A stretch of DNA of 64,000 nucleotides, from contig WIUZ02000010.1 in assembly GCA_015956445.1 (NCBI GenBank), positions 1,240,001 to 1,304,000 on the forward strand. Reading direction: 5' to 3'. This document shows positions 1 to 64,000 of this stretch, in pieces; position 1 is the stretch's first letter; each line of letters opens with the position of its first letter. Below the pieces are notes generated by a model. The model made no database searches, was not told the DNA's origin, and worked only from the letters and a program-made list of their open reading frames with translations. The translations under genes and the position numbers were made by a program. The stretch comes from Thelephora terrestris. Lineage: Eukaryota; Basidiomycota; Agaricomycetes; Thelephorales; Thelephoraceae.

Positions 1-153
1 CTCTTTAGGATTTCGGCCTGACTTGCAGTGACCTCGGACAACCTACTGGAAGAATAGAGACATGACCGTTCTCTCACAGCTAGTTGGACTAGTGAGTACT
101 CTGTGGAGTCGGCTCAGTGCACTGGTAGTTGTTGGGGTAGAGTGGCCCTGACA
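1..153. repeat. Fragment of an LTR-like repeat (family R)
   Basis: This stretch is closely similar to 11101-11258, sharing the core GACTAGTGAGTACTCTGTGG, and ends in GGCCCTGACA, the reverse complement of a TGTCAGGGCC terminus. It is the edge of a repeat that extends beyond the window, so its full length is unknown. The TGTCAG terminus is shared with the 555-bp repeats at 11596 and 14482. Confidence 0.6.
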
Positions 154-201
154 CCAACAAGGAGAACTGTCAGTGTTGCCTGATCAGTCCATGTCTTCCG
201 A

Positions 202-1205
202 TGACCCGCCGTCTATTTGCGCGACCTTCAAATCTAGTGCTAGTCCCCAGTCCCTACCTCCCTACCCCGCTGGCTACTGACTATGCGAGCCAACGACCCC
301 TCGATCGGTCACAGGAGGGTCACGCCCACTTGACGTCCCGATCATCGAACTGTTCCCGCGATCCCTTCGACGCACGTCATCGCACGCTGTTTCTGCCTCC
401 GTGGCCGTCCTCCCCAAACGGCACGTGATGTTGTGATCGGCCGATGTCTCCCGATCCCTTATCTCGTCGAGATGACATGTCCCCTCCCTCGGTCCGGTTC
501 CCTTCAGTCTAGACACGTGTCGACTCGTTCCCTCTCGCTCGCCAATCATCTTCGACTGCTCCCGCTCTCCCGCCCGGTTACAATCTTTTGATCTCGAACC
601 CGTAGACTTCCCCTTTCAGTCCTGTTTCTCACGATCGCTCCATCCTCTCGGTAAGACCTGTCCCAGCCTCGTTCCGGCCTCCCGATGAACCGTTTGTCTC
701 CCTACCCTGCGTCGGACTCTCGTTTATCCCCTTCTATCTACCTGTTCTTATTCTCCCACCGTTTCTCCATTTGTTCACTACTTTTCCCATCTCTTTCGCG
801 TAGATCGCACTGTCTGTACCTATAAATACCCTGTACTAGCTAGTTGAATGAACAAGAAACCCCTGGGCCTCTTCACACCTCTTCTCCCTTCTGCCTGAAC
901 GACCTGATCATCGAAAACCTCCAGCTCCTCGCTCTGACATCGAGTCCACTAGCCTCATAGTTCCAATAGCCCCCTAGCCTACTAGCCCATCGTCCACTAG
1001 CCCCCTAGCCCATCATCATCGTCTAGCAGGAGTTTGCTAGTACAGAGTTTTCCCTTCTCGTCCCGACAACGTCGCGACCTATCGTGATTCCCTCTCCTCT
1101 GTCTAGCTTCTCTCCCCTTCCCGACCTCTGCACAACCGGCGACCCCTCACCCCCACTTCTGCTATTCTGGTCGTGTCCCGACTCCACCCGGATAGTAGCA
1201 GTTCA
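202..1205 (+). mobile_element. Solo LTR of the Ty3/gypsy family
   Basis: This is a 1,004-bp copy of the LTR of the element at 19513-34527, in the opposite orientation. It starts TGACCC and ends AGCAGTTCA, and is flanked on both sides by CCGA (198-201 and 1206-1209), a clean 4-bp target duplication. A TATAAATA box lies at 821-828. No internal region remains, which fits recombination between two former LTRs. ORFs inside it are chance readings. Confidence 0.92.
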
Positions 1206-2168
1206 CCGATTGGTCAGTTGGTCCCGATCGAAGAGATGATCGTCGACAAGGCTGAAGAGGAGCCGAGGACTGTCAAGGTACGTCCAACTTGAACTGGGCA
1301 GCGTTGTAAACGCTCCCGGTTTAGTCGAGTGGGTCGGATGGCAGCCTCAAATCCTTACCCTCCTCCAGTTGAGTCAGATGGTGATGAGTCTGGTGGAGGT
1401 GAGGGAAGACAATTCCAGTACAGGGTAAACCAGCCACTCTGACAGGTTGAGTCAGAGGTCCAGCATTGCTACTTCACTCGACTTGCAGTTAAGGATTCCG
1501 CCCAGGGGTCCGATGGTGGATTGCTTGCCGACTATGTTGACACCGCTCCCAAGGAGTCACCAGGTCCTGGAGATGCTTGACCAGGTGTTGAGGAATTTGG
1601 GACACTGGGGGAAAGGGGTGGTGTTCTGGTCCAGAACATTGCAAGTTCATTGCAAGGAAATGGACAATGTGCCTGGCAACAACCAACCCAGTACATCGCA
1701 AACACATTCTGAAATTTTCAGGCCAATTTCCTTGCAGTGTTCTAGACCAGAACACCACCCCTTGCCCCCAGTGGGAGTATCTGATTGTCTGGTGGGGCCT
1801 TATGAAGGAGTATCTTCATACACGCTTGAACTGACAGTTCAGCTGAGTCCGGAGGATGGAGATGCAATGCTTGAGACATTGGCCGTTGATTGCTTCCAGA
1901 TTGTGGCGTATGAGATAGGCCAAGCGGAGGGGGAAGAAGTGATCTTCGGATTGCAGGGGTGAAACAGTTCCTGGTAGAACGCCAGGTCGGCTAGGATTCA
2001 ACTCTTAGTGTCAATATTATAACCAGTTTGTTTGTCCGGCTACAATATTGCCTTGGAATTGATTGCGCTGTCGTGCCGTTGAATCAGCCGTTCCCCAAAT
2101 CTTCCTATTGGCTGGTTGACCCCATTGAGTTCCAGCAGTTCCTCGGCCTCCCCTTATCGGAACGGTCT
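1206..2168 (+). pseudogene. Remnant of an unrecognised spliced gene
   Basis: Coding-like sequence on the plus strand continues on both sides of the 171-bp palindromic element at 1603-1773 in the ORF spanning 1447-1962, and an acidic, protein-like segment ends at 1962. A GTACGT donor-like site lies at 1279. A further short open stretch runs from 2028 to the truncated palindromic element at 2169. I recognise no domain. The solo LTR lies directly upstream, so the 5' part of any gene is disrupted. It may be the tail of one of the transposon-borne genes seen further right (compare gene D), but I could not show clear similarity. Confidence 0.35.
1603..1773. mobile_element. 171-bp palindromic CACTG element (MITE)
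   Basis: Inverted ends CACTGGGGG...CCCCCAGTG enclose an almost complete palindrome whose arms share GTTCTGGTCCAGAACA-like and CTTGCAGTG-like sequence. A 3-bp target duplication GGA sits at 1600-1602 and 1774-1776. There is no coding capacity. The termini and 3-bp duplication fit a non-autonomous CACTA/EnSpm element; this is the smallest of the nine in the window. Confidence 0.9.
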
Positions 2169-2506
2169 CACTGGGGGCAAGGGCACCTGGAATCAGTGAT
2201 TACATCTTGATTACATGGTGAGTCCATGTGCACTTTCCAATAATTGTAATCACCAATTCCAGGTTGATTACATCTCAAATGTTACCTTGACATGTAATCC
2301 AACCAATGTCCGCCAATTCCATTTGAAATGTTCTGAACAAATGTTTCTGGGATGTTTTTTACCTGTGGGCAAAAATGATGCTGCAATGTAGTCAACATGT
2401 TCTTCAATCGTCCAAGATGTAATCTAAATGCGCTCAAAAACATGAGATGTTTTCACAATGTGCCCAGTGGGCACATTCAGGAAACATTGCTTGGGAACAT
2501 CTTGTT
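2169..2506. mobile_element. Truncated palindromic CACTG element
   Basis: It starts CACTGGGGGCAAGGGCACC and matches the reverse complement of the 501-bp element at 26686-27186 over about 340 bases. It then stops near 2506, so the far arm and terminus are missing. No second target-site copy can be identified. Confidence 0.85.
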
Positions 2507-3300
2507 TTCTGGATGTTCTTCCCCGCTTCGCACTCTCTTCCCAGGAACCCCTTTTGAATCCCCGTGCTCTAGGCTTCATTCATCCGTTTCTCGATTCACC
2601 GGGACTTCAATATTCCTGATGCCTCATTCGCCAAGACTCTCATCATGCTCTCAACTCTTGTTCTAGCCTCTCGTTACTAGTCCCCATTGATATTGCATCT
2701 TCCTGCTGCTGATTCCCGGTCCCCTCATCGTCTTGTGCCCAGTTCTTCACCCTTCGCCTTTCCCATCGATTGGAACACTCCGATCAATTGATCCACTGCA
2801 TTCCCCGCTCCATTCCGTTCTCCGAGCAATTGCTTTCACCACTTTTGCCTTTGTCTTTTGCCCTCGAGTCTGTTTCCCTGTGTTTTTTCCTTTATGACGC
2901 AGCTCTCCTCTCTTGCTGTTGTCACTCTTCATCATTCTCCTTTAGTGATGTTTCCCCTCTGTAGTTACCCCTTTGACCTAGTTCCCCTTAGTTTCGCTTT
3001 TCGTTTCCCACTCTCTCTCTCTCAAGCTATCCTCGACACTGCCTATTCAGGAGATTCCTCGGTTTCCTTTATATACTGTGTCCTAGATAGCCATGAATGC
3101 ATTGATTTAGATCCCCCAGTTCAGTTCCAGTCCGAGTCTCCAGTTCTCCAGTTCGTTCTCCAAGTCTCCAGTTCTCTCTCTCTGTGTTTCAGTGCTGCTA
3201 TCCTATCTGCCTACCCTGCTACTCTAAGCCCTCGCAACAAATCTCCACTGCAACTTGTTGCAACCTCGGTTCCCATCCCACTCTGCTTTGTCTCGGTACT
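2507..3300. other. Pyrimidine-rich stretch with no recognised gene
   Basis: The plus strand is rich in C and T, with TCTC and CCAGTTCTC-type runs and a TATATA-like sequence near 3071. The ORFs here (for example 2858-3316) have no recognisable domain and follow the base composition. It could be a promoter or an old LTR. It ends where the terminal repeat TGTCACGAAC begins at 3301. Confidence 0.4.
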
Positions 3301-3544
3301 TGTCACGAACGCGTGACATAGTGGCCAAGATCGCACAAATAATTCATGACATTGGTTGCATTGGTAATATTAATACAAAAGGAATGCAGTACAAAACAAC
3401 TAAACAAGGACGAATGGATCCACGTCACAAGCACACTCCTGAGAAAATGGACAACGATGAGCGAATTGATGAGGATTATGTACGCTCTGTGGGCAATGAG
3501 CCCCTTCAGCTATCTTTTCTCCATGGGTCATGGGCCATGCAATG

Positions 3545-3960
3545 TTGTACAACGTGTTGTACAACCCATGACCCATGGGAAATAGATAGGTATCCGTTGC
3601 CCATGCCTCATGGGTTGTACAACACTATCCATTCTCCATGCCCCATGGGTTGTACAATGCTATCCGTTCCCCATGCCTCATGGGTGTACAATGCTATCCT
3701 TTCCCCATGGGGCATGGGTTGTACAACACTATCCATTCCCCATGGGGCATGGGTTGTACAACACTATCCATTTCCCATGCCCCATGGGTTGTACAACACT
3801 ATCCATTCCCCATGGGGCATGGGTTGTACAACGCTATCTGTTTCCCATGCCTCATGGGTTGTACAACACTATCCATTCCCCATGGGGCATGGGTTGTACA
3901 ATAGCATCTTGTGCCCATGGGGCATCAGTTGCACAGTGGTGTCCTTTCTCCATGTCCCAT
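3545..3960. repeat. Tandem array, CCATGGGG/TTGTACAA type (left arm)
   Basis: About ten imperfect units of roughly 40-46 bases combine CCCATGGG or CCCATGAG with GGTTGTACAACACTATCC. Both CCATGG and TTGTACAA are palindromic, so the single strand can fold at every unit as well as pairing with the other arm. Confidence 0.9.
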
Positions 3961-4199
3961 GGATTGTATCACTATTCCAGGAAAGGAGATACTTCATAAA
4001 TCAACCATCATAAGAGGTCCTTTATGGACAACCAACAGGAAACACTAATGAGTTACATAACAAACTGTGTGACTTTGAAAAAATCAAACTCTGTTTGTAT
4101 GCATGATAGACCACATACCAGTTTGTGGCTCTAACCTGACCCAATGTAAACCTGACCCATGACCCTAAGCTTAACCTAATCCTGAACCTGGTCTAATCC

Positions 4200-4335
4200 C
4201 AAATCTCACCCTAACCTAACCTAACCTAACCTAATCTGACCTGAACCTAAACCTAACCTAACCTAAACCTAACCTAACCTAAACCTAACCTAACCTAAAC
4301 CTAACCTAACCTAAACCTAACCTAACCTAACCTAG
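4200..4335. repeat. CCTAA/CCTAAA telomere-like array (left arm)
   Basis: CCTAAC and CCTAAA repeats form a 16-base higher-order unit, ACCTAACCTAACCTAA. The usual fungal telomere repeat is TTAGGG, so this is not a standard fungal telomere. The complementary array lies at 4984-5140. Confidence 0.9.
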
Positions 4336-4983
4336 TATGGGCAAACCTAACCCACCTATCATCTCCTATTTCAGCCTAATGTCATATATACCAGCCAAAA
4401 CTAACTTCACCCAGTTGCAAACATATGACTTGGGTCACAGGACCATAAAGCAAACTGCAGTCCCCTCAGTCTGTGCTCAACCATCCCATAGGCCCACAGA
4501 CCCACATATATATCATCAGCAACCCAGCAACAAGTTTGTCACCCATGTTCAACCCCAAACCACTCCCACCCTTTGTTCTGTGCTATCTTAAAGCCTGACC
4601 ATAACTCTAGCTCACCCACCCATGTTAATCCTTTTGTAGACTATGTTATAGGTCTACAAACTATATGTTTGTAGGCCACTTGCTTGTGGGCCCAATGAGG
4701 TGGATGAGCTTGAGTTATGGTTTGTCTGTGAGATGGCACAGAACAAAGGGTGAGGGTGGTTTGTGGTTGAGCATTGGTGACAAGCATGTTGCTGGGTTGC
4801 TGATGATATATATGTGGGTCTGTGGGCCTATGGGATGGTTGAGCACAGACTGAGGGGACTGCAGTTTGCTTTATGGTCCTGTGACCCAAGTCATATGTTT
4901 GCAACTGGGTGAAGTTAGTTTTGGCTGGTATATATGACATTAGGCTGAAATAGGAGATGATAGGTGGGTTAGGTTTGCCCATA

Positions 4984-5140
4984 CTAGGTTAGGTTAGGTT
5001 AGGTTTAGGTTAGGTTAGGTTTAGGTTAGGTTAGGTTTAGGTTAGGTTAGGTTTAGGTTAGGTTAGGTTTAGGTTAGGTTAGGTTTAGGTTCAGGTCAGA
5101 TTAGGTTAGGTTAGGTTAGGTTAGGTTAGGGTGAGATTTG
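4984..5140. repeat. TTAGG/TTTAGG telomere-like array (right arm)
   Basis: This is the inverted partner of the array at 4200-4335, with the same 16-base higher-order pattern and slightly more copies. The inner arm sequence between the two arrays is also inverted, which accounts for the mirrored ORFs there. Confidence 0.9.
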
Positions 5141-5339
5141 GGATTAGACCAGGTTCAGGATTAGGTTAAGCTTAGGGTCATGGGTCAGGTTTACATTGGG
5201 TCAGGTTAGAGCCACAAACTGGTATGTGGTCTATCATGCATACAAACAGAGTTTGATTTTTTCAAAGTCACACAGTTTGTTATGTAACTCATTAGTGTTT
5301 CCTGTTGGTTGTCCATAAAGGACCTCTTATGATGGTTGA

Positions 5340-6000
5340 TTTATGAAGTATCTCCTTTCCTGGAATAGTGATACAATCCATGGGACATGGAGAAAGGACA
5401 CCACTGTGCAACTGATGCCCCATGGGCACAAGATGCTATTGTACAACCCATGCCCCATGGGGAATGGATAGTGTTGTACAACCCATGAGGCATGGGAAAC
5501 AGATAGCGTTGTACAACCCATGCCCCAGGGGGAATGGATAGTGTTGTACAACCCATGCCCCATGGGGAACGGATAGTGTTGTACAATCCATGCCCCAGGG
5601 GGAATGGATAGTGTTGTACAACCCATGCTCCATGGGGAAGGGATAGTGTTGTACAACCCATGCCCCATGGGGAACGGATAGTGTTGTACAATCCATGGGG
5701 CATGGGGAATGGATAGCATTGTACAACCCATGCCCCATGGGAATGGATAGTGTTGTACAACCCATGGGGCATGGGGAACAGATAGTGTTGTACAACCCAT
5801 GGGGCATGGGGAAAGGATAGCGTTGTACAACCCATGGGGCATGGAGAGCGGATAGCATTGTACAACCCATGGGGCATGGGCAGCATATACCGTTGTACAA
5901 CCCATGGGGCATGGGCAGCATATACCATTATACAACCCATGGGGCATGGGCAACGGATACCTATCTATTTCCCATGGGTCATGTGTTGTACAATGGTATC
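5340..6000. repeat. Tandem array, CCATGGGG/TTGTACAA type (right arm)
   Basis: This is the inverted counterpart of 3545-3960 but longer, with about fifteen units. The difference in unit number shows that the arms have expanded or contracted independently since the hairpin formed. Confidence 0.9.
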
Positions 6001-6858
6001 TTTTCTCCATGGGTCATGGGTTGTACAACGTTGCATGGCCCATGACCCATGGAGAAAAGATAGCTGAACCCTGTGGGACAATACAAATACACCCGAGTCA
6101 CCGGATCTTGCCAGCAATCTCTGCACCCCAACACGTCATGTTGAAGACTCTCATGCATCTCCTGCTTCACGTCCGTTAAAGCCTCGCTCACTAATGTGAA
6201 CCCATAGCGGTTCTGGAGACCCGCAACCTCCACCTTCAACTTCATCCAAATCTGGTGAGCCTTGTCGGATGGATGACACCGCTGACCAGAATGAGTCATT
6301 GGACTCTTGCGACTCTTCTTCTTTTGGGTCCTCTCCACCATTTGATGAGCCGGAACAGGACTCCAAGGAGGGGATTGAGGGAGAGGAATTCCCTGATCCT
6401 GGCAGTGTCGGAGGGACAACGGGGGAGTGAGGAGCTGGGTCGGTGCAATAAGCTTCTTGGCATTGATGGCTGAAGTACCAGTAGAGAGACTCCTGAAATG
6501 GTTTCCAATGTTCCAAGGCAAAGTGAGAAAAGTCTTCATTAAGACTGTTGACAACGACATACATAACATCCATCCGATTCTCCAACTTCCTGATACAATC
6601 TTCCCTCTCCTGCTCCATTGCATCCAACAGAGGGAAAACACCGGGGGCCTGCATAATGGTTTGGTTGGGATCTTCATAACCGGCCTGATCCTAGAAATGA
6701 GGAGGAGCGTGGTGGGCGGTCAAGAAGTCCACAGCAACCCTGTTGTCATGGGCGATGTTGGCGGGCGTGTCGTACAAGTGTTGTTCAACTTCATAGGGGG
6801 TATCGGCCTCATAAGGAGAGGCAGAAACAAAGGGGGTGGCAACAGCGTTGAGAGACAT

Positions 6859-7477
6859 AATAGTAAAAGGTGTTTGTGAGAGGAAGGGGGTTGTAGATTG
6901 GTGGGAGTGGAAAAGAGACGATGAGGAGAAAAGACCAAGAAAACCCACAGGCTAAATACGCCCAGAACAATGGGATGCCCAAAAGGGTAACAACAATAAA
7001 CCATTATCTGTTGTTATCCCAAAAAGGATAAACGAACCCTCAGCCCCAATCACGATCCCATCAACTCTGGGAAATCCCCATCAATCATAGGAAATCCCCA
7101 CCATTCTTCTAAAATTACCATGAAACCTGAGAATTCCCCATCGATCAGGAGAAATCCCCATTGTACTCTTATTAATTCAGCCTCTATTGTTCTCCTATTT
7201 ACATTTGCCAGTAATTGTTCTGAGTCTCTTCATCCTGACTCATTTACCCTACCCTAAACTACGCACAGACCATGTTGACTCCTGTTTGACTCACAGTACA
7301 ATTACTAAGCCTGTAGAAAATTGGGTATATAAGGAAGAGTGTTCGCTCCTTTCTTTCCCCATTCTCAATCTCTTCTGTACTCTCCTACTCACTGCAATAA
7401 ACAAAAGTAAGCCGAGGAATTCTCCTCACGCCTTACTAGTATCTGACTCATTCAAGCAGGAATTCTCCTGCCATTGT
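6859..7477. promoter_or_regulatory. Divergent promoter region of A and B with GAAATCCCCA repeats
   Basis: The region between the divergent genes A and B holds three to four copies of GAAATCCCCA or a close variant at about 7070-7165. The mirror region in the other arm has six of the same motif, GGGGATTTCTC. A GTATATAAGG box lies at 7325-7334, about 150 bases before the B start. The motif may be a binding site; this is inference. Confidence 0.55.
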
Positions 7478-8101
7478 ATGTTCAGCACTCCTAACCCCTT
7501 CCCTTCTACTAGTCCTCTCCAATGTCCGGTCATACCTGACGCTCAACGATCCATCTGGGAGTATAAACTCATCAGAAGCCTTCAACTTAATAGAACCGGT
7601 GGTCTATTAGCTCATCACCCTTATTATTGTCCCTTCGCTGCTCTCGACGCTGGAGTCACTACTCCTACATTTCTACTTGGAGCTGACCATCAGTTCCTCT
7701 GGAAGTCTGATCTTACTGAGAGCATGCTAGCCACCATCTACTTCAGTATCAGCCCGGCATTTTACTTTCCCACTCCCCGAATCCACCTCACCACCAACGT
7801 CCATACTCATTGCCCCGCTATCATTGTTCTTTGGTGGGACATACCAACTGATTTACCTTTTGCAGTTATAGAATATCTCACTAGCTTTGAAGATCTCAGC
7901 GGTCAAGACTTTGACCCCTTCATTCAGCATTTAGTCGAATTCTGCCAAGACCACAACTCGCCCATACATCCTTACCACTTCGAGTCACCACTTGCCCTCG
8001 ATATCCCTCCTCCTCTTGTCTCTACTCCAGGAACTCCTTTCCTCAAACCTCGTACAGACACTCCCCACCCCGCTAATCCTCTAGCGCCCCACAGACAGTA
8101 A
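7478..8101 (+). CDS. Gene B, unknown 207-residue protein of element 1
   Basis: A single exon from ATG 7478 to 8101 encodes about 207 residues. I do not recognise the family. The protein has a central conserved block (SIWEYKLIRSL; FLLGADHQFLW; HCPAIIVLWWDIP), an aromatic middle part and a Pro/Thr-rich tail with PPPL and STPGTPF. No signal peptide or membrane segment is evident. The inverted copy B' keeps the same frame and length with many, mostly conservative, changes (S/T, I/V, K/R, D/E), as expected when both copies have been under protein-level constraint. B is divergent from A and tail-to-tail with B'. Confidence 0.6.
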   Translation: MFSTPNPFPSTSPLQCPVIPDAQRSIWEYKLIRSLQLNRTGGLLAHHPYYCPFAALDAGVTTPTFLLGADHQFLWKSDLTESMLATIYFSISPAFYFPTPRIHLTTNVHTHCPAIIVLWWDIPTDLPFAVIEYLTSFEDLSGQDFDPFIQHLVEFCQDHNSPIHPYHFESPLALDIPPPLVSTPGTPFLKPRTDTPHPANPLAPHRQ

Positions 8102-8315
8102 GCAGGCCTTCAACCCTGACAGTACTCATGCTTTACTCTAGTCATTGCGGTCTTCCCCGGCGATTCACCAGACTTCTACAGGCAACTCAGAACAGATCTT
8201 CTGTTCCGGTGGTCATATAAATCACAACACTCAACCAGCACCTACCCTCAACTGCTTGTTCACTCTATCTAAGGTATCTGACTACCTGGAGTGTTTGTCA
8301 GGGTTGTAGGCCTGC
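8102..8315. other. Loop and symmetry centre of inverted element 1
   Basis: The B and B' arms run through mirrored GCAGGCCTRCAACCCTGACA sequence at 8103-8124 and 8298-8319. They leave a loop of about 170 bp (8126-8296) bounded by CCCTGACA and TGTCAGGG. These inner edges resemble the TGTCAGGG terminus of the 555-bp repeats at 11596 and 14482. No gene is seen in the loop. Confidence 0.6.
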
Positions 8316-8939
8316 TTACTGTTTGTGGGGCGCTAGAGGATTAGCGGAGGGGTGTGGGGTGTCGGGTTGAGTTTGGAAGGGGGTTCCGGGCGTAGAGGTG
8401 AGAGGAGGAGGGATATCAAGGGAGAGTGGCGACTCTGTCTGATAAGGGTGGACGGGTGAGTTATAGTCTTGGCAAAACTGGTTCAGTTGCTGAACGAACG
8501 GTTCGAAGTCTTGACCGCTGAGTTGTTCGAAGTGAACGAGATATTCTATAATCGAATAAGGTAGTTCAGTAGGGATGTCCCACCAAAGGATGATGAGAGC
8601 AGGACAGTGAGTGTGAACGTTGGTGGTTAAATGAACTTTGGGAGACGGGAAATAAAAGGCGGGGCTAACGCTGAAATAGACGGTTGCTAGGACACTCTCA
8701 GTGAGGTCTGAGTTCCAAAGGAACTGATGGTCTGCGCCTAGAAGGAAAGGGGGAGTAGTGACTCCGGCGTCGAGAGCTGCAAAGGGACGATAGTAAGGGA
8801 AATGGGTGAGTAAACCGGCGGTTCGGTTTACTTGAAGACTTCTGATGAGTTTATACTCCCAGATAGATCTCCTAGCGTCTGGGACAACTGGTCGTTGAAC
8901 GGGACTTGTAGATGGGAAAGGGTTAGGGGCGTTGAACAT
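8316..8939 (-). CDS. Gene B', inverted copy of B
   Basis: A single exon runs from ATG 8939 to 8316 and gives about 207 residues. It aligns end to end with B without frame loss; by eye roughly three quarters to four fifths of residues are identical and many differences are conservative. The C-terminal Pro-rich tail is also kept. It shares a divergent promoter region with A'. The function is unknown. Retention of an intact frame in both palindrome arms is the best sign that B is or was a real protein. Confidence 0.6.
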   Translation of the reverse strand: MFNAPNPFPSTSPVQRPVVPDARRSIWEYKLIRSLQVNRTAGLLTHFPYYRPFAALDAGVTTPPFLLGADHQFLWNSDLTESVLATVYFSVSPAFYFPSPKVHLTTNVHTHCPALIILWWDIPTELPYSIIEYLVHFEQLSGQDFEPFVQQLNQFCQDYNSPVHPYQTESPLSLDIPPPLTSTPGTPFQTQPDTPHPSANPLAPHKQ

Positions 8940-9614
8940 ACACTGGCAGGAGGATTCCTGCTAAGATGAGTTAGAAAAGGCAAGACGTGAGGAGAATTCC
9001 TCAGCTTACTTGTATTCAGGTTATGGGTAGAGGAGTACAGAAGAGATTGAGAATGGGGAAAAAGGAGGAGCGAGCACTCTTCCTTATATACCCAATCCTC
9101 TACAGGAGTCATTACTCTACAACGAGTCAAACAAGAGTCAACATGGTCTGTGCGTAGTTTAGGGTAGGGTAGATGAGTCAGAATGAGGGGACTTAGGACG
9201 ATAGGTAGTAATTATTCATACGGAAACAATAGGGGCACGAGTCGATGGAAGCATTCAGGGATTTCTCGTGTTCGATGGGGATTTCTCTGGATCAATGGTG
9301 GCAATAGAAGCGTGATGGGGATTTCCTGCGATCGATGGGGATTTCTCTCGTTTCATGGTGGTAATAGAAGACTGATGGGGATTTCTCTTGATCAGTGGGG
9401 ATTTCTCGGTTTTGATGGGATCGCGATTGGGGCTGAGGGTTCGTTTATCCTAATTGAGACTTTAATGGATAATAGGTTATTGTCTTCCCTTTTTGGTTCC
9501 CTCTTGAGCCAGGGTGTATTTAAGTCAGGGGGATTAATGGTCGTTCCCCTCATCGTCTCTTTTCCACTCCCACCAAACACCAGTACCACCGTCTCCTCAA
9601 TATCCATTACTACT
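8940..9614. promoter_or_regulatory. Divergent promoter region of B' and A' with GGGGATTTCTC repeats
   Basis: Six near-identical copies of (GAT)GGGGATTTCTC lie at about 9257, 9273, 9313, 9333, 9373 and 9395, with GCAATAGAAG or GTAATAGAAG also repeated. The pattern is denser than in the mirror region at 7070-7165. A TATA-like CTTATATACC (minus strand: GGTATATAAG) lies near 9085, about 150 bases before B'. These repeats may be regulatory or an expanded minisatellite. Confidence 0.6.
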
Positions 9615-10518
9615 ATGTCTGCTTTCGCTGCCAACAACGCCGTGCTCAACGCCGCCGCTACCCCCTTCACCCCGTCCTTCGAGACGGCTGCTCCTTACGA
9701 CGTGGAGCAACATCTATATGACTCCCCCGCCAACATCGCCCATGACAACCAGGTTGCCATTAATTTCCTTACTGCTCATAATGCCCCTGCCGAGTTCTGG
9801 GAGCAAGCTGGGTATGAAGACCCCCGACTTTCCGGGCCTGTGGTCCGGGCTCAACACCCTGGAGCCGTCCGTCTATTGGATGCTATGGAGAGGGAGAGGG
9901 AGGATCGGATTGCGAAGTTGGAGAAGCGGGTGGACCTCATGTACGTTATCATGAATAGTTTGAATGATGACTTCTCTCACTTTGCTTTGGAACATTGGGG
10001 ACCTTTCCAGGCATCTCTCTTCCGATATTTCGGACACCAGTGTCACGGGACCTATTGCACCGACCCCCCTTGCAAGTCCCCAGTCGTCCCTTCACCACCG
10101 CCAGGATCAGGGTGTTCCTCTCCCTCCCTCCCCTCCCTGGAGTCCTGCCCCAGTTCGCCAGATGGTGGAGAGGTCCCAGAAGAAGAAGAACCGCAAGAGT
10201 CCGATGACTTGTTCTGGACAACGTTGTCGTCCCTCCGACAAGTCACGTCAGGTTCGGATGAAGCTGAAGGTGGAAGTGGCGGGTCTCCAAGACCGTTATG
10301 GGTTCGCATTAGTGAGCGGGGCCTTGTCGGACGTGCGACGCGAGATGAATGATAGCTTGTATCATGATGTGTTGGGGTGCAGGGAGTGTTGGCAGGATCC
10401 GGTGTCGCGGGCATATTCGTATTGTCCTGAGAGTATTTACAACCCTCATCATTTCGCTCATCGTTGTCCTTTTGCTCAGGAATGTGCTTGCGACGTAGAC
10501 CCGTTTGTCCTTGTCTGA
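9615..10518 (+). CDS. Gene A', unknown charged/coiled-coil protein with Cys-rich tail
   Basis: The start is ATG 9615 (MSAFAANNAVLNAAATPF). The first exon covers PYDVEQHLYDSPANIAHDN, a short heptad-like stretch (DAMEREREDRIAKLEKRVD), and a Ser/Pro/Glu-rich acidic part. A second reading frame, probably joined by a short intron near 10210-10250, gives the conserved segment KVEVAGLQDRYGF, a Cys-containing part (GCRECWQDPV, RCPFAQECACD) and a stop at 10518. The same two blocks are conserved in the left copy A. The family is not recognised and the exact splice sites are uncertain. It lies in the right arm of element 1, divergent from B'. Confidence 0.55.
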
Positions 10519-10624
10519 GTTTGTAGTTTTTATTAGTCCTCTTTGTATTATTTTTACCACGAATAAGACCAATGTCTTGAACTATTTGTGAGATTTTGGT
10601 CACTATGTCACGTGTTCGTGACAG

Positions 10625-11258
10625 TGTTCAGCTAATTCAGCGCGTTATTGTTTTCTTGGGGTCTTGATAAGATAAAAAGATAATGAGTGTTGAGGGGATG
10701 GTGAAGATAAGATAAAGAAAGAATATTAGTTTGGAAAATTGATGAAAAATATGATGAAAAATCCATGGTCATGACAACAATGTCATGGCCACTCTTTTAA
10801 GTATATACAGGGAGTGTGGCTGTATTTTAGTTCCTAGTTTTGATATCTCAGGAAATCCTCTGCCATTCTCAGCCCAGTTGCAGTCAAGGCCAAGTCAGAG
10901 TTTCCTGTTTGAACCCAAAACATCCCCATCTGCTCTCCCTCCTGCTCTGTGCTTTGGCTGTTCCTCATAACTATTGGGCCCGTGCATCCACACAATAGAA
11001 TACCTTGACTGTCCAGTCAAACACTTGGGTGGAGTCATCAAATCCTGCTGTGGAGATCAACCCTTGTTTGATAAACCCTGCAAAGCAAGGTTTAGGTTTG
11101 GTTTCTCTTTAAGATTTCAACCTGACTTGAAGTGACCTCAGACAACCTACTGGAAGAATAGAGGTGTGACAATCCTCTCACAGCTAGTTGGACTAGTGAG
11201 TACTCTGTGGAGTTGGCTCAGTGCACTGGTAGTTGTTGGGGTAGAGAGGCCCTGAAAA
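10625..11258. repeat. LTR-like repeat (family R)
   Basis: The stretch begins TGTTCAGC and ends GGCCCTGAAA; its last 160 bases match 1-153. Its interior has TTTTGATATCTCAGGAAATCC, similar to TTTGATATCTCGGGAAGTCC in the repeat at 14482-15036. It therefore looks like a diverged member of the TGTCAGGGCC LTR group in reverse orientation, directly abutting element 1. Boundaries are approximate. Confidence 0.5.
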
Positions 11259-11595
11259 ATACTTGATCTGTTGACCTGGTGGCTGTTGCTCTTAGGATGA
11301 AGGTACATAACCTTCAACAAGCCAGGGTTGCTTTGCTTGTGTTAAAGAGGGGTTAACATTGATCTTGGTTTCATCTGCTGGCTCTCACTTTGTGCTTGCA
11401 TGTTCATTCTATTCCCAGTGTTTGTGTACTGTGTGTATCTGTGATCCCATCTCACCTAACCTTGTCTCATCTCATCTCATTTGTGTTGCATTGTGTCTGT
11501 CTCTTTTCTTCTTTGTTGAACCATATTTTTATTTTGTCTCTGGCTATGGTTTTCCCATGTACCTCTCATACCTTTCATATGTGGGATGTCACCCT
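11259..11595. other. Gene-free spacer between repeats
   Basis: About 340 bp of T-rich sequence with chance ORFs and no recognised feature. It ends with ACCCT at 11591-11595, directly before a TGTCAGGG terminus; the same five bases follow the far terminus at 38313-38317. Confidence 0.4.
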
Positions 11596-12150
11596 TGTCA
11601 GGGCCACTCTTCACCCTTCAGGTACCAGTGCTGTTGGTGAGTCGCAACTCCAACCAACAAGAGTCAATGGGGCAAAGGGGGAACAACTTCCCTATATCCA
11701 CCCAAAGTCTACGTGGTCCAAAACACGATGGACGAGTGTTCTCCGGTAGGTTGTCCGAATTCACAGCAGGAGTGCCGAGCCTCTATCTTACAAATCCCTA
11801 TTGTCGTCTGAGGGCAGATGTAAGAGCCTGAGGATGGCGCCTCAAACTGTTGCTTGATGAAGAGAGCGGCGAGGAACTCCTTTTCGTAAGCGTGTTCGCC
11901 GATTCTTGATGCAAGGCTGAGAGAGAGAGGAGAGCGAACATGTTCAAAGAGGTACTCGATAAGCTCTTCAGTGGCCTACAGCAAACACACCGATGCTGCA
12001 AGGAGAAGAGGACTTCCCGAGATATCAAAGGTAGGGAATCCTCAGCTACTCTACTGGTACCTATATAGGAGAGTGGCCGGAACAGAGATAACCCTATCTA
12101 ATAATAACTTGGAGCAAAGAAGGGCCGAGAGTAAGCCAGAACAGTAAGCA
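11596..12150. repeat. 555-bp LTR-like repeat S (left copy)
   Basis: It starts TGTCAGGGCCACTCTTC and ends CAGTAAGCA. A second 555-bp copy lies inverted at 14482-15036. It contains a CTATATAGG box near 12062. TG...CA ends and length fit a solo LTR. However, the two inverted copies bracket gene C with the same edge (GCCCGGAA), so they could also be long terminal inverted repeats of one unit. Confidence 0.7.
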
Positions 12151-12362
12151 GCCCGGAATGTCAGCGTGCTGAATTTTAACTTCTTTTTGAACCATTTGCA
12201 CACCCAACTTTCGATCACTTTCCTTACCTATACCCCTTTACTATCTTATCCCTTCCCCTTATCACAACTCACACGTCATCAAGAGACACAGACAAAGGCA
12301 CAGATGATATTACAAGCGGGCGAACCCGTGACGAAGACACAAGACGAATGGCCAACGGATCG

Positions 12363-14113
12363 TCAAGACCTAGTCTGCCAGTACTCCTCAGTACTGGCAA
12401 CCTCCTCCTCCGTCCCCTCTGAGGCACTCTCAACGGCTTCCTCGTCGACCATCTCGACGACCTGAGCTTCCTCCAGACGATGAGCTACGGCTAGCTGAAC
12501 TTCGGCGCGAAGGCGGTTCCTCGCTGAATCGACCATAGTCTGATCCTGAGTCCTCTGGACTGACCAACCCTCCACTCTCTCGGTCAGTTGAGCCACCAAG
12601 CGCACGGCCTCTGCTGCACGCTGGACCGACAAGAGCGTAAGGTTCGTCAATCCGTTCACGTCTACGGACTCCACCGGGATTAGCTCGCCGTGATCCAGGC
12701 GACACTGTAACATCGTTGCATCAGAATAGGACGGTGGATTTGATGTCTCCTCCCTGTCGAACGACGTTGGGATTACTGGGACACATGCAATGGGCTGGAC
12801 GACGAGCGCCGTTATAAGGAACCCATCAACGGGCACGAATGGAACATTGTCCACGCACCGGAGAGATCGACAGAGGCGGAACCGGAACGGCCACTTCGTT
12901 CTCCCCTGCGTACTCCAACTCGGGAGAACTGCTAACCGGGTTAACCGCTGTCTCCTCAGACGTCTCGCGAACGACCTCCTCCCCGCCATCAGTATGCGCC
13001 GGCGTACGATACGAACTGTCAGAGGCTAGTGGAATGTCAGCGGACAAGTCAAATATGTCAACCGGCATCCCAACCTATTGGGGAAGCCATCCTGTCTGGA
13101 ATTGACTCGTCCTCAGACTCGTCACGAACCGCTGCCACCGAACGAGTGCGACAGTGGCATAGTCGCTCACTCATGGACTCGACCCGAGCGCCCAGCAACG
13201 GCAAGGCATCGTCCAACGTATCAACCTAGAAGCGGAATGAGTTCCCTCAGATAAAGACCAGGGGAAGACACACCGACCTTGGTGTCCAACTCGTTCAAGG
13301 CCCTTCTATGGCGGTTGAGCCGTCGGTCGACCTCAATCAGGTCCCGTTGTATGGTGTCGTCCTGTTCCTTCAACAACTCGACCAATTGGTTGTGCTCCTC
13401 CCGCATCGCCAGCATCTCACTCTCGAACGTCACACGAAGAGTATTGTTCATAAGGAGGAGCATCTTCTTGGTGTCCAACGCCTCCGAGTACATCCTGCGA
13501 GCATCGTCCTTCGCTTCTTTCACCTCGCGTTTCAACCACTCGTTCTACAAGCCAATCAGTGTCATCCCACAAGCGGGATGCACAGACCGACTCACCGCTT
13601 TCTGTTCCGTCCGCAATAGGAACCAGAGACGGTGACCAACAGCGGCTGTATAGTGTTGGGAGCGAGTAGCTCCAGGCCATCTTCCTTCACCATTCCCTAG
13701 GTTGTAGATCCCCATTCGCAGAAGACCCCACAGCGCAGACGCCACCGGAGTCTCCCACGGCATGCGCAGCTCAGTGTCGAACGTTACCCCCCGCATCGAC
13801 TCTTGCAGCTTGTGATCGATCAAGTTGTGATACCACAACTCGTCATCCATGGTCAGGTAGCTGGGAGGCTTGGCTATCGTCGCCTCCAGTTGTCGAGCAT
13901 CCACCTTGTCGGCAGCCACGAAGATCTACGAATGCGATGTCAGTTGTTGCCAGCAAACGGCGACACGTGACGTCGCACCTCGCGATAACTAGGGTACGCC
14001 ACATTGGCGTTCGGCAGGAAATATCCCTTGTTCTGCACGGACCGAGGATCAGTGGACTCAATGGTAGCGGTGCTGTTCTCAGCACGAAAGACACGGTCGG
14101 AGATCATGGGCAT
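12363..14113 (-). CDS. Gene C, spliced coiled-coil protein of element 2
   Basis: The minus-strand start is ATG 14113 (MPMISDRVF). Exons in order: a short N-terminal exon; an exon with LTMDDELWYHNLIDHKL and TPVASALWGLLRMGIYNLG after an intron ending TTCGTAG; a coiled-coil exon (LKREVKEAKDDARRMYSE... and LKEQDDTIQRDLIEVDRRL); a segment with LGARVESMSERL; an acidic segment (GGEEVVRETSEETAVNP); and a last exon ending EEYWQTRS at 12363. Introns are short with GT-AG edges. The second copy shows the same exon borders, which supports the splicing. The family is not recognised; the coiled coil and absence of catalytic motifs suggest a structural or DNA-packaging role, but that is inference. Confidence 0.55.
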
Positions 14114-14481
14114 GATGGATGAGTAGTTGGTTGGTGGGATTGTTGGTTTGGGAAGAAGGGAGTTTGATGGATCCAACGGCTGGTTCGCGCTATGCTTTAT
14201 CCGACCAGCAAAAGCGCTCGCACCCTATTCGCCATTGGATTGGTCCATCGTTTCACCGGTCCAGACCCCCCATACATTCATCCTGACATTTGAGCCCCAC
14301 TTGGTCTTTTGTTGTTCCGATCGGACGAGCTGACGCGTCGTCCCTCTATTGGTCAGTCTTCGCATGTGATATTGTTCTTTGTCATTCCTTTCCCATACGA
14401 CGTCATGACCCCTTTCTTATTCTCTCACGAACCCTGACCCATTAGTCATTCCTTTAACATTTCTATTCTATGTTCCGGGCT
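14114..14481. promoter_or_regulatory. Upstream region of gene C (mirrored at 15037-15411)
   Basis: About 315 bp here match 15037-15360 in inverse orientation, so the promoters of C and C' are the two arms of the palindrome. Uninserted, the centre would read close to ATGTTCCGGAACAT. No sharp TATA box is seen. Confidence 0.55.
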
Positions 14482-15036
14482 GATTACTGTTCTGGCTTAC
14501 TCTCGGCCCTTCTTTGCTCCGAGTTATTATTAGATAGGGTTATCTCTGTCCCGGCCACTCTCCTATATAGGTACCAGTAGAGTAGCTGAGGATTCCCCAT
14601 CTTTGATATCTCGGGAAGTCCTCTTCTCCTTGCAGCATCGGTGTATTTGCTGTAGGCCACTGAAGAACTTATCGAGTACCTCTTTGAACATGTTCGCTCC
14701 TCTCTCTCTCTCAGCCTTGCATCAAGAATCGGCGAACGTGCTTACGAAAAAGGAGTTCCTCGTCGCTCTCTTCATCAAGCATCAGTTTGAGGCGCCATCC
14801 TCGGGCTCTTATATCTGCCCTCAGAAGAAGATAGGGATTTATCGGATAGAGGCTCGGCACTCCTGCTGTGAATTCGGACAACCTACCGGAGAACGCTCGT
14901 CCATCGTGTTTTGGACCATGTAGACTTTGGGTGGATATAGGGAAGTTGTTCCCCCTTTGCCCCATTGTTTCTTGTTGGTTGGAGTTGCGACTCACCAACA
15001 GCACTGGTACCTGAAGGGCGAAGAGTGGCCCTGACA
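14482..15036. repeat. 555-bp LTR-like repeat S (right copy) in the palindrome centre
   Basis: The sequence runs TGATTACTG...GGCCCTGACA, the inverse of 11596-12150 and identical in length. It sits between the mirrored promoters of C and C', with CCGGGC before it and CGGAAC after, so the symmetry centre itself appears to have been the target. Confidence 0.7.
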
Positions 15037-15629
15037 CGGAACATAGAATAGAAATGATAAAGGAATGACTAATTGGTCAGGGTTCATGAGAAAATAAGAA
15101 AGGGGTCATGATGTCATGTGGGAAAGGAATGACAAAGGACAATATCACATGTGAAGACTAACCAATAAGAAGACGACACGTCAGCTCATCCGATCGGGAT
15201 AACAAAAGACCGAGTGGGGCTTGAATGGGGTAACCGTTGTCAGGACGAATGTATGGGGAGTCTGGACCAGGGAAACGATGGGCCGATCCAATGGCGAATA
15301 GGACGCGAGTACTGTCAGAGGTCAGATAAAGCATAAAGCAAACCGGCCGTTGGATCCATCAAACTCCCTTCTTCCTAAAGCAACATTACCACCAACCAAC
15401 TACTCATCCATCATGCCCATGATCTCTGACCGTGTCTTCTGTGAGAACAGCACTGCTACCATCGAGTCCATGGATACCAGGGCTGTGCAGAACAAACAGT
15501 ACTTCCTTCCTACACCCAATGTCGCGTATCCCAGCTACCAAGAGGTGCAACGTCACATGTCACCGTTTGCTGGCAACAACTGATGTTGCTTTCACAGATC
15601 TTTGCAGTAGCCAACCAGGTGGATGCCAA

Positions 15630-16354
15630 CACTGGGGGCAAGGGGGTACTTACCCAATGGGCATATTGTGAGTTCATTGTGAGTTTTGAAACCATTCACC
15701 CAGTCATTACCCACCAGGGACTTTTGGGGTACTTTTTGAAAAATACCCATCAATTCACCCATATTTTACCCACTGGGTACATGGTGGGTACTTTGTAAAA
15801 GTACCCACACAGGAACCCAGTGGGTACTTCTTGAGCGAAACCCCTGGTTTCTTTCACAATTTACTTTACAAAGTGCCCATCACAAACCTGAGCCACTCGT
15901 TGAGAGTTCTTTCATAAAGTACCCACTGATCTGATCACAATGTACTCAGCCAGATACTCAATGGGTTCCTTGAGAGTTCATGATGAAACTGAGCCACACT
16001 GTGGATTCTTTGTGACTTCTTTGAAAAAGACCCACTGGGTACATTGTGATCAGATCAGTGGGTACTTTATAAAATAACTCTCAACGAGTGGCTCAGGTTT
16101 GTGATGGGCACTTTGTAAAGTAAATTGTGAAAGAAACCAGGGGTTTCGCTCAAGAAGTACCCACTGGGTTCCTGTGTGGGTACTTTTACAAAGTACCCAC
16201 CATGTACCCAGTGGGTAAAATATGGGTGAATTGATGGGTATCTTTCAAAAAGTACCCAAAAAGTCCCTGGTGGGTAATGACTGGGCGAATGGTTTCAAAA
16301 CTCACAATGAACTCACAATGTACCCACTGGGTAAGTACCCCCTTGCCCCCAGTG
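15630..16354. mobile_element. 725-bp palindromic CACTG element
   Basis: The ends are CACTGGGGGCAAGGGGG and its complement and the whole length is a near-perfect palindrome built on phrases such as GTACCCACTGGG and TTCTTTGA. Flanking triplets CAA (15627-15629) and TAA (16355-16357) fit a decayed 3-bp duplication; the intact gene C shows one triplet there. No coding capacity. Confidence 0.9.
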
Positions 16355-16703
16355 TAATCAATTGGAGGCAACGATTTCCAGGCCTCCTCGATACTTGACT
16401 ATGGACGACAAATTGTGGTTCCATAACTTGATCGACCACAAGTTGCAAGAGGCGATGCGCGGGGTGACATTCAACATAGAGCTGCGCATTCCGTGGGAGA
16501 CTCCAGTAGCGTCCACCTTGTGGGGGCTCCTGCGAATGGGGATCTATGACTTGGGGGATGGTGAAGGGAGATGGCCAGGGTCTACCCGTTCCCAGCACTA
16601 CACAGCAGCCGTTGGTCACTGTCTCTGGTTCCCTTTGAGGACGGAACAGAAAGCGGTGAGTGGGTCAGGACGAGGTGGTTAAACCCCATGCTGACTTTCT
16701 CAC

Positions 16704-17656
16704 ACTGGGGGCAAGGGGTCAAATACCTGGTGGGTACATGCTGAACACATTGTGATCACAGTCAACAAGTGATCACAATGTGCCCAGTGGGGGAAATTTG
16801 AATACATTCAAAATGTGCCTGGCCATGTGAGTCCAATGTGCCCAGTAGGCACATTTTGATTGTGATTGCAATGTACCCATCAATGTGATCTCAATGTGCC
16901 CACTGGGGACATTTTGATTGGGATCACAATGTACACATCAATGTGAACTCAATGTGCCTGCTGTGCACATTTTAATTTCTTTCACAATGTTCCCATCAAT
17001 GTGTTCCCAATGTACCCAGCTCATTACATAGTAGTTTCTTTCACAATGTTGTCCACAATGTGTCCAGCATGTGGCTGAGCCACTCATTCAAACTTCTTTC
17101 ACAAAGTATCCAGTGATGTGTCTAGAATGTGTACAGCCATACACATAGTGATTTCTTTGAAAGTTCATGGTGAAATCAAACAATATTGAGATTTCATTGT
17201 GATCACTTCAAAAAGAACCCCCTGGGGACATTATGGACACATCACTGGATAATCTTTGAAAGAATTTTGAATGAGTGGCTCAGCCACATGCTGGACACAT
17301 TGTGGACAACATTGTGAAAGAAACTATTATTTAATGAGCTGGGTACATTGTGAACACATTGATGGGATCATTGTGAAAGAAATTAAAATGTGCACAGCAG
17401 GCACATTGAGATCACATTGATGTGTGCATTGTGATCCTAATCAAAATGTCCCCAGTGGGCACATTGAGATCACATTGAATGGGTACATTGTGATCACAAT
17501 CAAAATGTGCCTACTGGACACATTGGACTCACATGGCCAGGCACATTTTGAATGTATTCAAATTTCCCCCACTGGGCACATTGTGATCACTTGTTGACTG
17601 TGATCACAATGTGTTCAGCATGTACCCACCGGGTATTTGACCCCTTGCCCCCAGTG
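16704..17656. mobile_element. 953-bp palindromic CACTG element
   Basis: Same subfamily and exactly the same length as the copy at 20075-21027. The ends CACTGGGGGCAAGGGG are inverted and the arms are complementary along the whole element. The target duplication is TCA at 16701-16703 and 17657-17659. No coding capacity. Confidence 0.93.
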
Positions 17657-18103
17657 TCAATAGAACAAATGCTTGAAGCAGGAGGTAAAGGAGGCAAAGG
17701 ACGATGCTCGCAGGATGTACCAGGAGATGCTAGACACCAAGAAGATTCTCTTGCTGATGAACGACACACTTTGTGTGACGTTCGAGAGTGAGATGCTGGT
17801 GATGCGGGAGGAGCACAACCAATTGGTCGAGTCACTGAAGGAGCGGGATGACAGCGTACAGAAGGACCTGATCAAGGTCAACTGACATCTTAACCGTCAT
17901 AGAAGGGCATTGAATGAGTTAAACACCAAGGTTGGCGTGATGTTCCCCCGTAATAATGGAGGAAGCTCATTCTACTTTTTAGGTTGATACGTTGGATGAC
18001 GCTCTGCCGATGCTGGGTGCTAGGGTCGATTCCATGAGCGATCAACTGTGTCACTGTCGCACTCGTTCGGTGGCTGCTGTTCACAATGACTCCGAGGATG
18101 AGT

Positions 18104-18832
18104 AGATTCCAGACAGGATGGCTTCACCAGCTTCTGACTGTCAGGCCGACGCGACCTCTACAGTTCAACAGCACTCTTGCTATCCAAACCTATCACACTC
18201 AGGGGTCAAACACACAGTTATAACCCTGTTGCAAACCCAGGGATATCGGAAGTCTCTTCACAGACTAGATTGGAGAAGAGGAGAAAGAAGGAGACAAGGG
18301 TCTTCAAACACTCTTGCTCTAAGCACACAGCAATAGAGGTCACGGAGAGTCTGATGATAACAAATCTAAGGAGTACAGGCTAAACTACTCTGAGTATATA
18401 TACTACTTAGATTTGTGATGTGACCGTTACATGTAACTACTCTAAGGATACAAACACAGACAAACATGGTCCGTGCGCAGCACTGCATGGTCTGTGCGTT
18501 ACGTGGTGACTAATGCTACAAATTATCAGCTGATAAACAAAAGTGTGGCGGCCAATAGCAATTTGAGAGCATTACAAAGCAGTTACAAAGCATGACGTAG
18601 CCTGGGAATGTTCGGAAGGAATGTGGGTATGACTGACTAACAGCCAATGGCAAAAGGGGAGCATATGACTAAGAAATAGGGGCATATGATGTCATGTGGG
18701 TCATGCGCAGTAAACAATAGAAATGATGACTCAACTCCTGAGTCGTGGAAGGGGCGTGGTATTTGGTATATAACCAAAGGAGGTTGGATGACTGGTCTTC
18801 CAACAAACCCACCTTTGTTACACACAGCCAAC
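18104..18832 (+). promoter_or_regulatory. Block junction and upstream region of gene D
   Basis: Similarity to gene C ends near 18130, marking the left edge of the inserted block. The remainder is intergenic. An imperfect inverted repeat lies at about 18339-18430 (ACAAATCTAAG paired with CTTAGATTTGT, with GTCAC/GTGAC further out). A TATATAA box at about 18770 lies some 65 bases before the gene D start, a fitting distance for a promoter. Confidence 0.5.
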
Positions 18833-19512
18833 ATGCCTCGAGCTCAAACTCGTGTTCCCACTCGCCGTTCTTCCTCTTACTCTCCTGTCCAGGAGAATAA
18901 CTTTAACATTGACCGCTTCTCCCATGCTCGCCGTGATGCTTCCCGCCCTTATCCCACTTTGGGAAACGTCATGGACTGGACCGCCACCGCCGACCCTAAT
19001 GAGGGTTTCACCGACTTAGGTTCGGGATGCCGGTTGACATATTTAGCGTGTCTGCTGACGTTCTGCTTTAGGATTTAGGGATTTCATCCAGGCTTCTCGC
19101 AGGGTGTCTCGGCGCAAGTTGGCGCATATCGAGACGAACCCTTATGCGACCGAACTCCTTAACAGGGGTGTCGAGTTCGTCACTGAGACCAACGAGACCT
19201 TCAACTCGGTGTTGGAGGCCAGCGTTATCCATACAGGTAACGTTGGGTCCATGTTGATGGATGAGATTGCTCATGTAAATGAGCGAGTTGATGGTCGTCG
19301 AGAAGAAATCGAGAAGCTGGAGAAGGAGTTCCTCGGATGTCATGAGGGCATCTTAAAGATTGAAGATGAGCAGGAGCAGCACGGTATGGCGATCGACAGG
19401 TTAAAGGTAAATGTGGGGTCGGGAGATATTGGACATCTCTAACCCAACATTTCTTTTAGGGAGAGGTGATCACATTGAAGGACTTGGTCCGGAGTCTCGT
19501 TGCGAAGACCGG
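18833..19512 (+). CDS. Gene D, 5' part: coiled-coil protein cut by a retroelement
   Basis: Exon 1 runs 18833-19019 (MPRAQTRVPTRRSSSYSPV), exon 2 19072-19406 and exon 3 from 19460 to the retroelement insertion at 19513. Exon 2 ends in a strongly charged coiled-coil stretch (RREEIEKLEKEFLGCHEGI). Intron 1 (GTTCGGGATGCCGGTTGACA...) is clearly similar to an intron of gene C although the neighbouring exons differ, so C and D share history. The gene resumes after 34527 in the same sense, and CCGG flanks the retroelement on both sides. The family is unrecognised. Confidence 0.6.
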
Positions 19513-21448
19513 TGAACTGCTACTATCCGGGTGGAGTCGGGACACGACCAGAATAGTAGAAGTGGGGGTGAGGGGTCACCGGTTGTGCAGAGGTCGGGAA
19601 GGGGAGAGAAGCTAGACAGAGGAGAGGGAACCACGGTAGGTCGCGACGTTGTCGGGACGAGAAGGGAGAACTCCGTACTAGCAAACTCCTGCTAGACGAT
19701 GACGATGGGCTAGTGGGCTAGGGGGCTATTGGAACTATGAGGCTAGTGGAATCGATGTCAGAGCGAGGGGCTGGAGGTTTTCGATGATCAGTTCGTTCAG
19801 GCAGAAGGGAGAAGAGGTGTGAAGAGGCCCGGGGGTTTCTTGTTCGTTCAACTAGCTAGTACAGGGTATTTATAGGTAGGGACAGTGCGATCTACGCGAA
19901 AGAGATGAGAAAAGTAGCGAACAAATGGAGAAACGGTGGGAGAATAAGAACAGGTAGATAGAAAGGGATAAACGAGAGTCCGACGCAGGGTAGGGAGACG
20001 AACGGTTCATCGGGAGGCCGGAACGAGGCTGGGACAGGTCTTACCGAGAGGATGGAGCGATCATGAGAAACAGACACTGGGGGCAAGGGGTCAAATACCC
20101 AGTGGGTACATGCTGAATACATTGTGATCACAGTCAAAAAGTGATCACAATGTGCCCAGTGGGGAAATTTTGAATACATTCAAAATGTACCTGGCCATGT
20201 GAACCCAATGTGCCCAGTGGGCACATTTTGATTGCGATCACAATGTACCCATCAATGTGATCTCAATGTGCCCACTGGGGACATTTTGATTGTGATCACA
20301 ATGTACACATCAATGTGATCTCAATGTGCCAGCTGTGCACATTTTAATTTCTTTCACAATTTTCCCATCAATGTGTTCCCAATGTACCCAGCTCATTACA
20401 TAATAGTTTCTTTCACAATGTTGTCCACAATGTGTCCAGCATGTGGCTGAGCCACTCATTCAAAATTCTTTCAAAGATTATCCAGTGATGTGTCCATAAT
20501 GTTCCCAGGGGGTTCTTTTTGAAGTAATCACAATGTAATCACAATATTGTTCAATTTCATCATGAACTTTCAAAGAAATCACTATGTGTATGGCTGTACA
20601 CATTCTAGACACATCACTGGATACTTTGTGAAAGAATTTTGAATGAGTGGCTCAGCCACATGCTGGACACATTGTGGACAACATTGTGAAAGAAACTATT
20701 ATGTAATGAGCTGGGTACATTGGGAACACATTGATGGGAAAATTGTGAAAGAAATTAAAATGTGCACAGCTGGCACATTGAGATCACATTGATGTGTACA
20801 TTGTGATCACAATCAAAATGTCCCCAGTGGGCACATTGAGATCACATTGATGGGTACATTGTGATCGCAATCAAAATGTGCCCACTGGGCACATTGGGTT
20901 CACATGGCCAGGTACATTTTGAATGTATTCAAAATTTCCCCACTGGGCACATTGTGATCACTTTTTGACTGTGATCACAATGTATTCAGCATGTACCCAC
21001 CGGGTATTTGACCCCTTGCCCCCAGTGAGAGCCAAAAGGGGAAGTCTACGGGTTCGAGATCAAAAGATTGTAACCGGGCGGGAGAGCGGGAGCAGTCGAA
21101 GATGATTGGCGAGCGAGAAGGAACAAGTCGACACGTGTCTAGACTGAAGGGAACCGGACCGGGGAGGGAACGCGTCATCGCGACGAGATAAGGGATTGGG
21201 AGGCATCGGCCGATCAACACGTCTTGTGCCGTTCGGGGAGGACGGCCACGGATGCGGAAGCAGTAGGCGATGACGCACGTCGAAGGGATCGCGAGAACGG
21301 TTTGATGATCGGGACGTCAAGTGGGCGTGACACCCCTGTGACCGATCGAGGGGTCGTCGGCTCGCGTAGTCAGTAGTTAGCGGGGTAGGGAGACAGGGAC
21401 TGGGGACTAGCACTAGATTCGAAGGTCGCGCGAATAGACGGTGGGTCA
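19513..21448 (-). repeat. 3' LTR of the Ty3/gypsy element, with an insertion
   Basis: This is 980 bp of LTR plus the 953-bp palindromic element and its 3-bp duplication. It starts TGAACTGC and ends GGTGGGTCA on the plus strand. The sequence TTTAAAGTCTCGAGGAGA directly inside it (minus sense, 21449-21466) is the likely polypurine tract region. Confidence 0.92.
20075..21027. mobile_element. 953-bp palindromic CACTG element inside the LTR
   Basis: The ends are CACTGGGGGCAAGGGG, the target duplication is AGA (20072-20074 and 21028-21030), and the empty site GAAACAGAGCC can be read in the other LTR at 34102-34112. The symmetry centre is near 20551. Because only one LTR carries it, it inserted after the retroelement did. 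Confidence 0.95.
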
Positions 21449-21600
21449 TCTCCTCGAGACTTTAAAATTCAACCACCCTTGGTTGCGTGAGGTCGCCATG
21501 AGGCAAACGTGAGGCGTCCAAATCGGGAAGGCCGCGCGGAAGCAAAACGACGAGATCGCGGTTTCGCCAACTCATCACTTCTCTTTTCTGACCTCTGCCA

Positions 21601-23539
21601 TGTCTTCCTCTTCCAAATGGACTCCTCCTCCTGCTGCCAGCGACCCGATTATCCTGGAGGCCTTGGTACAAATTGCGCCGGAGGCTGGGGTGCCGACCGA
21701 GGAGGAGCACGCCGATTGGAGTCGCCAATCGATCAGAGCCTTGGTCTCAGCTCGTGGGGGTCCTGAAGCGTTCGGCCCAATTTGGTCCACGGTCTTGCCG
21801 ATCTGGAGGCTCAACGCGCTGCAGGGTAGGCTGGAGAAGGAGAAGGAGTTGCGAGGCCCGTGGCAGGTCCATGCACAGGCTTGGATGGTGATTAGTCTTG
21901 TCTAAATGTGGCGGGGAGGGTGGGGACTGAATCTTCTGGCTTCTAGGTTCGCCATCGGGACGTGTGCCGTAGCTTCGGGCTCCCGCCACTCCAAGTAATC
22001 GTGGATTGGGCTGACGAGATGGAAATCGCCGGTTGGCTCATCCCAGGCCTGGTCCCTGTTCCCGACGTCGCGGAAGTGACTCCCGCACCGGCCACCAGTC
22101 GTCAGCCGTCGATTCAGTCACTCAGGAGCGCGAACGAGACCTTCAGTCCAGCTGCCAGCCGCCAACCTCCAATTCGGTCACTTGGGGACGAGAACGCGGC
22201 TCCTACGCCGTCCGTTAGTTGTCAACCGTCCACTCGACCTACACCGCAGACGTCTGAGCGGGACGAGGACGTGGCCATGGCCGAAACACCGAAGAGGGGT
22301 GTCGGGACGAGTCAAAGCACGACATCGGAGAGGCGGGGTGGGGTGCCATACGTGGATCTCTCTCGGCAACCCCCAGCTCCCAAGAAGGCACGGGACCTCG
22401 TTATGTCCAACGTTGGGGCGAAGCGCGATCTTCCTGCCTCGCAGAGCAAGGAGGAGTCGATCTCCAAACGTTCGCGGACGACCGGTCGTGCAGGGAAGGA
22501 AAAGGAGGGTCCCGAAGACGTCGTCCCAGCTTTCCCACCTATGGACCTGGCTGGGGAAGTCTATGAGGAGGGTACGCCCCTGAACCTGACTGACTTCCCG
22601 GGTGCGCGCTCGATGGTGCGTTTCGAGGTCCTTTTTCTCGTCACGCTATGGGTTCTGACGCTTTAGTAGGCGTGTGACTGGTGCAGGGGCAAGCCCAGGA
22701 TTGGGAAGGCATGCCGTCCAGCTTGGCACCCGGCCTTGCGGTCAACGGACACGCGGGTGTATCTCATCTGCGATACTTGCGTTGTCCAGAAGAAGGGCTG
22801 CAGCTTCAGGGACATGGACTTCGGGATAACGCACTGGCCGATCGTCGAGTGTTCGGAGGAGGGGGACAATTGCCGCCAAAAGGAGGCCAATCGCAAGGTT
22901 AAGGCTTCGACGGACGAGCCCGTTGGTGAGGAGGGGAACGTCTCGAAGCCGAAGAAGGCACCTCGCGTGCGGAAGACTGCTGCCTCTGCAGCTCCGGATC
23001 CCTCCTCCTCTATTTCCACACGCTCGAAGACCAAGGCGGCCACGTTAGGGTCCTCGACTGCGGTTCCCACGTTCGCGATGGCTGGTCTGTCCGTTGGGGG
23101 TCCTTCCGGCGTTTCCTCAGGGCTTCACAGCTGGGAGGTCGACCTCCGCGATTTTGAGCGGGAGTGGGGCACATCCCAGGATTCGCCAGTGGCTATTGAG
23201 CAACTGCGTGCGGCGCTCCGTTCCCAAATTGCCAGGGAACGCCACGAGGTAGATCTCATCGCGGACTTGGTGGCGTCTCGTCGGGATATCGCAAAGGGAA
23301 TCCTTGTGAGGATGAACCATGAGATCATAGCTCGCGATGGCCAGCCCGTCTGGGACTCCTCCGACTTTGTGGAGACTTCTGACGATGGGGATGGGGATGG
23401 GGATGGTGACGTGTCTGTGGGTGCTGTGGGCGACGGCAATATGTTTTTGGACGGCGAGGATGTGGCGGGAGCCGCGGGAGGGGGATCTCAAGGTGTTGGC
23501 GAATCTGGAGTGGCTGAAGAGAGGTTGCGGGATGTTTGA
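21601..23539 (+). CDS. Gene X, spliced Cys-cluster protein antisense in the retroelement
   Basis: Exons run 21601-21887, 21947-22615 and 22670-23539 with GT-AG introns. The N-terminal part includes QSIRALVSARGGPEAFGPIW. The middle is Ser/Pro-rich and basic with KKARDL and SKRSRTTGR, a possible nuclear signal. The third exon opens with a cysteine cluster (CDWCRGKP, CDTCVVQKKGCSF, ECSEEGDNCR) that is probably zinc-binding, and ends in an acidic GDGDGDGD tail. It lies between pol and the 3' LTR on the opposite strand from gag/pol. The family is not recognised; a DNA-binding role is inference from the Cys cluster. Confidence 0.55.
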
Positions 23540-24045
23540 GGAACGAGGAGTAGGTCGCGTCGAATCTTTACAACTATCATCATGTACTTCTTAGCTTCTT
23601 GGACTTTTGGTTTCTTGAATCGACTTGTTTTCTTGGTTTGTCGTGTCTGAGAAGTGGTGAGATCCGTGAAATCAGCTGGGTAGGACATGGAGATGGCCTG
23701 CCTCCTCTTCGGCAGGTTGCGGGAGGATGATCGGGAAGCAGGCGCGATAGTGGGGACTAGCTCTCCTCGAGACTTTAAACACTGACCGTCCTCGGTCACC
23801 ATGACGATGTCCTGCAGGTCTGAGAGGCGTTCCACGACGGGAGGGGCGAGCAGCGCGGAAGGGAAAAGTCGACGGCACCCAAAGTACAGCTTCGCGGTCC
23901 GGTCGGGATGATCGGGACGGTTCCGGCATCTTCCGAACCACGTGGGACGCAGTACGGTCCGCGAGGAGGGGGGAAAAACGTCGGGGGTGGTGATCGAGTG
24001 AGAAAAGAAAATTTTTGAAGTCCACCACCACCAGCACGACCGCAA
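23540..24045. other. Spacer between genes X and Y with a second polypurine-tract copy
   Basis: The 18-base sequence TCTCCTCGAGACTTTAAA at 23762-23779 exactly repeats the one abutting the 3' LTR at 21449-21466. What follows on both sides is otherwise different. No gene is supported in the spacer. Confidence 0.6.
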
Positions 24046-25356
24046 TGCCTCTCATCGGGGCTCACTATCTCACCGACGGCGACAATCCTGTGTGGATAAA
24101 CAACCTTGAAGCTCGCGATCCCCCCACTGATCGTCCAGGGGTCGGCTTTCTCGACATCACTCTTGCAGACGTCGTGGAACGCGTTCGGAGCGAGCGCGGG
24201 GATCGCGATGCCTTGGAAAGGGCCACGAGTTCAGATGCTCTCTTCGGATTCGCTATCAGGGCCATTGAGGACGATCGGGGCCGCCCAGGCCGTCTGGGGG
24301 AGGACAGGGTTTGGAGGCACCTCCTAGAGATGGGTCTCGCTGCTGATGGGATGTCGGGAGACGTTCGTGAGAGCATCGCGACACGACAGGCCGTTCGTTA
24401 TACCGCTGTGATCGCGAACGAGCTCATGAGGCGTCAGGAGGGACTTGAAAACAGGGTATGTCGCCGGGACTGGTCGCGTCCGAGCATAGTGCTAACTCTT
24501 GAATGATAGATTGAGGAAGTCCGTCTCCGCAATGAATGGTTGAGGATCCGCGTGGGAATGATGGACCAGGCCATGGACGAAATGGATCGGCACTACACCG
24601 CAGAGAGCGAGGCCGGGAGTCACTACGTGAGTCCTTGCTGTCCCGCGCAAGGTCGTGACGCTGACTGGGGCACAGGTCAGGGGGTCTGAACGGCAGGATC
24701 ATGTGGCTGGAGCAATCGCTCGCGGACTTCGTCGAGGCGTCTCTCATGCGTCGGGAGTACTATGGGGAAGTTGGGGTCCGTCGCGAGGAAGTCGCCGCTG
24801 TTGCGGAGGAGCCGGTAGCTGTTGGTGAGGTGGAAGATCCGCCTGCGGTTACGGAGGTCCAGGCCCAGGCAACAGGCGAGGACGGGGATATTGTCCTTGC
24901 GCACGGGGAGGATCGCGAGGAGGCTCCGGTCCCGCTCGAGCGCGCAGAAACCGCAGAAACCGTAGGGGGTGTTGATCATGTGAGTTCATCAACTTGGTCG
25001 CGACGTCCACTGGTTGACCTGGGAAATCGTAGGTACCAACACCAGGTGTGACAGTCGTTGGGGCTAACACCATCGCGCAAGAGGGTCCACCGCCTTCCTA
25101 TACACGTAACCGCAACTACGGGCAACTCCCTCCTGCGGAATCAGACGTGGCGGCTCGTGTACGAATGCTGCAGCACGCTGTCGCCTACATGCTCCGTGCT
25201 CGTGAGATGTTCGCGAGATCCACGGGCAGATATGCGGGATATGAAGACGACCTTGACCCCACGGAGGACGCCATGATGAACGTGGTTGGGGAGACCTCGC
25301 GACGCATTCGGGCTGAGTTTGGAGAGGGTCGCGACCGCAGAGTTGATGGGGCATAG
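24046..25356 (+). CDS. Gene Y, spliced helical protein antisense in the retroelement
   Basis: Exon 1 runs from ATG 24046 to 24455 (MPLIGAHYLTDGDNPVWINN) and exon 2 24510-24626 contains RLRNEWLRIRVGMMDQAMDE, a likely helix. Further coding segments lie at about 24676-24979 (acidic, Glu/Val-rich) and 25048-25356 (ending REMFARSTGRYAGYEDDLD... to a stop). GT-AG edges are clear for the first intron; the junction before 24700 is uncertain. Together with X it forms a plus-strand pair inside the retroelement. Gene style (short exons, helical charged segments) resembles C and D, but sequence similarity is not obvious. The function is unknown. Confidence 0.5.
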
Positions 25357-25653
25357 TCCAAGGTAAGAGTGAACCAGCTGGTCATTGATGCGCAACTGCG
25401 AAGAAAAAGGGATTGTAAAGACGATGAAAGAAGGATAGCGTGCGAAGGGAACGTGGGCGTCTAGAAGGTAGATCGAAAGTGAGACAGCATCAGAATCTTA
25501 GAAGGAGGCGGTCGCGAAAGTAAATAGAGAGGTGCATAGCTATAGTCCAGAATAAATACGAGACAGGTTGGTCTGTTCTAGAACGAAGGGGAGACAACCT
25601 CGCGATAAGATCCAGCAGCGGGGTCCAAGGAATCGAAGAAGTGGACATCTTCA
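25357..25653. other. Retroelement interval between gene Y and an inserted palindrome
   Basis: No plus-strand gene is seen. On the minus strand this is the region just after the end of pol. The palindromic element at 25654 lies between it and the rest of pol. Confidence 0.4.
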
Positions 25654-26178
25654 CACTGGGGGCAAGGGCCCAAATACCCACCAGGTACATTGTGATTACA
25701 TTGTGGTTACAGTCAACAAGTGATCCCAATGTGCCCGGTGGGTAAAAATCAGGTACATTCAAAATGTGCCCAAAAATGTGAATTTAATATTACCGCTGGG
25801 CAAATACTGATCGCATTTACAATGTACCCAGTCATGTGACCATAATGCACCAAAACGCATGTCCTAGGCATATTTTGAATACATTCGATTCACATTGTAA
25901 AATCGACGACATTCAAAATGTGTTCACAATGTACCCCACCAATTCCTCCACATGTTGAATACATTGTGAATGTGATCGTCGATCGCATTCGAAAAACTTT
26001 TTAGGGCAAGTTTTGAATGTGATCTACATGTTTGGTGATGGCAAAATTTGATTCACATGATGGAGTACATTCAAAATGTGTTCACAATGTACCCACTGGG
26101 CACATTGGAGTCACTTTTTGACTGTGACCACAATGTAATCACAATGTGCCCGGTGGGTATTCAGGCCCTTGCCCCCAG
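25654..26178. mobile_element. 525-bp palindromic CACTG element in the pol end
   Basis: The ends are CACTGGGGGCAAGGGCCC and its complement, and the arms are complementary over the full length. The target duplication is TCA at 25651-25653 and 26179-26181. It differs internally from the other subfamilies. Confidence 0.93.
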
Positions 26179-29100
26179 TGTCAGGGTCTTCGCTGGTGGA
26201 GTCCTCGTCGTCGGGAAGAGTCGTGAAGCTTGGGTCGCGAGTCTCTGTACGAGCAAGGTAGGGGATTAGACGAAACCCGGCTACCCTGAGCTGAGACTGG
26301 GCGCTGTCGAGTTCAGCGACGATGTAAGAGGGGCCAGCCTTCTTGCGAATGACGACATAGGGGCCATTGTACCGGGGCTTGGTCTTGCGGTTCAGAGACT
26401 CTTCGATGCGGGAGTTCCGAACGAGGACCAGGGATCCGGGCTTGAAATCGAAGTCTACAATCTGTGAACCATGGCGCTTCTCAAACCGTTCTAGGTTCTT
26501 GACGCGGGAAGCGGTAACTGTCTCCTGCATCTTCTCAATATCTTCTTCGCGCTTCGCGAGCTGACGAGCCCGGATCGCGATGAGTTCCTCGGTAGAGATG
26601 CCAAAGTCTTGGGCAGGGACAAGGTAGGTGGCTTCAAGAATATCGAAGGGAAGGATGGGGTGAACACCGTGGACCATGTAGTAGGCACTGGGGGCAGGGG
26701 CACCTGGAATCGGTGATTACATCCCAATTACATGGTGAGTTCATGTGCACTTTTCAATGGTTGTAATCGCCGATTCCAGGTTGATTACATTTAAAATTTT
26801 ACCTTGACATGTAATTCAACTGTGCCCACCAACTCCATTTGAAACTTCCTCAAAATGTTCCCAAGCAATGTTTCCTGAATGTGCCCACTGGGCACATTGT
26901 GAAAACATCTCATGTTTTTGAGCACATTTAGATTACATCTCGGACGATTGAAGAACATGTTGACTACATTGCAGTATCATTTTTGCTGACAGATAAAAAA
27001 CATCCCAGAAACATTTGTAGAGAACATTCCAAATGTACTTGATGGACATTGGCTGGATTACATGTCAAGGTAACATTTGAAATGTAATCAACCTGGAATT
27101 GGCAATTACAATCATTGAAAAGTGCACATGAACTCACCATGTAATCAAGATGTAATCCCCGATTCCAGGTGCCCTTGCCCCCAGTGAGGGGGAGAACCCA
27201 GTCGCCTTCCGTACAGTGACGCGCTCGGCCCAGAAGACCTGCGGGAGAACCTCGCGCCACTTGGACTCGTTTCCGTGACAGGTTTTCATGACAGCTTCAC
27301 GGACATCGAAGTGCTTCGACTCGACAATCCCATTGGCTCGGGAGTTGTAGCCAGAGATGCGGATGTGTCGTATACCATATCGCGATGCAAGGATGTCGAG
27401 GGCGGCGATATAGGAGGAACCGTTGTCGGTGACAATCTCGGCGATGCCACCCCAACGACACAGGAGGTCCTGGAAGATGAAGTCGGCGATCACCTTGGCG
27501 GACTCGGAGGTAGTTGCCCGGGCTTCGGGATAAGACGTAAGCGCATCGCGAGCGTGGATGACGTATCGGTAGCTTCCGGTCCTGGGCATAAGAAAGGTGT
27601 CGATATGGGCTTTCCAAAACAGGCCGGGAACGGTCGGGACGGTTGGCGGGATGTAGAAATATTCGGTTTGGCGCAGCTGACACTCGTGACATGTCTTGAC
27701 GTACCATCGGACGTTCTCACTGAGGCAGGGCCACCAGAAACGCAGAAGTAGGTTGGCTGTCGTCGCGAAGGCTCCCTTGTGGCCGAGGTTGTCGTGGGCA
27801 AACCGAATGAGGCGGAGGCGATCTGAAGGAGGAGGAACGAGCTGTGGGCTACCCTTGCGATTCTTCCGGAACAGCTTGTTGCCAACGAGGAAGTAGTCTG
27901 TGGCTTGGCGGATGAACTGCCGGTAGTCGTGGTCAAAGAGGTCTGGAGGGCGCTCCAAGTCGGACAGGAACTTCTGTATCACGACCAGCCGTTCTTCGTG
28001 ACGGAGGCCCTTGGGGGACTGGGGGATCGCGACATCAGTCTCAGAATCCGGTGCGGAGGATCGCGACGGAGCGGCAGAGTCGTCGGGAGGTTCTGGAGAG
28101 GGTCGAGGGGAAGGAGAGGAGGCATGCAGAGCTGGTTCGGGTTCAATGGCGAATAATATAGAAGGTGCCGGGTCTAGGGGGGTTCGAGGTGTGTTGACTT
28201 CAAGGAAGAATCCTGCGCCGAGGTCTATCCACTCTTCTAGTTCGTCCGGATCGTCGGGAGGCGGATCCTCAGGGGCGCGAGGACGACGGGAGAGACCGTC
28301 AGCTCCGGTGTGCTTGTCAGCGGGGACGTGGACGAGCTTGAAGTCAAAGAGCAGGATGGCGGATATCCATCGGTTCACGGCATCGTTGGGATGGAGCGTA
28401 GGGTTATTGAGCATCCCCTTGATAAACTTGGCATCCATTTCCACAGTGAGTTTCTTCACGCCGATGGTGTAAATCTGCGTCTGCTTGAGTGCGCGAAACA
28501 GCCCAAAGAGCTCGAGCTTGGCCTGAGAGTATCGCGACTCGCGATCGTTGAACGTGATGGACCCGAATCGACTGGGGTAGCGCTTGCCGTCTTCACCGAC
28601 CTGAAGGAGAATGAAACCAACACCGTTCATGCAGGAGTCGACGGCTAGGATGACTGGGCGTTGCGACTCGTAGTCGATAGGGCGTAGAGCTGGTGAGTTT
28701 ACGATCGCAGCCTTGAGGTTCTCGATAGCTGCCAACTGCAGGGGTCCGATTTCGAAGGGTTCGTCTTTCCGTGTTAGCTGGATGAGGGGCCTTGCGACGA
28801 GAGTGTAGTTCTTGATGAAGATTCGAAGGACTCCACAGGTTCCCAGAAAGGCTCGAACCTCTGAGACATTCGTCGGGACTGGCCAGTCCTGGATGGCCTG
28901 GATTCGCGAAGGATCCGCGATACGACCTTCGTAAGTACAAATGTGTCCAAGAATGTCGGCCTGGGGTACTCCGATGAAAGCCTTCTTCCCGCTAAACGTA
29001 GCCCCGTAGGACTTGACGCGCTGGATGATCCGGTGGACTGCTTGGAAGTGCTCCCAGACGAATCGTCGAATGCCTGGGTTTTCGGGGATGGTCTTGTACG

Positions 29101-30649
29101 TTCCGTCGGGAAGCTCGTATCGCGACTTTGGGCCTTTGATGGGGACATCGTCGGCGAAAGGCTGGGTCCAGTGCGGGATTTCGGGTCGAAGAATGTGGGA
29201 GACGTCTCCCTGTAGCACGGCTGGGGAGTTGGTCCAACCCATTGGTAGAACTGTCAGTCGGAACGCGCCAAGGGGAGTGTTGAACGTAGTCATGTCGCGA
29301 GAGTCGGGATGAAGCTGGCGCTGGTCGAAGGAAACGTATAGGTCGAGCGTGGTGTAGATGGAGCGACCAGCGAAGTCTTCGGCAACCACATCAGTGTAGG
29401 GAGGCATGGCAGCGTTCTTGATTGTAACGGCGTTGAGAGGCTCCAGGGAATGGACCAGACGTAAGGACTTCCCATCCTTCTTGTAGACACAGAACCATCT
29501 GCTGTTGTAGGAGGAGGACGAGGGTTCGTAGACACCGGACTGCCACTTGTTCTCGATGATCTGGGTGACCTCAGAGAGGATCCCGCGAGGGATGGGGCCT
29601 TGTCTGAGTACCCAGGGCGTGTGCGCGATGTGCGGGATCTCGATGGGGGCGAAGTACTTGGGATCAAATGTCCCTCTCTCGTCGTCGGTCCATGCGAATG
29701 CCGTGTGATGGGTGCTAACGATCCACTCCGCGAGCTTCACTTCTTCTGGTAGCAGAAGTCCTTTGCCAAGCGCCATTTGCTTCCGGCGTTCGGGAGTGAA
29801 GCGGGGGACGGGGGTGTATTTGGGAGGGTGCGTAGGCAAGGGAGGCATGTCGGCAAGGGGGTCGGGATGGTCGTGCCGAATGATCTGAAAGTTCTCTGGC
29901 AGGGTGGTGGCGACGGGTCGAGTCTTGTTCGCTACTTTCTTGTACAGGAACGTGGATCCACCGAAGGTCTCGCTAGCGAGCGGGATCTGGGAGTAGAGCT
30001 CCGATAACCACATGCTGGCTGCTCGTGCGGGAGTGAGAGGGTCGAGAGGGGGAGATGGTAACTCTTCGCGAAGGGCTGCAAACTCTGTCGAAAGGTCGCG
30101 ACGGGCGGGAGCATTACCCATCGCGAGGAAGAAATGTTCTAGGCGTTCTGACGAAGTTCCTGCCACTTCGAGAGGTGGGTAACCGTCCTGGGTGTCTGCA
30201 TTGTTTTGGGGTGATCTTTCCGTCACACTCGATCTGAGAGCTCTGTAGACCTCTAATGCCAGGTGGCGGGTGAGAGCTGGTGTCGATGAGGTGGTCGCGA
30301 CGTCGGGAGGATCGGGGATATCGAGAGTGGAGCGATCCGGTGGGGTCTCAGGATGGCCATCTATAGAATCGTATCCTATGAAGAAAGAGGAGAAAGGAGT
30401 GGGGGCAGCATAGTAGGATGATATGGGGAAGGGAGCAGAGGAGATAAAAGGAGAAAGGACGGAGGAAATCGAGACAAGAGGAGGTGGGAGAGGAGACATA
30501 GGTGAAACTGACGCAAGTTCTGGTAGAGGGGACCGGGACAGGGAGGTATCATAGGGTATCCGATGTTTTGCGGCCTGCAGCTTGGCGTGCACTGCAGACA
30601 CTGGGAGTCGGTTGGGTCGGGACGCGGGAGTAGGTTCAGACGGCTCCAC
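26111..30649 (-). CDS. Ty3/gypsy pol region (RT, RNase H, integrase), interrupted
   Basis: The main open frame (27134-30649) contains a reverse transcriptase with LPMGWTNSP and FADD motifs, an RNase H domain (AVDSCMNGVGF; ADGLSRR), an HHCC integrase zinc-binding region (CHECQL) and an integrase core with HIDTF, TDNGSSY and ANGIVESKH. A chromatin-binding-like C-terminal part, with a GPYVVIRKK-type segment, lies at 26179-26677. A 501-bp palindromic element (26686-27186) and a 525-bp one (25654-26178) split the region. It is a recent fossil of a probably once-active element. Confidence 0.9.
26686..27186. mobile_element. 501-bp palindromic CACTG element in the integrase region
   Basis: The ends are CACTGGGGGCAGGGGCACC and GGTGCCCTTGCCCCCAGTG, and the target duplication is AGG at 26683-26685 and 27187-27189. 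It is the full-length relative of the truncated copy at 2169-2506. Confidence 0.95.
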
Positions 30650-30717
30650 GAAGATGTGGGGCTCTTTGCGCGAGAGCGGGGGAGGTTGGGGCTCTGTCGC
30701 GACCGTAGTGCCGTCTG

Positions 30718-33399
30718 CTAATGAAAATTTACCGCTTCCTCGGGATTTGGTCGAGGAGACTTGCGGATTCGGGGCTGCGTCGCGAACACGTAGAGCTTTC
30801 CCGTTTTCGGATCTTTGACGCGGATCTCGTGCTTCCCTCCTGCGCTGCTGACTTCGGAGCAGCTGATGACATCGAAGAAAGGTCGTCCTAAAAGAACCTC
30901 GAAAGGCGCTTCTTCGACGACCTGGATCTGGAGATAGATAGTGATGGGACCGAGCTGAACTGGGTGGTCTTCAATAAGGCCTAGCGTCATGGTGGTGCTT
31001 GCATTCGCCGACTCCATTGGCATAGCGCGACTCGCGACGATGGGTGCTTGCAATCGGGACCAGACATCCTTTCTCATCACCACGACCTGAGCACCTCCGT
31101 CGAGAATGCACTCGGGTTCGACACCCGGCCCAAACGTCGGGTGGATGACGCGAAGGGGAAGGGAGGAGGCTGCTGCGGAGGATGAGGAGTCGTACTTCAC
31201 GAGGTCCAAGAAGACTGAGGGGGGTTCTGCATCGAAACATCCAGCTAGGTAAGCATCCACTTCATCGACTTCTACCGTGTTGGCCGAGATCTTCTTGCTG
31301 GTGACAATCTCCCTGACGTGTTTTCGAAGGTCGGGAGCGACGGCCAGAAGTTCGCGAGCGCTGAGGTTGACCTTGGAGTCGAGCACACGATGGACTATGT
31401 CGCTTGTCTTCACGTTGTGTTCGACTGGGGCCTGGAAGCGATACTTGGAGTCGTCGGGAGGTGGTCTAGGTGGATAGGAGACTGGTCGCATCGGTCCTTG
31501 GGGGCGCTGTGTCTGGCGATCTCCCGCTCGAGCTCCAGGCTTTCCGGAGGTGTTGGCGGGGTTCGTCTGGGTCTGGGTAGGATCAGGAGTGGGCTTGGAC
31601 GGTCCCGACTCGTGACTGGCTGGGGTAGGGCCCGTAGGGGCAGGTGGTAATCGTCCGTCCCTTCGGGGTGGGCCCGTCCTTCTCGCGATCTCGACACCGT
31701 CAAACCTGACTTTCTTGGGGCCAGTCTGCAGGGCGTAGATCTGGGCGTTGCGAATGGAGTCGAGCTGGGCTTGCATCAGTTCGACTTGTTCTAGTGTCTC
31801 GTCGTCGTACTTGGAGAGGGGGGTAGGAGCGTAGCGACTCTCGACGGGAGTGTGTGGTATGCTGGTAGTCGCGTAGTCCTCCTGGTCGGGATCGTATTCC
31901 TCCTCGAAGAGGTCGTACTGTTCGTCGGGATGGGCGTAATACTCTTCGGCAGGGGGGTCTATGTCTATGGTGAACACACACTCGTCTGGGCCTTCCAAGA
32001 AGTTGGTTGCAAAGGCGTCGCGACCTTGTCCTTCGTCGAGGCCCTCTGATGTCCAGTAGTTGTCGATACGTTCGCGAAGGTTCTTGCCGGGGATGTTGCG
32101 TGGAGGGTAGCGGCCATCGGGTAAGGATAGCTTCCCGTAGCCGTTCTTGATGACCTTTCCTTGTACAAGGTAGTCCGCTGCGATGGGGCAGTCGCGAACG
32201 AAGTGGTCATGGGCGCTACAGAACACGCAGTTCTGGGTGTACTGCTCTGGGTTTAGGGTGTTCCACCGGGGGACGTTTTGAAATACTCCTCCCGGAGTAG
32301 TCTGGGAAGTAGCGGGACGAGGGAGGCGTGGTGGAGGGGCAGAAGGAGGGGGCCCACGGCGAGGCTGTACGTTCGCGGTGAAGACCCGAGTCAGGTTTGA
32401 CATCGCCTGGATGAGCTCGCTGACGCTCCCCTGCTCTGCGGGCTCCGTCTTCGGGATGACAGCTTGAGAGTCGGGGTTGTCGTCGGGAGCGCGTGCGTTG
32501 AGGACAAACAACGCAGCCTCGTGGACATCAGAGAACTGGTAGCCGTCGTCGGGAAGGACGTCAGGCTTCTTGATCGACAGTCGATGCAGGATTCGTGCGC
32601 GGATAGGCTGGGGGAATCCCCTGAGATAGGCGGCGTCACGCTCCCAAGCGGTGTAGCGTCCCTTCGCAATGAGGTACGCGGAATAGGTAAGGAAGGACCG
32701 GTAGTAGTCGCCGAGGTCTTCGCGACTCATGTCCCGGTACCCGCGAGTGCGCTCCAGGAGGGTATCCAGATCTCGAGTGGTCCAGCGGCGATCCGCTTGG
32801 AGGTGGGAATAAAGATGTCTAACTTCGATCTTAAACTGGGCCCAAGTGGCGGGAGTGTGAGCGAGGACGTCCGGGTGCAAGCAGGGAACGTGCTCCCAGG
32901 ACTCAGCTGCGCGACCGGCGTAACGCTGAGCCCAGTCAATCATCTGTGCGTCGTCTAGACCTGCGCGCTTGGCTACCTCCTCGAGCTCGTCAAAGAAGGT
33001 CTTGAAGCCTTGCTCAGTATCGGAGGCGAACCGAGGAGCCTCGCGACTGTGCGTCAGGGGCATGTTGGCCGTCATTGCTGGATAAGATACGGGTGGGTGG
33101 GTGGGAAAAGTTGGTGTCGTGATCGGGAGGGCCTGCGCGAGTCGTGACGGGGAGTCTGGGGGAGTGGGCGATCGCGACGGCGGAACGGTGCCTGGCAAGT
33201 CGGTGGGTGAAGATAGTGGGGTGCGGAAGAAGGTCTCGTCTTGTTCGGGATGTGGGAGAGGGTTGTTCGATGAGGAGGCGATCTGCCGGGCTACGATGGC
33301 GGAAACAACGTTGTCGAGTAGAGAGAGAGTCTGGCGAGTGTCGAGAATAGCCTGTCGGGCTTCCCGAACGTCTTGGTTAATCTCGGCTGGGGCTTGCAA
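30718..33399 (-). CDS. Ty3/gypsy gag with zinc knuckle and protease
   Basis: One open frame of about 893 residues. The N-terminal half has a retrotransposon gag/capsid-like region (FKIEVRHLYSHLQADRRW, LAHTPATW). A CCHC zinc knuckle reads CVFCSAHDHFVRDC. A Pro-rich and acidic linker follows, and the C-terminal part is a retropepsin-like domain (CILDGGAQVVV; FEVLLGRPFFDVISC). It would make the particle and process it. The frame looks whole. Pol starts as a separate frame a short distance downstream, as is common in this superfamily. Confidence 0.88.
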   Translation of the reverse strand: MQAPAEINQDVREARQAILDTRQTLSLLDNVVSAIVARQIASSSNNPLPHPEQDETFFRTPLSSPTDLPGTVPPSRSPTPPDSPSRLAQALPITTPTFPTHPPVSYPAMTANMPLTHSREAPRFASDTEQGFKTFFDELEEVAKRAGLDDAQMIDWAQRYAGRAAESWEHVPCLHPDVLAHTPATWAQFKIEVRHLYSHLQADRRWTTRDLDTLLERTRGYRDMSREDLGDYYRSFLTYSAYLIAKGRYTAWERDAAYLRGFPQPIRARILHRLSIKKPDVLPDDGYQFSDVHEAALFVLNARAPDDNPDSQAVIPKTEPAEQGSVSELIQAMSNLTRVFTANVQPRRGPPPSAPPPRLPRPATSQTTPGGVFQNVPRWNTLNPEQYTQNCVFCSAHDHFVRDCPIAADYLVQGKVIKNGYGKLSLPDGRYPPRNIPGKNLRERIDNYWTSEGLDEGQGRDAFATNFLEGPDECVFTIDIDPPAEEYYAHPDEQYDLFEEEYDPDQEDYATTSIPHTPVESRYAPTPLSKYDDETLEQVELMQAQLDSIRNAQIYALQTGPKKVRFDGVEIARRTGPPRRDGRLPPAPTGPTPASHESGPSKPTPDPTQTQTNPANTSGKPGARAGDRQTQRPQGPMRPVSYPPRPPPDDSKYRFQAPVEHNVKTSDIVHRVLDSKVNLSARELLAVAPDLRKHVREIVTSKKISANTVEVDEVDAYLAGCFDAEPPSVFLDLVKYDSSSSAAASSLPLRVIHPTFGPGVEPECILDGGAQVVVMRKDVWSRLQAPIVASRAMPMESANASTTMTLGLIEDHPVQLGPITIYLQIQVVEEAPFEVLLGRPFFDVISCSEVSSAGGKHEIRVKDPKTGKLYVFATQPRIRKSPRPNPEEAVNFH

Positions 33400-33547
33400 A
33401 GCCAGGAGCCGAGCGCGAGATCGCGTCTGAGGGGGGGAGAAATCTAGCGGGATAACCTTTTGCGTACGACCTCGTCCGCGGGGTGGAATGGCTGATAGCT
33501 TCTAGCCAGAAGTGACCTCCGAACCGGTCTCGGCGTGGGTTCCAAAA

Positions 33548-34527
33548 TGAACTGCTACTATCCGGGTGGAGTCGGGACACGACCAGAATAGTAGAAGTGG
33601 GGGTGAGGGGTCACCGGTTGTGCAGAGGTCGGGAAGGGGAGAGAAGCTAGACAGAGGAGAGGGAACCACGGTAGGTCGCGACGTTGTCAGGACGAGAAGG
33701 GAGAACTCCGTACTAGCAAACTCCTGCTAGACGATGACGATGGGCTAGTGGGCTAGGGGGCTATTGGAACTATGAGGCTAGTGGAATCGATGTCAGAGCG
33801 AGGGGCTGGAGGTTTTCGATGATCAGTTCGTTCAGGCAGAAGGGAGAAGAGGTGTGAAGAGGCCCGGGGGTTTCTTGTTCGTTCAACTAGCTAGTACAGG
33901 GTATTTATAGGTAGGGACAGTGCGATCTACGCGAAAGAGATGAGAAAAGTAGCGAACAAATGGAGAAACGGTGGGAGAATAAGAACAGGTAGATAGAAAG
34001 GGATAAACGAGAGTCCGACGCAGGGTAGGGAGACGAACGGTTCATCGGGAGGCCGGAACGAGGCTGGGACAGGTCTTACCGAGAGGATGGAGCGATCATG
34101 AGAAACAGAGCCAAAAGGGGAAGTCTACGGGTTTGAGATCAAAAGATTGTAACCGGGCGGGAGAGCGGGAGCAGTCGAAGATGATTGGCGAGCGAGAAGG
34201 AACAAGTCGACACGTGTCTAGACTGAAGGGAACCGGACCGGGGAGGGAACGCGTCATCGCGACGAGATAAGGGATCGGGAGGCATCGGCCGATCAACACG
34301 TCTTGTGCCGTTTGGGGAGGACGGCCACGGATGCGGAAGCAGTAGGCGATGACGCACGTCGAAGGGATCGCGAGAACGGTTTGATGATCGGGACGTCAAG
34401 TGGGCGTGACACCCCTGTGACCGATCGAGGGGTCGTCGGCTCGCGTAGTCAGTAGTTAGCGGGGTAGGGAGACAGGGACTGGGGACTAGCACTAGATTCG
34501 AAGGTCGCGCGAATAGACGGCGGGTCA
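33548..34527 (-). repeat. 5' LTR of the Ty3/gypsy element
   Basis: 980 bp, TGAACTGC...GGCGGGTCA on the plus strand, matching the other LTR at all but about five positions by eye. In the minus sense a TATAAATA box (33902-33909) lies in the LTR. The sequence next to the LTR inside the element starts TGGAACCC after four T's, a candidate primer-binding site; I could not assign the tRNA. Confidence 0.93.
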
Positions 34528-35952
34528 CCGGGGAATTGGAAGACGATAAGGTACTGGGACTGGGATCGAAGATAGTTGTCATCTTCTAACCCTGTTCCTT
34601 TTAGGTCCGCCTTACTCGTCGTGTCTCCGAGTTGACTGGAGAGGTCCGGGATCTCCAGAGGAAGTGCAACGAGCCGGAGGTCCAAGTCGAAGAGGAGGAG
34701 CCGGAGGTTCCGCATCGGGCCGGGTCGCCGATCATCCCTAATCGGGCTGAGTCGCCGCCCGCTCGTTTGTTGGTCCGCCATGAGAATAGGTTGCACTGGG
34801 GGCAAGGGGTCACTTACCCAGCGGTTACATTGTGATTACATTGTGATTTTTTAGACAATGTATCCAACCTGTGGCCAGGAGGTACATGCTGAGTTCTTTT
34901 AGAAAGTACCCATCAATGTGACCACAATGTGGCCAGTGGGTCCATCTTGATCACTTTTACAAAGTGCCCATCAATTCGATCACAATGTGCCCTGTGGGTC
35001 CATGCAGGATACATTGTAAAAGTATTCATCAAAGTGGCCATGGGCACTTTGTGAAAGAAACACCTGGGTTCTTTCACAATTTTACTTACAATATGTCCAG
35101 CATACACCTGAGCCACTCATTGAAAGTTCTTTCATGAAGTATCCAGCAATGTGTCCACAAAGTATTCAACCAGATACTCAATGGTTTCTTTGAGAATTTG
35201 TTGTGAAACCCAACCACATTGAGAGTCATTGTGAAAACATTGAGTAGAACCCCCTGGGGACATTGTGGTTGCATTGCAGGGTACTTTTTGAAAGAACTCT
35301 CAATGAGTGGCTCAGGCACCCAGTGGGATAAATTGTAAATAATATTGTGAAAGAAAACCCTGGTTTCTTTCACAAAGTGCCCAGTGGCCACTTTGATGAA
35401 TACTTTTACAATGTATCTTGCATGGACCCACAGGGCACATTGTGATCGAATTGATGGGCACTTTGTAAAAGTGATCAAGATGGACCCACTGGCCACATTG
35501 TGGTCACATTGATGGGTCCTTTCTAAAAGAACTCAGCATGTACCTCCTGGCCACAGGTTGGATACATTGTCTAAAAAATCACAATGTAACCACAATGTAA
35601 TCACTGGATAAGTGACCCCTTGCCCCCAGTGTTGGTTCCCATCGATGATGAGGTCATTGAGATCGGGAGCGACGAATTCTATCAGAACGTAGGAGTCGTC
35701 CGTAGGGACACTCCTCGTCCTGAGTTCGTTTCTACTCCTTGGGGTAGTCGCTGTCAATGGCCTGCTCTGGAGTACAATCCGTACGCCGAGTTCGTTCCCG
35801 ATAGTGAACCAAACTCTGATACGGAGCTTCCAGATTACGATGACTTGTCAGACATGGATCCAAACGAGATCCGGCAGCAGAACTGGTTGAATGAGGAGTT
35901 GGTGAGATCGGCATTGGAAGTAGTACAAAGGATCCGAAGAGATATTGATTAG
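34528..35952 (+). CDS. Gene D, 3' part, with a palindromic insertion
   Basis: The coding sense resumes at the CCGG next to the LTR and reaches a GTACTG donor near 34550. The next exon starts after CCTTTTAG near 34605 (RLTRRVSELTGEVRDLQRK, a coiled-coil segment) and runs into the 838-bp element at 34794-35631. The final segment, about 35632-35952, is acidic (PIDDEVIEIGSDEFYQN; SEPNSDTELPDYDDLSDMD) and ends RRDID. The gene has thus been opened by two unrelated insertions. Family unknown. Confidence 0.6.
34794..35631. mobile_element. 838-bp palindromic CACTG element
   Basis: The ends are CACTGGGGGCAAGGGGTCAC and its complement, with full-length arm complementarity. The target duplication is TTG at 34791-34793 and 35632-35634. 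It has its own internal subfamily sequence. Confidence 0.94.
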
Positions 35953-36417
35953 ATAACTCTTTTGTACTGTTGACTTCCAATGAATCTTCTTTCTATTTTG
36001 TCTATTGCGTGTGATCCATGAGTCGTAAAACATAATGGTTTTCATAAGTCCAATCCAAGGGTCAGATTAATAAGCCGGTTGACTTCTGCGAGAGGTCAGC
36101 GCGCGACGCTTATTAATACATCCCTTGTTGTCGGTAGCCTGAATATCTACTAGTCGTCCAGGGGCAACGGAGGGCCAGGTAGGGGGGATCTTCTTATAAA
36201 GGTCCACCAGTACATGTTCACGTATTATACCTCGGGTCTTCTGGGGTATCTTGACTAGTAGCACGTTCCACGTATTGGACTTTGAGTCATTAAGCATAGG
36301 GCATACTGCATAACAAACAGTTTACCGCTGTGTTTAGGGCAGGGCACCAACTGACTTAGTGGTGATGAGGCGTTAAACAAAGAATTTTTAAAGGGGGTAA
36401 ACGGCGAAATCATCACA
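35953..36417. other. Downstream region of gene D and block edge
   Basis: AT-richer sequence with no recognised gene. Similarity to gene C resumes at about 36418, which marks the right edge of the block that opened C'. Confidence 0.4.
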
Positions 36418-37056
36418 CTGACGGGTTGTACCATATGCCAACACGTACCAAAGGCGGAGAGGAGGTCGTTCGTGAGACGTCTGAGGAGACAGCTGTCAAC
36501 CCGGTCAGCAGTTCGCCCAAGTTGGAGTACGAGGAAGAGAATGAGGTGGCTGTTCTGGTTCCTCCTCCTACGGTCTCTCCGGTGTGTGGACAGTGTTCCA
36601 TTCGCGCTTGTCGCTGGGTTCCTTACAACGGTGTTCGCCGTCCAGCCCATTGGATGCAACCCAGCGATCCCAATGTCCTCTTTGGAGGAGTCCTTGAGTC
36701 CACCTTCCTATTCCAACGCAACGATGCTTCAATGCCGGTTGGATCGCAGCGAGCTGATCCCTTTGGAGTCCATAGACATGAACGACTTAACAAGTCTTAC
36801 ACTCTCATCGGTCTGGTGTGCAGTGGAGGCAGTGCGATTGGTGACTCAGCTGACTGAGAGGATGGAGATGTGGTCAGCACAGAGGACTCAGAGTCAGGAC
36901 CAGACCTTGGTCGATTTAGTGAGGAGCCGCCTTCGTGCCAAAGGTCAGCTGGCCGTCACTAATCATCTGGAGGAAGCTCGGGTCGTCGAGAGTGCCTCGG
37001 AGGGGACGGAGGAGGAGATTGCCAGTGCTGAGGAGTACTGGCAGACTAGGTCTTGA
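36418..37056 (+). pseudogene. Last exons of gene C'
   Basis: This matches the C-terminal exons of gene C (GGEEVVRETSEETAVNP, then an intron starting GTGTGTGG and ending CGTCCAG, then a last exon ending EEYWQTRS at 37056). It continues where the C' copy breaks off at about 18130; only about 65 bases around one C intron are unaccounted for. It is separated from its 5' part by 18 kb of inserted DNA. Confidence 0.6.
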
Positions 37057-37103
37057 TGGCTAGGGTCTGTACACCTTAGTCCTTGTCCATAGAGTCCGTG
37101 CAG

Positions 37104-38103
37104 TGAACTGCTACTATCCGGGTGGAGTCAGGACACGACCAAAATAGCAGAAGTGGGGGTGAGGGGTCGCCGGTTGTGCAGAGGTCGGGAAGGGGAGAGA
37201 AGCTAGACAGAGGAGAGGGAACCACGGTAGGTCGCGACGTTGTCGGGACAAGAAGGGAGAACTCCGTACTAGCAAACTCCTGCTAGATGATGACGATGGG
37301 CGAGGGGGCTAGTGGGCGATGGGCTAGTAGGCTAGGGGGCTATTGGAACTATGGGGCTAGTGGAATCGATGTCAGAGCGAGGAGCTGGAGGTTTTCGATG
37401 ATCAGTTCGTTCAGGCAGAAGGGAGAAGAGGTGTGAAGAGGCCCAGGGGTTTCTTGTTCGTTCAACTAGCTAGTACAGGGTATTTATAGGTAGAGACAGT
37501 GTGATCTACGCGAAAGAGATGGGAAAAGTAGCGAACAAATGGAGAAACGGTGGGAGAATAAGAACAGGTAGATAGAAGGGGATAAACGAGAGTCCGACGC
37601 AGGGTAGGGAGACAAACGGTTCATCGGGAGGCCGGAACGAGGCTGGGACAGGTCTTACCGAGAGGATGGAGCGATCGTGAGAAACAGAACCAAAAGGGGA
37701 AGTCTACGGGTTTGAGATCAAAAGATTGTAACCGGGCGGGAGAGCGGGAGCAGTCGAAGATGATTGGCGAGCAAGGGAACGAGTCGACACGTGTCTAGAC
37801 TGAAGGGAACCGGACTGAAGGAGGGGACGCGTCATCTCGACGGAATAAGGGATCGGGAGACATTGGCCGATCACAACATCACGTGCCATTCGGGAAGGAT
37901 GGCCACGGAGGTGGAAGCAGCATGCGATGACGCACGTCGAAGGGATCGCGGGAACGGCTCGATGATCGGGACGTCAAGTGGGCATGACCTCCTGTGACCG
38001 ATTGAGGGGCCATCGGTTCGCATAGGGGGTTTCGTCGAGATAGACGGGGTAGGAGCTGAGACTGGAGCTTGAGTCGAAGCTCGCGTGAATAGACGGTGGG
38101 TCA
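37104..38103 (-). mobile_element. Solo LTR of the Ty3/gypsy family
   Basis: 1,000 bp, same orientation as the full element and slightly diverged from it, with a small expansion of GGGCTAGTGG-type repeats. Flanks GCAG (37100-37103) and GCGG (38104-38107) fit an aged 4-bp target duplication. It lies just downstream of the C' stop codon. Confidence 0.88.
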
Positions 38104-38312
38104 GCGGATTCAACTCCGTCGGCCGGTCGTCTTGTGTCTTTGTTGTGGTCGCGTAGTCTGTAATATCATCATGCTTGTCTTTGTCCTTTTGATGACATGT
38201 GAGTCGTGATAAGGGAAATTGATAGGATAAGAAACAGGGGGGGTAAGGAAAGTTGGCGAAAGTTGGGTGCAAAAAATGGTTCGAAAAGGAAATAAAATTC
38301 AGCACGCTGACA
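38104..38312. repeat. Outer end of element 2 (right)
   Basis: Inverse match to 12159-12350, the region downstream of gene C. It ends TTCAGCACGCTGACA, mirroring TGTCAGCGTGCTGAA at 12159. ACCCT follows at 38313-38317. This is the right border of the repeat nest. Confidence 0.65.
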
Positions 38313-38710
38313 ACCCTAATATATAGCTTTGCTCATTGCATATGCCACCACAACTTGTTGTTTGGGAGGCATTGCCACAACTCAGTGAGAGTGTGAAGTC
38401 TGATGGTAGCTCCCAGGTTCAATGAAAGAGTACAGTGTATGAATTATTTGCATTCTACTGACCATCATTCTCACACATGCACAAAGAAAGTATATGATAT
38501 GAAGTACATAAACAGTGCCTACATTTCCATGACAAGAGAAAAGCATATCTTACATTCACAAGCATATCTAGTTCCTTGTCTTTAGTACAAAGAGCAACAA
38601 GACTGGAGAAATTGAGGAAGTGGAGAAAAGAAGCAGGTCAGTTCAAAGTATCGTACACAACATAATGCAAAATGGAGATAAAGGCATGGGAGGGACAGAA
38701 ACACTCAAAG
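38313..38710. other. Spacer between repeat nest and NLR gene
   Basis: About 400 bp, AT-rich, no gene recognised. It is the 3' flank of the NLR gene and presumably contains its polyadenylation site. Confidence 0.4.
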
Positions 38711-41700
38711 TTACACTTCTAGCTTCAAGATGATGGGATCTGGTAGGTTCTCATTCCATACCACCAAAATATTTCTGCTCCACCTCACTTGTAATTTGTG
38801 ATCTGGTCGCCAATGATGGGGTAGCCATAAGAGCTGCTTTCCACTGGAGGAGAGTATTCTTCCATCATCTGTGAGCTGATAGCCACAGGATGAGTGCCAG
38901 GGAAAATTATCCTGTGGTGCTGTATAAGTTTCAACTTGCTGTAGCTTGATACCATTTGATCCACTTTCTTCAACAATTGTCCACTGGTTCACATCACCCC
39001 TGTTTGATGAATTCCAGACCCCACAGCTATCTGGAGTAAATCCTGGTATCCACCCTGCTGACCTGGCAACTGCAAGCTTTTCCCCATCATGCATGTTATA
39101 AACACATAGACCTGATGATGTCTCAAAAGTTCTGATAGCAAGATATTTGAGGTTAGGTGCTACAGATGCCCATAGCTCCTCAAAACTTTCTGAGTGTTGG
39201 AAGGCAACTGTCTGAACTCTATCAACATGGAGGTCACTATCCTTTCTAGATAAGTTCCAAGTAACAATCTTTCCATCACCAATGACGACGATTTCATTGT
39301 CTGTCATCTTCACACTACAAATCATTGTCTCAGCGTCAATGACCAACAAAGCAGCACCAGACTTGATGGATAAGATGGTGAGTGTATGGTTGTTCTTCAC
39401 TGCAACTGCAATGAGTGATCCATCAGCAGAAAAGTCTACAAGGAGATCTTCATGATGATGGGAAGCTTGTGCAGAAACACTGGAGAAGGGGGTGGGAGAA
39501 TTAGCTATGTTCCATAGCTGAATCCTTGTTCCACTATATCCAGATGAGATGACTGACTCCCCATTTGGAGAAACAAGCGGGTGGGTCCAGGTACCACTGG
39601 ACACAAGCTTTTGATGAGGAAGATAGCCATCAGGAGATTTCATCCAAAGATAGGATTCTGTGCCCCTGGTTCCACAGATGAGAAATTCACCACCAGAGGA
39701 GAAGGACATATTTGTAGGCTCCTCAGCATCTACAGAATTTAGGAGAACCCTGTCATTTTGGGCATCCCATACCACCACTCTGCCCTCAACAATAAATGCA
39801 AGCCAGGAGAGTGTGTGAAGCAGAACAAGACGGTAGGAGGGGAAGATTTTTGGGATGGAGAAGATTTCTGGGGTGGACAAAGAGCCAACCTTTGTTGGTG
39901 TATGACCTGAGGTGAAGCTGACCTGCCATATGATAATGGATTGTGAGTCAACAGTGGCAAACTGAAGATATTCACCACAGGTCCAAATGGTATCAAGAGC
40001 AGGTCCTTGAACTGGATGGGAGGATATGCATGTATTGGAGAGAGTCTTGTAGATCATGATGGTTTGCAGATCAAACTGACCAAATAGACCCCCAAGCATT
40101 GTCCCACACTCAGAAAATGACATTGAATTGCAGTGGCCAGCTCCCTTTGTGTCACTAATTACACCACCTGTCTGAAGGTCCCAAGTGACGACACGGTTAC
40201 TCTTCCAACAGCAACCTGCTAACAAATGGCTATCTGAGGAGAAGGCAACTGTTGCCCAGCCACATCCCTTGCTCTGGGAGTGAATGGTATAGAGTTGTTT
40301 GAGAGTCACTGCATCCAGAATTGCTATTTTAGGGGAGTCATCCCAAGCAACTGCAAAGAACTTGCTGCAAGGTGACCATCCAGTAGCTGTAATCCTCTCT
40401 GGAAACTTTACATTTGCAATGTTTGGATCCCATACTGTTTGACCTCCACAAATAACTGTTGTGAGTGGGTCAGCTTGTGATCCATGGTATCTTTGCACAA
40501 TTGATTCCTTGGGGGATAGAGGAAGGGCAGAGTGGTGGATATGGGGGGCAGATGTGCTGATAACCTCAAAAAACCCCATGACAAATCTTAAGCAGTCATT
40601 TGTGAGGTCAAGAAGTGATGTCTCCTGGTTCAAGTAAGCAAATGTTTGTAGAGTATTGAACACAAATGCTCACCTGTAACCATTCTGCAACAACTTTCAA
40701 TGCATCAACTGCATTCCTCACAGCACCAAGGACACTAAGCACTTCCAACCAGGACAAGAACTTCTTCTCCAGGAAGCAACGTAGAGCAGAAGTGATTTTA
40801 TCTGTGGGATCATTGACAAGGTGCTTGTGCCATGACTTGCATGCATATTGTAAAGCCTGGCTGATGTTCTTATCTGCCCTCTCCTGCAAGTCATGTACCT
40901 CAGAGTTGGCAACAGCCTCTGGGAGTTGGCACATATTCTTCTCCAGGGTATTGTTCATAAGGTTTAAGCAACAGACCAACAGGTCCAGGTGGTGAGAGGG
41001 AGAGATATAAAACCTCTGATTGGTACACCGGGTGGGATCAGTGATGAAGTCAGGAAAGGATTTATGGAAGGGTCGAACAGGTTGATTGATGTCCTCATGA
41101 AGGATAAGGAGGGAGTGGATTGACAACAAGGGGGGAGTCACATAATCAGAATGAATTCCAAGGAGTGTGGAAATGGCAGATGGGGAAAGAGGATTGGCAA
41201 CAAGGATAACAGCACCAAGGATAGAATGGATTCTGGGGTCATCTTCTGCACCATCATGACTAAATGCCTCCTGGAGAATCGATCTATACAGTGAATCCAG
41301 GGATGTGTTTGAGTTGAACTTGGTCTTTCCCTCATGAACCGTGCTGTCTGGCAACTGCAGAAGGAGATCCAGTCGTTCTCTGGGGTGGTAGTTCCTGGTA
41401 TTGATGAACTTGACTGTTGCCACGGCATACACAAATAACCCTGCCGCTCTCTTGCAAATGAGGTCCAATTGTTCTTTGGTAGGCCAGTTGTCCAGCCCAG
41501 TATGACGGAAGGCAAGTTCCAAGAAGCTGCTTTGAAAGAATTGCTGTATGTCGCTATTGATTTGATTTGTCTGGACTTCATGGAGAATAAAGGTGTTTGT
41601 TGCATCCACCAACAGGGGGAGGCGAAATCCCTCTTGAATTCGTGGTTCTGGGCGGCCAGTAAGGAAGAATTTGACCTTTGGCACCTGGGTTACAAAGCGT

Positions 41701-43331
41701 GCAAGGACAGAAAGAATTGCTGAAGCAGGCTCCTCATCCTTACATTCATCCAGAGCATCAATGACAATGATGGTTGAAAGGGAGGTTTCCTGGAGTGGCC
41801 GCACAATCAACTTGTCCATCTGGTTGTACAAGGATTCATGGACAATCTCTGGATCAGAGTGTACCAGTGGGACCAAGATTGATCGGAATTCAGCATATTT
41901 GCGGGCAAGCTGGACAGCAATGGTGGGGAAGATGGAGTGGAGGTTGCTGCGATCCTCAAAATTCCGTGAGCAGAAGAAGGAGGCACCAAGCTGTCCCTCT
42001 GCAAACATCCTCTCTGCAATTGTCTGCGCAATGGTGCTCTTTCCTGTCCCAGCCAAGCCGTTCAACCAGTAGACAGGCAGCTTTTCAAAGTCCTTCGCCC
42101 ACAGCTCAATCTCATCCAGCACTGTTTTGCGGGTTCCCTTCAAACACCCTTTACGACCAGCATGTTGATACCCAGCCCCTTGTGCACGACGAAAATTGTT
42201 GAGGATCGCCATCTCAGCTGTAAGACTGTCATGTCAGGGACCCATTGTAAAAACTGGGACATGTTCTGACCTGCATCCTGTTCAGATATGTTACTTTTCT
42301 GTTCAACTACAAGAGGTGGATACTCACAATAAGTTTGCACCCTTGGTTGTAAATTGCCATTTGTTGCACCATCTGTAACCATTGTCAACATCAAGATGAG
42401 CACTGAGATCACAAACAAACCTGGTAGTCACTGATAGCCTCCCGCAAATCTTCGAGGAGCCCGGAAACCTCTTCATTGTCTTGGACATGATTGGTTATAC
42501 GTAGAATCATGGACTTCTGGTGCAATGACCGCAATGTTTCTTCAATACTGTTGAATCTTCTGTGAGGCTATGAGTGTTCGGATTGAATGGAGATCGGTTC
42601 CAATACATACCTCTGTAGTTCTTTGCGGCGTGCTTTTTCGGCCTCATCATCGGTGGGCTTCTCGAAAACCTTCTCCAGCGTGGTGATACGTAAACTGAGG
42701 GATACAATTTTGTCCTTGACGGCGGCAGTTCCCTGGATACAGATGTGTCAGAATGAATTTTCAAAGGAGGGTGGTGGACGAGCCTGGTATTGAGCATAGA
42801 CGGCGGAGATGGTCGCTAAGGTGGCTTTGAGGGGGCTAAAAGCTTCGGCAACGCCCATGGCGATGTCGGATGCAATCCCAACTATCCCAATGGCCGTGTC
42901 CTTCCAGTCTCTTCCCGCGACTGGCAGACTTTAGCACAAATCAGCAGACAACGAGAGGATCGACGCTCACGCTTGGATCCACCCGACTGAACGGTCTCCT
43001 GCGCGTTTTCGCCAAGTTGAACGCTCTGAGATGCAACTTCAGCAGGTGCCTGCGGCGGTCGCTCAGCTGATGTTCCTCGATCTTGGTTCTCCCCCTCGTT
43101 CCGAACCCCTGGCTCCCTCTGACCGGTGGGGGAGAGATCGCGGGCGATCAGACCGGATCGCTCGTTCGGTGCGTCCAAGGGGACCTCTCTTTCGTGCTCT
43201 GTGTTGTGTGTCGTGATCAGGATCGCAGGCATCGGCCTTATCAGTCGCAGCAGGATGGACTCACCCATAATAGTATCATCGAATCCGGGAGTCGCGGTCG
43301 ATACACCCGATGGTTCGGGTTGCTGACTCAC
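38711..43331 (-). CDS. NLR-type STAND receptor: Goodbye-NACHT-WD40
   Basis: Large exons are 40674-42217 (NACHT) and 38711-40623 (WD40), separated by a 50-bp intron. Small upstream exons are 42328-42372, 42421-42559, 42611-42732 and 42784-42920, plus an N-terminal exon within 42920-43331 whose start is uncertain. The N-terminal part (SLRITTLEKVFEKP; VQDNEEVSGLLEDLREAI) matches my memory of the fungal Goodbye domain. NACHT shows Walker A GLAGTGKST, Walker B TIIVIDALDEC and KFFLTGRPEPRI. The C-terminal 640 residues are degenerate WD40 repeats (VVTWDLQTG, RIQLWNIANS). Such proteins are thought to act in non-self recognition and regulated cell death. All frames are open; the exon ending at 42784 would need a GC donor. 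Confidence 0.85.
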
Positions 43332-46300
43332 GATCCCTCGATTTACAATCCTAAATCCTCTCCCACCGTTTGACCCTATTGGGGTGATCAGATCGACCGA
43401 ATCGGCCTATGAACGGAACGCACCTTCGGGTCCTACGTCCGGATTTAGCTCCGCACCAATGCCGAGGGGTCCTGCGGCGATGTGGGTAGGGATGAAAAAG
43501 CAAAGTTTTGAGAAGGCTGAAAAGATTTCTTGGATTTTTTGAACCACGGCATTGTTGTGTAGACGTTCGGGACGAAGTGTCTGCAGCGCCCGACCACGTG
43601 CCTTGGTGGATGTTGATGCGATTGGCTGAGCGCCACAGGATTCAGCCAGATTTGTTGGATGTCTTTTACGGAGCGAACGATACAAGATAAAGGTTTCTAA
43701 GTTCGCGACTCGAGCCAGTTCCGCATTTTCTGCATTCTTGGAGCGTATCCAGCCCGTGTGATTAGCCCCAGGTACACCAAACCCGGATCCGTGACAGGTA
43801 ATTACGGGGTTGCTGCAACTGTTCGTCCCATCCATCCCACAACGTATATTTCAATTCCGTTACCCGATAGCAACTATGATGACCTGGACGCGGGCTGCAG
43901 TGCGCCTATTTCAACCGGGTGAGGTTGTGATCAATTTCAAAAGAGCCAAAGCCAATTTAACGACTTCTTCGTGTTGGTGAACGTTGGTCGGGATTACGGC
44001 TCGAGTTTTACTGCACGGCGGGGACTAGAGAACATCCACGGTCAATGGTGTGGGCCAAACCTCGGAAATCGTCTGAGGGAGCACGAGCTGGTACAATTTC
44101 GGTGTTCACGCGACCATGACATGATCACGCATGAACGATAGGTTAGCATTTGATGATTGATCGGATTGGCGTAGTTGGTGGGATGAGAGCATAAATTACG
44201 AGACGAAGTCATGGTTTAGTAGGTAGAAGGCTTGGGTATAAGACCTTGAGAGCCGCCGATGGTCAGTGAATATTTCGCATGGGAGGTTGCGAGTTCTGGA
44301 AAAGTACATGCGGAAGGCTCCTATTCCGAGTAGATGACGCCTCAGATGCACCAAACTCCGGGTTGGTCCTACTATCGCATCGGGACGGCAGGCACTAGGT
44401 CATCGTGACGCGACGCGGTGTGACCAGTATCAAATCCCTGCATGACGATGGAATAACGGAGCGTTAAGTGGAGCGCAGGAGAAGGGAGGCCGACGTGGTC
44501 TTCGATCCCTGACGAAAACTCGGGAAATGGTGCAAGAACCATCGCAGATTAGTTTTGGCAGATCGTGGGGATTTTTGTGTCCCCAGCTTTGCAGCGTCCG
44601 ACGATCGAGTCTTTGACCAGCTCTTCGTTCCACATCATGAGAATCATCAACCTGACACAATCCGTGGAATGTTTGCTTTGTCCCGTTTTTCTCTAAGACT
44701 TAATGCTCGAGACACTGCCATTCATCTTTCTTCACCTCCTTGGATTAACCAGCAACCCTCCCGCCGAGTTCTAATTCCGACGCGACGGTGACCGCAACCT
44801 CGCGAAGAAACACGATGGAGAGTTGTACACCTTATTCTTCGTGTGTTTTATATCTCTCTTTGTGGTCGTGATACTGATTTAAATTTCCTACGGGAAAAGC
44901 CCGTCTGTTCTCCGCCGTCACATCCATTTTCACTGTCAATGATGAGACCCAGCTCCAGTCGTATTTCATCCAACCCAGCGACACCGTTTTTACGATTATC
45001 AGCAACATCTCTCGCGGACACCCCCAGCCGACCTCAATTTTGTCTTGTCCCAGTGAACTAGCTTCGATCCCACCATGCGTCCACGGTGGAGCTATGCTTT
45101 GCCATTTGGCCGTCTCCCTCCCTGCCGCGTTCATACTGTGTGAGCGGTCGCTCGCCGGCACCCGTAACTCCATGGTCGAGACACATGGATCTATCGTTGG
45201 CCGCCGTCACCGACACAGACGGCGCAGGAAGAACGACACGACCACCTTGCACTTTGACCTCGTCACGAAAGTTTTTCTGATGCCTCGAGCTGCATCCCTC
45301 CTCACCGGTCGTGCCCTCTGTTCAGTTGCCTGTTCACCGGTGACAACGTCGTCGCTGCAGTCGCTGTTGGTTCACCTTATCTGGTCCTTTCTTCTGTCTG
45401 ATCATTGTCCCCCCTGCGGCTCTATCCAACGACCGTCCATTCCAGACCCCACTGTCAGTCGCTTTGTGCGCCCCCGTTAATCAGTCCGTCCTATTTGTCT
45501 GTGTTCGTGGCATTCTTCTATCGTCTTTTCCATGTTGCACCGCGTCTGCATTTCCTTACCTATCTATGGCTCTCGCTGTGGTCTCCCCAACAACCTCCGG
45601 CCATGTATGCGGGATGATCTTTAACGCAAAACTCTGTCCACTGCCTGCGTCACCGTGACTTTCTGGTGGTAGATTGTCGCCGCCGTCTAGCCCAGCCCCT
45701 CTGTATTTCGGTAGTGAAGTGTACCCATCCCTGCCAGGAGCCTTTTGTACGTAGTGATAGAGAACAGACAAACGACCACAAACACGTGCAACTGATGAAT
45801 ACATGGCCTTGAACCAAGATCTGCAGGCGCGTTCCCCTGATTCCAACCAAACAATCGCGACGCGTTTGTCACGCGCCGTCACGTTGATGATGAGTCGGCC
45901 CAGCACGGCCCGGGCCGTCGGCTAGAGTGTTCGCTTGATGTCGACAGATTTGCTTTCGTGCTTTTCACTCAGGTGGTCACCTCCGCTCAGTCCTGCCAGC
46001 AGACAACGTTTTCCAATTGACCACCAGCTCGGCACCACCTCAGGGTCGGCTCCAAGTACACCGAAGGGGCTGGCATCCTTCGTTCTCATCTAAGTCTCGT
46101 ACTAAGGCGCTCGACCTCGACATGTCCGGTTGGCGCCGTCTACCCATGACCGTGGTTCCTTCTGCAGGACATCCAGTGCTGAAACACACCGGCGCATTCG
46201 CCCTGCTGGCCGTCGTATAGCATAGGAACCTGAGTAATCGAGGATTTCCTCAGACCCTGATACCTCCTGAGACCAGGCGAATGCGTGCTCTGAAGGCAAC

Positions 46301-46960
46301 CAGAAAGTTAGCTTAGGTTACGATCAGAACAGCAGCTGTATCTGGTTCCATTGTGACCGTTCTCGTTTCTCGGAATAGGTGGCTTGACAGTGGCTGGGCT
46401 AGGTTTGCCAACGAGGGGGGACTTGTCCGTGATCCTTCATGGGAGCAGAGACTCAATGAAGAGAAGTCGAAGGCCGTCGTTGTCCTACTACGGAAGGTTC
46501 ACCCTCTGCGTGGCTACGGGATCTCATCTTGGGGAAACTGACCAGTGTTCACGGGGGATTTTGAGGCGACGGTTAAAAGTGGTCCGCCATGTCTGATAAT
46601 GAATGACTTCCCCGAAGTGGCTGTACGTGTTGAATTGCCAGAAGGTGGAGGGGACGACGACGACGAAGCTGTGGTCTCGGAGTGGCACGAGTCCTTAGCG
46701 CGTTAGTGTACAGTTGTTTTAGGATGAAATACAACCTATGTTACGACGATTCGAATAGTGTACATATCTCAGCCTCTGTCTACCCGCAAGGAGAGCGAAT
46801 CTGGCCCGTCAGAACTGCCACGGTATTCCGTTCGTCCTACGCGATGTGTCGACAAGCTCAGCAAATGATATGGTACAATTGACATTGACTTCACCGTTGT
46901 CTACCGAGCAGATTGACAAAAGAAAAGATTTTATGCTATTAGAGATATTCGACTGTATTC
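43332..46960. other. 3.6-kb stretch with no recognised gene
   Basis: Many short ORFs on both strands but none with a domain or a convincing intron pattern. Part of 45840-45960 is repeated at 50806-50900 (CGCGACGCG..GTCACGCGCC, then GATGAGTCGGCC). About 46050-46130 is repeated at 49755-49835 (CACCGAAGGGGCTGGCAT). These are edges of local duplications linked to the small gene pair below. Confidence 0.45.
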
Positions 46961-47020
46961 TGAATTGTCGTCACAACGACTCCACTTAAAAGCCGACACT
47001 GTGACGGAGTCGTTGGTTTT

Positions 47021-47680
47021 TTATCGTATCGTAAACTTGAAGGGTGACTTACTTGGAAGGAGATATTCGTCTTGTGCTTTCTCATCGATATCAACATCAA
47101 GGTACCACTTTGGCTTAGTGTCGTCTGGAAGGCTGAAAACCTCCTTGATAGTGCGAAGAGCCACGTCCACCTTGTCCGCGGGGATCCCCAAAGCATAGTT
47201 TGTTGATATCTCCAGCATCACGTCCGCTTCTTTCGAGTGAATATACTCGCAATAAATCACACGTGGTGATTCAAGGCCACATAAGTTGTTGAGAAGAGCC
47301 ACCACCCGAGTGCGTAACTTGTAAAAAGTGTATGGGTCGGAATATTCTTCCGGGTCACCTAGGTTATTCTCGAGGGCCACCCGACGAAACTCTTCAAACG
47401 GTTCGGGAATCGCGAATCCGAACCTAAGTGTGGGAGGGCAGTGGTCGAGTTTAGGGATGGGTTCATATGGCGCAGGAAGTTTTTCGAAAGGCTCGTTCTC
47501 GAACATGTATGAGACACGTAAGACCTAGTAGTATGTCAGGCGCGCCACATTACAGACGTGCAGAAGAACAGACCTCGTTGAATTTGAGGTACCGTTTCCA
47601 CTCATCCTCCAGAACGCAACGGCCAGACTTGAGCCTCCTAATCTGAGCCCCGTCTTTGGTGAATGTCTTGGCTGACATGG
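47021..47680 (-). CDS. Small unknown protein, tandem copy 1
   Basis: ATG 47680, exon 1 to 47574 (MSAKTFTKDGAQIRRLKSGR), a 49-bp intron, and exon 2 from 47524 (PFEKLPAPYEPIPKLDHCPP; VIYCEYIHSKEADVMLEIST). The frame reads to a stop near 47021, although a GTAAGT near 47053 may lead to a slightly different C-terminus. About 185-195 residues, no signal peptide or known domain. It is divergent from the gene at 47972, sharing a 290-bp intergenic region with a TTTAAATA box near 47752. Copy 2 keeps the same exon layout, so this is a real gene family. Confidence 0.65.
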
Positions 47681-47971
47681 GAATGGGAAGGAAACGAGAT
47701 GGGTCGAAAGGTAACGCCGGTTATATGATCGATTGTTGGCGTCGGAAGTGGGTTTAAATAGGACCCAACACCTGGCCATTGTTGTCCTCGCACGGGCGCA
47801 CGGGTGATCCACGGTTGCGTGGATTGATTATCAAAATCTGGTCCATGGATTGATTATCGCGAACCATGATTCAAGTGCTTTTAAATGGGACCATGCTGGC
47901 CCAAATTTCGTCTTCCCTACTTAAAGGCGACCCACCCTTGGCAAATTGTGTGCGTCCGTGTAACGTTCTCC

Positions 47972-49403
47972 ATGACTGACCCAATCCCCCCATTCGAGGA
48001 TCCCGAGGTACGGTACTTCTGCTCCTCACCTACATTTCTGGAGCTGACTAGTTGTGTTCAGCTTTTGTGCCTCAGCGTTCCTGCGCTTCGCCGCTATTGG
48101 GCTCACCTACTTCAAGACTGCATCGAGAAGCATGCGCAAGAACATCCTTTATATGCACTCTTTTCCTCTATCTTGTCAACATTGTCCAAGTCCATCAGTG
48201 TCCCCGGTTGTCAAGTCTCACCTATGGGTGTTGATGGGTCCATCGTTTTTTCCTACCCTCAGTGCCGTCTTGTCGATAAGAATGCGGTTGGGGATTCAGA
48301 TGATGAATCGATGTCCATTTACCCAGATTTTGGCCTTCTGCACCTGATGACAGAGCAGTCACCGAATGGAAAAACCAAGGTGGAACGGGTGAAGTTATTG
48401 ATTGAGGTAAAGAGGTTATATGTCCCAGGAAAGGGTGAGAAGCTTCAATCAGGTTGAAGATTCTTTTGTAACTGATGTTTTCTTCCAGGGTGTTTGTGGG
48501 CTGATGAAGCCAACCGCCCTGCGGCTCTTCAAAAGAGCATTAAAAGGACCATCCGACAATTACTTTTACAAGCATACTCTACATTCAGCGTCTACAACCA
48601 GCCTGATGTCTTTATCATGCTCATAACTGGGGCATATTTCACACTGTTCAAGTTCGTGCGCCCAGATTTTTTTGAGCCACTCCCTCAAGCACCCGAGGCC
48701 TCCAACAAAAAGCGCAAGTTAGAGGCTGAAGAAGCTATCACTGGGAAATCTAGGTCTCGACCAGCCAGAGAAATCGGAGATTACCAGCTGATCGATTTAG
48801 TCCCTCTTGAAAATCTGGAAGTGGTTTACCATGACGCGCCTGTCTTTGAAGATATCGAAGCTTCGGATCTTGGACTCCATCTCAGCGACGCATTTCGTCA
48901 AGCCCTTCGCGAGCGGCTGGATGACGTCGCATTTCAACCCTGCTCGCTGTTTAATCTACACACCGCACAGTATACGCCTACGAACGTTCGCATGGTACGT
49001 TTGACTGAACCATATGCCATGTAATGCTCACAAACCCACTCAGATGTCAGTCAAGGATACGATCTCCCAGTGGTATTCAAGGGCGAGGGGGCAAGGACCC
49101 CCGAAGACCCCAAAACGGCCGCTTAACCCATACTTCGACAGTCCCATTGACGGCGAAGAGACATTTCTCTCTCCAGAATACAGGGGAAGGGTTCGAGCAT
49201 CAGGAGTTGGCCACAGGGAGTCTCTGCCAAGGAAATCCAAGGACGTTACGAATTCCCTCAGAGATCTCAACGTGTTTGGAGGTGGTGAAGATTTGGGAAA
49301 GTGGGGACTTGGTGCTGTAGGGGACGCAGGAGGTGCCTACGAGGAACTGTGTGAAGATTCTGATGGAGAAGGAGAGAGCGAGCTCATCAGCCTTCAAGGG
49401 TGA
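47972..49403 (+). CDS. Protein with PD-(D/E)XK nuclease-like core
   Basis: Three exons: 47972-48434, 48489-48994, 49044-49403, with introns GTGAGA..CCAG and GTACGT..TCAG; about 442 residues. Near residue 120 the segment IYPDFGLLHL is followed, after a charged loop, by KLLIEVKRL. This is the D...ExK pattern of the PD-(D/E)XK fold, and the helical segment after it (LQKSIKRTIRQLLLQAYSTF) fits too. The C-terminal third is disordered and polar (KTPKRPLNPYFDSP). No exact family can be named. Candidate roles are DNA processing or a degenerate nuclease domain; confidence in the fold is moderate. It sits between the two copies of the small gene. Confidence 0.6.
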
Positions 49404-49930
49404 AGTTGACTCTGGTGTCTTCGCGAGTTCAAACACTGATAAAGCACGAAGCACCCGTCACGCGCAGTTTTGGGGGTGGCCCAGCACATCGTTTGTGTTG
49501 ACTTATATAATCACCGAGATGCTCATTTCGAGTGAGATGTACGTCTTAAAATGAAAGTATCTAAGTCGGAAATTTTCTTGGATTGGTATTTCACCGAGTC
49601 GAAAATGGATCGCAGCCGTCGGCACAGGCCAGTGATGTTGCGAGAGATCTGCTGCTCAGTCACAACGTTAACGTGCAACCCCTCAAGCTACTACAGGCAC
49701 ACAACCTTCTGTACTGGCCACTAACTCGGCGCAGCGTCCTCCAGGATCAGAGTTTCAGGTCCACCGAAGGGGCTGGCATCTTTCGTTCTCGTCTAACTCT
49801 CGTTCTAATATAAGGCGCTCGACTTCAACGTGTTTGAGGATTTTATGCAGTGAGAGATATTCGACTGTATTCTGAATCATCGTCACAACCACAACTACTC
49901 CAATTAAAAGCCGACACTGTGACAGAGTAG

Positions 49931-50600
49931 TTAGGTTTTCATCATACCAATCGTCAACTTTAATGAAGGCTTACTTGGGAGGAGATATTCGTCTCGTGCT
50001 TTCTCGTCGATACCAACATCAAGGTACCACTTTGGCTTGGTGTCGTCTGGAAGGCTGAAAACCTCCTTGATAGTGCGAAGTGCCACGTCCACCTTGTCCC
50101 CGGGGATCCCCAAAGCGTAGTTCGTTGATATCTCCAGCACCACCTGCGCTTCTTTCGAATAAATATACTCGCAATAAATCACACGTGGTGGTTCAAGGCC
50201 ACATAGTTTGTTGAGGAGAGCCTCCACCCGAGTGAGTAGCAAGTAAAAAGCGTATGGCTTGAGAAACTCTTCGGGTTCAGCTAGGTTATTCTCGAGGGCC
50301 ACCCGACGAAACACAACAAACGGTTCGGAAATCCCGAATCCGAACCTAAGTGTGGGAGGGCAGTGGTCGAGTTTGGGGATGGGTTCGTATGGCGTAGGAA
50401 GTTTTTCGAAAGGCTCGTTCTTGAACATGTATGAGACATGTAGGACCTAGCCCTATGTCAGGCACACCACAATCAGGACGTGCAGAAGAACAGACCTCGT
50501 TGAATTTGAGGTACCGTTTCCACTCATCCTCCAGAACGCAACGGCCAGACTTGAGCCTCCTGACCTGGACCCCATCTTTAGTGAATACCTTGGCTGACAT
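49931..50600 (-). CDS. Small unknown protein, tandem copy 2
   Basis: Homologue of 47021-47680 in the same orientation: ATG 50600 (MSAKVFTKDGVQVRRLKSGR), a short intron, then an exon with PFEKLPTPYEPIPKLDHCPP and VIYCEYIYSKEAQVVLEIST. Similarity extends about 150 bases beyond the 3' end and a little upstream, so the duplicated unit is larger than the gene. Differences are spread evenly and no frame is lost through the shared part. Confidence 0.62.
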
Positions 50601-51276
50601 GGGAATGGGGAAGGGAACGAGATGGGTCGAAGGGTAACGCCGGTTGAACTTTCGCCAGGCTCACGCCTTCTGGTCTGAACCCCGCCTCCAACAAGAACCT
50701 TTGCTTTAGCGTGAATTTCTTTTGTTGGGAGAGAGTGAAGGATGAGTCGACGACACAAGGGGGAACGTCGACGCGAAACTCAAGTTTACACTGTAATGTT
50801 CAATGAATCGCGACGCGTGGGTCACGCGCCGTGTTTATGATGAGTCGGCCCCAGCACGGCCCGGGCGGTCGGCTGTCAGGCTGACTCTGTGTTCACTCGA
50901 TGTCGACAGATTTCACTCACACGCTGCGAGATGTGCTGAGCTTTGTGGGCTGCCGCAGCCGGTAGTCGAAAGTGCCCTGTTCTCCTCCCACAAACTGGGA
51001 AAGCTACTGGATCAGGATATGACCGAGGAGGAACTGAAGAGGCAGAAGCAATCGGAAGAACGTTTTTGGCGTGGAACTTGGACGATGAGACGGCGATGGA
51101 CCGGCCCCAAAGGGGTTATTGCTATAAATTTTGGGCGTAATCAAGATCAAATCAAGATAGACGAAAGGCACGACAGTGGTACAGTCACAGTTGATAAATG
51201 GAAATCAAAAAGTAAAAGTCTTTGCAAGAACGAAGAACGGACATTTAATCGGACTGGGGATTGGATACCTGGATAC
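50601..51276. other. Spacer with duplicated repeat pieces
   Basis: It contains the 50806-50900 piece shared with 45840-45960 and a piece (GAGATGTGCTGAGCTTTGTG) similar to 54750-54775 upstream of the second P450 unit. The plus-strand ORF at 50803-51375 runs antisense into the P450 and is not considered a gene. Confidence 0.4.
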
Positions 51277-53619
51277 CTAAGCCCGTGGGCTCGTGAGGAC
51301 CGGGAGCTCTCCCCTCTGTATGGTGAGATAATCGCGCCAATCCGCTTCCCATGTCTCCTTGTACCCAGGCGCTAATTTGAGGTCGAGGTCCCGGACGAGA
51401 TACGCAGTGGTCATGCGAAGTTCTGTCATTGACATTGTCAGAAAGGCTTGATCTTTCGATTTACCGCTTTAGAACCTCACCGAGCAACGCGAGCGGTTTC
51501 CCCACACAAGCACCCGGGCCTAAATCGAAAATTCGCGGGTTGAGTTCACCTCGTGCCAATACTCGCGACTTCCCACAAATGAACATACCAAAGGAAAAGG
51601 GCACGAACGCCGACGTTTCATGAACGAATTCTCCTTCTGGTACCGGACATTGTATTAAGCCTTTCGCCACGAGCCAGCGGTCGGGCCAAAAAGTGTTTGG
51701 GAAAGGAGAGAAGTTCTTCGGGTCGCGATGGATGCCGAGGAAGTTGACGGATGCTGCGGTCCCTTCCGGGATGTAGCTGAGCCGAGTCAAAGACGCGGCA
51801 TCAGTTCTGAGTGAAAGCGAAAGGTTTTGTTTCTACGTACTAGGGACCCAGCATCTTTCCAAGGGAAGGGTCAGGGTGCAGGGCGGACCTGTTGGATCCG
51901 CTCGGGACGGGTGGCGAGAGCCGCATAGCTTCATTGATGCACGCATCCAGATAATGCATCTCACCGAAATGCTCTACAGTGATTTCTTCCCCGCGTGAGT
52001 AGAACCTGTCGATTTCGGCTCGTAGGCGTTCGAATTTCTCCTGATCCCGTAGCAGGTAGAAGAACAGAGAGGAGAGAACTGTAGCGGTCGTCTCGGATCC
52101 TGATGGGGAATTTGAGCGACACTGTAGATTCGTGCACGGTGTCCAGGTTGTGTCGTCACTGACCTGCGATGATAACCAGAGAGGAATCTGAGAGCACGAC
52201 CGGAGCGGGGATCGGTTGTTTCTCGATGCCCTCTTCGTCGGCCTGACGGAAGTACACGTCAGGAGTGTCAATTATCACGAGTGATCGTAGCTAGAAGCTC
52301 CTCACAAGGTGGTAGAATAAATCTTTTTTCTTAGATCCTTCGTTTTGACGATGGATGAGTTTTGCCCTAGTGAAAGCCCAGAAACGTTTAAGGGTTGTAG
52401 TAGCTCCAGGGATAGCCTTTAAGTATCTGCCGGCCCATGGTATTTGGCCCATCAAGGTCGCGGCCCTGCCGGTCTATTGCATTAGAAAGGATCGCCGATA
52501 CGAAGAGTGGGGATTCACCTCATCCCGGCGTCCAATATGTGCGAAAGGTCCTCGGTATCGCCCTTACTAATCATGGTTGACCCACCACCCAGGCTAAACG
52601 ACGGACAAGCTATCGGCGACAAATCGAGCGAAGGAAGCCAAGAATCACTCACCCTATATCTGTCATAACGTCGAAGCTGATTTACAAGAGATCAACGCGG
52701 AGGGAAACCGCACAGAAAGGGACGGAACTGACGTGTAGTAACCGAACATCGCACTGAGGTCCACTTGACCGCGCTGGGCGAGCACCTCTGTTAACTCCAA
52801 GACTCTCTTGTGCACCATCGGCTCGTACTCCCTCATTGCGGCAGGGTTGAATCCTCGATTCCACGTTCGACGACGTTTCGCGTGCGTGGGACCGTCGCGC
52901 ACTCCGATCAACGGAGGTATAGGGGCATGCATTGTCCTGCCCAACCAGTCTAACCATACCGGTGTAAACGAATGGCTCGCGTGGCGTCCCGAGACTCACA
53001 AGCGCTCTTTCCCCAGCCAGTGGTGCCCATCAGAGGTAGGATCGCAGCATGGTCACGGATGATCACCTCGTTGGGGCCTTTCACGCACAGTTAGCACGAC
53101 TACGCAAGTGGGAGAGGAGAATACTTCACCAGTGCGTATGATGTCTCCGTATTTCTCGTGCAGGTGTGCATAGTATTCGTGCGTTTTCCCGGTCCAGACA
53201 ATATAGAACTATGTGCGTCTGTTAACCTCTTCGATGACGTGTTGAAGACAGAAAGATGCACTTACTATCCATAGCTTAGATAGTTTAGCCGCAAATGGTC
53301 CCGGATACTTGGCCAACGGGTGGAAAGGGGAGACACGATAGGCAGTGATTGATCCGATCAGCGTGGTGAAGTATGTTATGAAGGTCCCCAAGATTTTCCA
53401 AGTCGGGCTGAGGACGGATGCGCAGTCCTGTCCTACACACACGTTTAGGAGCGACAAGAGACTTGGGACACCGAGAAGTATCGAGAGCGCGTGCGTTGGT
53501 GACTGGGGCTCGTATCGTTTGAAGTATAGGTGTGTGAGCTTTCAGGAGCTGAGTTCCAACGGCAACGAAGAACGGTATACGCTGCCACTCACCAGCGCTG
53601 AGGAGACGATGAAAACCAT
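51277..53619 (-). CDS. Cytochrome P450 monooxygenase, tandem copy 1
   Basis: ATG 53619 (MVFIVSSAL, first exon), stop near 51277, about nine or more short GT-AG introns. The N-terminal part is hydrophobic with SPFHPLAKYPGPF, typical of a membrane-anchored fungal P450. Further along: KYGDIIRTG then PNEVIIRDHAAI; RRRTWNRGFNPAA; I-helix IIAGSETTATV; K-helix EAMR; FWPDRW; and the heme loop FSFGPGACVGK across an intron. All signature parts read open when spliced. It would oxidise small molecules with electrons from a reductase at the ER; the substrate is unknown. The loop has G where many P450s have R, a variant common in fungal families. Confidence 0.85.
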
Positions 53620-54961
53620 TGGATCGACGGAGACCTCTCTGGGAGGGTCGAGATTTCTCATCGTCGAAAGTCGTGAGCACGAGAGCGAGACGATGGAAGA
53701 GAAACTGGGTGGGTGGGTGGAAGCACCAAGATATAGAGCTCGGCGGCCGTGATTATCAGACCTGGACGTTGGACTTTGAATTGGCCTCGGTCCGTAGGAT
53801 GATTCAGCTTCTCTGGTCCCGTGGGGTGCTTAGTGGGTCTCAAGCGAACGCGGGCGCAGTTTTGAAGCCCGGGGTCCTCGTCGTGAGCGTGCAGGGAACA
53901 TGAGGCCCGAAGAAGTTCGTGATCGATTCAGTAAGATTTGCCGAGCCCGAGGTGTTATCGGATACAATATCGGCTAAGTGTAGCTTCCCTTGCACGTCAT
54001 TGTGCACCCTCTGTTCTCGCCACAAGTCCGCGGGGATATTGATGATCCTTACCTTGCGGAAGTTCAGGATTGACAGCGAGTTGTGAAGGTAAGAAGAAAC
54101 CAACGCTGCGCCACGCGATTTTTTCATCGCTCGTCGATACTCAGGAGGGTTTGGCTCGAGTTTTCCATTGGAACGCCACCAAATCGACTCCGCGGAGCTG
54201 GTCAGCGTGCTAGAGCTAAATATCGAGTCCGGGAAGATCATCCCCCTGGCGCGATCGAAAGGGGGGGGGGGTCTTCAAGGTTTTGTTCGATCAACAGTCG
54301 GTCGTTGAACTTAGAGCTCCCTCAGGAACGACCTGCACCGGACACTCGCTGATAATTAATGACATTCTAGATGCGCTCGGGAAAGGATTCTTGCCGTAAT
54401 CGCTCCGCTCTGTTCCCATTCTCCCTGCTGTTTCGTGACTCGCGATCGCACTTGCTCTAGCACCCCGCTGGTTCCATCATACACCGAGTGCTTCGCTAAC
54501 TGCAGACGGTGCTGGACTTTTTTGTGGCCTCATCGAATATACCATAAATCGTGGTTTCGGTAAGATGTCGGCCGCAGTGCGCGTATACCAGGTTACTGCT
54601 CAGGAAATTCCCAGGCCTTCCGAATAGGCAGGTCGTGTTTTCTTTGCTCTCTATAGGAAAGCCTCTTGCCTCTGTCTTCGGCATGGGCCTCCCGGTCGGC
54701 GGCCGACCAGGGGGTATTGAAGGGTTTGACCAATCGTTTCAATCCCACGAGATGCGCTGAACTCTGTGGGCTCTCTCACGCGGTGTTTCGGAGCCAAAAA
54801 AGTCAGGTGAGAGCAAATCTTTGAGGGGAATGAAAGCGCAGTTGGTGGTGGTACAGTTTCATATAATAAATACAAGAGCAAGGCACATGACTTTTTCGAG
54901 AACTGAGAAACCACCGCCGTCTAGGTACGGTTTGAAGTCTGAATATTAAATATAAAAAATC
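53620..54961. other. Spacer between the P450 copies
   Basis: About 53820-54020 is repeated after the second P450 (57490-57720), so the duplication unit includes upstream DNA. A run of G (GGGGGGGGGG) lies near 54260. Several ORFs, including 53840-54241 minus, lack any recognisable domain. Confidence 0.4.
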
Positions 54962-57282
54962 TTAGGCCCGTGGGCTTGTGAAAACCGGGAGTTCTCCCCT
55001 CTGCATGGTGAGGTGATCGCGCCAGTCGGCTTCCCATGTCTCCTTGTACCCAGGCGCAAATTTGAAGTCGAGATCCCGGACGAGATACGCAGTGGTCATG
55101 CGAAGTTCTGTCGTTGACACGTCAGAAAGCTGGAACTTTCAATGCCCGCTTTGAAACTCACCGAGCATCGCGAGTGGTTTCCCGACACAAGAACCCGGAC
55201 CTGAATCGAGAATTTGAGTCATTCCGTTCTGCTCGGTGCGACTCCTGTAAAAGAACTCACCGAAAGAAAAGGGCACAAACGCCGACGTTTCGTGTACGAA
55301 TTCTCCTTCCGGCACCGGACATTCGATTAGGCTTTTCGCCACGAGCCAGCGGTCGGGCCAAAAATTGTTCGGGAAAGGGGAGAAATTCTTCGGATCGCGT
55401 TGGATGCCGAGAAAGTTGACGGATGCTAAAGTGCCTTCTGGGATGTAGCTAAACCGAGTCAGAGGTGCGACGTTCATGAGGGATGGTCGCTGAAAGGTTT
55501 CGCTGGACGTACTATGGACCTAGCATCTTTCCTTGAGATGGGTCAGGGTGCAGGGCGGCCCTCTGAGAGCCGCTCGGGACGGGAGGCGAGAGTCGCATGG
55601 CTTCGTTGATGCAGGCTTCTAAATAATGCATCTCATCGAAATGCTCTACCGTAATCTCGTCCCCCCGTGGGCAGAACTTGTCGATTTCGGCTCGTAGTCG
55701 TTCGAATTTCTCCGGATCGCGAAGAAGGTAGAAGAACAGAGAGGAGAGAACTGTTGCAGTAGTCTCGGATCCTGGCTGAAAATTTTAGCGGCACTATATC
55801 GTGTGCAGCATCTAGTTGTTTTTTCTGACCTGCGATGACGACGAGTGCGGCATCCGTAAGTATGATCGGAACAGGAATCGGTTGTTTCTCGATACCAGCT
55901 TCGTCGGCCTGACCAAAGTGCATGTTAGGAGCACTAATGTGGCGTAGCTTGAAGTTTCTTACAAGGTGATAGTACAGATCTTTTTTCTTGCACCCCTCGG
56001 CTTTACGGGCGAGGTACCTTTTCATAGAGAAAGCCTGGAGAAGTTTGAGGTCCGCGCCAGCTCCTGGGAGAGCCTTCAAGTATCTGGCGATCCATGGAAT
56101 CTGGGCGATCACATTCGCGGTCCTGCCAGTCTATTGCATCAGGAAGGGTAACGTAGGACTAGAAATACGAGAAGAAGGCTCACCTCATTGTGGCTGCAAT
56201 TATGTGCAAAAGGTCTTCGGGATTACCCTCACTAATCATGCTTGTCCCACCACCCAGGCTAAATGACAGACCGGTTAAAAGCGGCGAATCGCAGCGAGGG
56301 AGAACATAGTAGACCACTCACCCTATATCTGCCATGACGTCGAACCTAATTCACAAGGGATTGACGCGTGGCTCAAGCGCGCAGAAAGGGACGAAACTGA
56401 CGTGTAGTAACCGAACATCGCACTGAGGTCCACTCGACCGCGCTGAGCGAGCACCTCTGTTAACTCCAAGACTCTCTTGTGCACCATCGGCTCGTACTCC
56501 CTCATTGCGGCAGGGTTGAATCCTCGATTCCACGTTCGACGACGTTTCGCGTGCGTGGGACCGTCGCGCACTCCGATCAGCGGAGGGATGGGAGCATTCA
56601 TCGTCCTGCTCGACCAGTCTAACCGTGACATATCAATTGGGGGCCCGCTTGGCATCCTACAAGACTCACAGGCGCCCTTGCCCCAACCAGTGGTGCCCAT
56701 CAAAGGCTGAATTGCAGCAGGGTCACGGACGATCACCTCATTTGGACCTTACACGCACAGTCAGCACAGCTACGTGAGCAGGAGAGGAAAGTGTTTCACC
56801 GGTGCGTACGATGTCCCCGTATTTCTCATGCAGGCGCGCAAAACATTCGTGCGGCTTCCCGGTCCAGCAAACGATGACCTACATATACCTGTCAAACTCT
56901 GAAGATACGGATCGGAGACCGAGAAACGCATCTACCATCCATAGCTTAGATAGTTTAGCCATGAATGGCCCCGGATGCTTGGCCAACGGGTGGAACGGGG
57001 AAACCCGGTAGGCCGCAATTGATCCAATCAGCGTGGCGAAGTATACTACGAAAGTCCTAAAGACTTTCCGAGTTGGCAAGGCAGATGCGGGGTTACGTCC
57101 TGTATCCACGCTCAGGAGCGACAAGAGACTCGGGATACCGAGCAGTATCGAAAGCGCGTGTACTGGTGACTGGGGCTCGTATCGTTTGAAATATAGGTGT
57201 GTGACCTTTCGGAATTTGAGCTCTAGCAACGAAGAGCGGTATTCGCTGCACTCACCAGCGCTGAGGACACGATGACAACCAT
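54962..57282 (-). CDS. Cytochrome P450 monooxygenase, tandem copy 2
   Basis: ATG 57282 (MVVIVSSAL), stop at 54962, with the same exon borders as copy 1, including the first intron and the intron in the heme loop. Conserved blocks: SPFHPLAKHPGPF, WNRGFNPAAMREYEP, FWPDRW, FSFGPGSCVGK and a C-terminus ending TSPRA. Differences from copy 1 are dispersed and the introns diverge more than the exons, as expected for two working copies. The substrate is unknown; the pair may act on related compounds. Confidence 0.84.
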
Positions 57283-58281
57283 CGGGTCAACGGGGACCTC
57301 GCTGAGAGGGTCTAGATTTCTCATCGTCGAGAGTTGTGACCACACTAAGACGGTGGAAGAGAAACTACCCTCGAGGCTCGAGGTGAGTGTAAACGAGTGC
57401 GTAAGAGCAAAATATAGAGCGCCGTCGCCGTGGTTATCACATCTGAACGTCGAACTTCCAATCGTGGCCTCGGGTGGATTAACCTCGGATTGACCGCAAG
57501 ATTAGTTGATCCGTGAGGTGCTAAGTGGGTCCCAAGCAAACGCGGCTGTAGTTTTGGAGCCCGGGGATTATTATCGTAAGCCCGTAGGGACTATGAAGTC
57601 CGAAGGAGTTCCTAGGAGTTCGTGGCGGTGGTGGATTCAGTAAGAATGCCGATCCCGAGGCGTTCTCGGCTATCAGCTGCTTCTCAGCCTAACATGTCAA
57701 TGACTGTGAACCCTCTCCTCTTGCCAAGGGGTGAGTACTTGAGTCCGCGGAACCGTTGAGATCGTGGCACTAAAACTCTCTAATTAAACTCTATTTTAAC
57801 TGGTTCAAGGGCAGGGGCAACCTACGTGAACCTTATAGTCTGACAAATATGTCGCAAGGGTGCCGGGGTCCATTCCAACCGAAACGACTAGGGACGTTTT
57901 TGTAAACGGCTTTTGTGACCATTTTGAACGTGACCATGATGAAGCTGGGTTACGAACCTCGCCCAGTACAAAGCCGCACCCGCAGAAAATCAAGCACTGC
58001 GTGCGTTGCCGGTATCTCGAGAGGTACTGGCCTGGTCGGCCTTGGCAGTGACGAAGGGAATGAAGAGAATGATCAACCAACGCGCGCGATCGTGCATCAC
58101 CGTCAATCTTGGTCACTCGGTTCCAGACAAACAAAGAGAACATGATCGTGTTCTTGATCCCTACCATAGTTAACACGGAATACAACTGTAAAAACGTTAA
58201 TCGGCACAGCAGCGAGCAAACACAATAAATGCGCGACGAATGCTGCGTAGCGTGATAAACCCAAGTCACATTGATGTCTAC
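57283..58281. other. Spacer between P450 copy 2 and the transcription factor
   Basis: The first 450 bases are the repeated upstream flank of the P450 unit. The rest has no recognised gene; the ORF at 57805-58269 minus lacks any domain. Confidence 0.4.
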
Positions 58282-60664
58282 TCATATCCCGTACGTCACC
58301 CTCGCCTCGAGTGACATCAAGCTCGGATACTTCGACTCTCTTGTCCTGCCGTCCTCCATCGTGGCCAAGGAGTATATCATTGGCGGTTCGTAATCTGGAA
58401 GCCCCTCACTGAAATCTGTGTGCATCGCTTTGACAACCTTCTGCACACGCCGCAGTTGCTCGCTTTCTTCAGGAGGAAGGCTTTCTATGCGGGTATCAAA
58501 GATGGGCAATGATTTTCTCCAGGCATCCTGTTCAATCTCATGTAAGCTACCGCTTCCAGCAAGCGAGGCAAGGCAAAGCGCACCCCGAGTAGCAAATCGA
58601 GGTAAGTGTATTCGTCGCACTGGAGCTGGGAAGAGAGCGTCCCCAACCTTTGCAATGCCGAATCGCAAAACTCATCCACCTCGGCCTTGGCGGAAGGATC
58701 AACGCGGCCAATGTCTTCATAGAGGACTGCGAGATGCGCCAGGCAAGCAATACAGCTGCTACTGACCATGTCTGCACCGTTATTGTCGCCATGTTCGCGG
58801 AACGTTTTCACGTTATCGAGCAACCTCTGAGAGAAGTCCTCAAGGGATTCTATCATTTGATCGCACGACTTCCGCCAGAAGCCGAATTGGACATCTGGAG
58901 CCGGAAAACCTAAACGTCAGCGAATCCGTATGATGGGCACAATATACGGCGCTTACCGTCCGCGGGAAGGTTGCTATGGTGAAAGATTGCGTCCCGGACC
59001 AGTAAGATGCCGTGCGTTCGCATAGTCAACGGGCAGATACGGAAAAGAATCGGATAATATTGCTGAAGTGGGTGATCAGCTTGATGCGGAGGCAGGGATG
59101 ACTTTGCCCACCTGTACATCCTGCCGAAATTGCGTCTCCAGTTCTGTAGTTGCGCGGGGTTCTGGTCCACCACACACCAAGTACAAGTAGTTAGCCCAGT
59201 AGATAGTCTGGGAAAGAGCCGCCAGTATTTCATGGAGGTCCTCTGAAAACCTCGGTGGTCGTCCACATGTGGGGACAAATCGTATGTCCCCCTGTTTGAT
59301 AAACTCACGACACTTTTGGATGTAAAGGAGAGCCAACTGCGGCATCCGCATGTAAACATGGCTCGAAACCACCAAGACCGCAGCGTGAAGGCAGACTTTG
59401 TGATTACCGCTGTTGAAGAGGTCGGCAAGGGATTCCCATGCCGTTTGAACACGTTTTGCATGGAATTGCACCATAACGGGTGAGTAATCCACGCCGGCAG
59501 TGGGCATCATTCCGAGTACGTGGGAACCACAGACAAAAGCACGGTTCAACACAGCACCGGAGAGGTCTCCTTGTAGCAGTGCTTCCATTTTTTTCCCACT
59601 GAGGTGGGTCCCGAATTTAAGAAGTCGTACCAGAAGCCACAGACGACTAATGCCAAACGGTGAGCATGTGACCGACGGAATGGTATCCCGGTACGCACGA
59701 TCTCATGTCAATATCTGTCGTGTCGATGTCCGAGGACGTTTGGACCTGTATGTTCTCTTCTCCCAGGAGCGTAAGTGGTACGCGCAGGTAAGAAGGTATT
59801 GATGGATGCAAGAAAGAGGGGAGGACGGAAATGGATGGAACTTCGCCCGCAGACCCGATTCGCCCCTCGTGTGGATATACGAAGAAGTCTCCGGATGTGC
59901 GACAGCGCTCCAGAGCGTGTAGCGGTTCGTGCTCATTAGTCGCCAGTTGCGTGGAATCTGGAGTGCCGCAGGCCAAAATTAGGTCAACGGGTGAACTTGG
60001 GCAGGTGTTAGCAACTCGGCAAACCCACAGTCAATCGATGTATGGGTCGAGAGCTCTAGCGGATCTTCACCTTCGAAATAACCCTCGGCGTCGTACAGGG
60101 AACACGAATCCGTTGGGAACGGGTTCCTCTCGTCGTCGTAAACACATTCCGAGGCGGTCCTCGCCATTCTGCAGGTCGTGCATGGGCGCTTGGCATCACA
60201 TTTCTAGATAAGGTTCCAGGGCTGAGAAAATACAATGATCGAGGGAGACAGGGATCTGCGGCACACCTTCTTTTTTATTCTAAAAGATGTTACAGAGGGG
60301 GATTCGGTTGTTAGCGCGACTTTCACAAGATTCACAAATCAACTTTCGCTCACCGACAAAGGTTACACGCCTCCCCCATCCTAAGAGTCCGTCCGATACC
60401 CCTTTTCTTGCTGGGGTCGAAGACACAATCTTCGAGCCCCATGTTAGTGCACCTCTCACAGCGAAGAGGACCAGGGACGCATTTCTGAAACAGAGTTCCA
60501 CGTGCTACCATCAGATCGGTCGTTGAGCGGTTTCAACGGTGCGGTACTCACCACTTTTCTGGTCCTAAGAATGAAGAAGGAAGGTCTGATTAGCGCACCG
60601 AGGTGGATAGGGTTCCGGGCGGAGGTGCTCACCTGCACGCCAAACAAGCTCTTTTGCTCGACAT
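58282..60664 (-). CDS. Transcription factor with two Zn2Cys6 clusters
   Basis: ATG 60664. Exons 60633-60664, 60552-60564 (13 nt) and 60354-60484 encode cluster 1: ACLACR, then TRKV, then KCVPGPLRCERC. Exons 60354-60484, 60267-60279 (13 nt) and from 60203 encode cluster 2: ACNLCR, IKKK, KCDAKRPCTTC...ECVYDD. Further exons cover VPSISVLPSFLHPSIPSYLR, GDLSGAVLNRAFVCGSHVLG and a C-terminal end SLEARVTYGI at 58284. The later part resembles the fungal transcription factor middle region. It should act in the nucleus; a role in controlling the neighbouring P450 pair is possible but only inferred from position. Both clusters have the same micro-exon layout and phases. Confidence 0.82.
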
Positions 60665-61260
60665 CGTCGCTGGCGGGAAGAAAGGTGTTTACGGGACATG
60701 ACCTGGCAAACGGCGCAGGTGTCAATCTTTTAGGTGCCCTGCCACCTGCAGCCGTTGTAATGACGTTCAGACCAAAACGGATTGGCGCGAACCAGTGCAA
60801 ATCACCGCTATGGATCCGAACTCGTGTTCGCGTTGTTGGCGATGGGCGCCTCAGGAAGCGTCGAGCAATTTCATAACGCCGTTCTAGCCCGTGCGAACTG
60901 GGCTTGGGACGCTTGGGACCTTGTCACGGGCACGCCGATCTGCTTCGCCGGCGTCGCGGCGACGCTCCACCTCCGCCGACAGATTCACGTAACTCATTGC
61001 ATGAGCATCAACATCGGTACGACTTAACGAGCCACAAGATCTACATACCAGCCGGTTCTCGCTTGGTCCCTTCCTTGTGATAGGCAGCGAATACAGGTCA
61101 TTGCTCACGGAGTCAATTATTATAGAACGTGTTTTCCATAGATATGCCCCACGAGAGGTTGCCCAACAATCGACGACAAATAGAGAATTCCCGAGGGAGG
61201 TCGGGATCGACGAAAACATGACCACATCCGCCATTCAGCATCGAACGAGTTCACACAAGG
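60665..61260. other. Intergenic region upstream of the transcription factor
   Basis: About 600 bp between the transcription factor start and the SGF29 stop. It holds ORFs on both strands (60884-61234 minus is the longest) without a domain, start context or splice pattern. It is presumably the transcription factor promoter. Confidence 0.4.
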
Positions 61261-62578
61261 TCAACCAGGCCACGCGACGACCAACTGGGCCAACACGGAA
61301 TGCTCTTGGTCGCCGTCGTCCTCGAACTTGAGTTTGTACATAGGTTTAGACTGTGCTCCCTGAGCAGCTCGCTGCGGGTCAATGTGACGGGGATCGTAAA
61401 CTCTTTGAGAATGAAATGAACTTACCCGTCCAGCAGGATGCATGCCGCTCGGACTGGCCAGAACTTCCGCTCGATAGAAGCAACTCGTGTCCGGATACAA
61501 AGCCATGACCGTTTCGCCCACGTGAAAAACAGGATACGCGTTCTGATGTGAGGGAGAATTCGGGGGGGCATTGGGATCGGGTAGTGGCATGATCGATTTC
61601 AATGTCGTGGTATAGAGCCTAATGGGCGTGTCAAATCAACACGTTGTAACCAGGAGGCCTCTGTGCTTACATTCCGGGTTGGCCGTCTTCCTGTGGCTCT
61701 GGATCCTGTACCACGTAACTAGAACGCACTTGAGGTCCAGAACTATCTAGATAAAAGGAAAACGACTAACCGATACTTGTCCTGATTGATGCACTTCGTA
61801 ACGACCGCGAGAATCCAAGTGCTTTCATCGGTTGACCCATTCGTGCCCGTGCCAGTTGGAGGGTGAAAAGCCACCTTTCGGCCCTCTTGGAGTGGCAATT
61901 GTGCAGTTAGCGCATCTCGGCGAGCTTTCGGCTCTCGAGAGAAGGGAATGTTCGAATTCGGTCCTACAGAGTTTCGTGCCGGCAACGTTATCTTCTGATG
62001 ACTATTTAGGGCAGGCGTGGCCGGCGTGGGGATGACCGCCGGGGATTGGCCCCTTGGGGGTCGTTTTGTCCGCTTGTCTGAGGAGACATCAGCTCAGGCC
62101 TTGCCTGTTGGAACCCAGCTTACCGGTAACGTGAGACTCCGAAGCCCTCCTCAATGCAATAAGGACATCAAGGCGTTCCATTGCCTCCCCGATAGCCCTA
62201 GAGAGACGATCGATGAGCGTCACCCAGTGTGGACGAAGCAATTTCCCCACCGTGCCTCCTTATCGGCATTACTTTTTACCTCCTGAAGCCCGGATAGCAG
62301 CTTCTTGTATACGGGTTTTACACCGTCAAAACCCTCCGCTGGTAGTGTATCGTTAGAAGGCCAGTTGGATATGAGTCGGTTAACACGGCCGATAGTCTCC
62401 ATCGTGCCGGGATTGGAGTATATCCCATTCAAAGTGTTTATAGAAGACCGAGCACGCGACCAGTAATCGACCTCTGGTCATAATCGACGGCATTAGACCG
62501 GAGTTATTATCGCTCGTTGTTGCATATCATACCTTCTGTGCTGGCTGGGCGTGTGGAAATTCCACGGCGCCTCTCCAT
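61261..62578 (-). CDS. SGF29: SGF29, tandem-Tudor subunit of the SAGA complex
   Basis: ATG 62578; exon 1 (MERRRGISTRPASTEE) is followed by an intron GTATGATA..ACCAG and an exon with VDYWSRARSSINTLNGIYSN, an N-terminal helical part. The C-terminal exons carry two Tudor repeats: GRKVAFHPPTGTGTN...STWILAVVTKCINQDKYR, then VVQDPEPQEDGQPG, and VGETVMALYPDTSCFYRAEV...KLKFEDDGDQEHSV ending WPG at 61261. The aromatic residues of YPDTSCFY fit the pocket that in known SGF29 binds methylated H3K4. It would act in the nucleus in the SAGA histone acetyltransferase module. It is transcribed in the same direction as translin, with 323 bp between the two. Confidence 0.85.
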
Positions 62579-62901
62579 GAAGCTACAGAACGCAATTGTT
62601 CTCGAGTGGACCAGGTCAAAAATCTCGTGCGATCAACCAGCGAAAGCGCAAAGACGATACGACGAAGATATGACCCTACTTAGACAAGATTTCGCACGAG
62701 TTAGGTCGCGTCCCGGGTCCACGAGATGGGTGTTCGGAAGCAAGGAGGGGGTGACACGGACCATATTAGGAAACTGGTCACCGCTAATTTCTAAGTCCGC
62801 GATCAGGAATGTAAACTCTGGGATACGATTACAAATGCGATTTTCCACCTGATAAGTTAAGTAATAACAGGCTGTGGAGTGTAAAGCACCATTCGTTAGT
62901 A
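62579..62901. other. Intergenic region between translin and SGF29
   Basis: 323 bp, no gene seen. It must hold the 3' end of the translin transcript and the SGF29 promoter. Confidence 0.4.
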
Positions 62902-63892
62902 TTACTCTGACGACTTGGTCGGATCGGGAGTCACTTCCTGTGCTTTAGCTCCGTGAAGATTTCGCAGAGATATGTCATACACCACTGGAGCTCGGTCAGC
63001 AAGAATGCACCAGAGACGGAAGAGCTTGTGGTTACCTTCTTCGATCTTCTTTAAGTCGTATTTAAGGCTGTCGTAACGCCGTCGTAGCGTGTCATTCTTC
63101 AAATTGAGCTAGACGACCGTCATCGAATGCAAGTTTCGCCAGATAGAGGGGATCTACCATTGAAAAGCCCGCAAATACGTCCTTTACGAACGTTGAGATT
63201 TTGAGGGGTTCATCAAAATCACCCATGGTGACTGAATTGACAGCAAGCCTTGACTGGTAGACTCAAAATCGTTGTAAAATGCGACTCGTGAAGCCAGGCC
63301 TACCAATTCGTTCACGAGCGTGATCAGGGCGTGAAGATAATCCTCAGCGGTGAGCGCGAACTTGTCCTTCCACGCATCGTCAACTGTACTTCATGGCGTG
63401 AGTAAAGTCACTTTCACCGCTGCAAAACTACTCACTCCCCAGCGTAGCACTGACTTGCTCTAGGCTGATTAGAGTTCTCGAGGTCATGTACTCGACTAAC
63501 GCAGCAGAAAATATGGCGTTTCGTAGGGAAAACGACCACATGTCCTTCCATCTCCAAAACTGGTTTGGGGGGATGATTTCGGCGAGCGCAGATGAATTCT
63601 TTTGGCAGCTCTGGATGATTGGCCGCACGCTATCAAGTAAAGGGGCGACTGTCCGAGGTTCATATGTAGGGCTTCAAAGCGACAGAAACACACACCTTTA
63701 TCTGGGGGAGTGGAATGGAGTTTATTGAGAATACCTGCCATCACGCGTGTTTTCTTATCCAGGTCGTGGACTTCGTCCCTGATTTTCTACACTTCGGTAA
63801 GAAAAGTCATCTAGAGGAAGCTGGCCACAGACATCCCGCAGTTCCGAGTCTTTTTCCAGCAAATCATTTATGTAGTCGAGCTGGGTGTTCAT
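62902..63892 (-). CDS. TSN: Translin, RNA/DNA-binding octamer protein
   Basis: ATG 63892 (MNTQLDYINDLLEKDSELRD) or a little upstream; stop at 62902. Exons with short introns encode KTRVMAGILNKLHSTP, NQFWRWKDMWSFSLRNAIF, LVEYMTSRTLISLEQVSATLG, FALTAEDYLHALITLVNEL, and the C-terminal signature NLKNDTLRRRYDSLKYDLKK followed by IEE and VVYDISLRNLHG after a last intron. These match the conserved order of translin. The protein binds single-stranded nucleic acid and, with TRAX, forms an endoribonuclease in other eukaryotes. No TRAX gene is in the window. Confidence 0.85.
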
Positions 63893-64000
63893 GTCGTCAG
63901 AGGTGAACGTAAGCAGTAGAGTCTTAGAGTCTTAGACTCAAATCCAGCCACACTTTTAGGCGTGGTCGCTCGGGCCGGCGAACTCCGCGCTTTCACTTTC
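63893..64000. other. Upstream edge of translin
   Basis: Short stretch with a GTCTTAGAGTCTTAGA direct repeat near 63920. It is probably the translin promoter or 5' UTR; nothing else is seen. Confidence 0.35.

Follow-up and report, generated by a model that had tools for sequence, protein, structure and literature searches.

Palindromic elements in the window

The window, i.e., the whole stretch of 64 kb that was analyzed, contains seven complete elements with CACTGGGGGCAAGGGG ends and one truncated copy (Table 1), not the nine complete copies of the original prediction. When up to three mismatches were allowed, the terminus was found 17 times, compared to a mean of 0.83 in 100 shuffled sequences. 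Fourteen of these matches are the ends of the seven complete elements, and another is the single end of the truncated copy at 2169. The remaining two, at 11665 and 14952, were rejected as a family member because their flanks are also inverted, which places them in a different inverted structure. Six of the seven complete elements have a perfect 3-bp target site duplication (TSD). As a description, the original prediction was thus partly confirmed: the ends, the coordinates of the seven complete elements, every duplicated triplet including the imperfect pair, and the truncation at 2169 were found as claimed. The same is true for the lengths, with the exception of a type given as 525 bp that is in fact 527 bp long, and one copy of the 953 type has 954 bp. 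Neither Tnp2 nor Plavaka genes were present in the window among the matches listed.

Table 1. Elements in the window and inverted duplications in the assembly (C1, C4)
Feature	Position	Strand	Length	TSD	Remarks
171-bp CACTG element	1603..1773	.	171 bp	GGA	arms of about 50-60 bp
Truncated 501-type copy	2169..2504	.	336 bp		single end; 93% identity over 336 bp to the copy at 26686
725-type palindrome	15630..16354	.	725 bp	CAA/TAA (imperfect)	
953-type palindrome	16703..17656	.	954 bp	TCA	internal 58-bp tandem repeats
953-type palindrome	20075..21027	.	953 bp	AGA	outer arms 99.5-99.7% identical
527-type element	25654..26180	.	527 bp	TCA	strongly palindromic in the outer ~100 bp only
501-type element	26686..27186	.	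501 bp	AGG	palindromic over the outer ~150 bp
838/840-type palindrome	34794..35631	.	838 bp	TTG	arms with 58-bp tandem repeats
Mirror locus 1	C1:3983272-3996186		12.9 kb		largest inverted duplication
Mirror locus 2	C1:about 199-205 kb				
C4 mirror locus	C4:1099794-1100493				

The self-complementarity of all seven elements (0.665–0.936) exceeded the maxima of the shuffled controls (0.529–0.559; 12 shuffles each). The claim that each element is self-complementary along its entire length turned out to be nearly correct for the 725, 838, and 953 types, in which the arm identity is 0.92–1.0 across the outer 250–400 alignment columns, but not for the other three. The 725 and 953 types have an unpaired center of 85–97 bp, and in the 838 type the pairing weakens step by step toward the center. 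In the 527 and 501 types the pairing is at background beyond about 100–150 columns, and in the 171 type beyond about 50 columns. For the single-stranded DNA of the copy at 20075, a folding energy of −549.7 kcal/mol was predicted, compared to a mean of −134 for 20 shuffled sequences.

Relationship of the interiors

It had been proposed that the elements share only about 16 terminal bases and that each has its own interior, which is wrong for most types. The 953, 838, 725, 527, and 501 types of the window could be aligned pairwise with E values from 9e-97 to 7e-6 in all combinations but 725–501 (E 0.001 over 58 bp); the alignment of 527 and 501 is short (31 bp). The best E value among the reversed-sequence controls was 0.069. 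Most interiors are therefore of common ancestry, the exception being the 171 type, which apart from its end has little in common with the others (best E 0.005 over 17 bp). The 58-bp tandem repeats occur inside the arms of both the 953 and the 838 types. A larger non-palindromic transposon, of which the elements could be fragments, was not found, in keeping with the original prediction.

Target duplications and insertion across the genome

In the whole genome, the terminus was present at 645+638 places, compared to 23+12 for a reversed-pattern control; this would correspond to some 600 copies. The inverted end pairs were tabulated, as the original prediction had suggested, using exact ends only; 156 pairs were shorter than 1.1 kb, and long pairs were counted apart. 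Pairs of the GGGGT class are from C1 to C15:320812 (219 of 422 ends) and those of the 501 class from the first 100 of 213 places, and the search patterns of the 725, 501, 527, and seventh classes excluded C-initial triplets at either end. Unpaired ends are outside the pair counts (39 of 219 for GGGGT, 19 of 57 for 725, 30 of 100 for 501, and 6 of 58 for 527).

Identical triplets flanked 144 of the 156 short pairs, while shuffled sequences yielded means of 1.7–4.2 such pairs per class, with maxima of 6–12. In three pairs the triplets were inverted, and in nine they were neither direct nor inverted, so that copies without a duplication, which would count against the original prediction, do exist as a small minority. 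The lengths were clearly modal, i.e., 953 bp (21 of 81 pairs) and 840 bp (19 of the same 81), 725 bp (16 of 16), 501 bp (30 of 34), and 527 bp (16 of 25). The triplets varied, the most frequent being TCA/TGA (33 of 144) and AGA/TCT (22 of 144). Targets of the form A/T-N-A/T accounted for 115 of the 144 duplications, three of the four classes having been searched without C-initial triplets; in the class whose search covered every triplet, the proportion was 54 of 73. In one subset, matching triplets were found at 15 of 17 complete elements, with L014 and L015 representing one locus on two contigs. One insertion was confirmed by a natural empty site: the element of L075 is missing from L058, where the triplet ATA occurs once, and in L075 this triplet is duplicated.

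The first four classes also yielded 14 long end pairs of 1.5–11 kb, 12 of which had matching triplets. They include pairs of 9,222, 10,903, and 4,716 bp. Inspection at the sequence level showed ends of the 838 and 725 types in L070 and L071; L069 was rejected as one long element because it consists of two separate ones. Long pairs with matching triplets are probably palindromes with nested inserts.

Similarity of the arms within copies

The two arms of a copy were compared with all alternative pairings, using a non-random set of copies of the 953, 838, 725, and 501 types without L070 and L071. For the five regular copies of the 953 type, the identity of the arms within copies had a mean of 0.978, compared to 0.925 over all 945 arm pairings; the true pairing was the best of the 945, and for eight of ten arms the own partner was the nearest. 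When all seven 953-like copies were included, 13 of 135,135 pairings were as good as the true one. One 953-like copy, L005, has unlike arms (identity 0.687). In the other types, the own partner was the nearest for none of the eight arms of the 838 type (p 0.23), for none of the eight arms of the 501 type (p 0.79), and for four of the six arms of the 725 type (p 0.07), two of these being from a mirror locus (see below).

Palindromy thus appears to be renewed in one of the subfamilies, the 953 type. An appreciable, though clearly minor, probability has to be given to another origin of this similarity, namely several independent founding palindromizations that were followed by transposition, without ongoing homogenization. 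Counting against renewal, 27 sites within the five copies were altered in one arm only, versus 16 altered alike in both arms of a copy. Some of the arm-symmetric variants are common to L051 and C1:1302273 and absent from L003 and W16703, as would be expected for lineages. However, the five copies have the same asymmetric center, in which from column 391 onward the bases are specific to each arm, and this is suggestive of a single ancestral palindrome. In addition, W20075, C1:1302273, and L051 have four, six, and six variants, respectively, that are private to one copy and yet present in both of its arms, "private" being provisional with five copies.

Inverted duplications in the assembly around three elements

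The three pairs with inverted triplets, all confirmed from the flanking sequence, sit in the assembly at the center of inverted duplications of the flanking DNA (Table 1). The duplication at locus 1 includes an additional copy of a transposase gene. At the C4 locus, doubled CAAGGGC ends were considered as a signal and rejected, because about 1.4 in 34 pairs were expected by chance and one was seen.

Hairpin-forming sequences would be plausible sites of fold-back chimeric reads or of graph errors at self-complementary sequence. The mirror loci might thus be artifacts of the library or the assembly and the elements ordinary MITEs, a possibility that we regard as unlikely. The arms of locus 1 are indeed identical over the inner 799 bp, at a 50-base probe, and over the outer 464 bp. 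However, a single difference between them was present in 345 bp about 5 kb from the center, and locus 1 is bordered on both sides by unlike sequence within a contig of 4.6 Mb. The arms of locus 2 are about 92% identical at 2 kb and their similarity has faded by 3.2 kb, and at locus 2 as well as at the C4 locus probes farther out no longer match. At the C4 locus the flanks are identical, but the inner arms retain left/right differences, which would not result from a simple fold-back of one molecule. The mirror structures are probably real rather than assembly errors.

The proposal that palindromy is generated by the transposition mechanism can therefore be upheld in changed form. The similarity of the 953 arms within copies and the three inverted duplications of flanks point to fold-back repair or recombination as the probable cause rather than to the transposase, and the arms of the 838 and 501 types do not show this similarity.

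Transposon family and potential transposase

The palindromic CACTG elements are most readily interpreted as non-autonomous members of CACTA/EnSpm, as had been proposed. They have CACTG terminal inverted repeats and target duplications within the 2–3 bp of this superfamily, and the 58-bp repeats of the 953 and 838 arms, which are not known to bind a protein, may correspond to its sub-terminal repeats. The empty site and a CACTG-ended Tnp2 element in the same genome are in agreement with the assignment. As in MITEs, the elements are short, lack a transposase, and occur in many copies of modal length. PIF/Harbinger elements duplicate the triplet TWA, which is not in agreement with the varied duplications found here.

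Tnp2 yielded 73 matches in the genome. The element in L073 has 6,397 bp, CACTG ends, and an AAT duplication, and its TIR differs from that of the palindromic elements. An autonomous relative with CACTGGGGGCAAGGGG ends, which the original prediction had led us to look for, was not found among the matches listed: none of the 73 Tnp2 matches lies inside the 14 long pairs listed (first four classes, exact ends), and 30 of the 73 loci, with 1.5-kb flanks, together with three Tnp2 regions of 9.5 kb yielded that of L073 as the one complete Tnp2 element with CACTG ends. A Tnp2 gene in L075 with an 838-type element upstream was rejected as a partner, the element being a plain insertion according to the empty site in L058. 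The view that one transposase mobilizes several unrelated palindromes is thus unsupported as worded, because most interiors are related and because the matches listed include no transposase element bounded by exactly these ends. A derivation from Plavaka, another CACTA relative abundant here (at least 132 matches, 123 of 261 candidates scored), instead of Tnp2-type EnSpm is very improbable and was rejected on the termini: the 2–3 bp duplications described for PlavakaB would fit, but the termini are given as TGT..ACA or CATCA..TGATG (PMC12730594), versus CACTG here, and in 30 of the 132 loci, scanned with 1.5-kb flanks that could miss longer elements, the gene is not bounded by a CACTGGGGGCAAGGGG pair.

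Discussion

As an interpretation, the original prediction was partly supported. We consider it likely that the elements are non-autonomous, MITE-like members of CACTA/EnSpm that are mobilized in trans, that most subfamilies have a common ancestry, and that fold-back copying renews the arms in at least one of them. They would move by cut and paste, probably with a transposase of the Tnp2 type supplied in trans, and would insert with a 3-bp duplication, mostly at A/T-N-A/T triplets. Most subfamilies probably descend from a single ancestor composed of short repeats, which formed two inverted arms on either side of a small asymmetric center. The arms are able to form a hairpin, so that a copy that is broken or single-stranded could pair with itself; one arm, at times together with the adjoining chromosome, would then be copied onto the opposite side. 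Such copying would make the arms of at least one subfamily identical again and would have left three copies at the center of inverted duplications. More tentatively, and with somewhat less than even confidence, we propose that the elements are self-repairing hairpins that remodel chromosomes by seeding inverted duplications of host DNA, palindromy being a by-product of repair that is spread by transposition.

Hundreds of related hairpins of 0.5–1 kb in one compact eukaryotic genome represent a natural experiment on the survival of palindromes. Arm homogenization, the rate at which chromosomes turn back at hairpins, and the origin of palindromic from ordinary MITEs by repair become questions that can be addressed copy by copy. 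Real mirror structures would mean that inverted duplications caused by palindromic transposons are not confined to laboratory selection.

No description of palindromic CACTG elements in fungi was found in titles and opening abstract lines, a scope that does not include Repbase and most subscription papers. The elements resemble CACTA/EnSpm (CMC) transposons in their CACTG ends, 3-bp duplications, and short internal repeats, and a CACTG-ended Tnp2 element resides in the same genome. In contrast to typical members they are gene-less, three types are near full-length palindromes, and a partner with the same 16-base end was not found among the matches listed. The PAL-type elements of C. elegans and Foldback of Drosophila also have long inverted arms, most of their copies are gene-less, and Foldback has internal repeats, but their ends and duplication lengths differ from those found here. 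Made1, a human MITE of the mariner type, is described as a nearly perfect palindrome (PMC1784062) and is likewise a non-autonomous DNA transposon whose entire body can form a hairpin; however, it has only 80 bp and is mariner-related, whereas the elements analyzed here reach about 1 kb and have CACTG ends and 3-bp duplications. The mirror loci resemble the hairpin-mediated fold-back inversions described for yeast (PMC7467729, PMC10164571), in which flanking DNA is duplicated in inverted orientation around a hairpin-forming inverted repeat; the yeast inversions are laboratory events, whereas here the traces are putative ones in a genome assembly.

The CACTG elements of the window and their interiors

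The genome of 40.6 Mb comprises 60 contigs, and the window corresponds to C2:1240001-1304000. Nine CACTG elements had been predicted here, and seven complete elements and one truncated copy were found at their predicted positions. Perfect 3-bp duplications flanked six of the seven complete elements; the element at 15630 was flanked by CAA/TAA. Arm identity was 92-100% across the outer 250-400 alignment columns in the 725, 838, and 953 types (named by length), and arm likeness was confined to about 100-150 columns in the 527 and 501 types and about 50 in the 171 type. Folding of 20075-21027 as DNA yielded -549.7 kcal/mol, whereas 20 shuffles averaged -134.

The original prediction regarded the interiors as unrelated. 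This view had to be abandoned because window elements of different types aligned internally, with E values of about 5e-95 (953/838), 7e-91 (725/838), 7e-38 (953/527), 3e-22 (527/838), 6e-16 (953/501), and 3e-7 (501/838). The weakest pairs were 527/501 (7e-6 over 31 bp) and 725/501 (0.001 over 58 bp), and the best E value of the reversed-sequence controls was 0.069. As its matches to 527 and 725 were the weakest, the 501 type is the least certain relative. The 171 element had little in common with the other types apart from its end. Tandem repeats with a period of 58 occur within the arms of the 953 and 838 types. Some words, for example ACATTGTGAT and AATGTGCCCA, recur from element to element.

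Other structures were also observed in the window. The 2.16-kb region 3591-5749 is 92% self-complementary and is not a CACTG element; it has 35-bp tandem repeats on both sides and CCTAA / TAGGT arrays inverted towards the centre. Nested, diverged inverted repeats at 6076-10427 (7071-8121 with 8296-9345 and 6076-6635 with 9868-10427, both at 78%) are perhaps an older palindrome of 4.3 kb. The region 11596-15639 contains inverted arms (11596-12158 / 14473-15036, 95%) with CAATGGGGCAAAGGGG inside, and a second inverted pair (13882-14477 / 15037-15639, 83%) that ends at the 15630 element. ORFs of a Gypsy-type retrotransposon (reverse transcriptase, RNase H, integrase, protease) lie at 27134-33501 on the minus strand; the element at 26686-27186 overlaps this open stretch by 53 bp, and that at 25654-26180 adjoins. 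WD40-like and NACHT/NPHP3_N ORFs at 38711-42233 (minus strand) appear to resemble a fungal NLR-type gene.

Genome-wide ends, target duplications, and family assignment

The 16-base end with at most two mismatches had 645 + 638 genome matches versus 23 + 12 in the control, and the exact 17-base end CACTGGGGGCAAGGGVH had 295 + 304 versus 0. Neighbouring plus and minus ends were paired using patterns that include three flanking bases, and pairs less than 1.1 kb apart were termed short. Among the ends listed, identical triplets flanked 73 of 81 short pairs in the GGGGT class, which covers the 953 and 838 types (shuffle mean 4.2), 15 of 16 in the 725 class (1.7), 33 of 34 in the 501 class (2.5), and 23 of 25 in the 527 class (3.2), i.e. 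144/156; of the remaining 12, three had inverted triplets and nine neither kind. A/T-N-A/T targets accounted for 115/144 overall and for 54/73 in the sole class searched without triplet restriction. A seventh subfamily with CACTGGGGGCAGGGGTTGG ends had a length of 1,365-1,368 in 7 of 14 pairs below 5 kb, and 12 of the 14 had an identical triplet on both flanks. With its ends written as CACTGGGGGCAGGGGTTGGTTTACTGA, it is often about 1,366 bp long and has 30 + 28 ends in the genome (triplets beginning with C left out).

At one locus (L075), an 840-bp element with ATA on both flanks lies upstream of a Tnp2 gene. Its counterpart (L058), 92-94% alike, has no element and a single ATA, and thus represents an empty site. 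On contig C1, exact ends cluster at about 0.12-0.26, 1.29-1.35, and 3.28-3.38 Mb; the long intervening stretches contain few of them. The short contigs C48 and C36 duplicate stretches of C12 and C3 at 99.7-99.9% (L015/L014 and L023/L022, respectively) and are perhaps haplotype or redundant contigs.

Plavaka (at least 132 matches) and Tnp2 (73 matches) are abundant transposases, as would be expected if the host is an Agaricomycete-like fungus. Plavaka termini are given as TGT..ACA or CATCA..TGATG, and a set of fungal EnSpm families is described with 3-bp duplications and CAC..GTG ends (PMC12730594). The same genome contains a 6,397-bp Tnp2 element with CACTGTAG... ends and AAT duplications. Based on these published features and this local CACTG element, the elements, which have the ends and duplications of CACTA/EnSpm, function like members of that group. 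The search for a partner sharing the 16-base end gave no candidate: among the ends listed, none of the 73 Tnp2 matches lay inside the 14 long end pairs of the first four classes.

Arm evolution

For the 953, 838, 501, and 725 types, it was analyzed whether arms resemble their own partner more than any other arm. In five regular 953 copies, the mean within-copy arm identity was 0.978, compared with 0.925 when all 945 pairings were averaged. The true pairing was the best of the 945, and the own partner was nearest for 8 of 10 arms. With L077 and L005 included, the latter with arms unlike each other (identity 0.687), this applied to 10 of 14 arms, and 13 of 135,135 pairings were equally good. The own partner was nearest for 0/8 arms in the 838 type (p 0.23), 0/8 in the 501 type including the C4 mirror copy (p 0.79), and 4/6 in the 725 type including the C1 mirror copy (p 0.07).

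Single-copy changes in the five 953 copies comprised 16 sites alike in both arms, one differing between arms, and 27 one-armed sites. Of their 41 shared sites, most of the outer ones agreed between the two arms of a copy, and most of those from column 391 inward were arm-specific; when all seven 953-like copies were included, 7 of 62 shared columns showed no arm difference in any copy. Taken together, the partner tests and site patterns show partly concerted evolution of the 953 arms on either side of an asymmetric centre. The 838 and 501 types retain separate arm histories.

Mirror loci

At three loci in the assembly, the element is centred in an inverted duplication of its flanking DNA.

Elements at the centres of inverted duplications
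Locus	Type	Position	Flanking triplets
1	725	C1:3989367-3990091	ATT / AAT
2		C1:201797-202667	AGT / ACT
3	501	C4:1099894-1100393	ATT / AAT

At locus 1, three stretches were identical in inverted order: the adjoining 799 bp, a 50-base probe placed at 6 kb, and the 464 bp at the outer end of the arms, which reach the breakpoints 3983272 and 3996186. The structure spans 12,915 bp. Both of its 6,095-bp arms contain a Tnp2 match, and no direct repeat was seen at the breakpoints. The arm comparison, which covered about 1.65 kb of each arm in total, revealed a one-base difference in a 345-bp Tnp2 segment. At locus 2, 249 flanking bases per side were identical in inverted order; with increasing distance from the centre, probes matched exactly (1.0 and 1.5 kb), at about 92% (2.0 kb), and partially (2.5 kb), and those at 3.2 kb and farther had no match. 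At the C4 locus, 100 bp per side were identical in inverted order, and a probe at 1.5 kb had no match. Its inner arms retained left/right differences (arm identity 0.877), and its two arms most resembled different arm types of the other copies; therefore, strand exchange within the arms, with one flank copied onto the other, seems to fit better than a central turn-back.

The main doubt is that the mirror structures could be assembly errors. The differing base at locus 1, the decay of identity with distance at locus 2, and the inner-arm and flank pattern at C4 argue against this explanation, which nevertheless retains some probability.

Discussion

Transposition by a Tnp2-like enzyme, the putative partner, would account for the ends, the duplications, and the spread of the elements. 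Such transposition is established for CACTA/EnSpm. Fold-back annealing after breakage is described for yeast at hairpin-forming repeats (PMC7467729, PMC10164571). In the elements analyzed here, a presumed breakage followed by fold-back annealing might have led to both the homogenisation of arms and the mirror flanks.

Nearly perfect palindromic MITEs other than Made1 are known. Made1 itself is already described as such an element (PMC1784062). In the literature searched, which included few subscription papers, palindromic CACTG elements were not found to be reported from fungi. Apparently new features are the size that palindromes reach within a CACTG family, the mixture of arm histories among types, and the association of some copies with inverted duplications.
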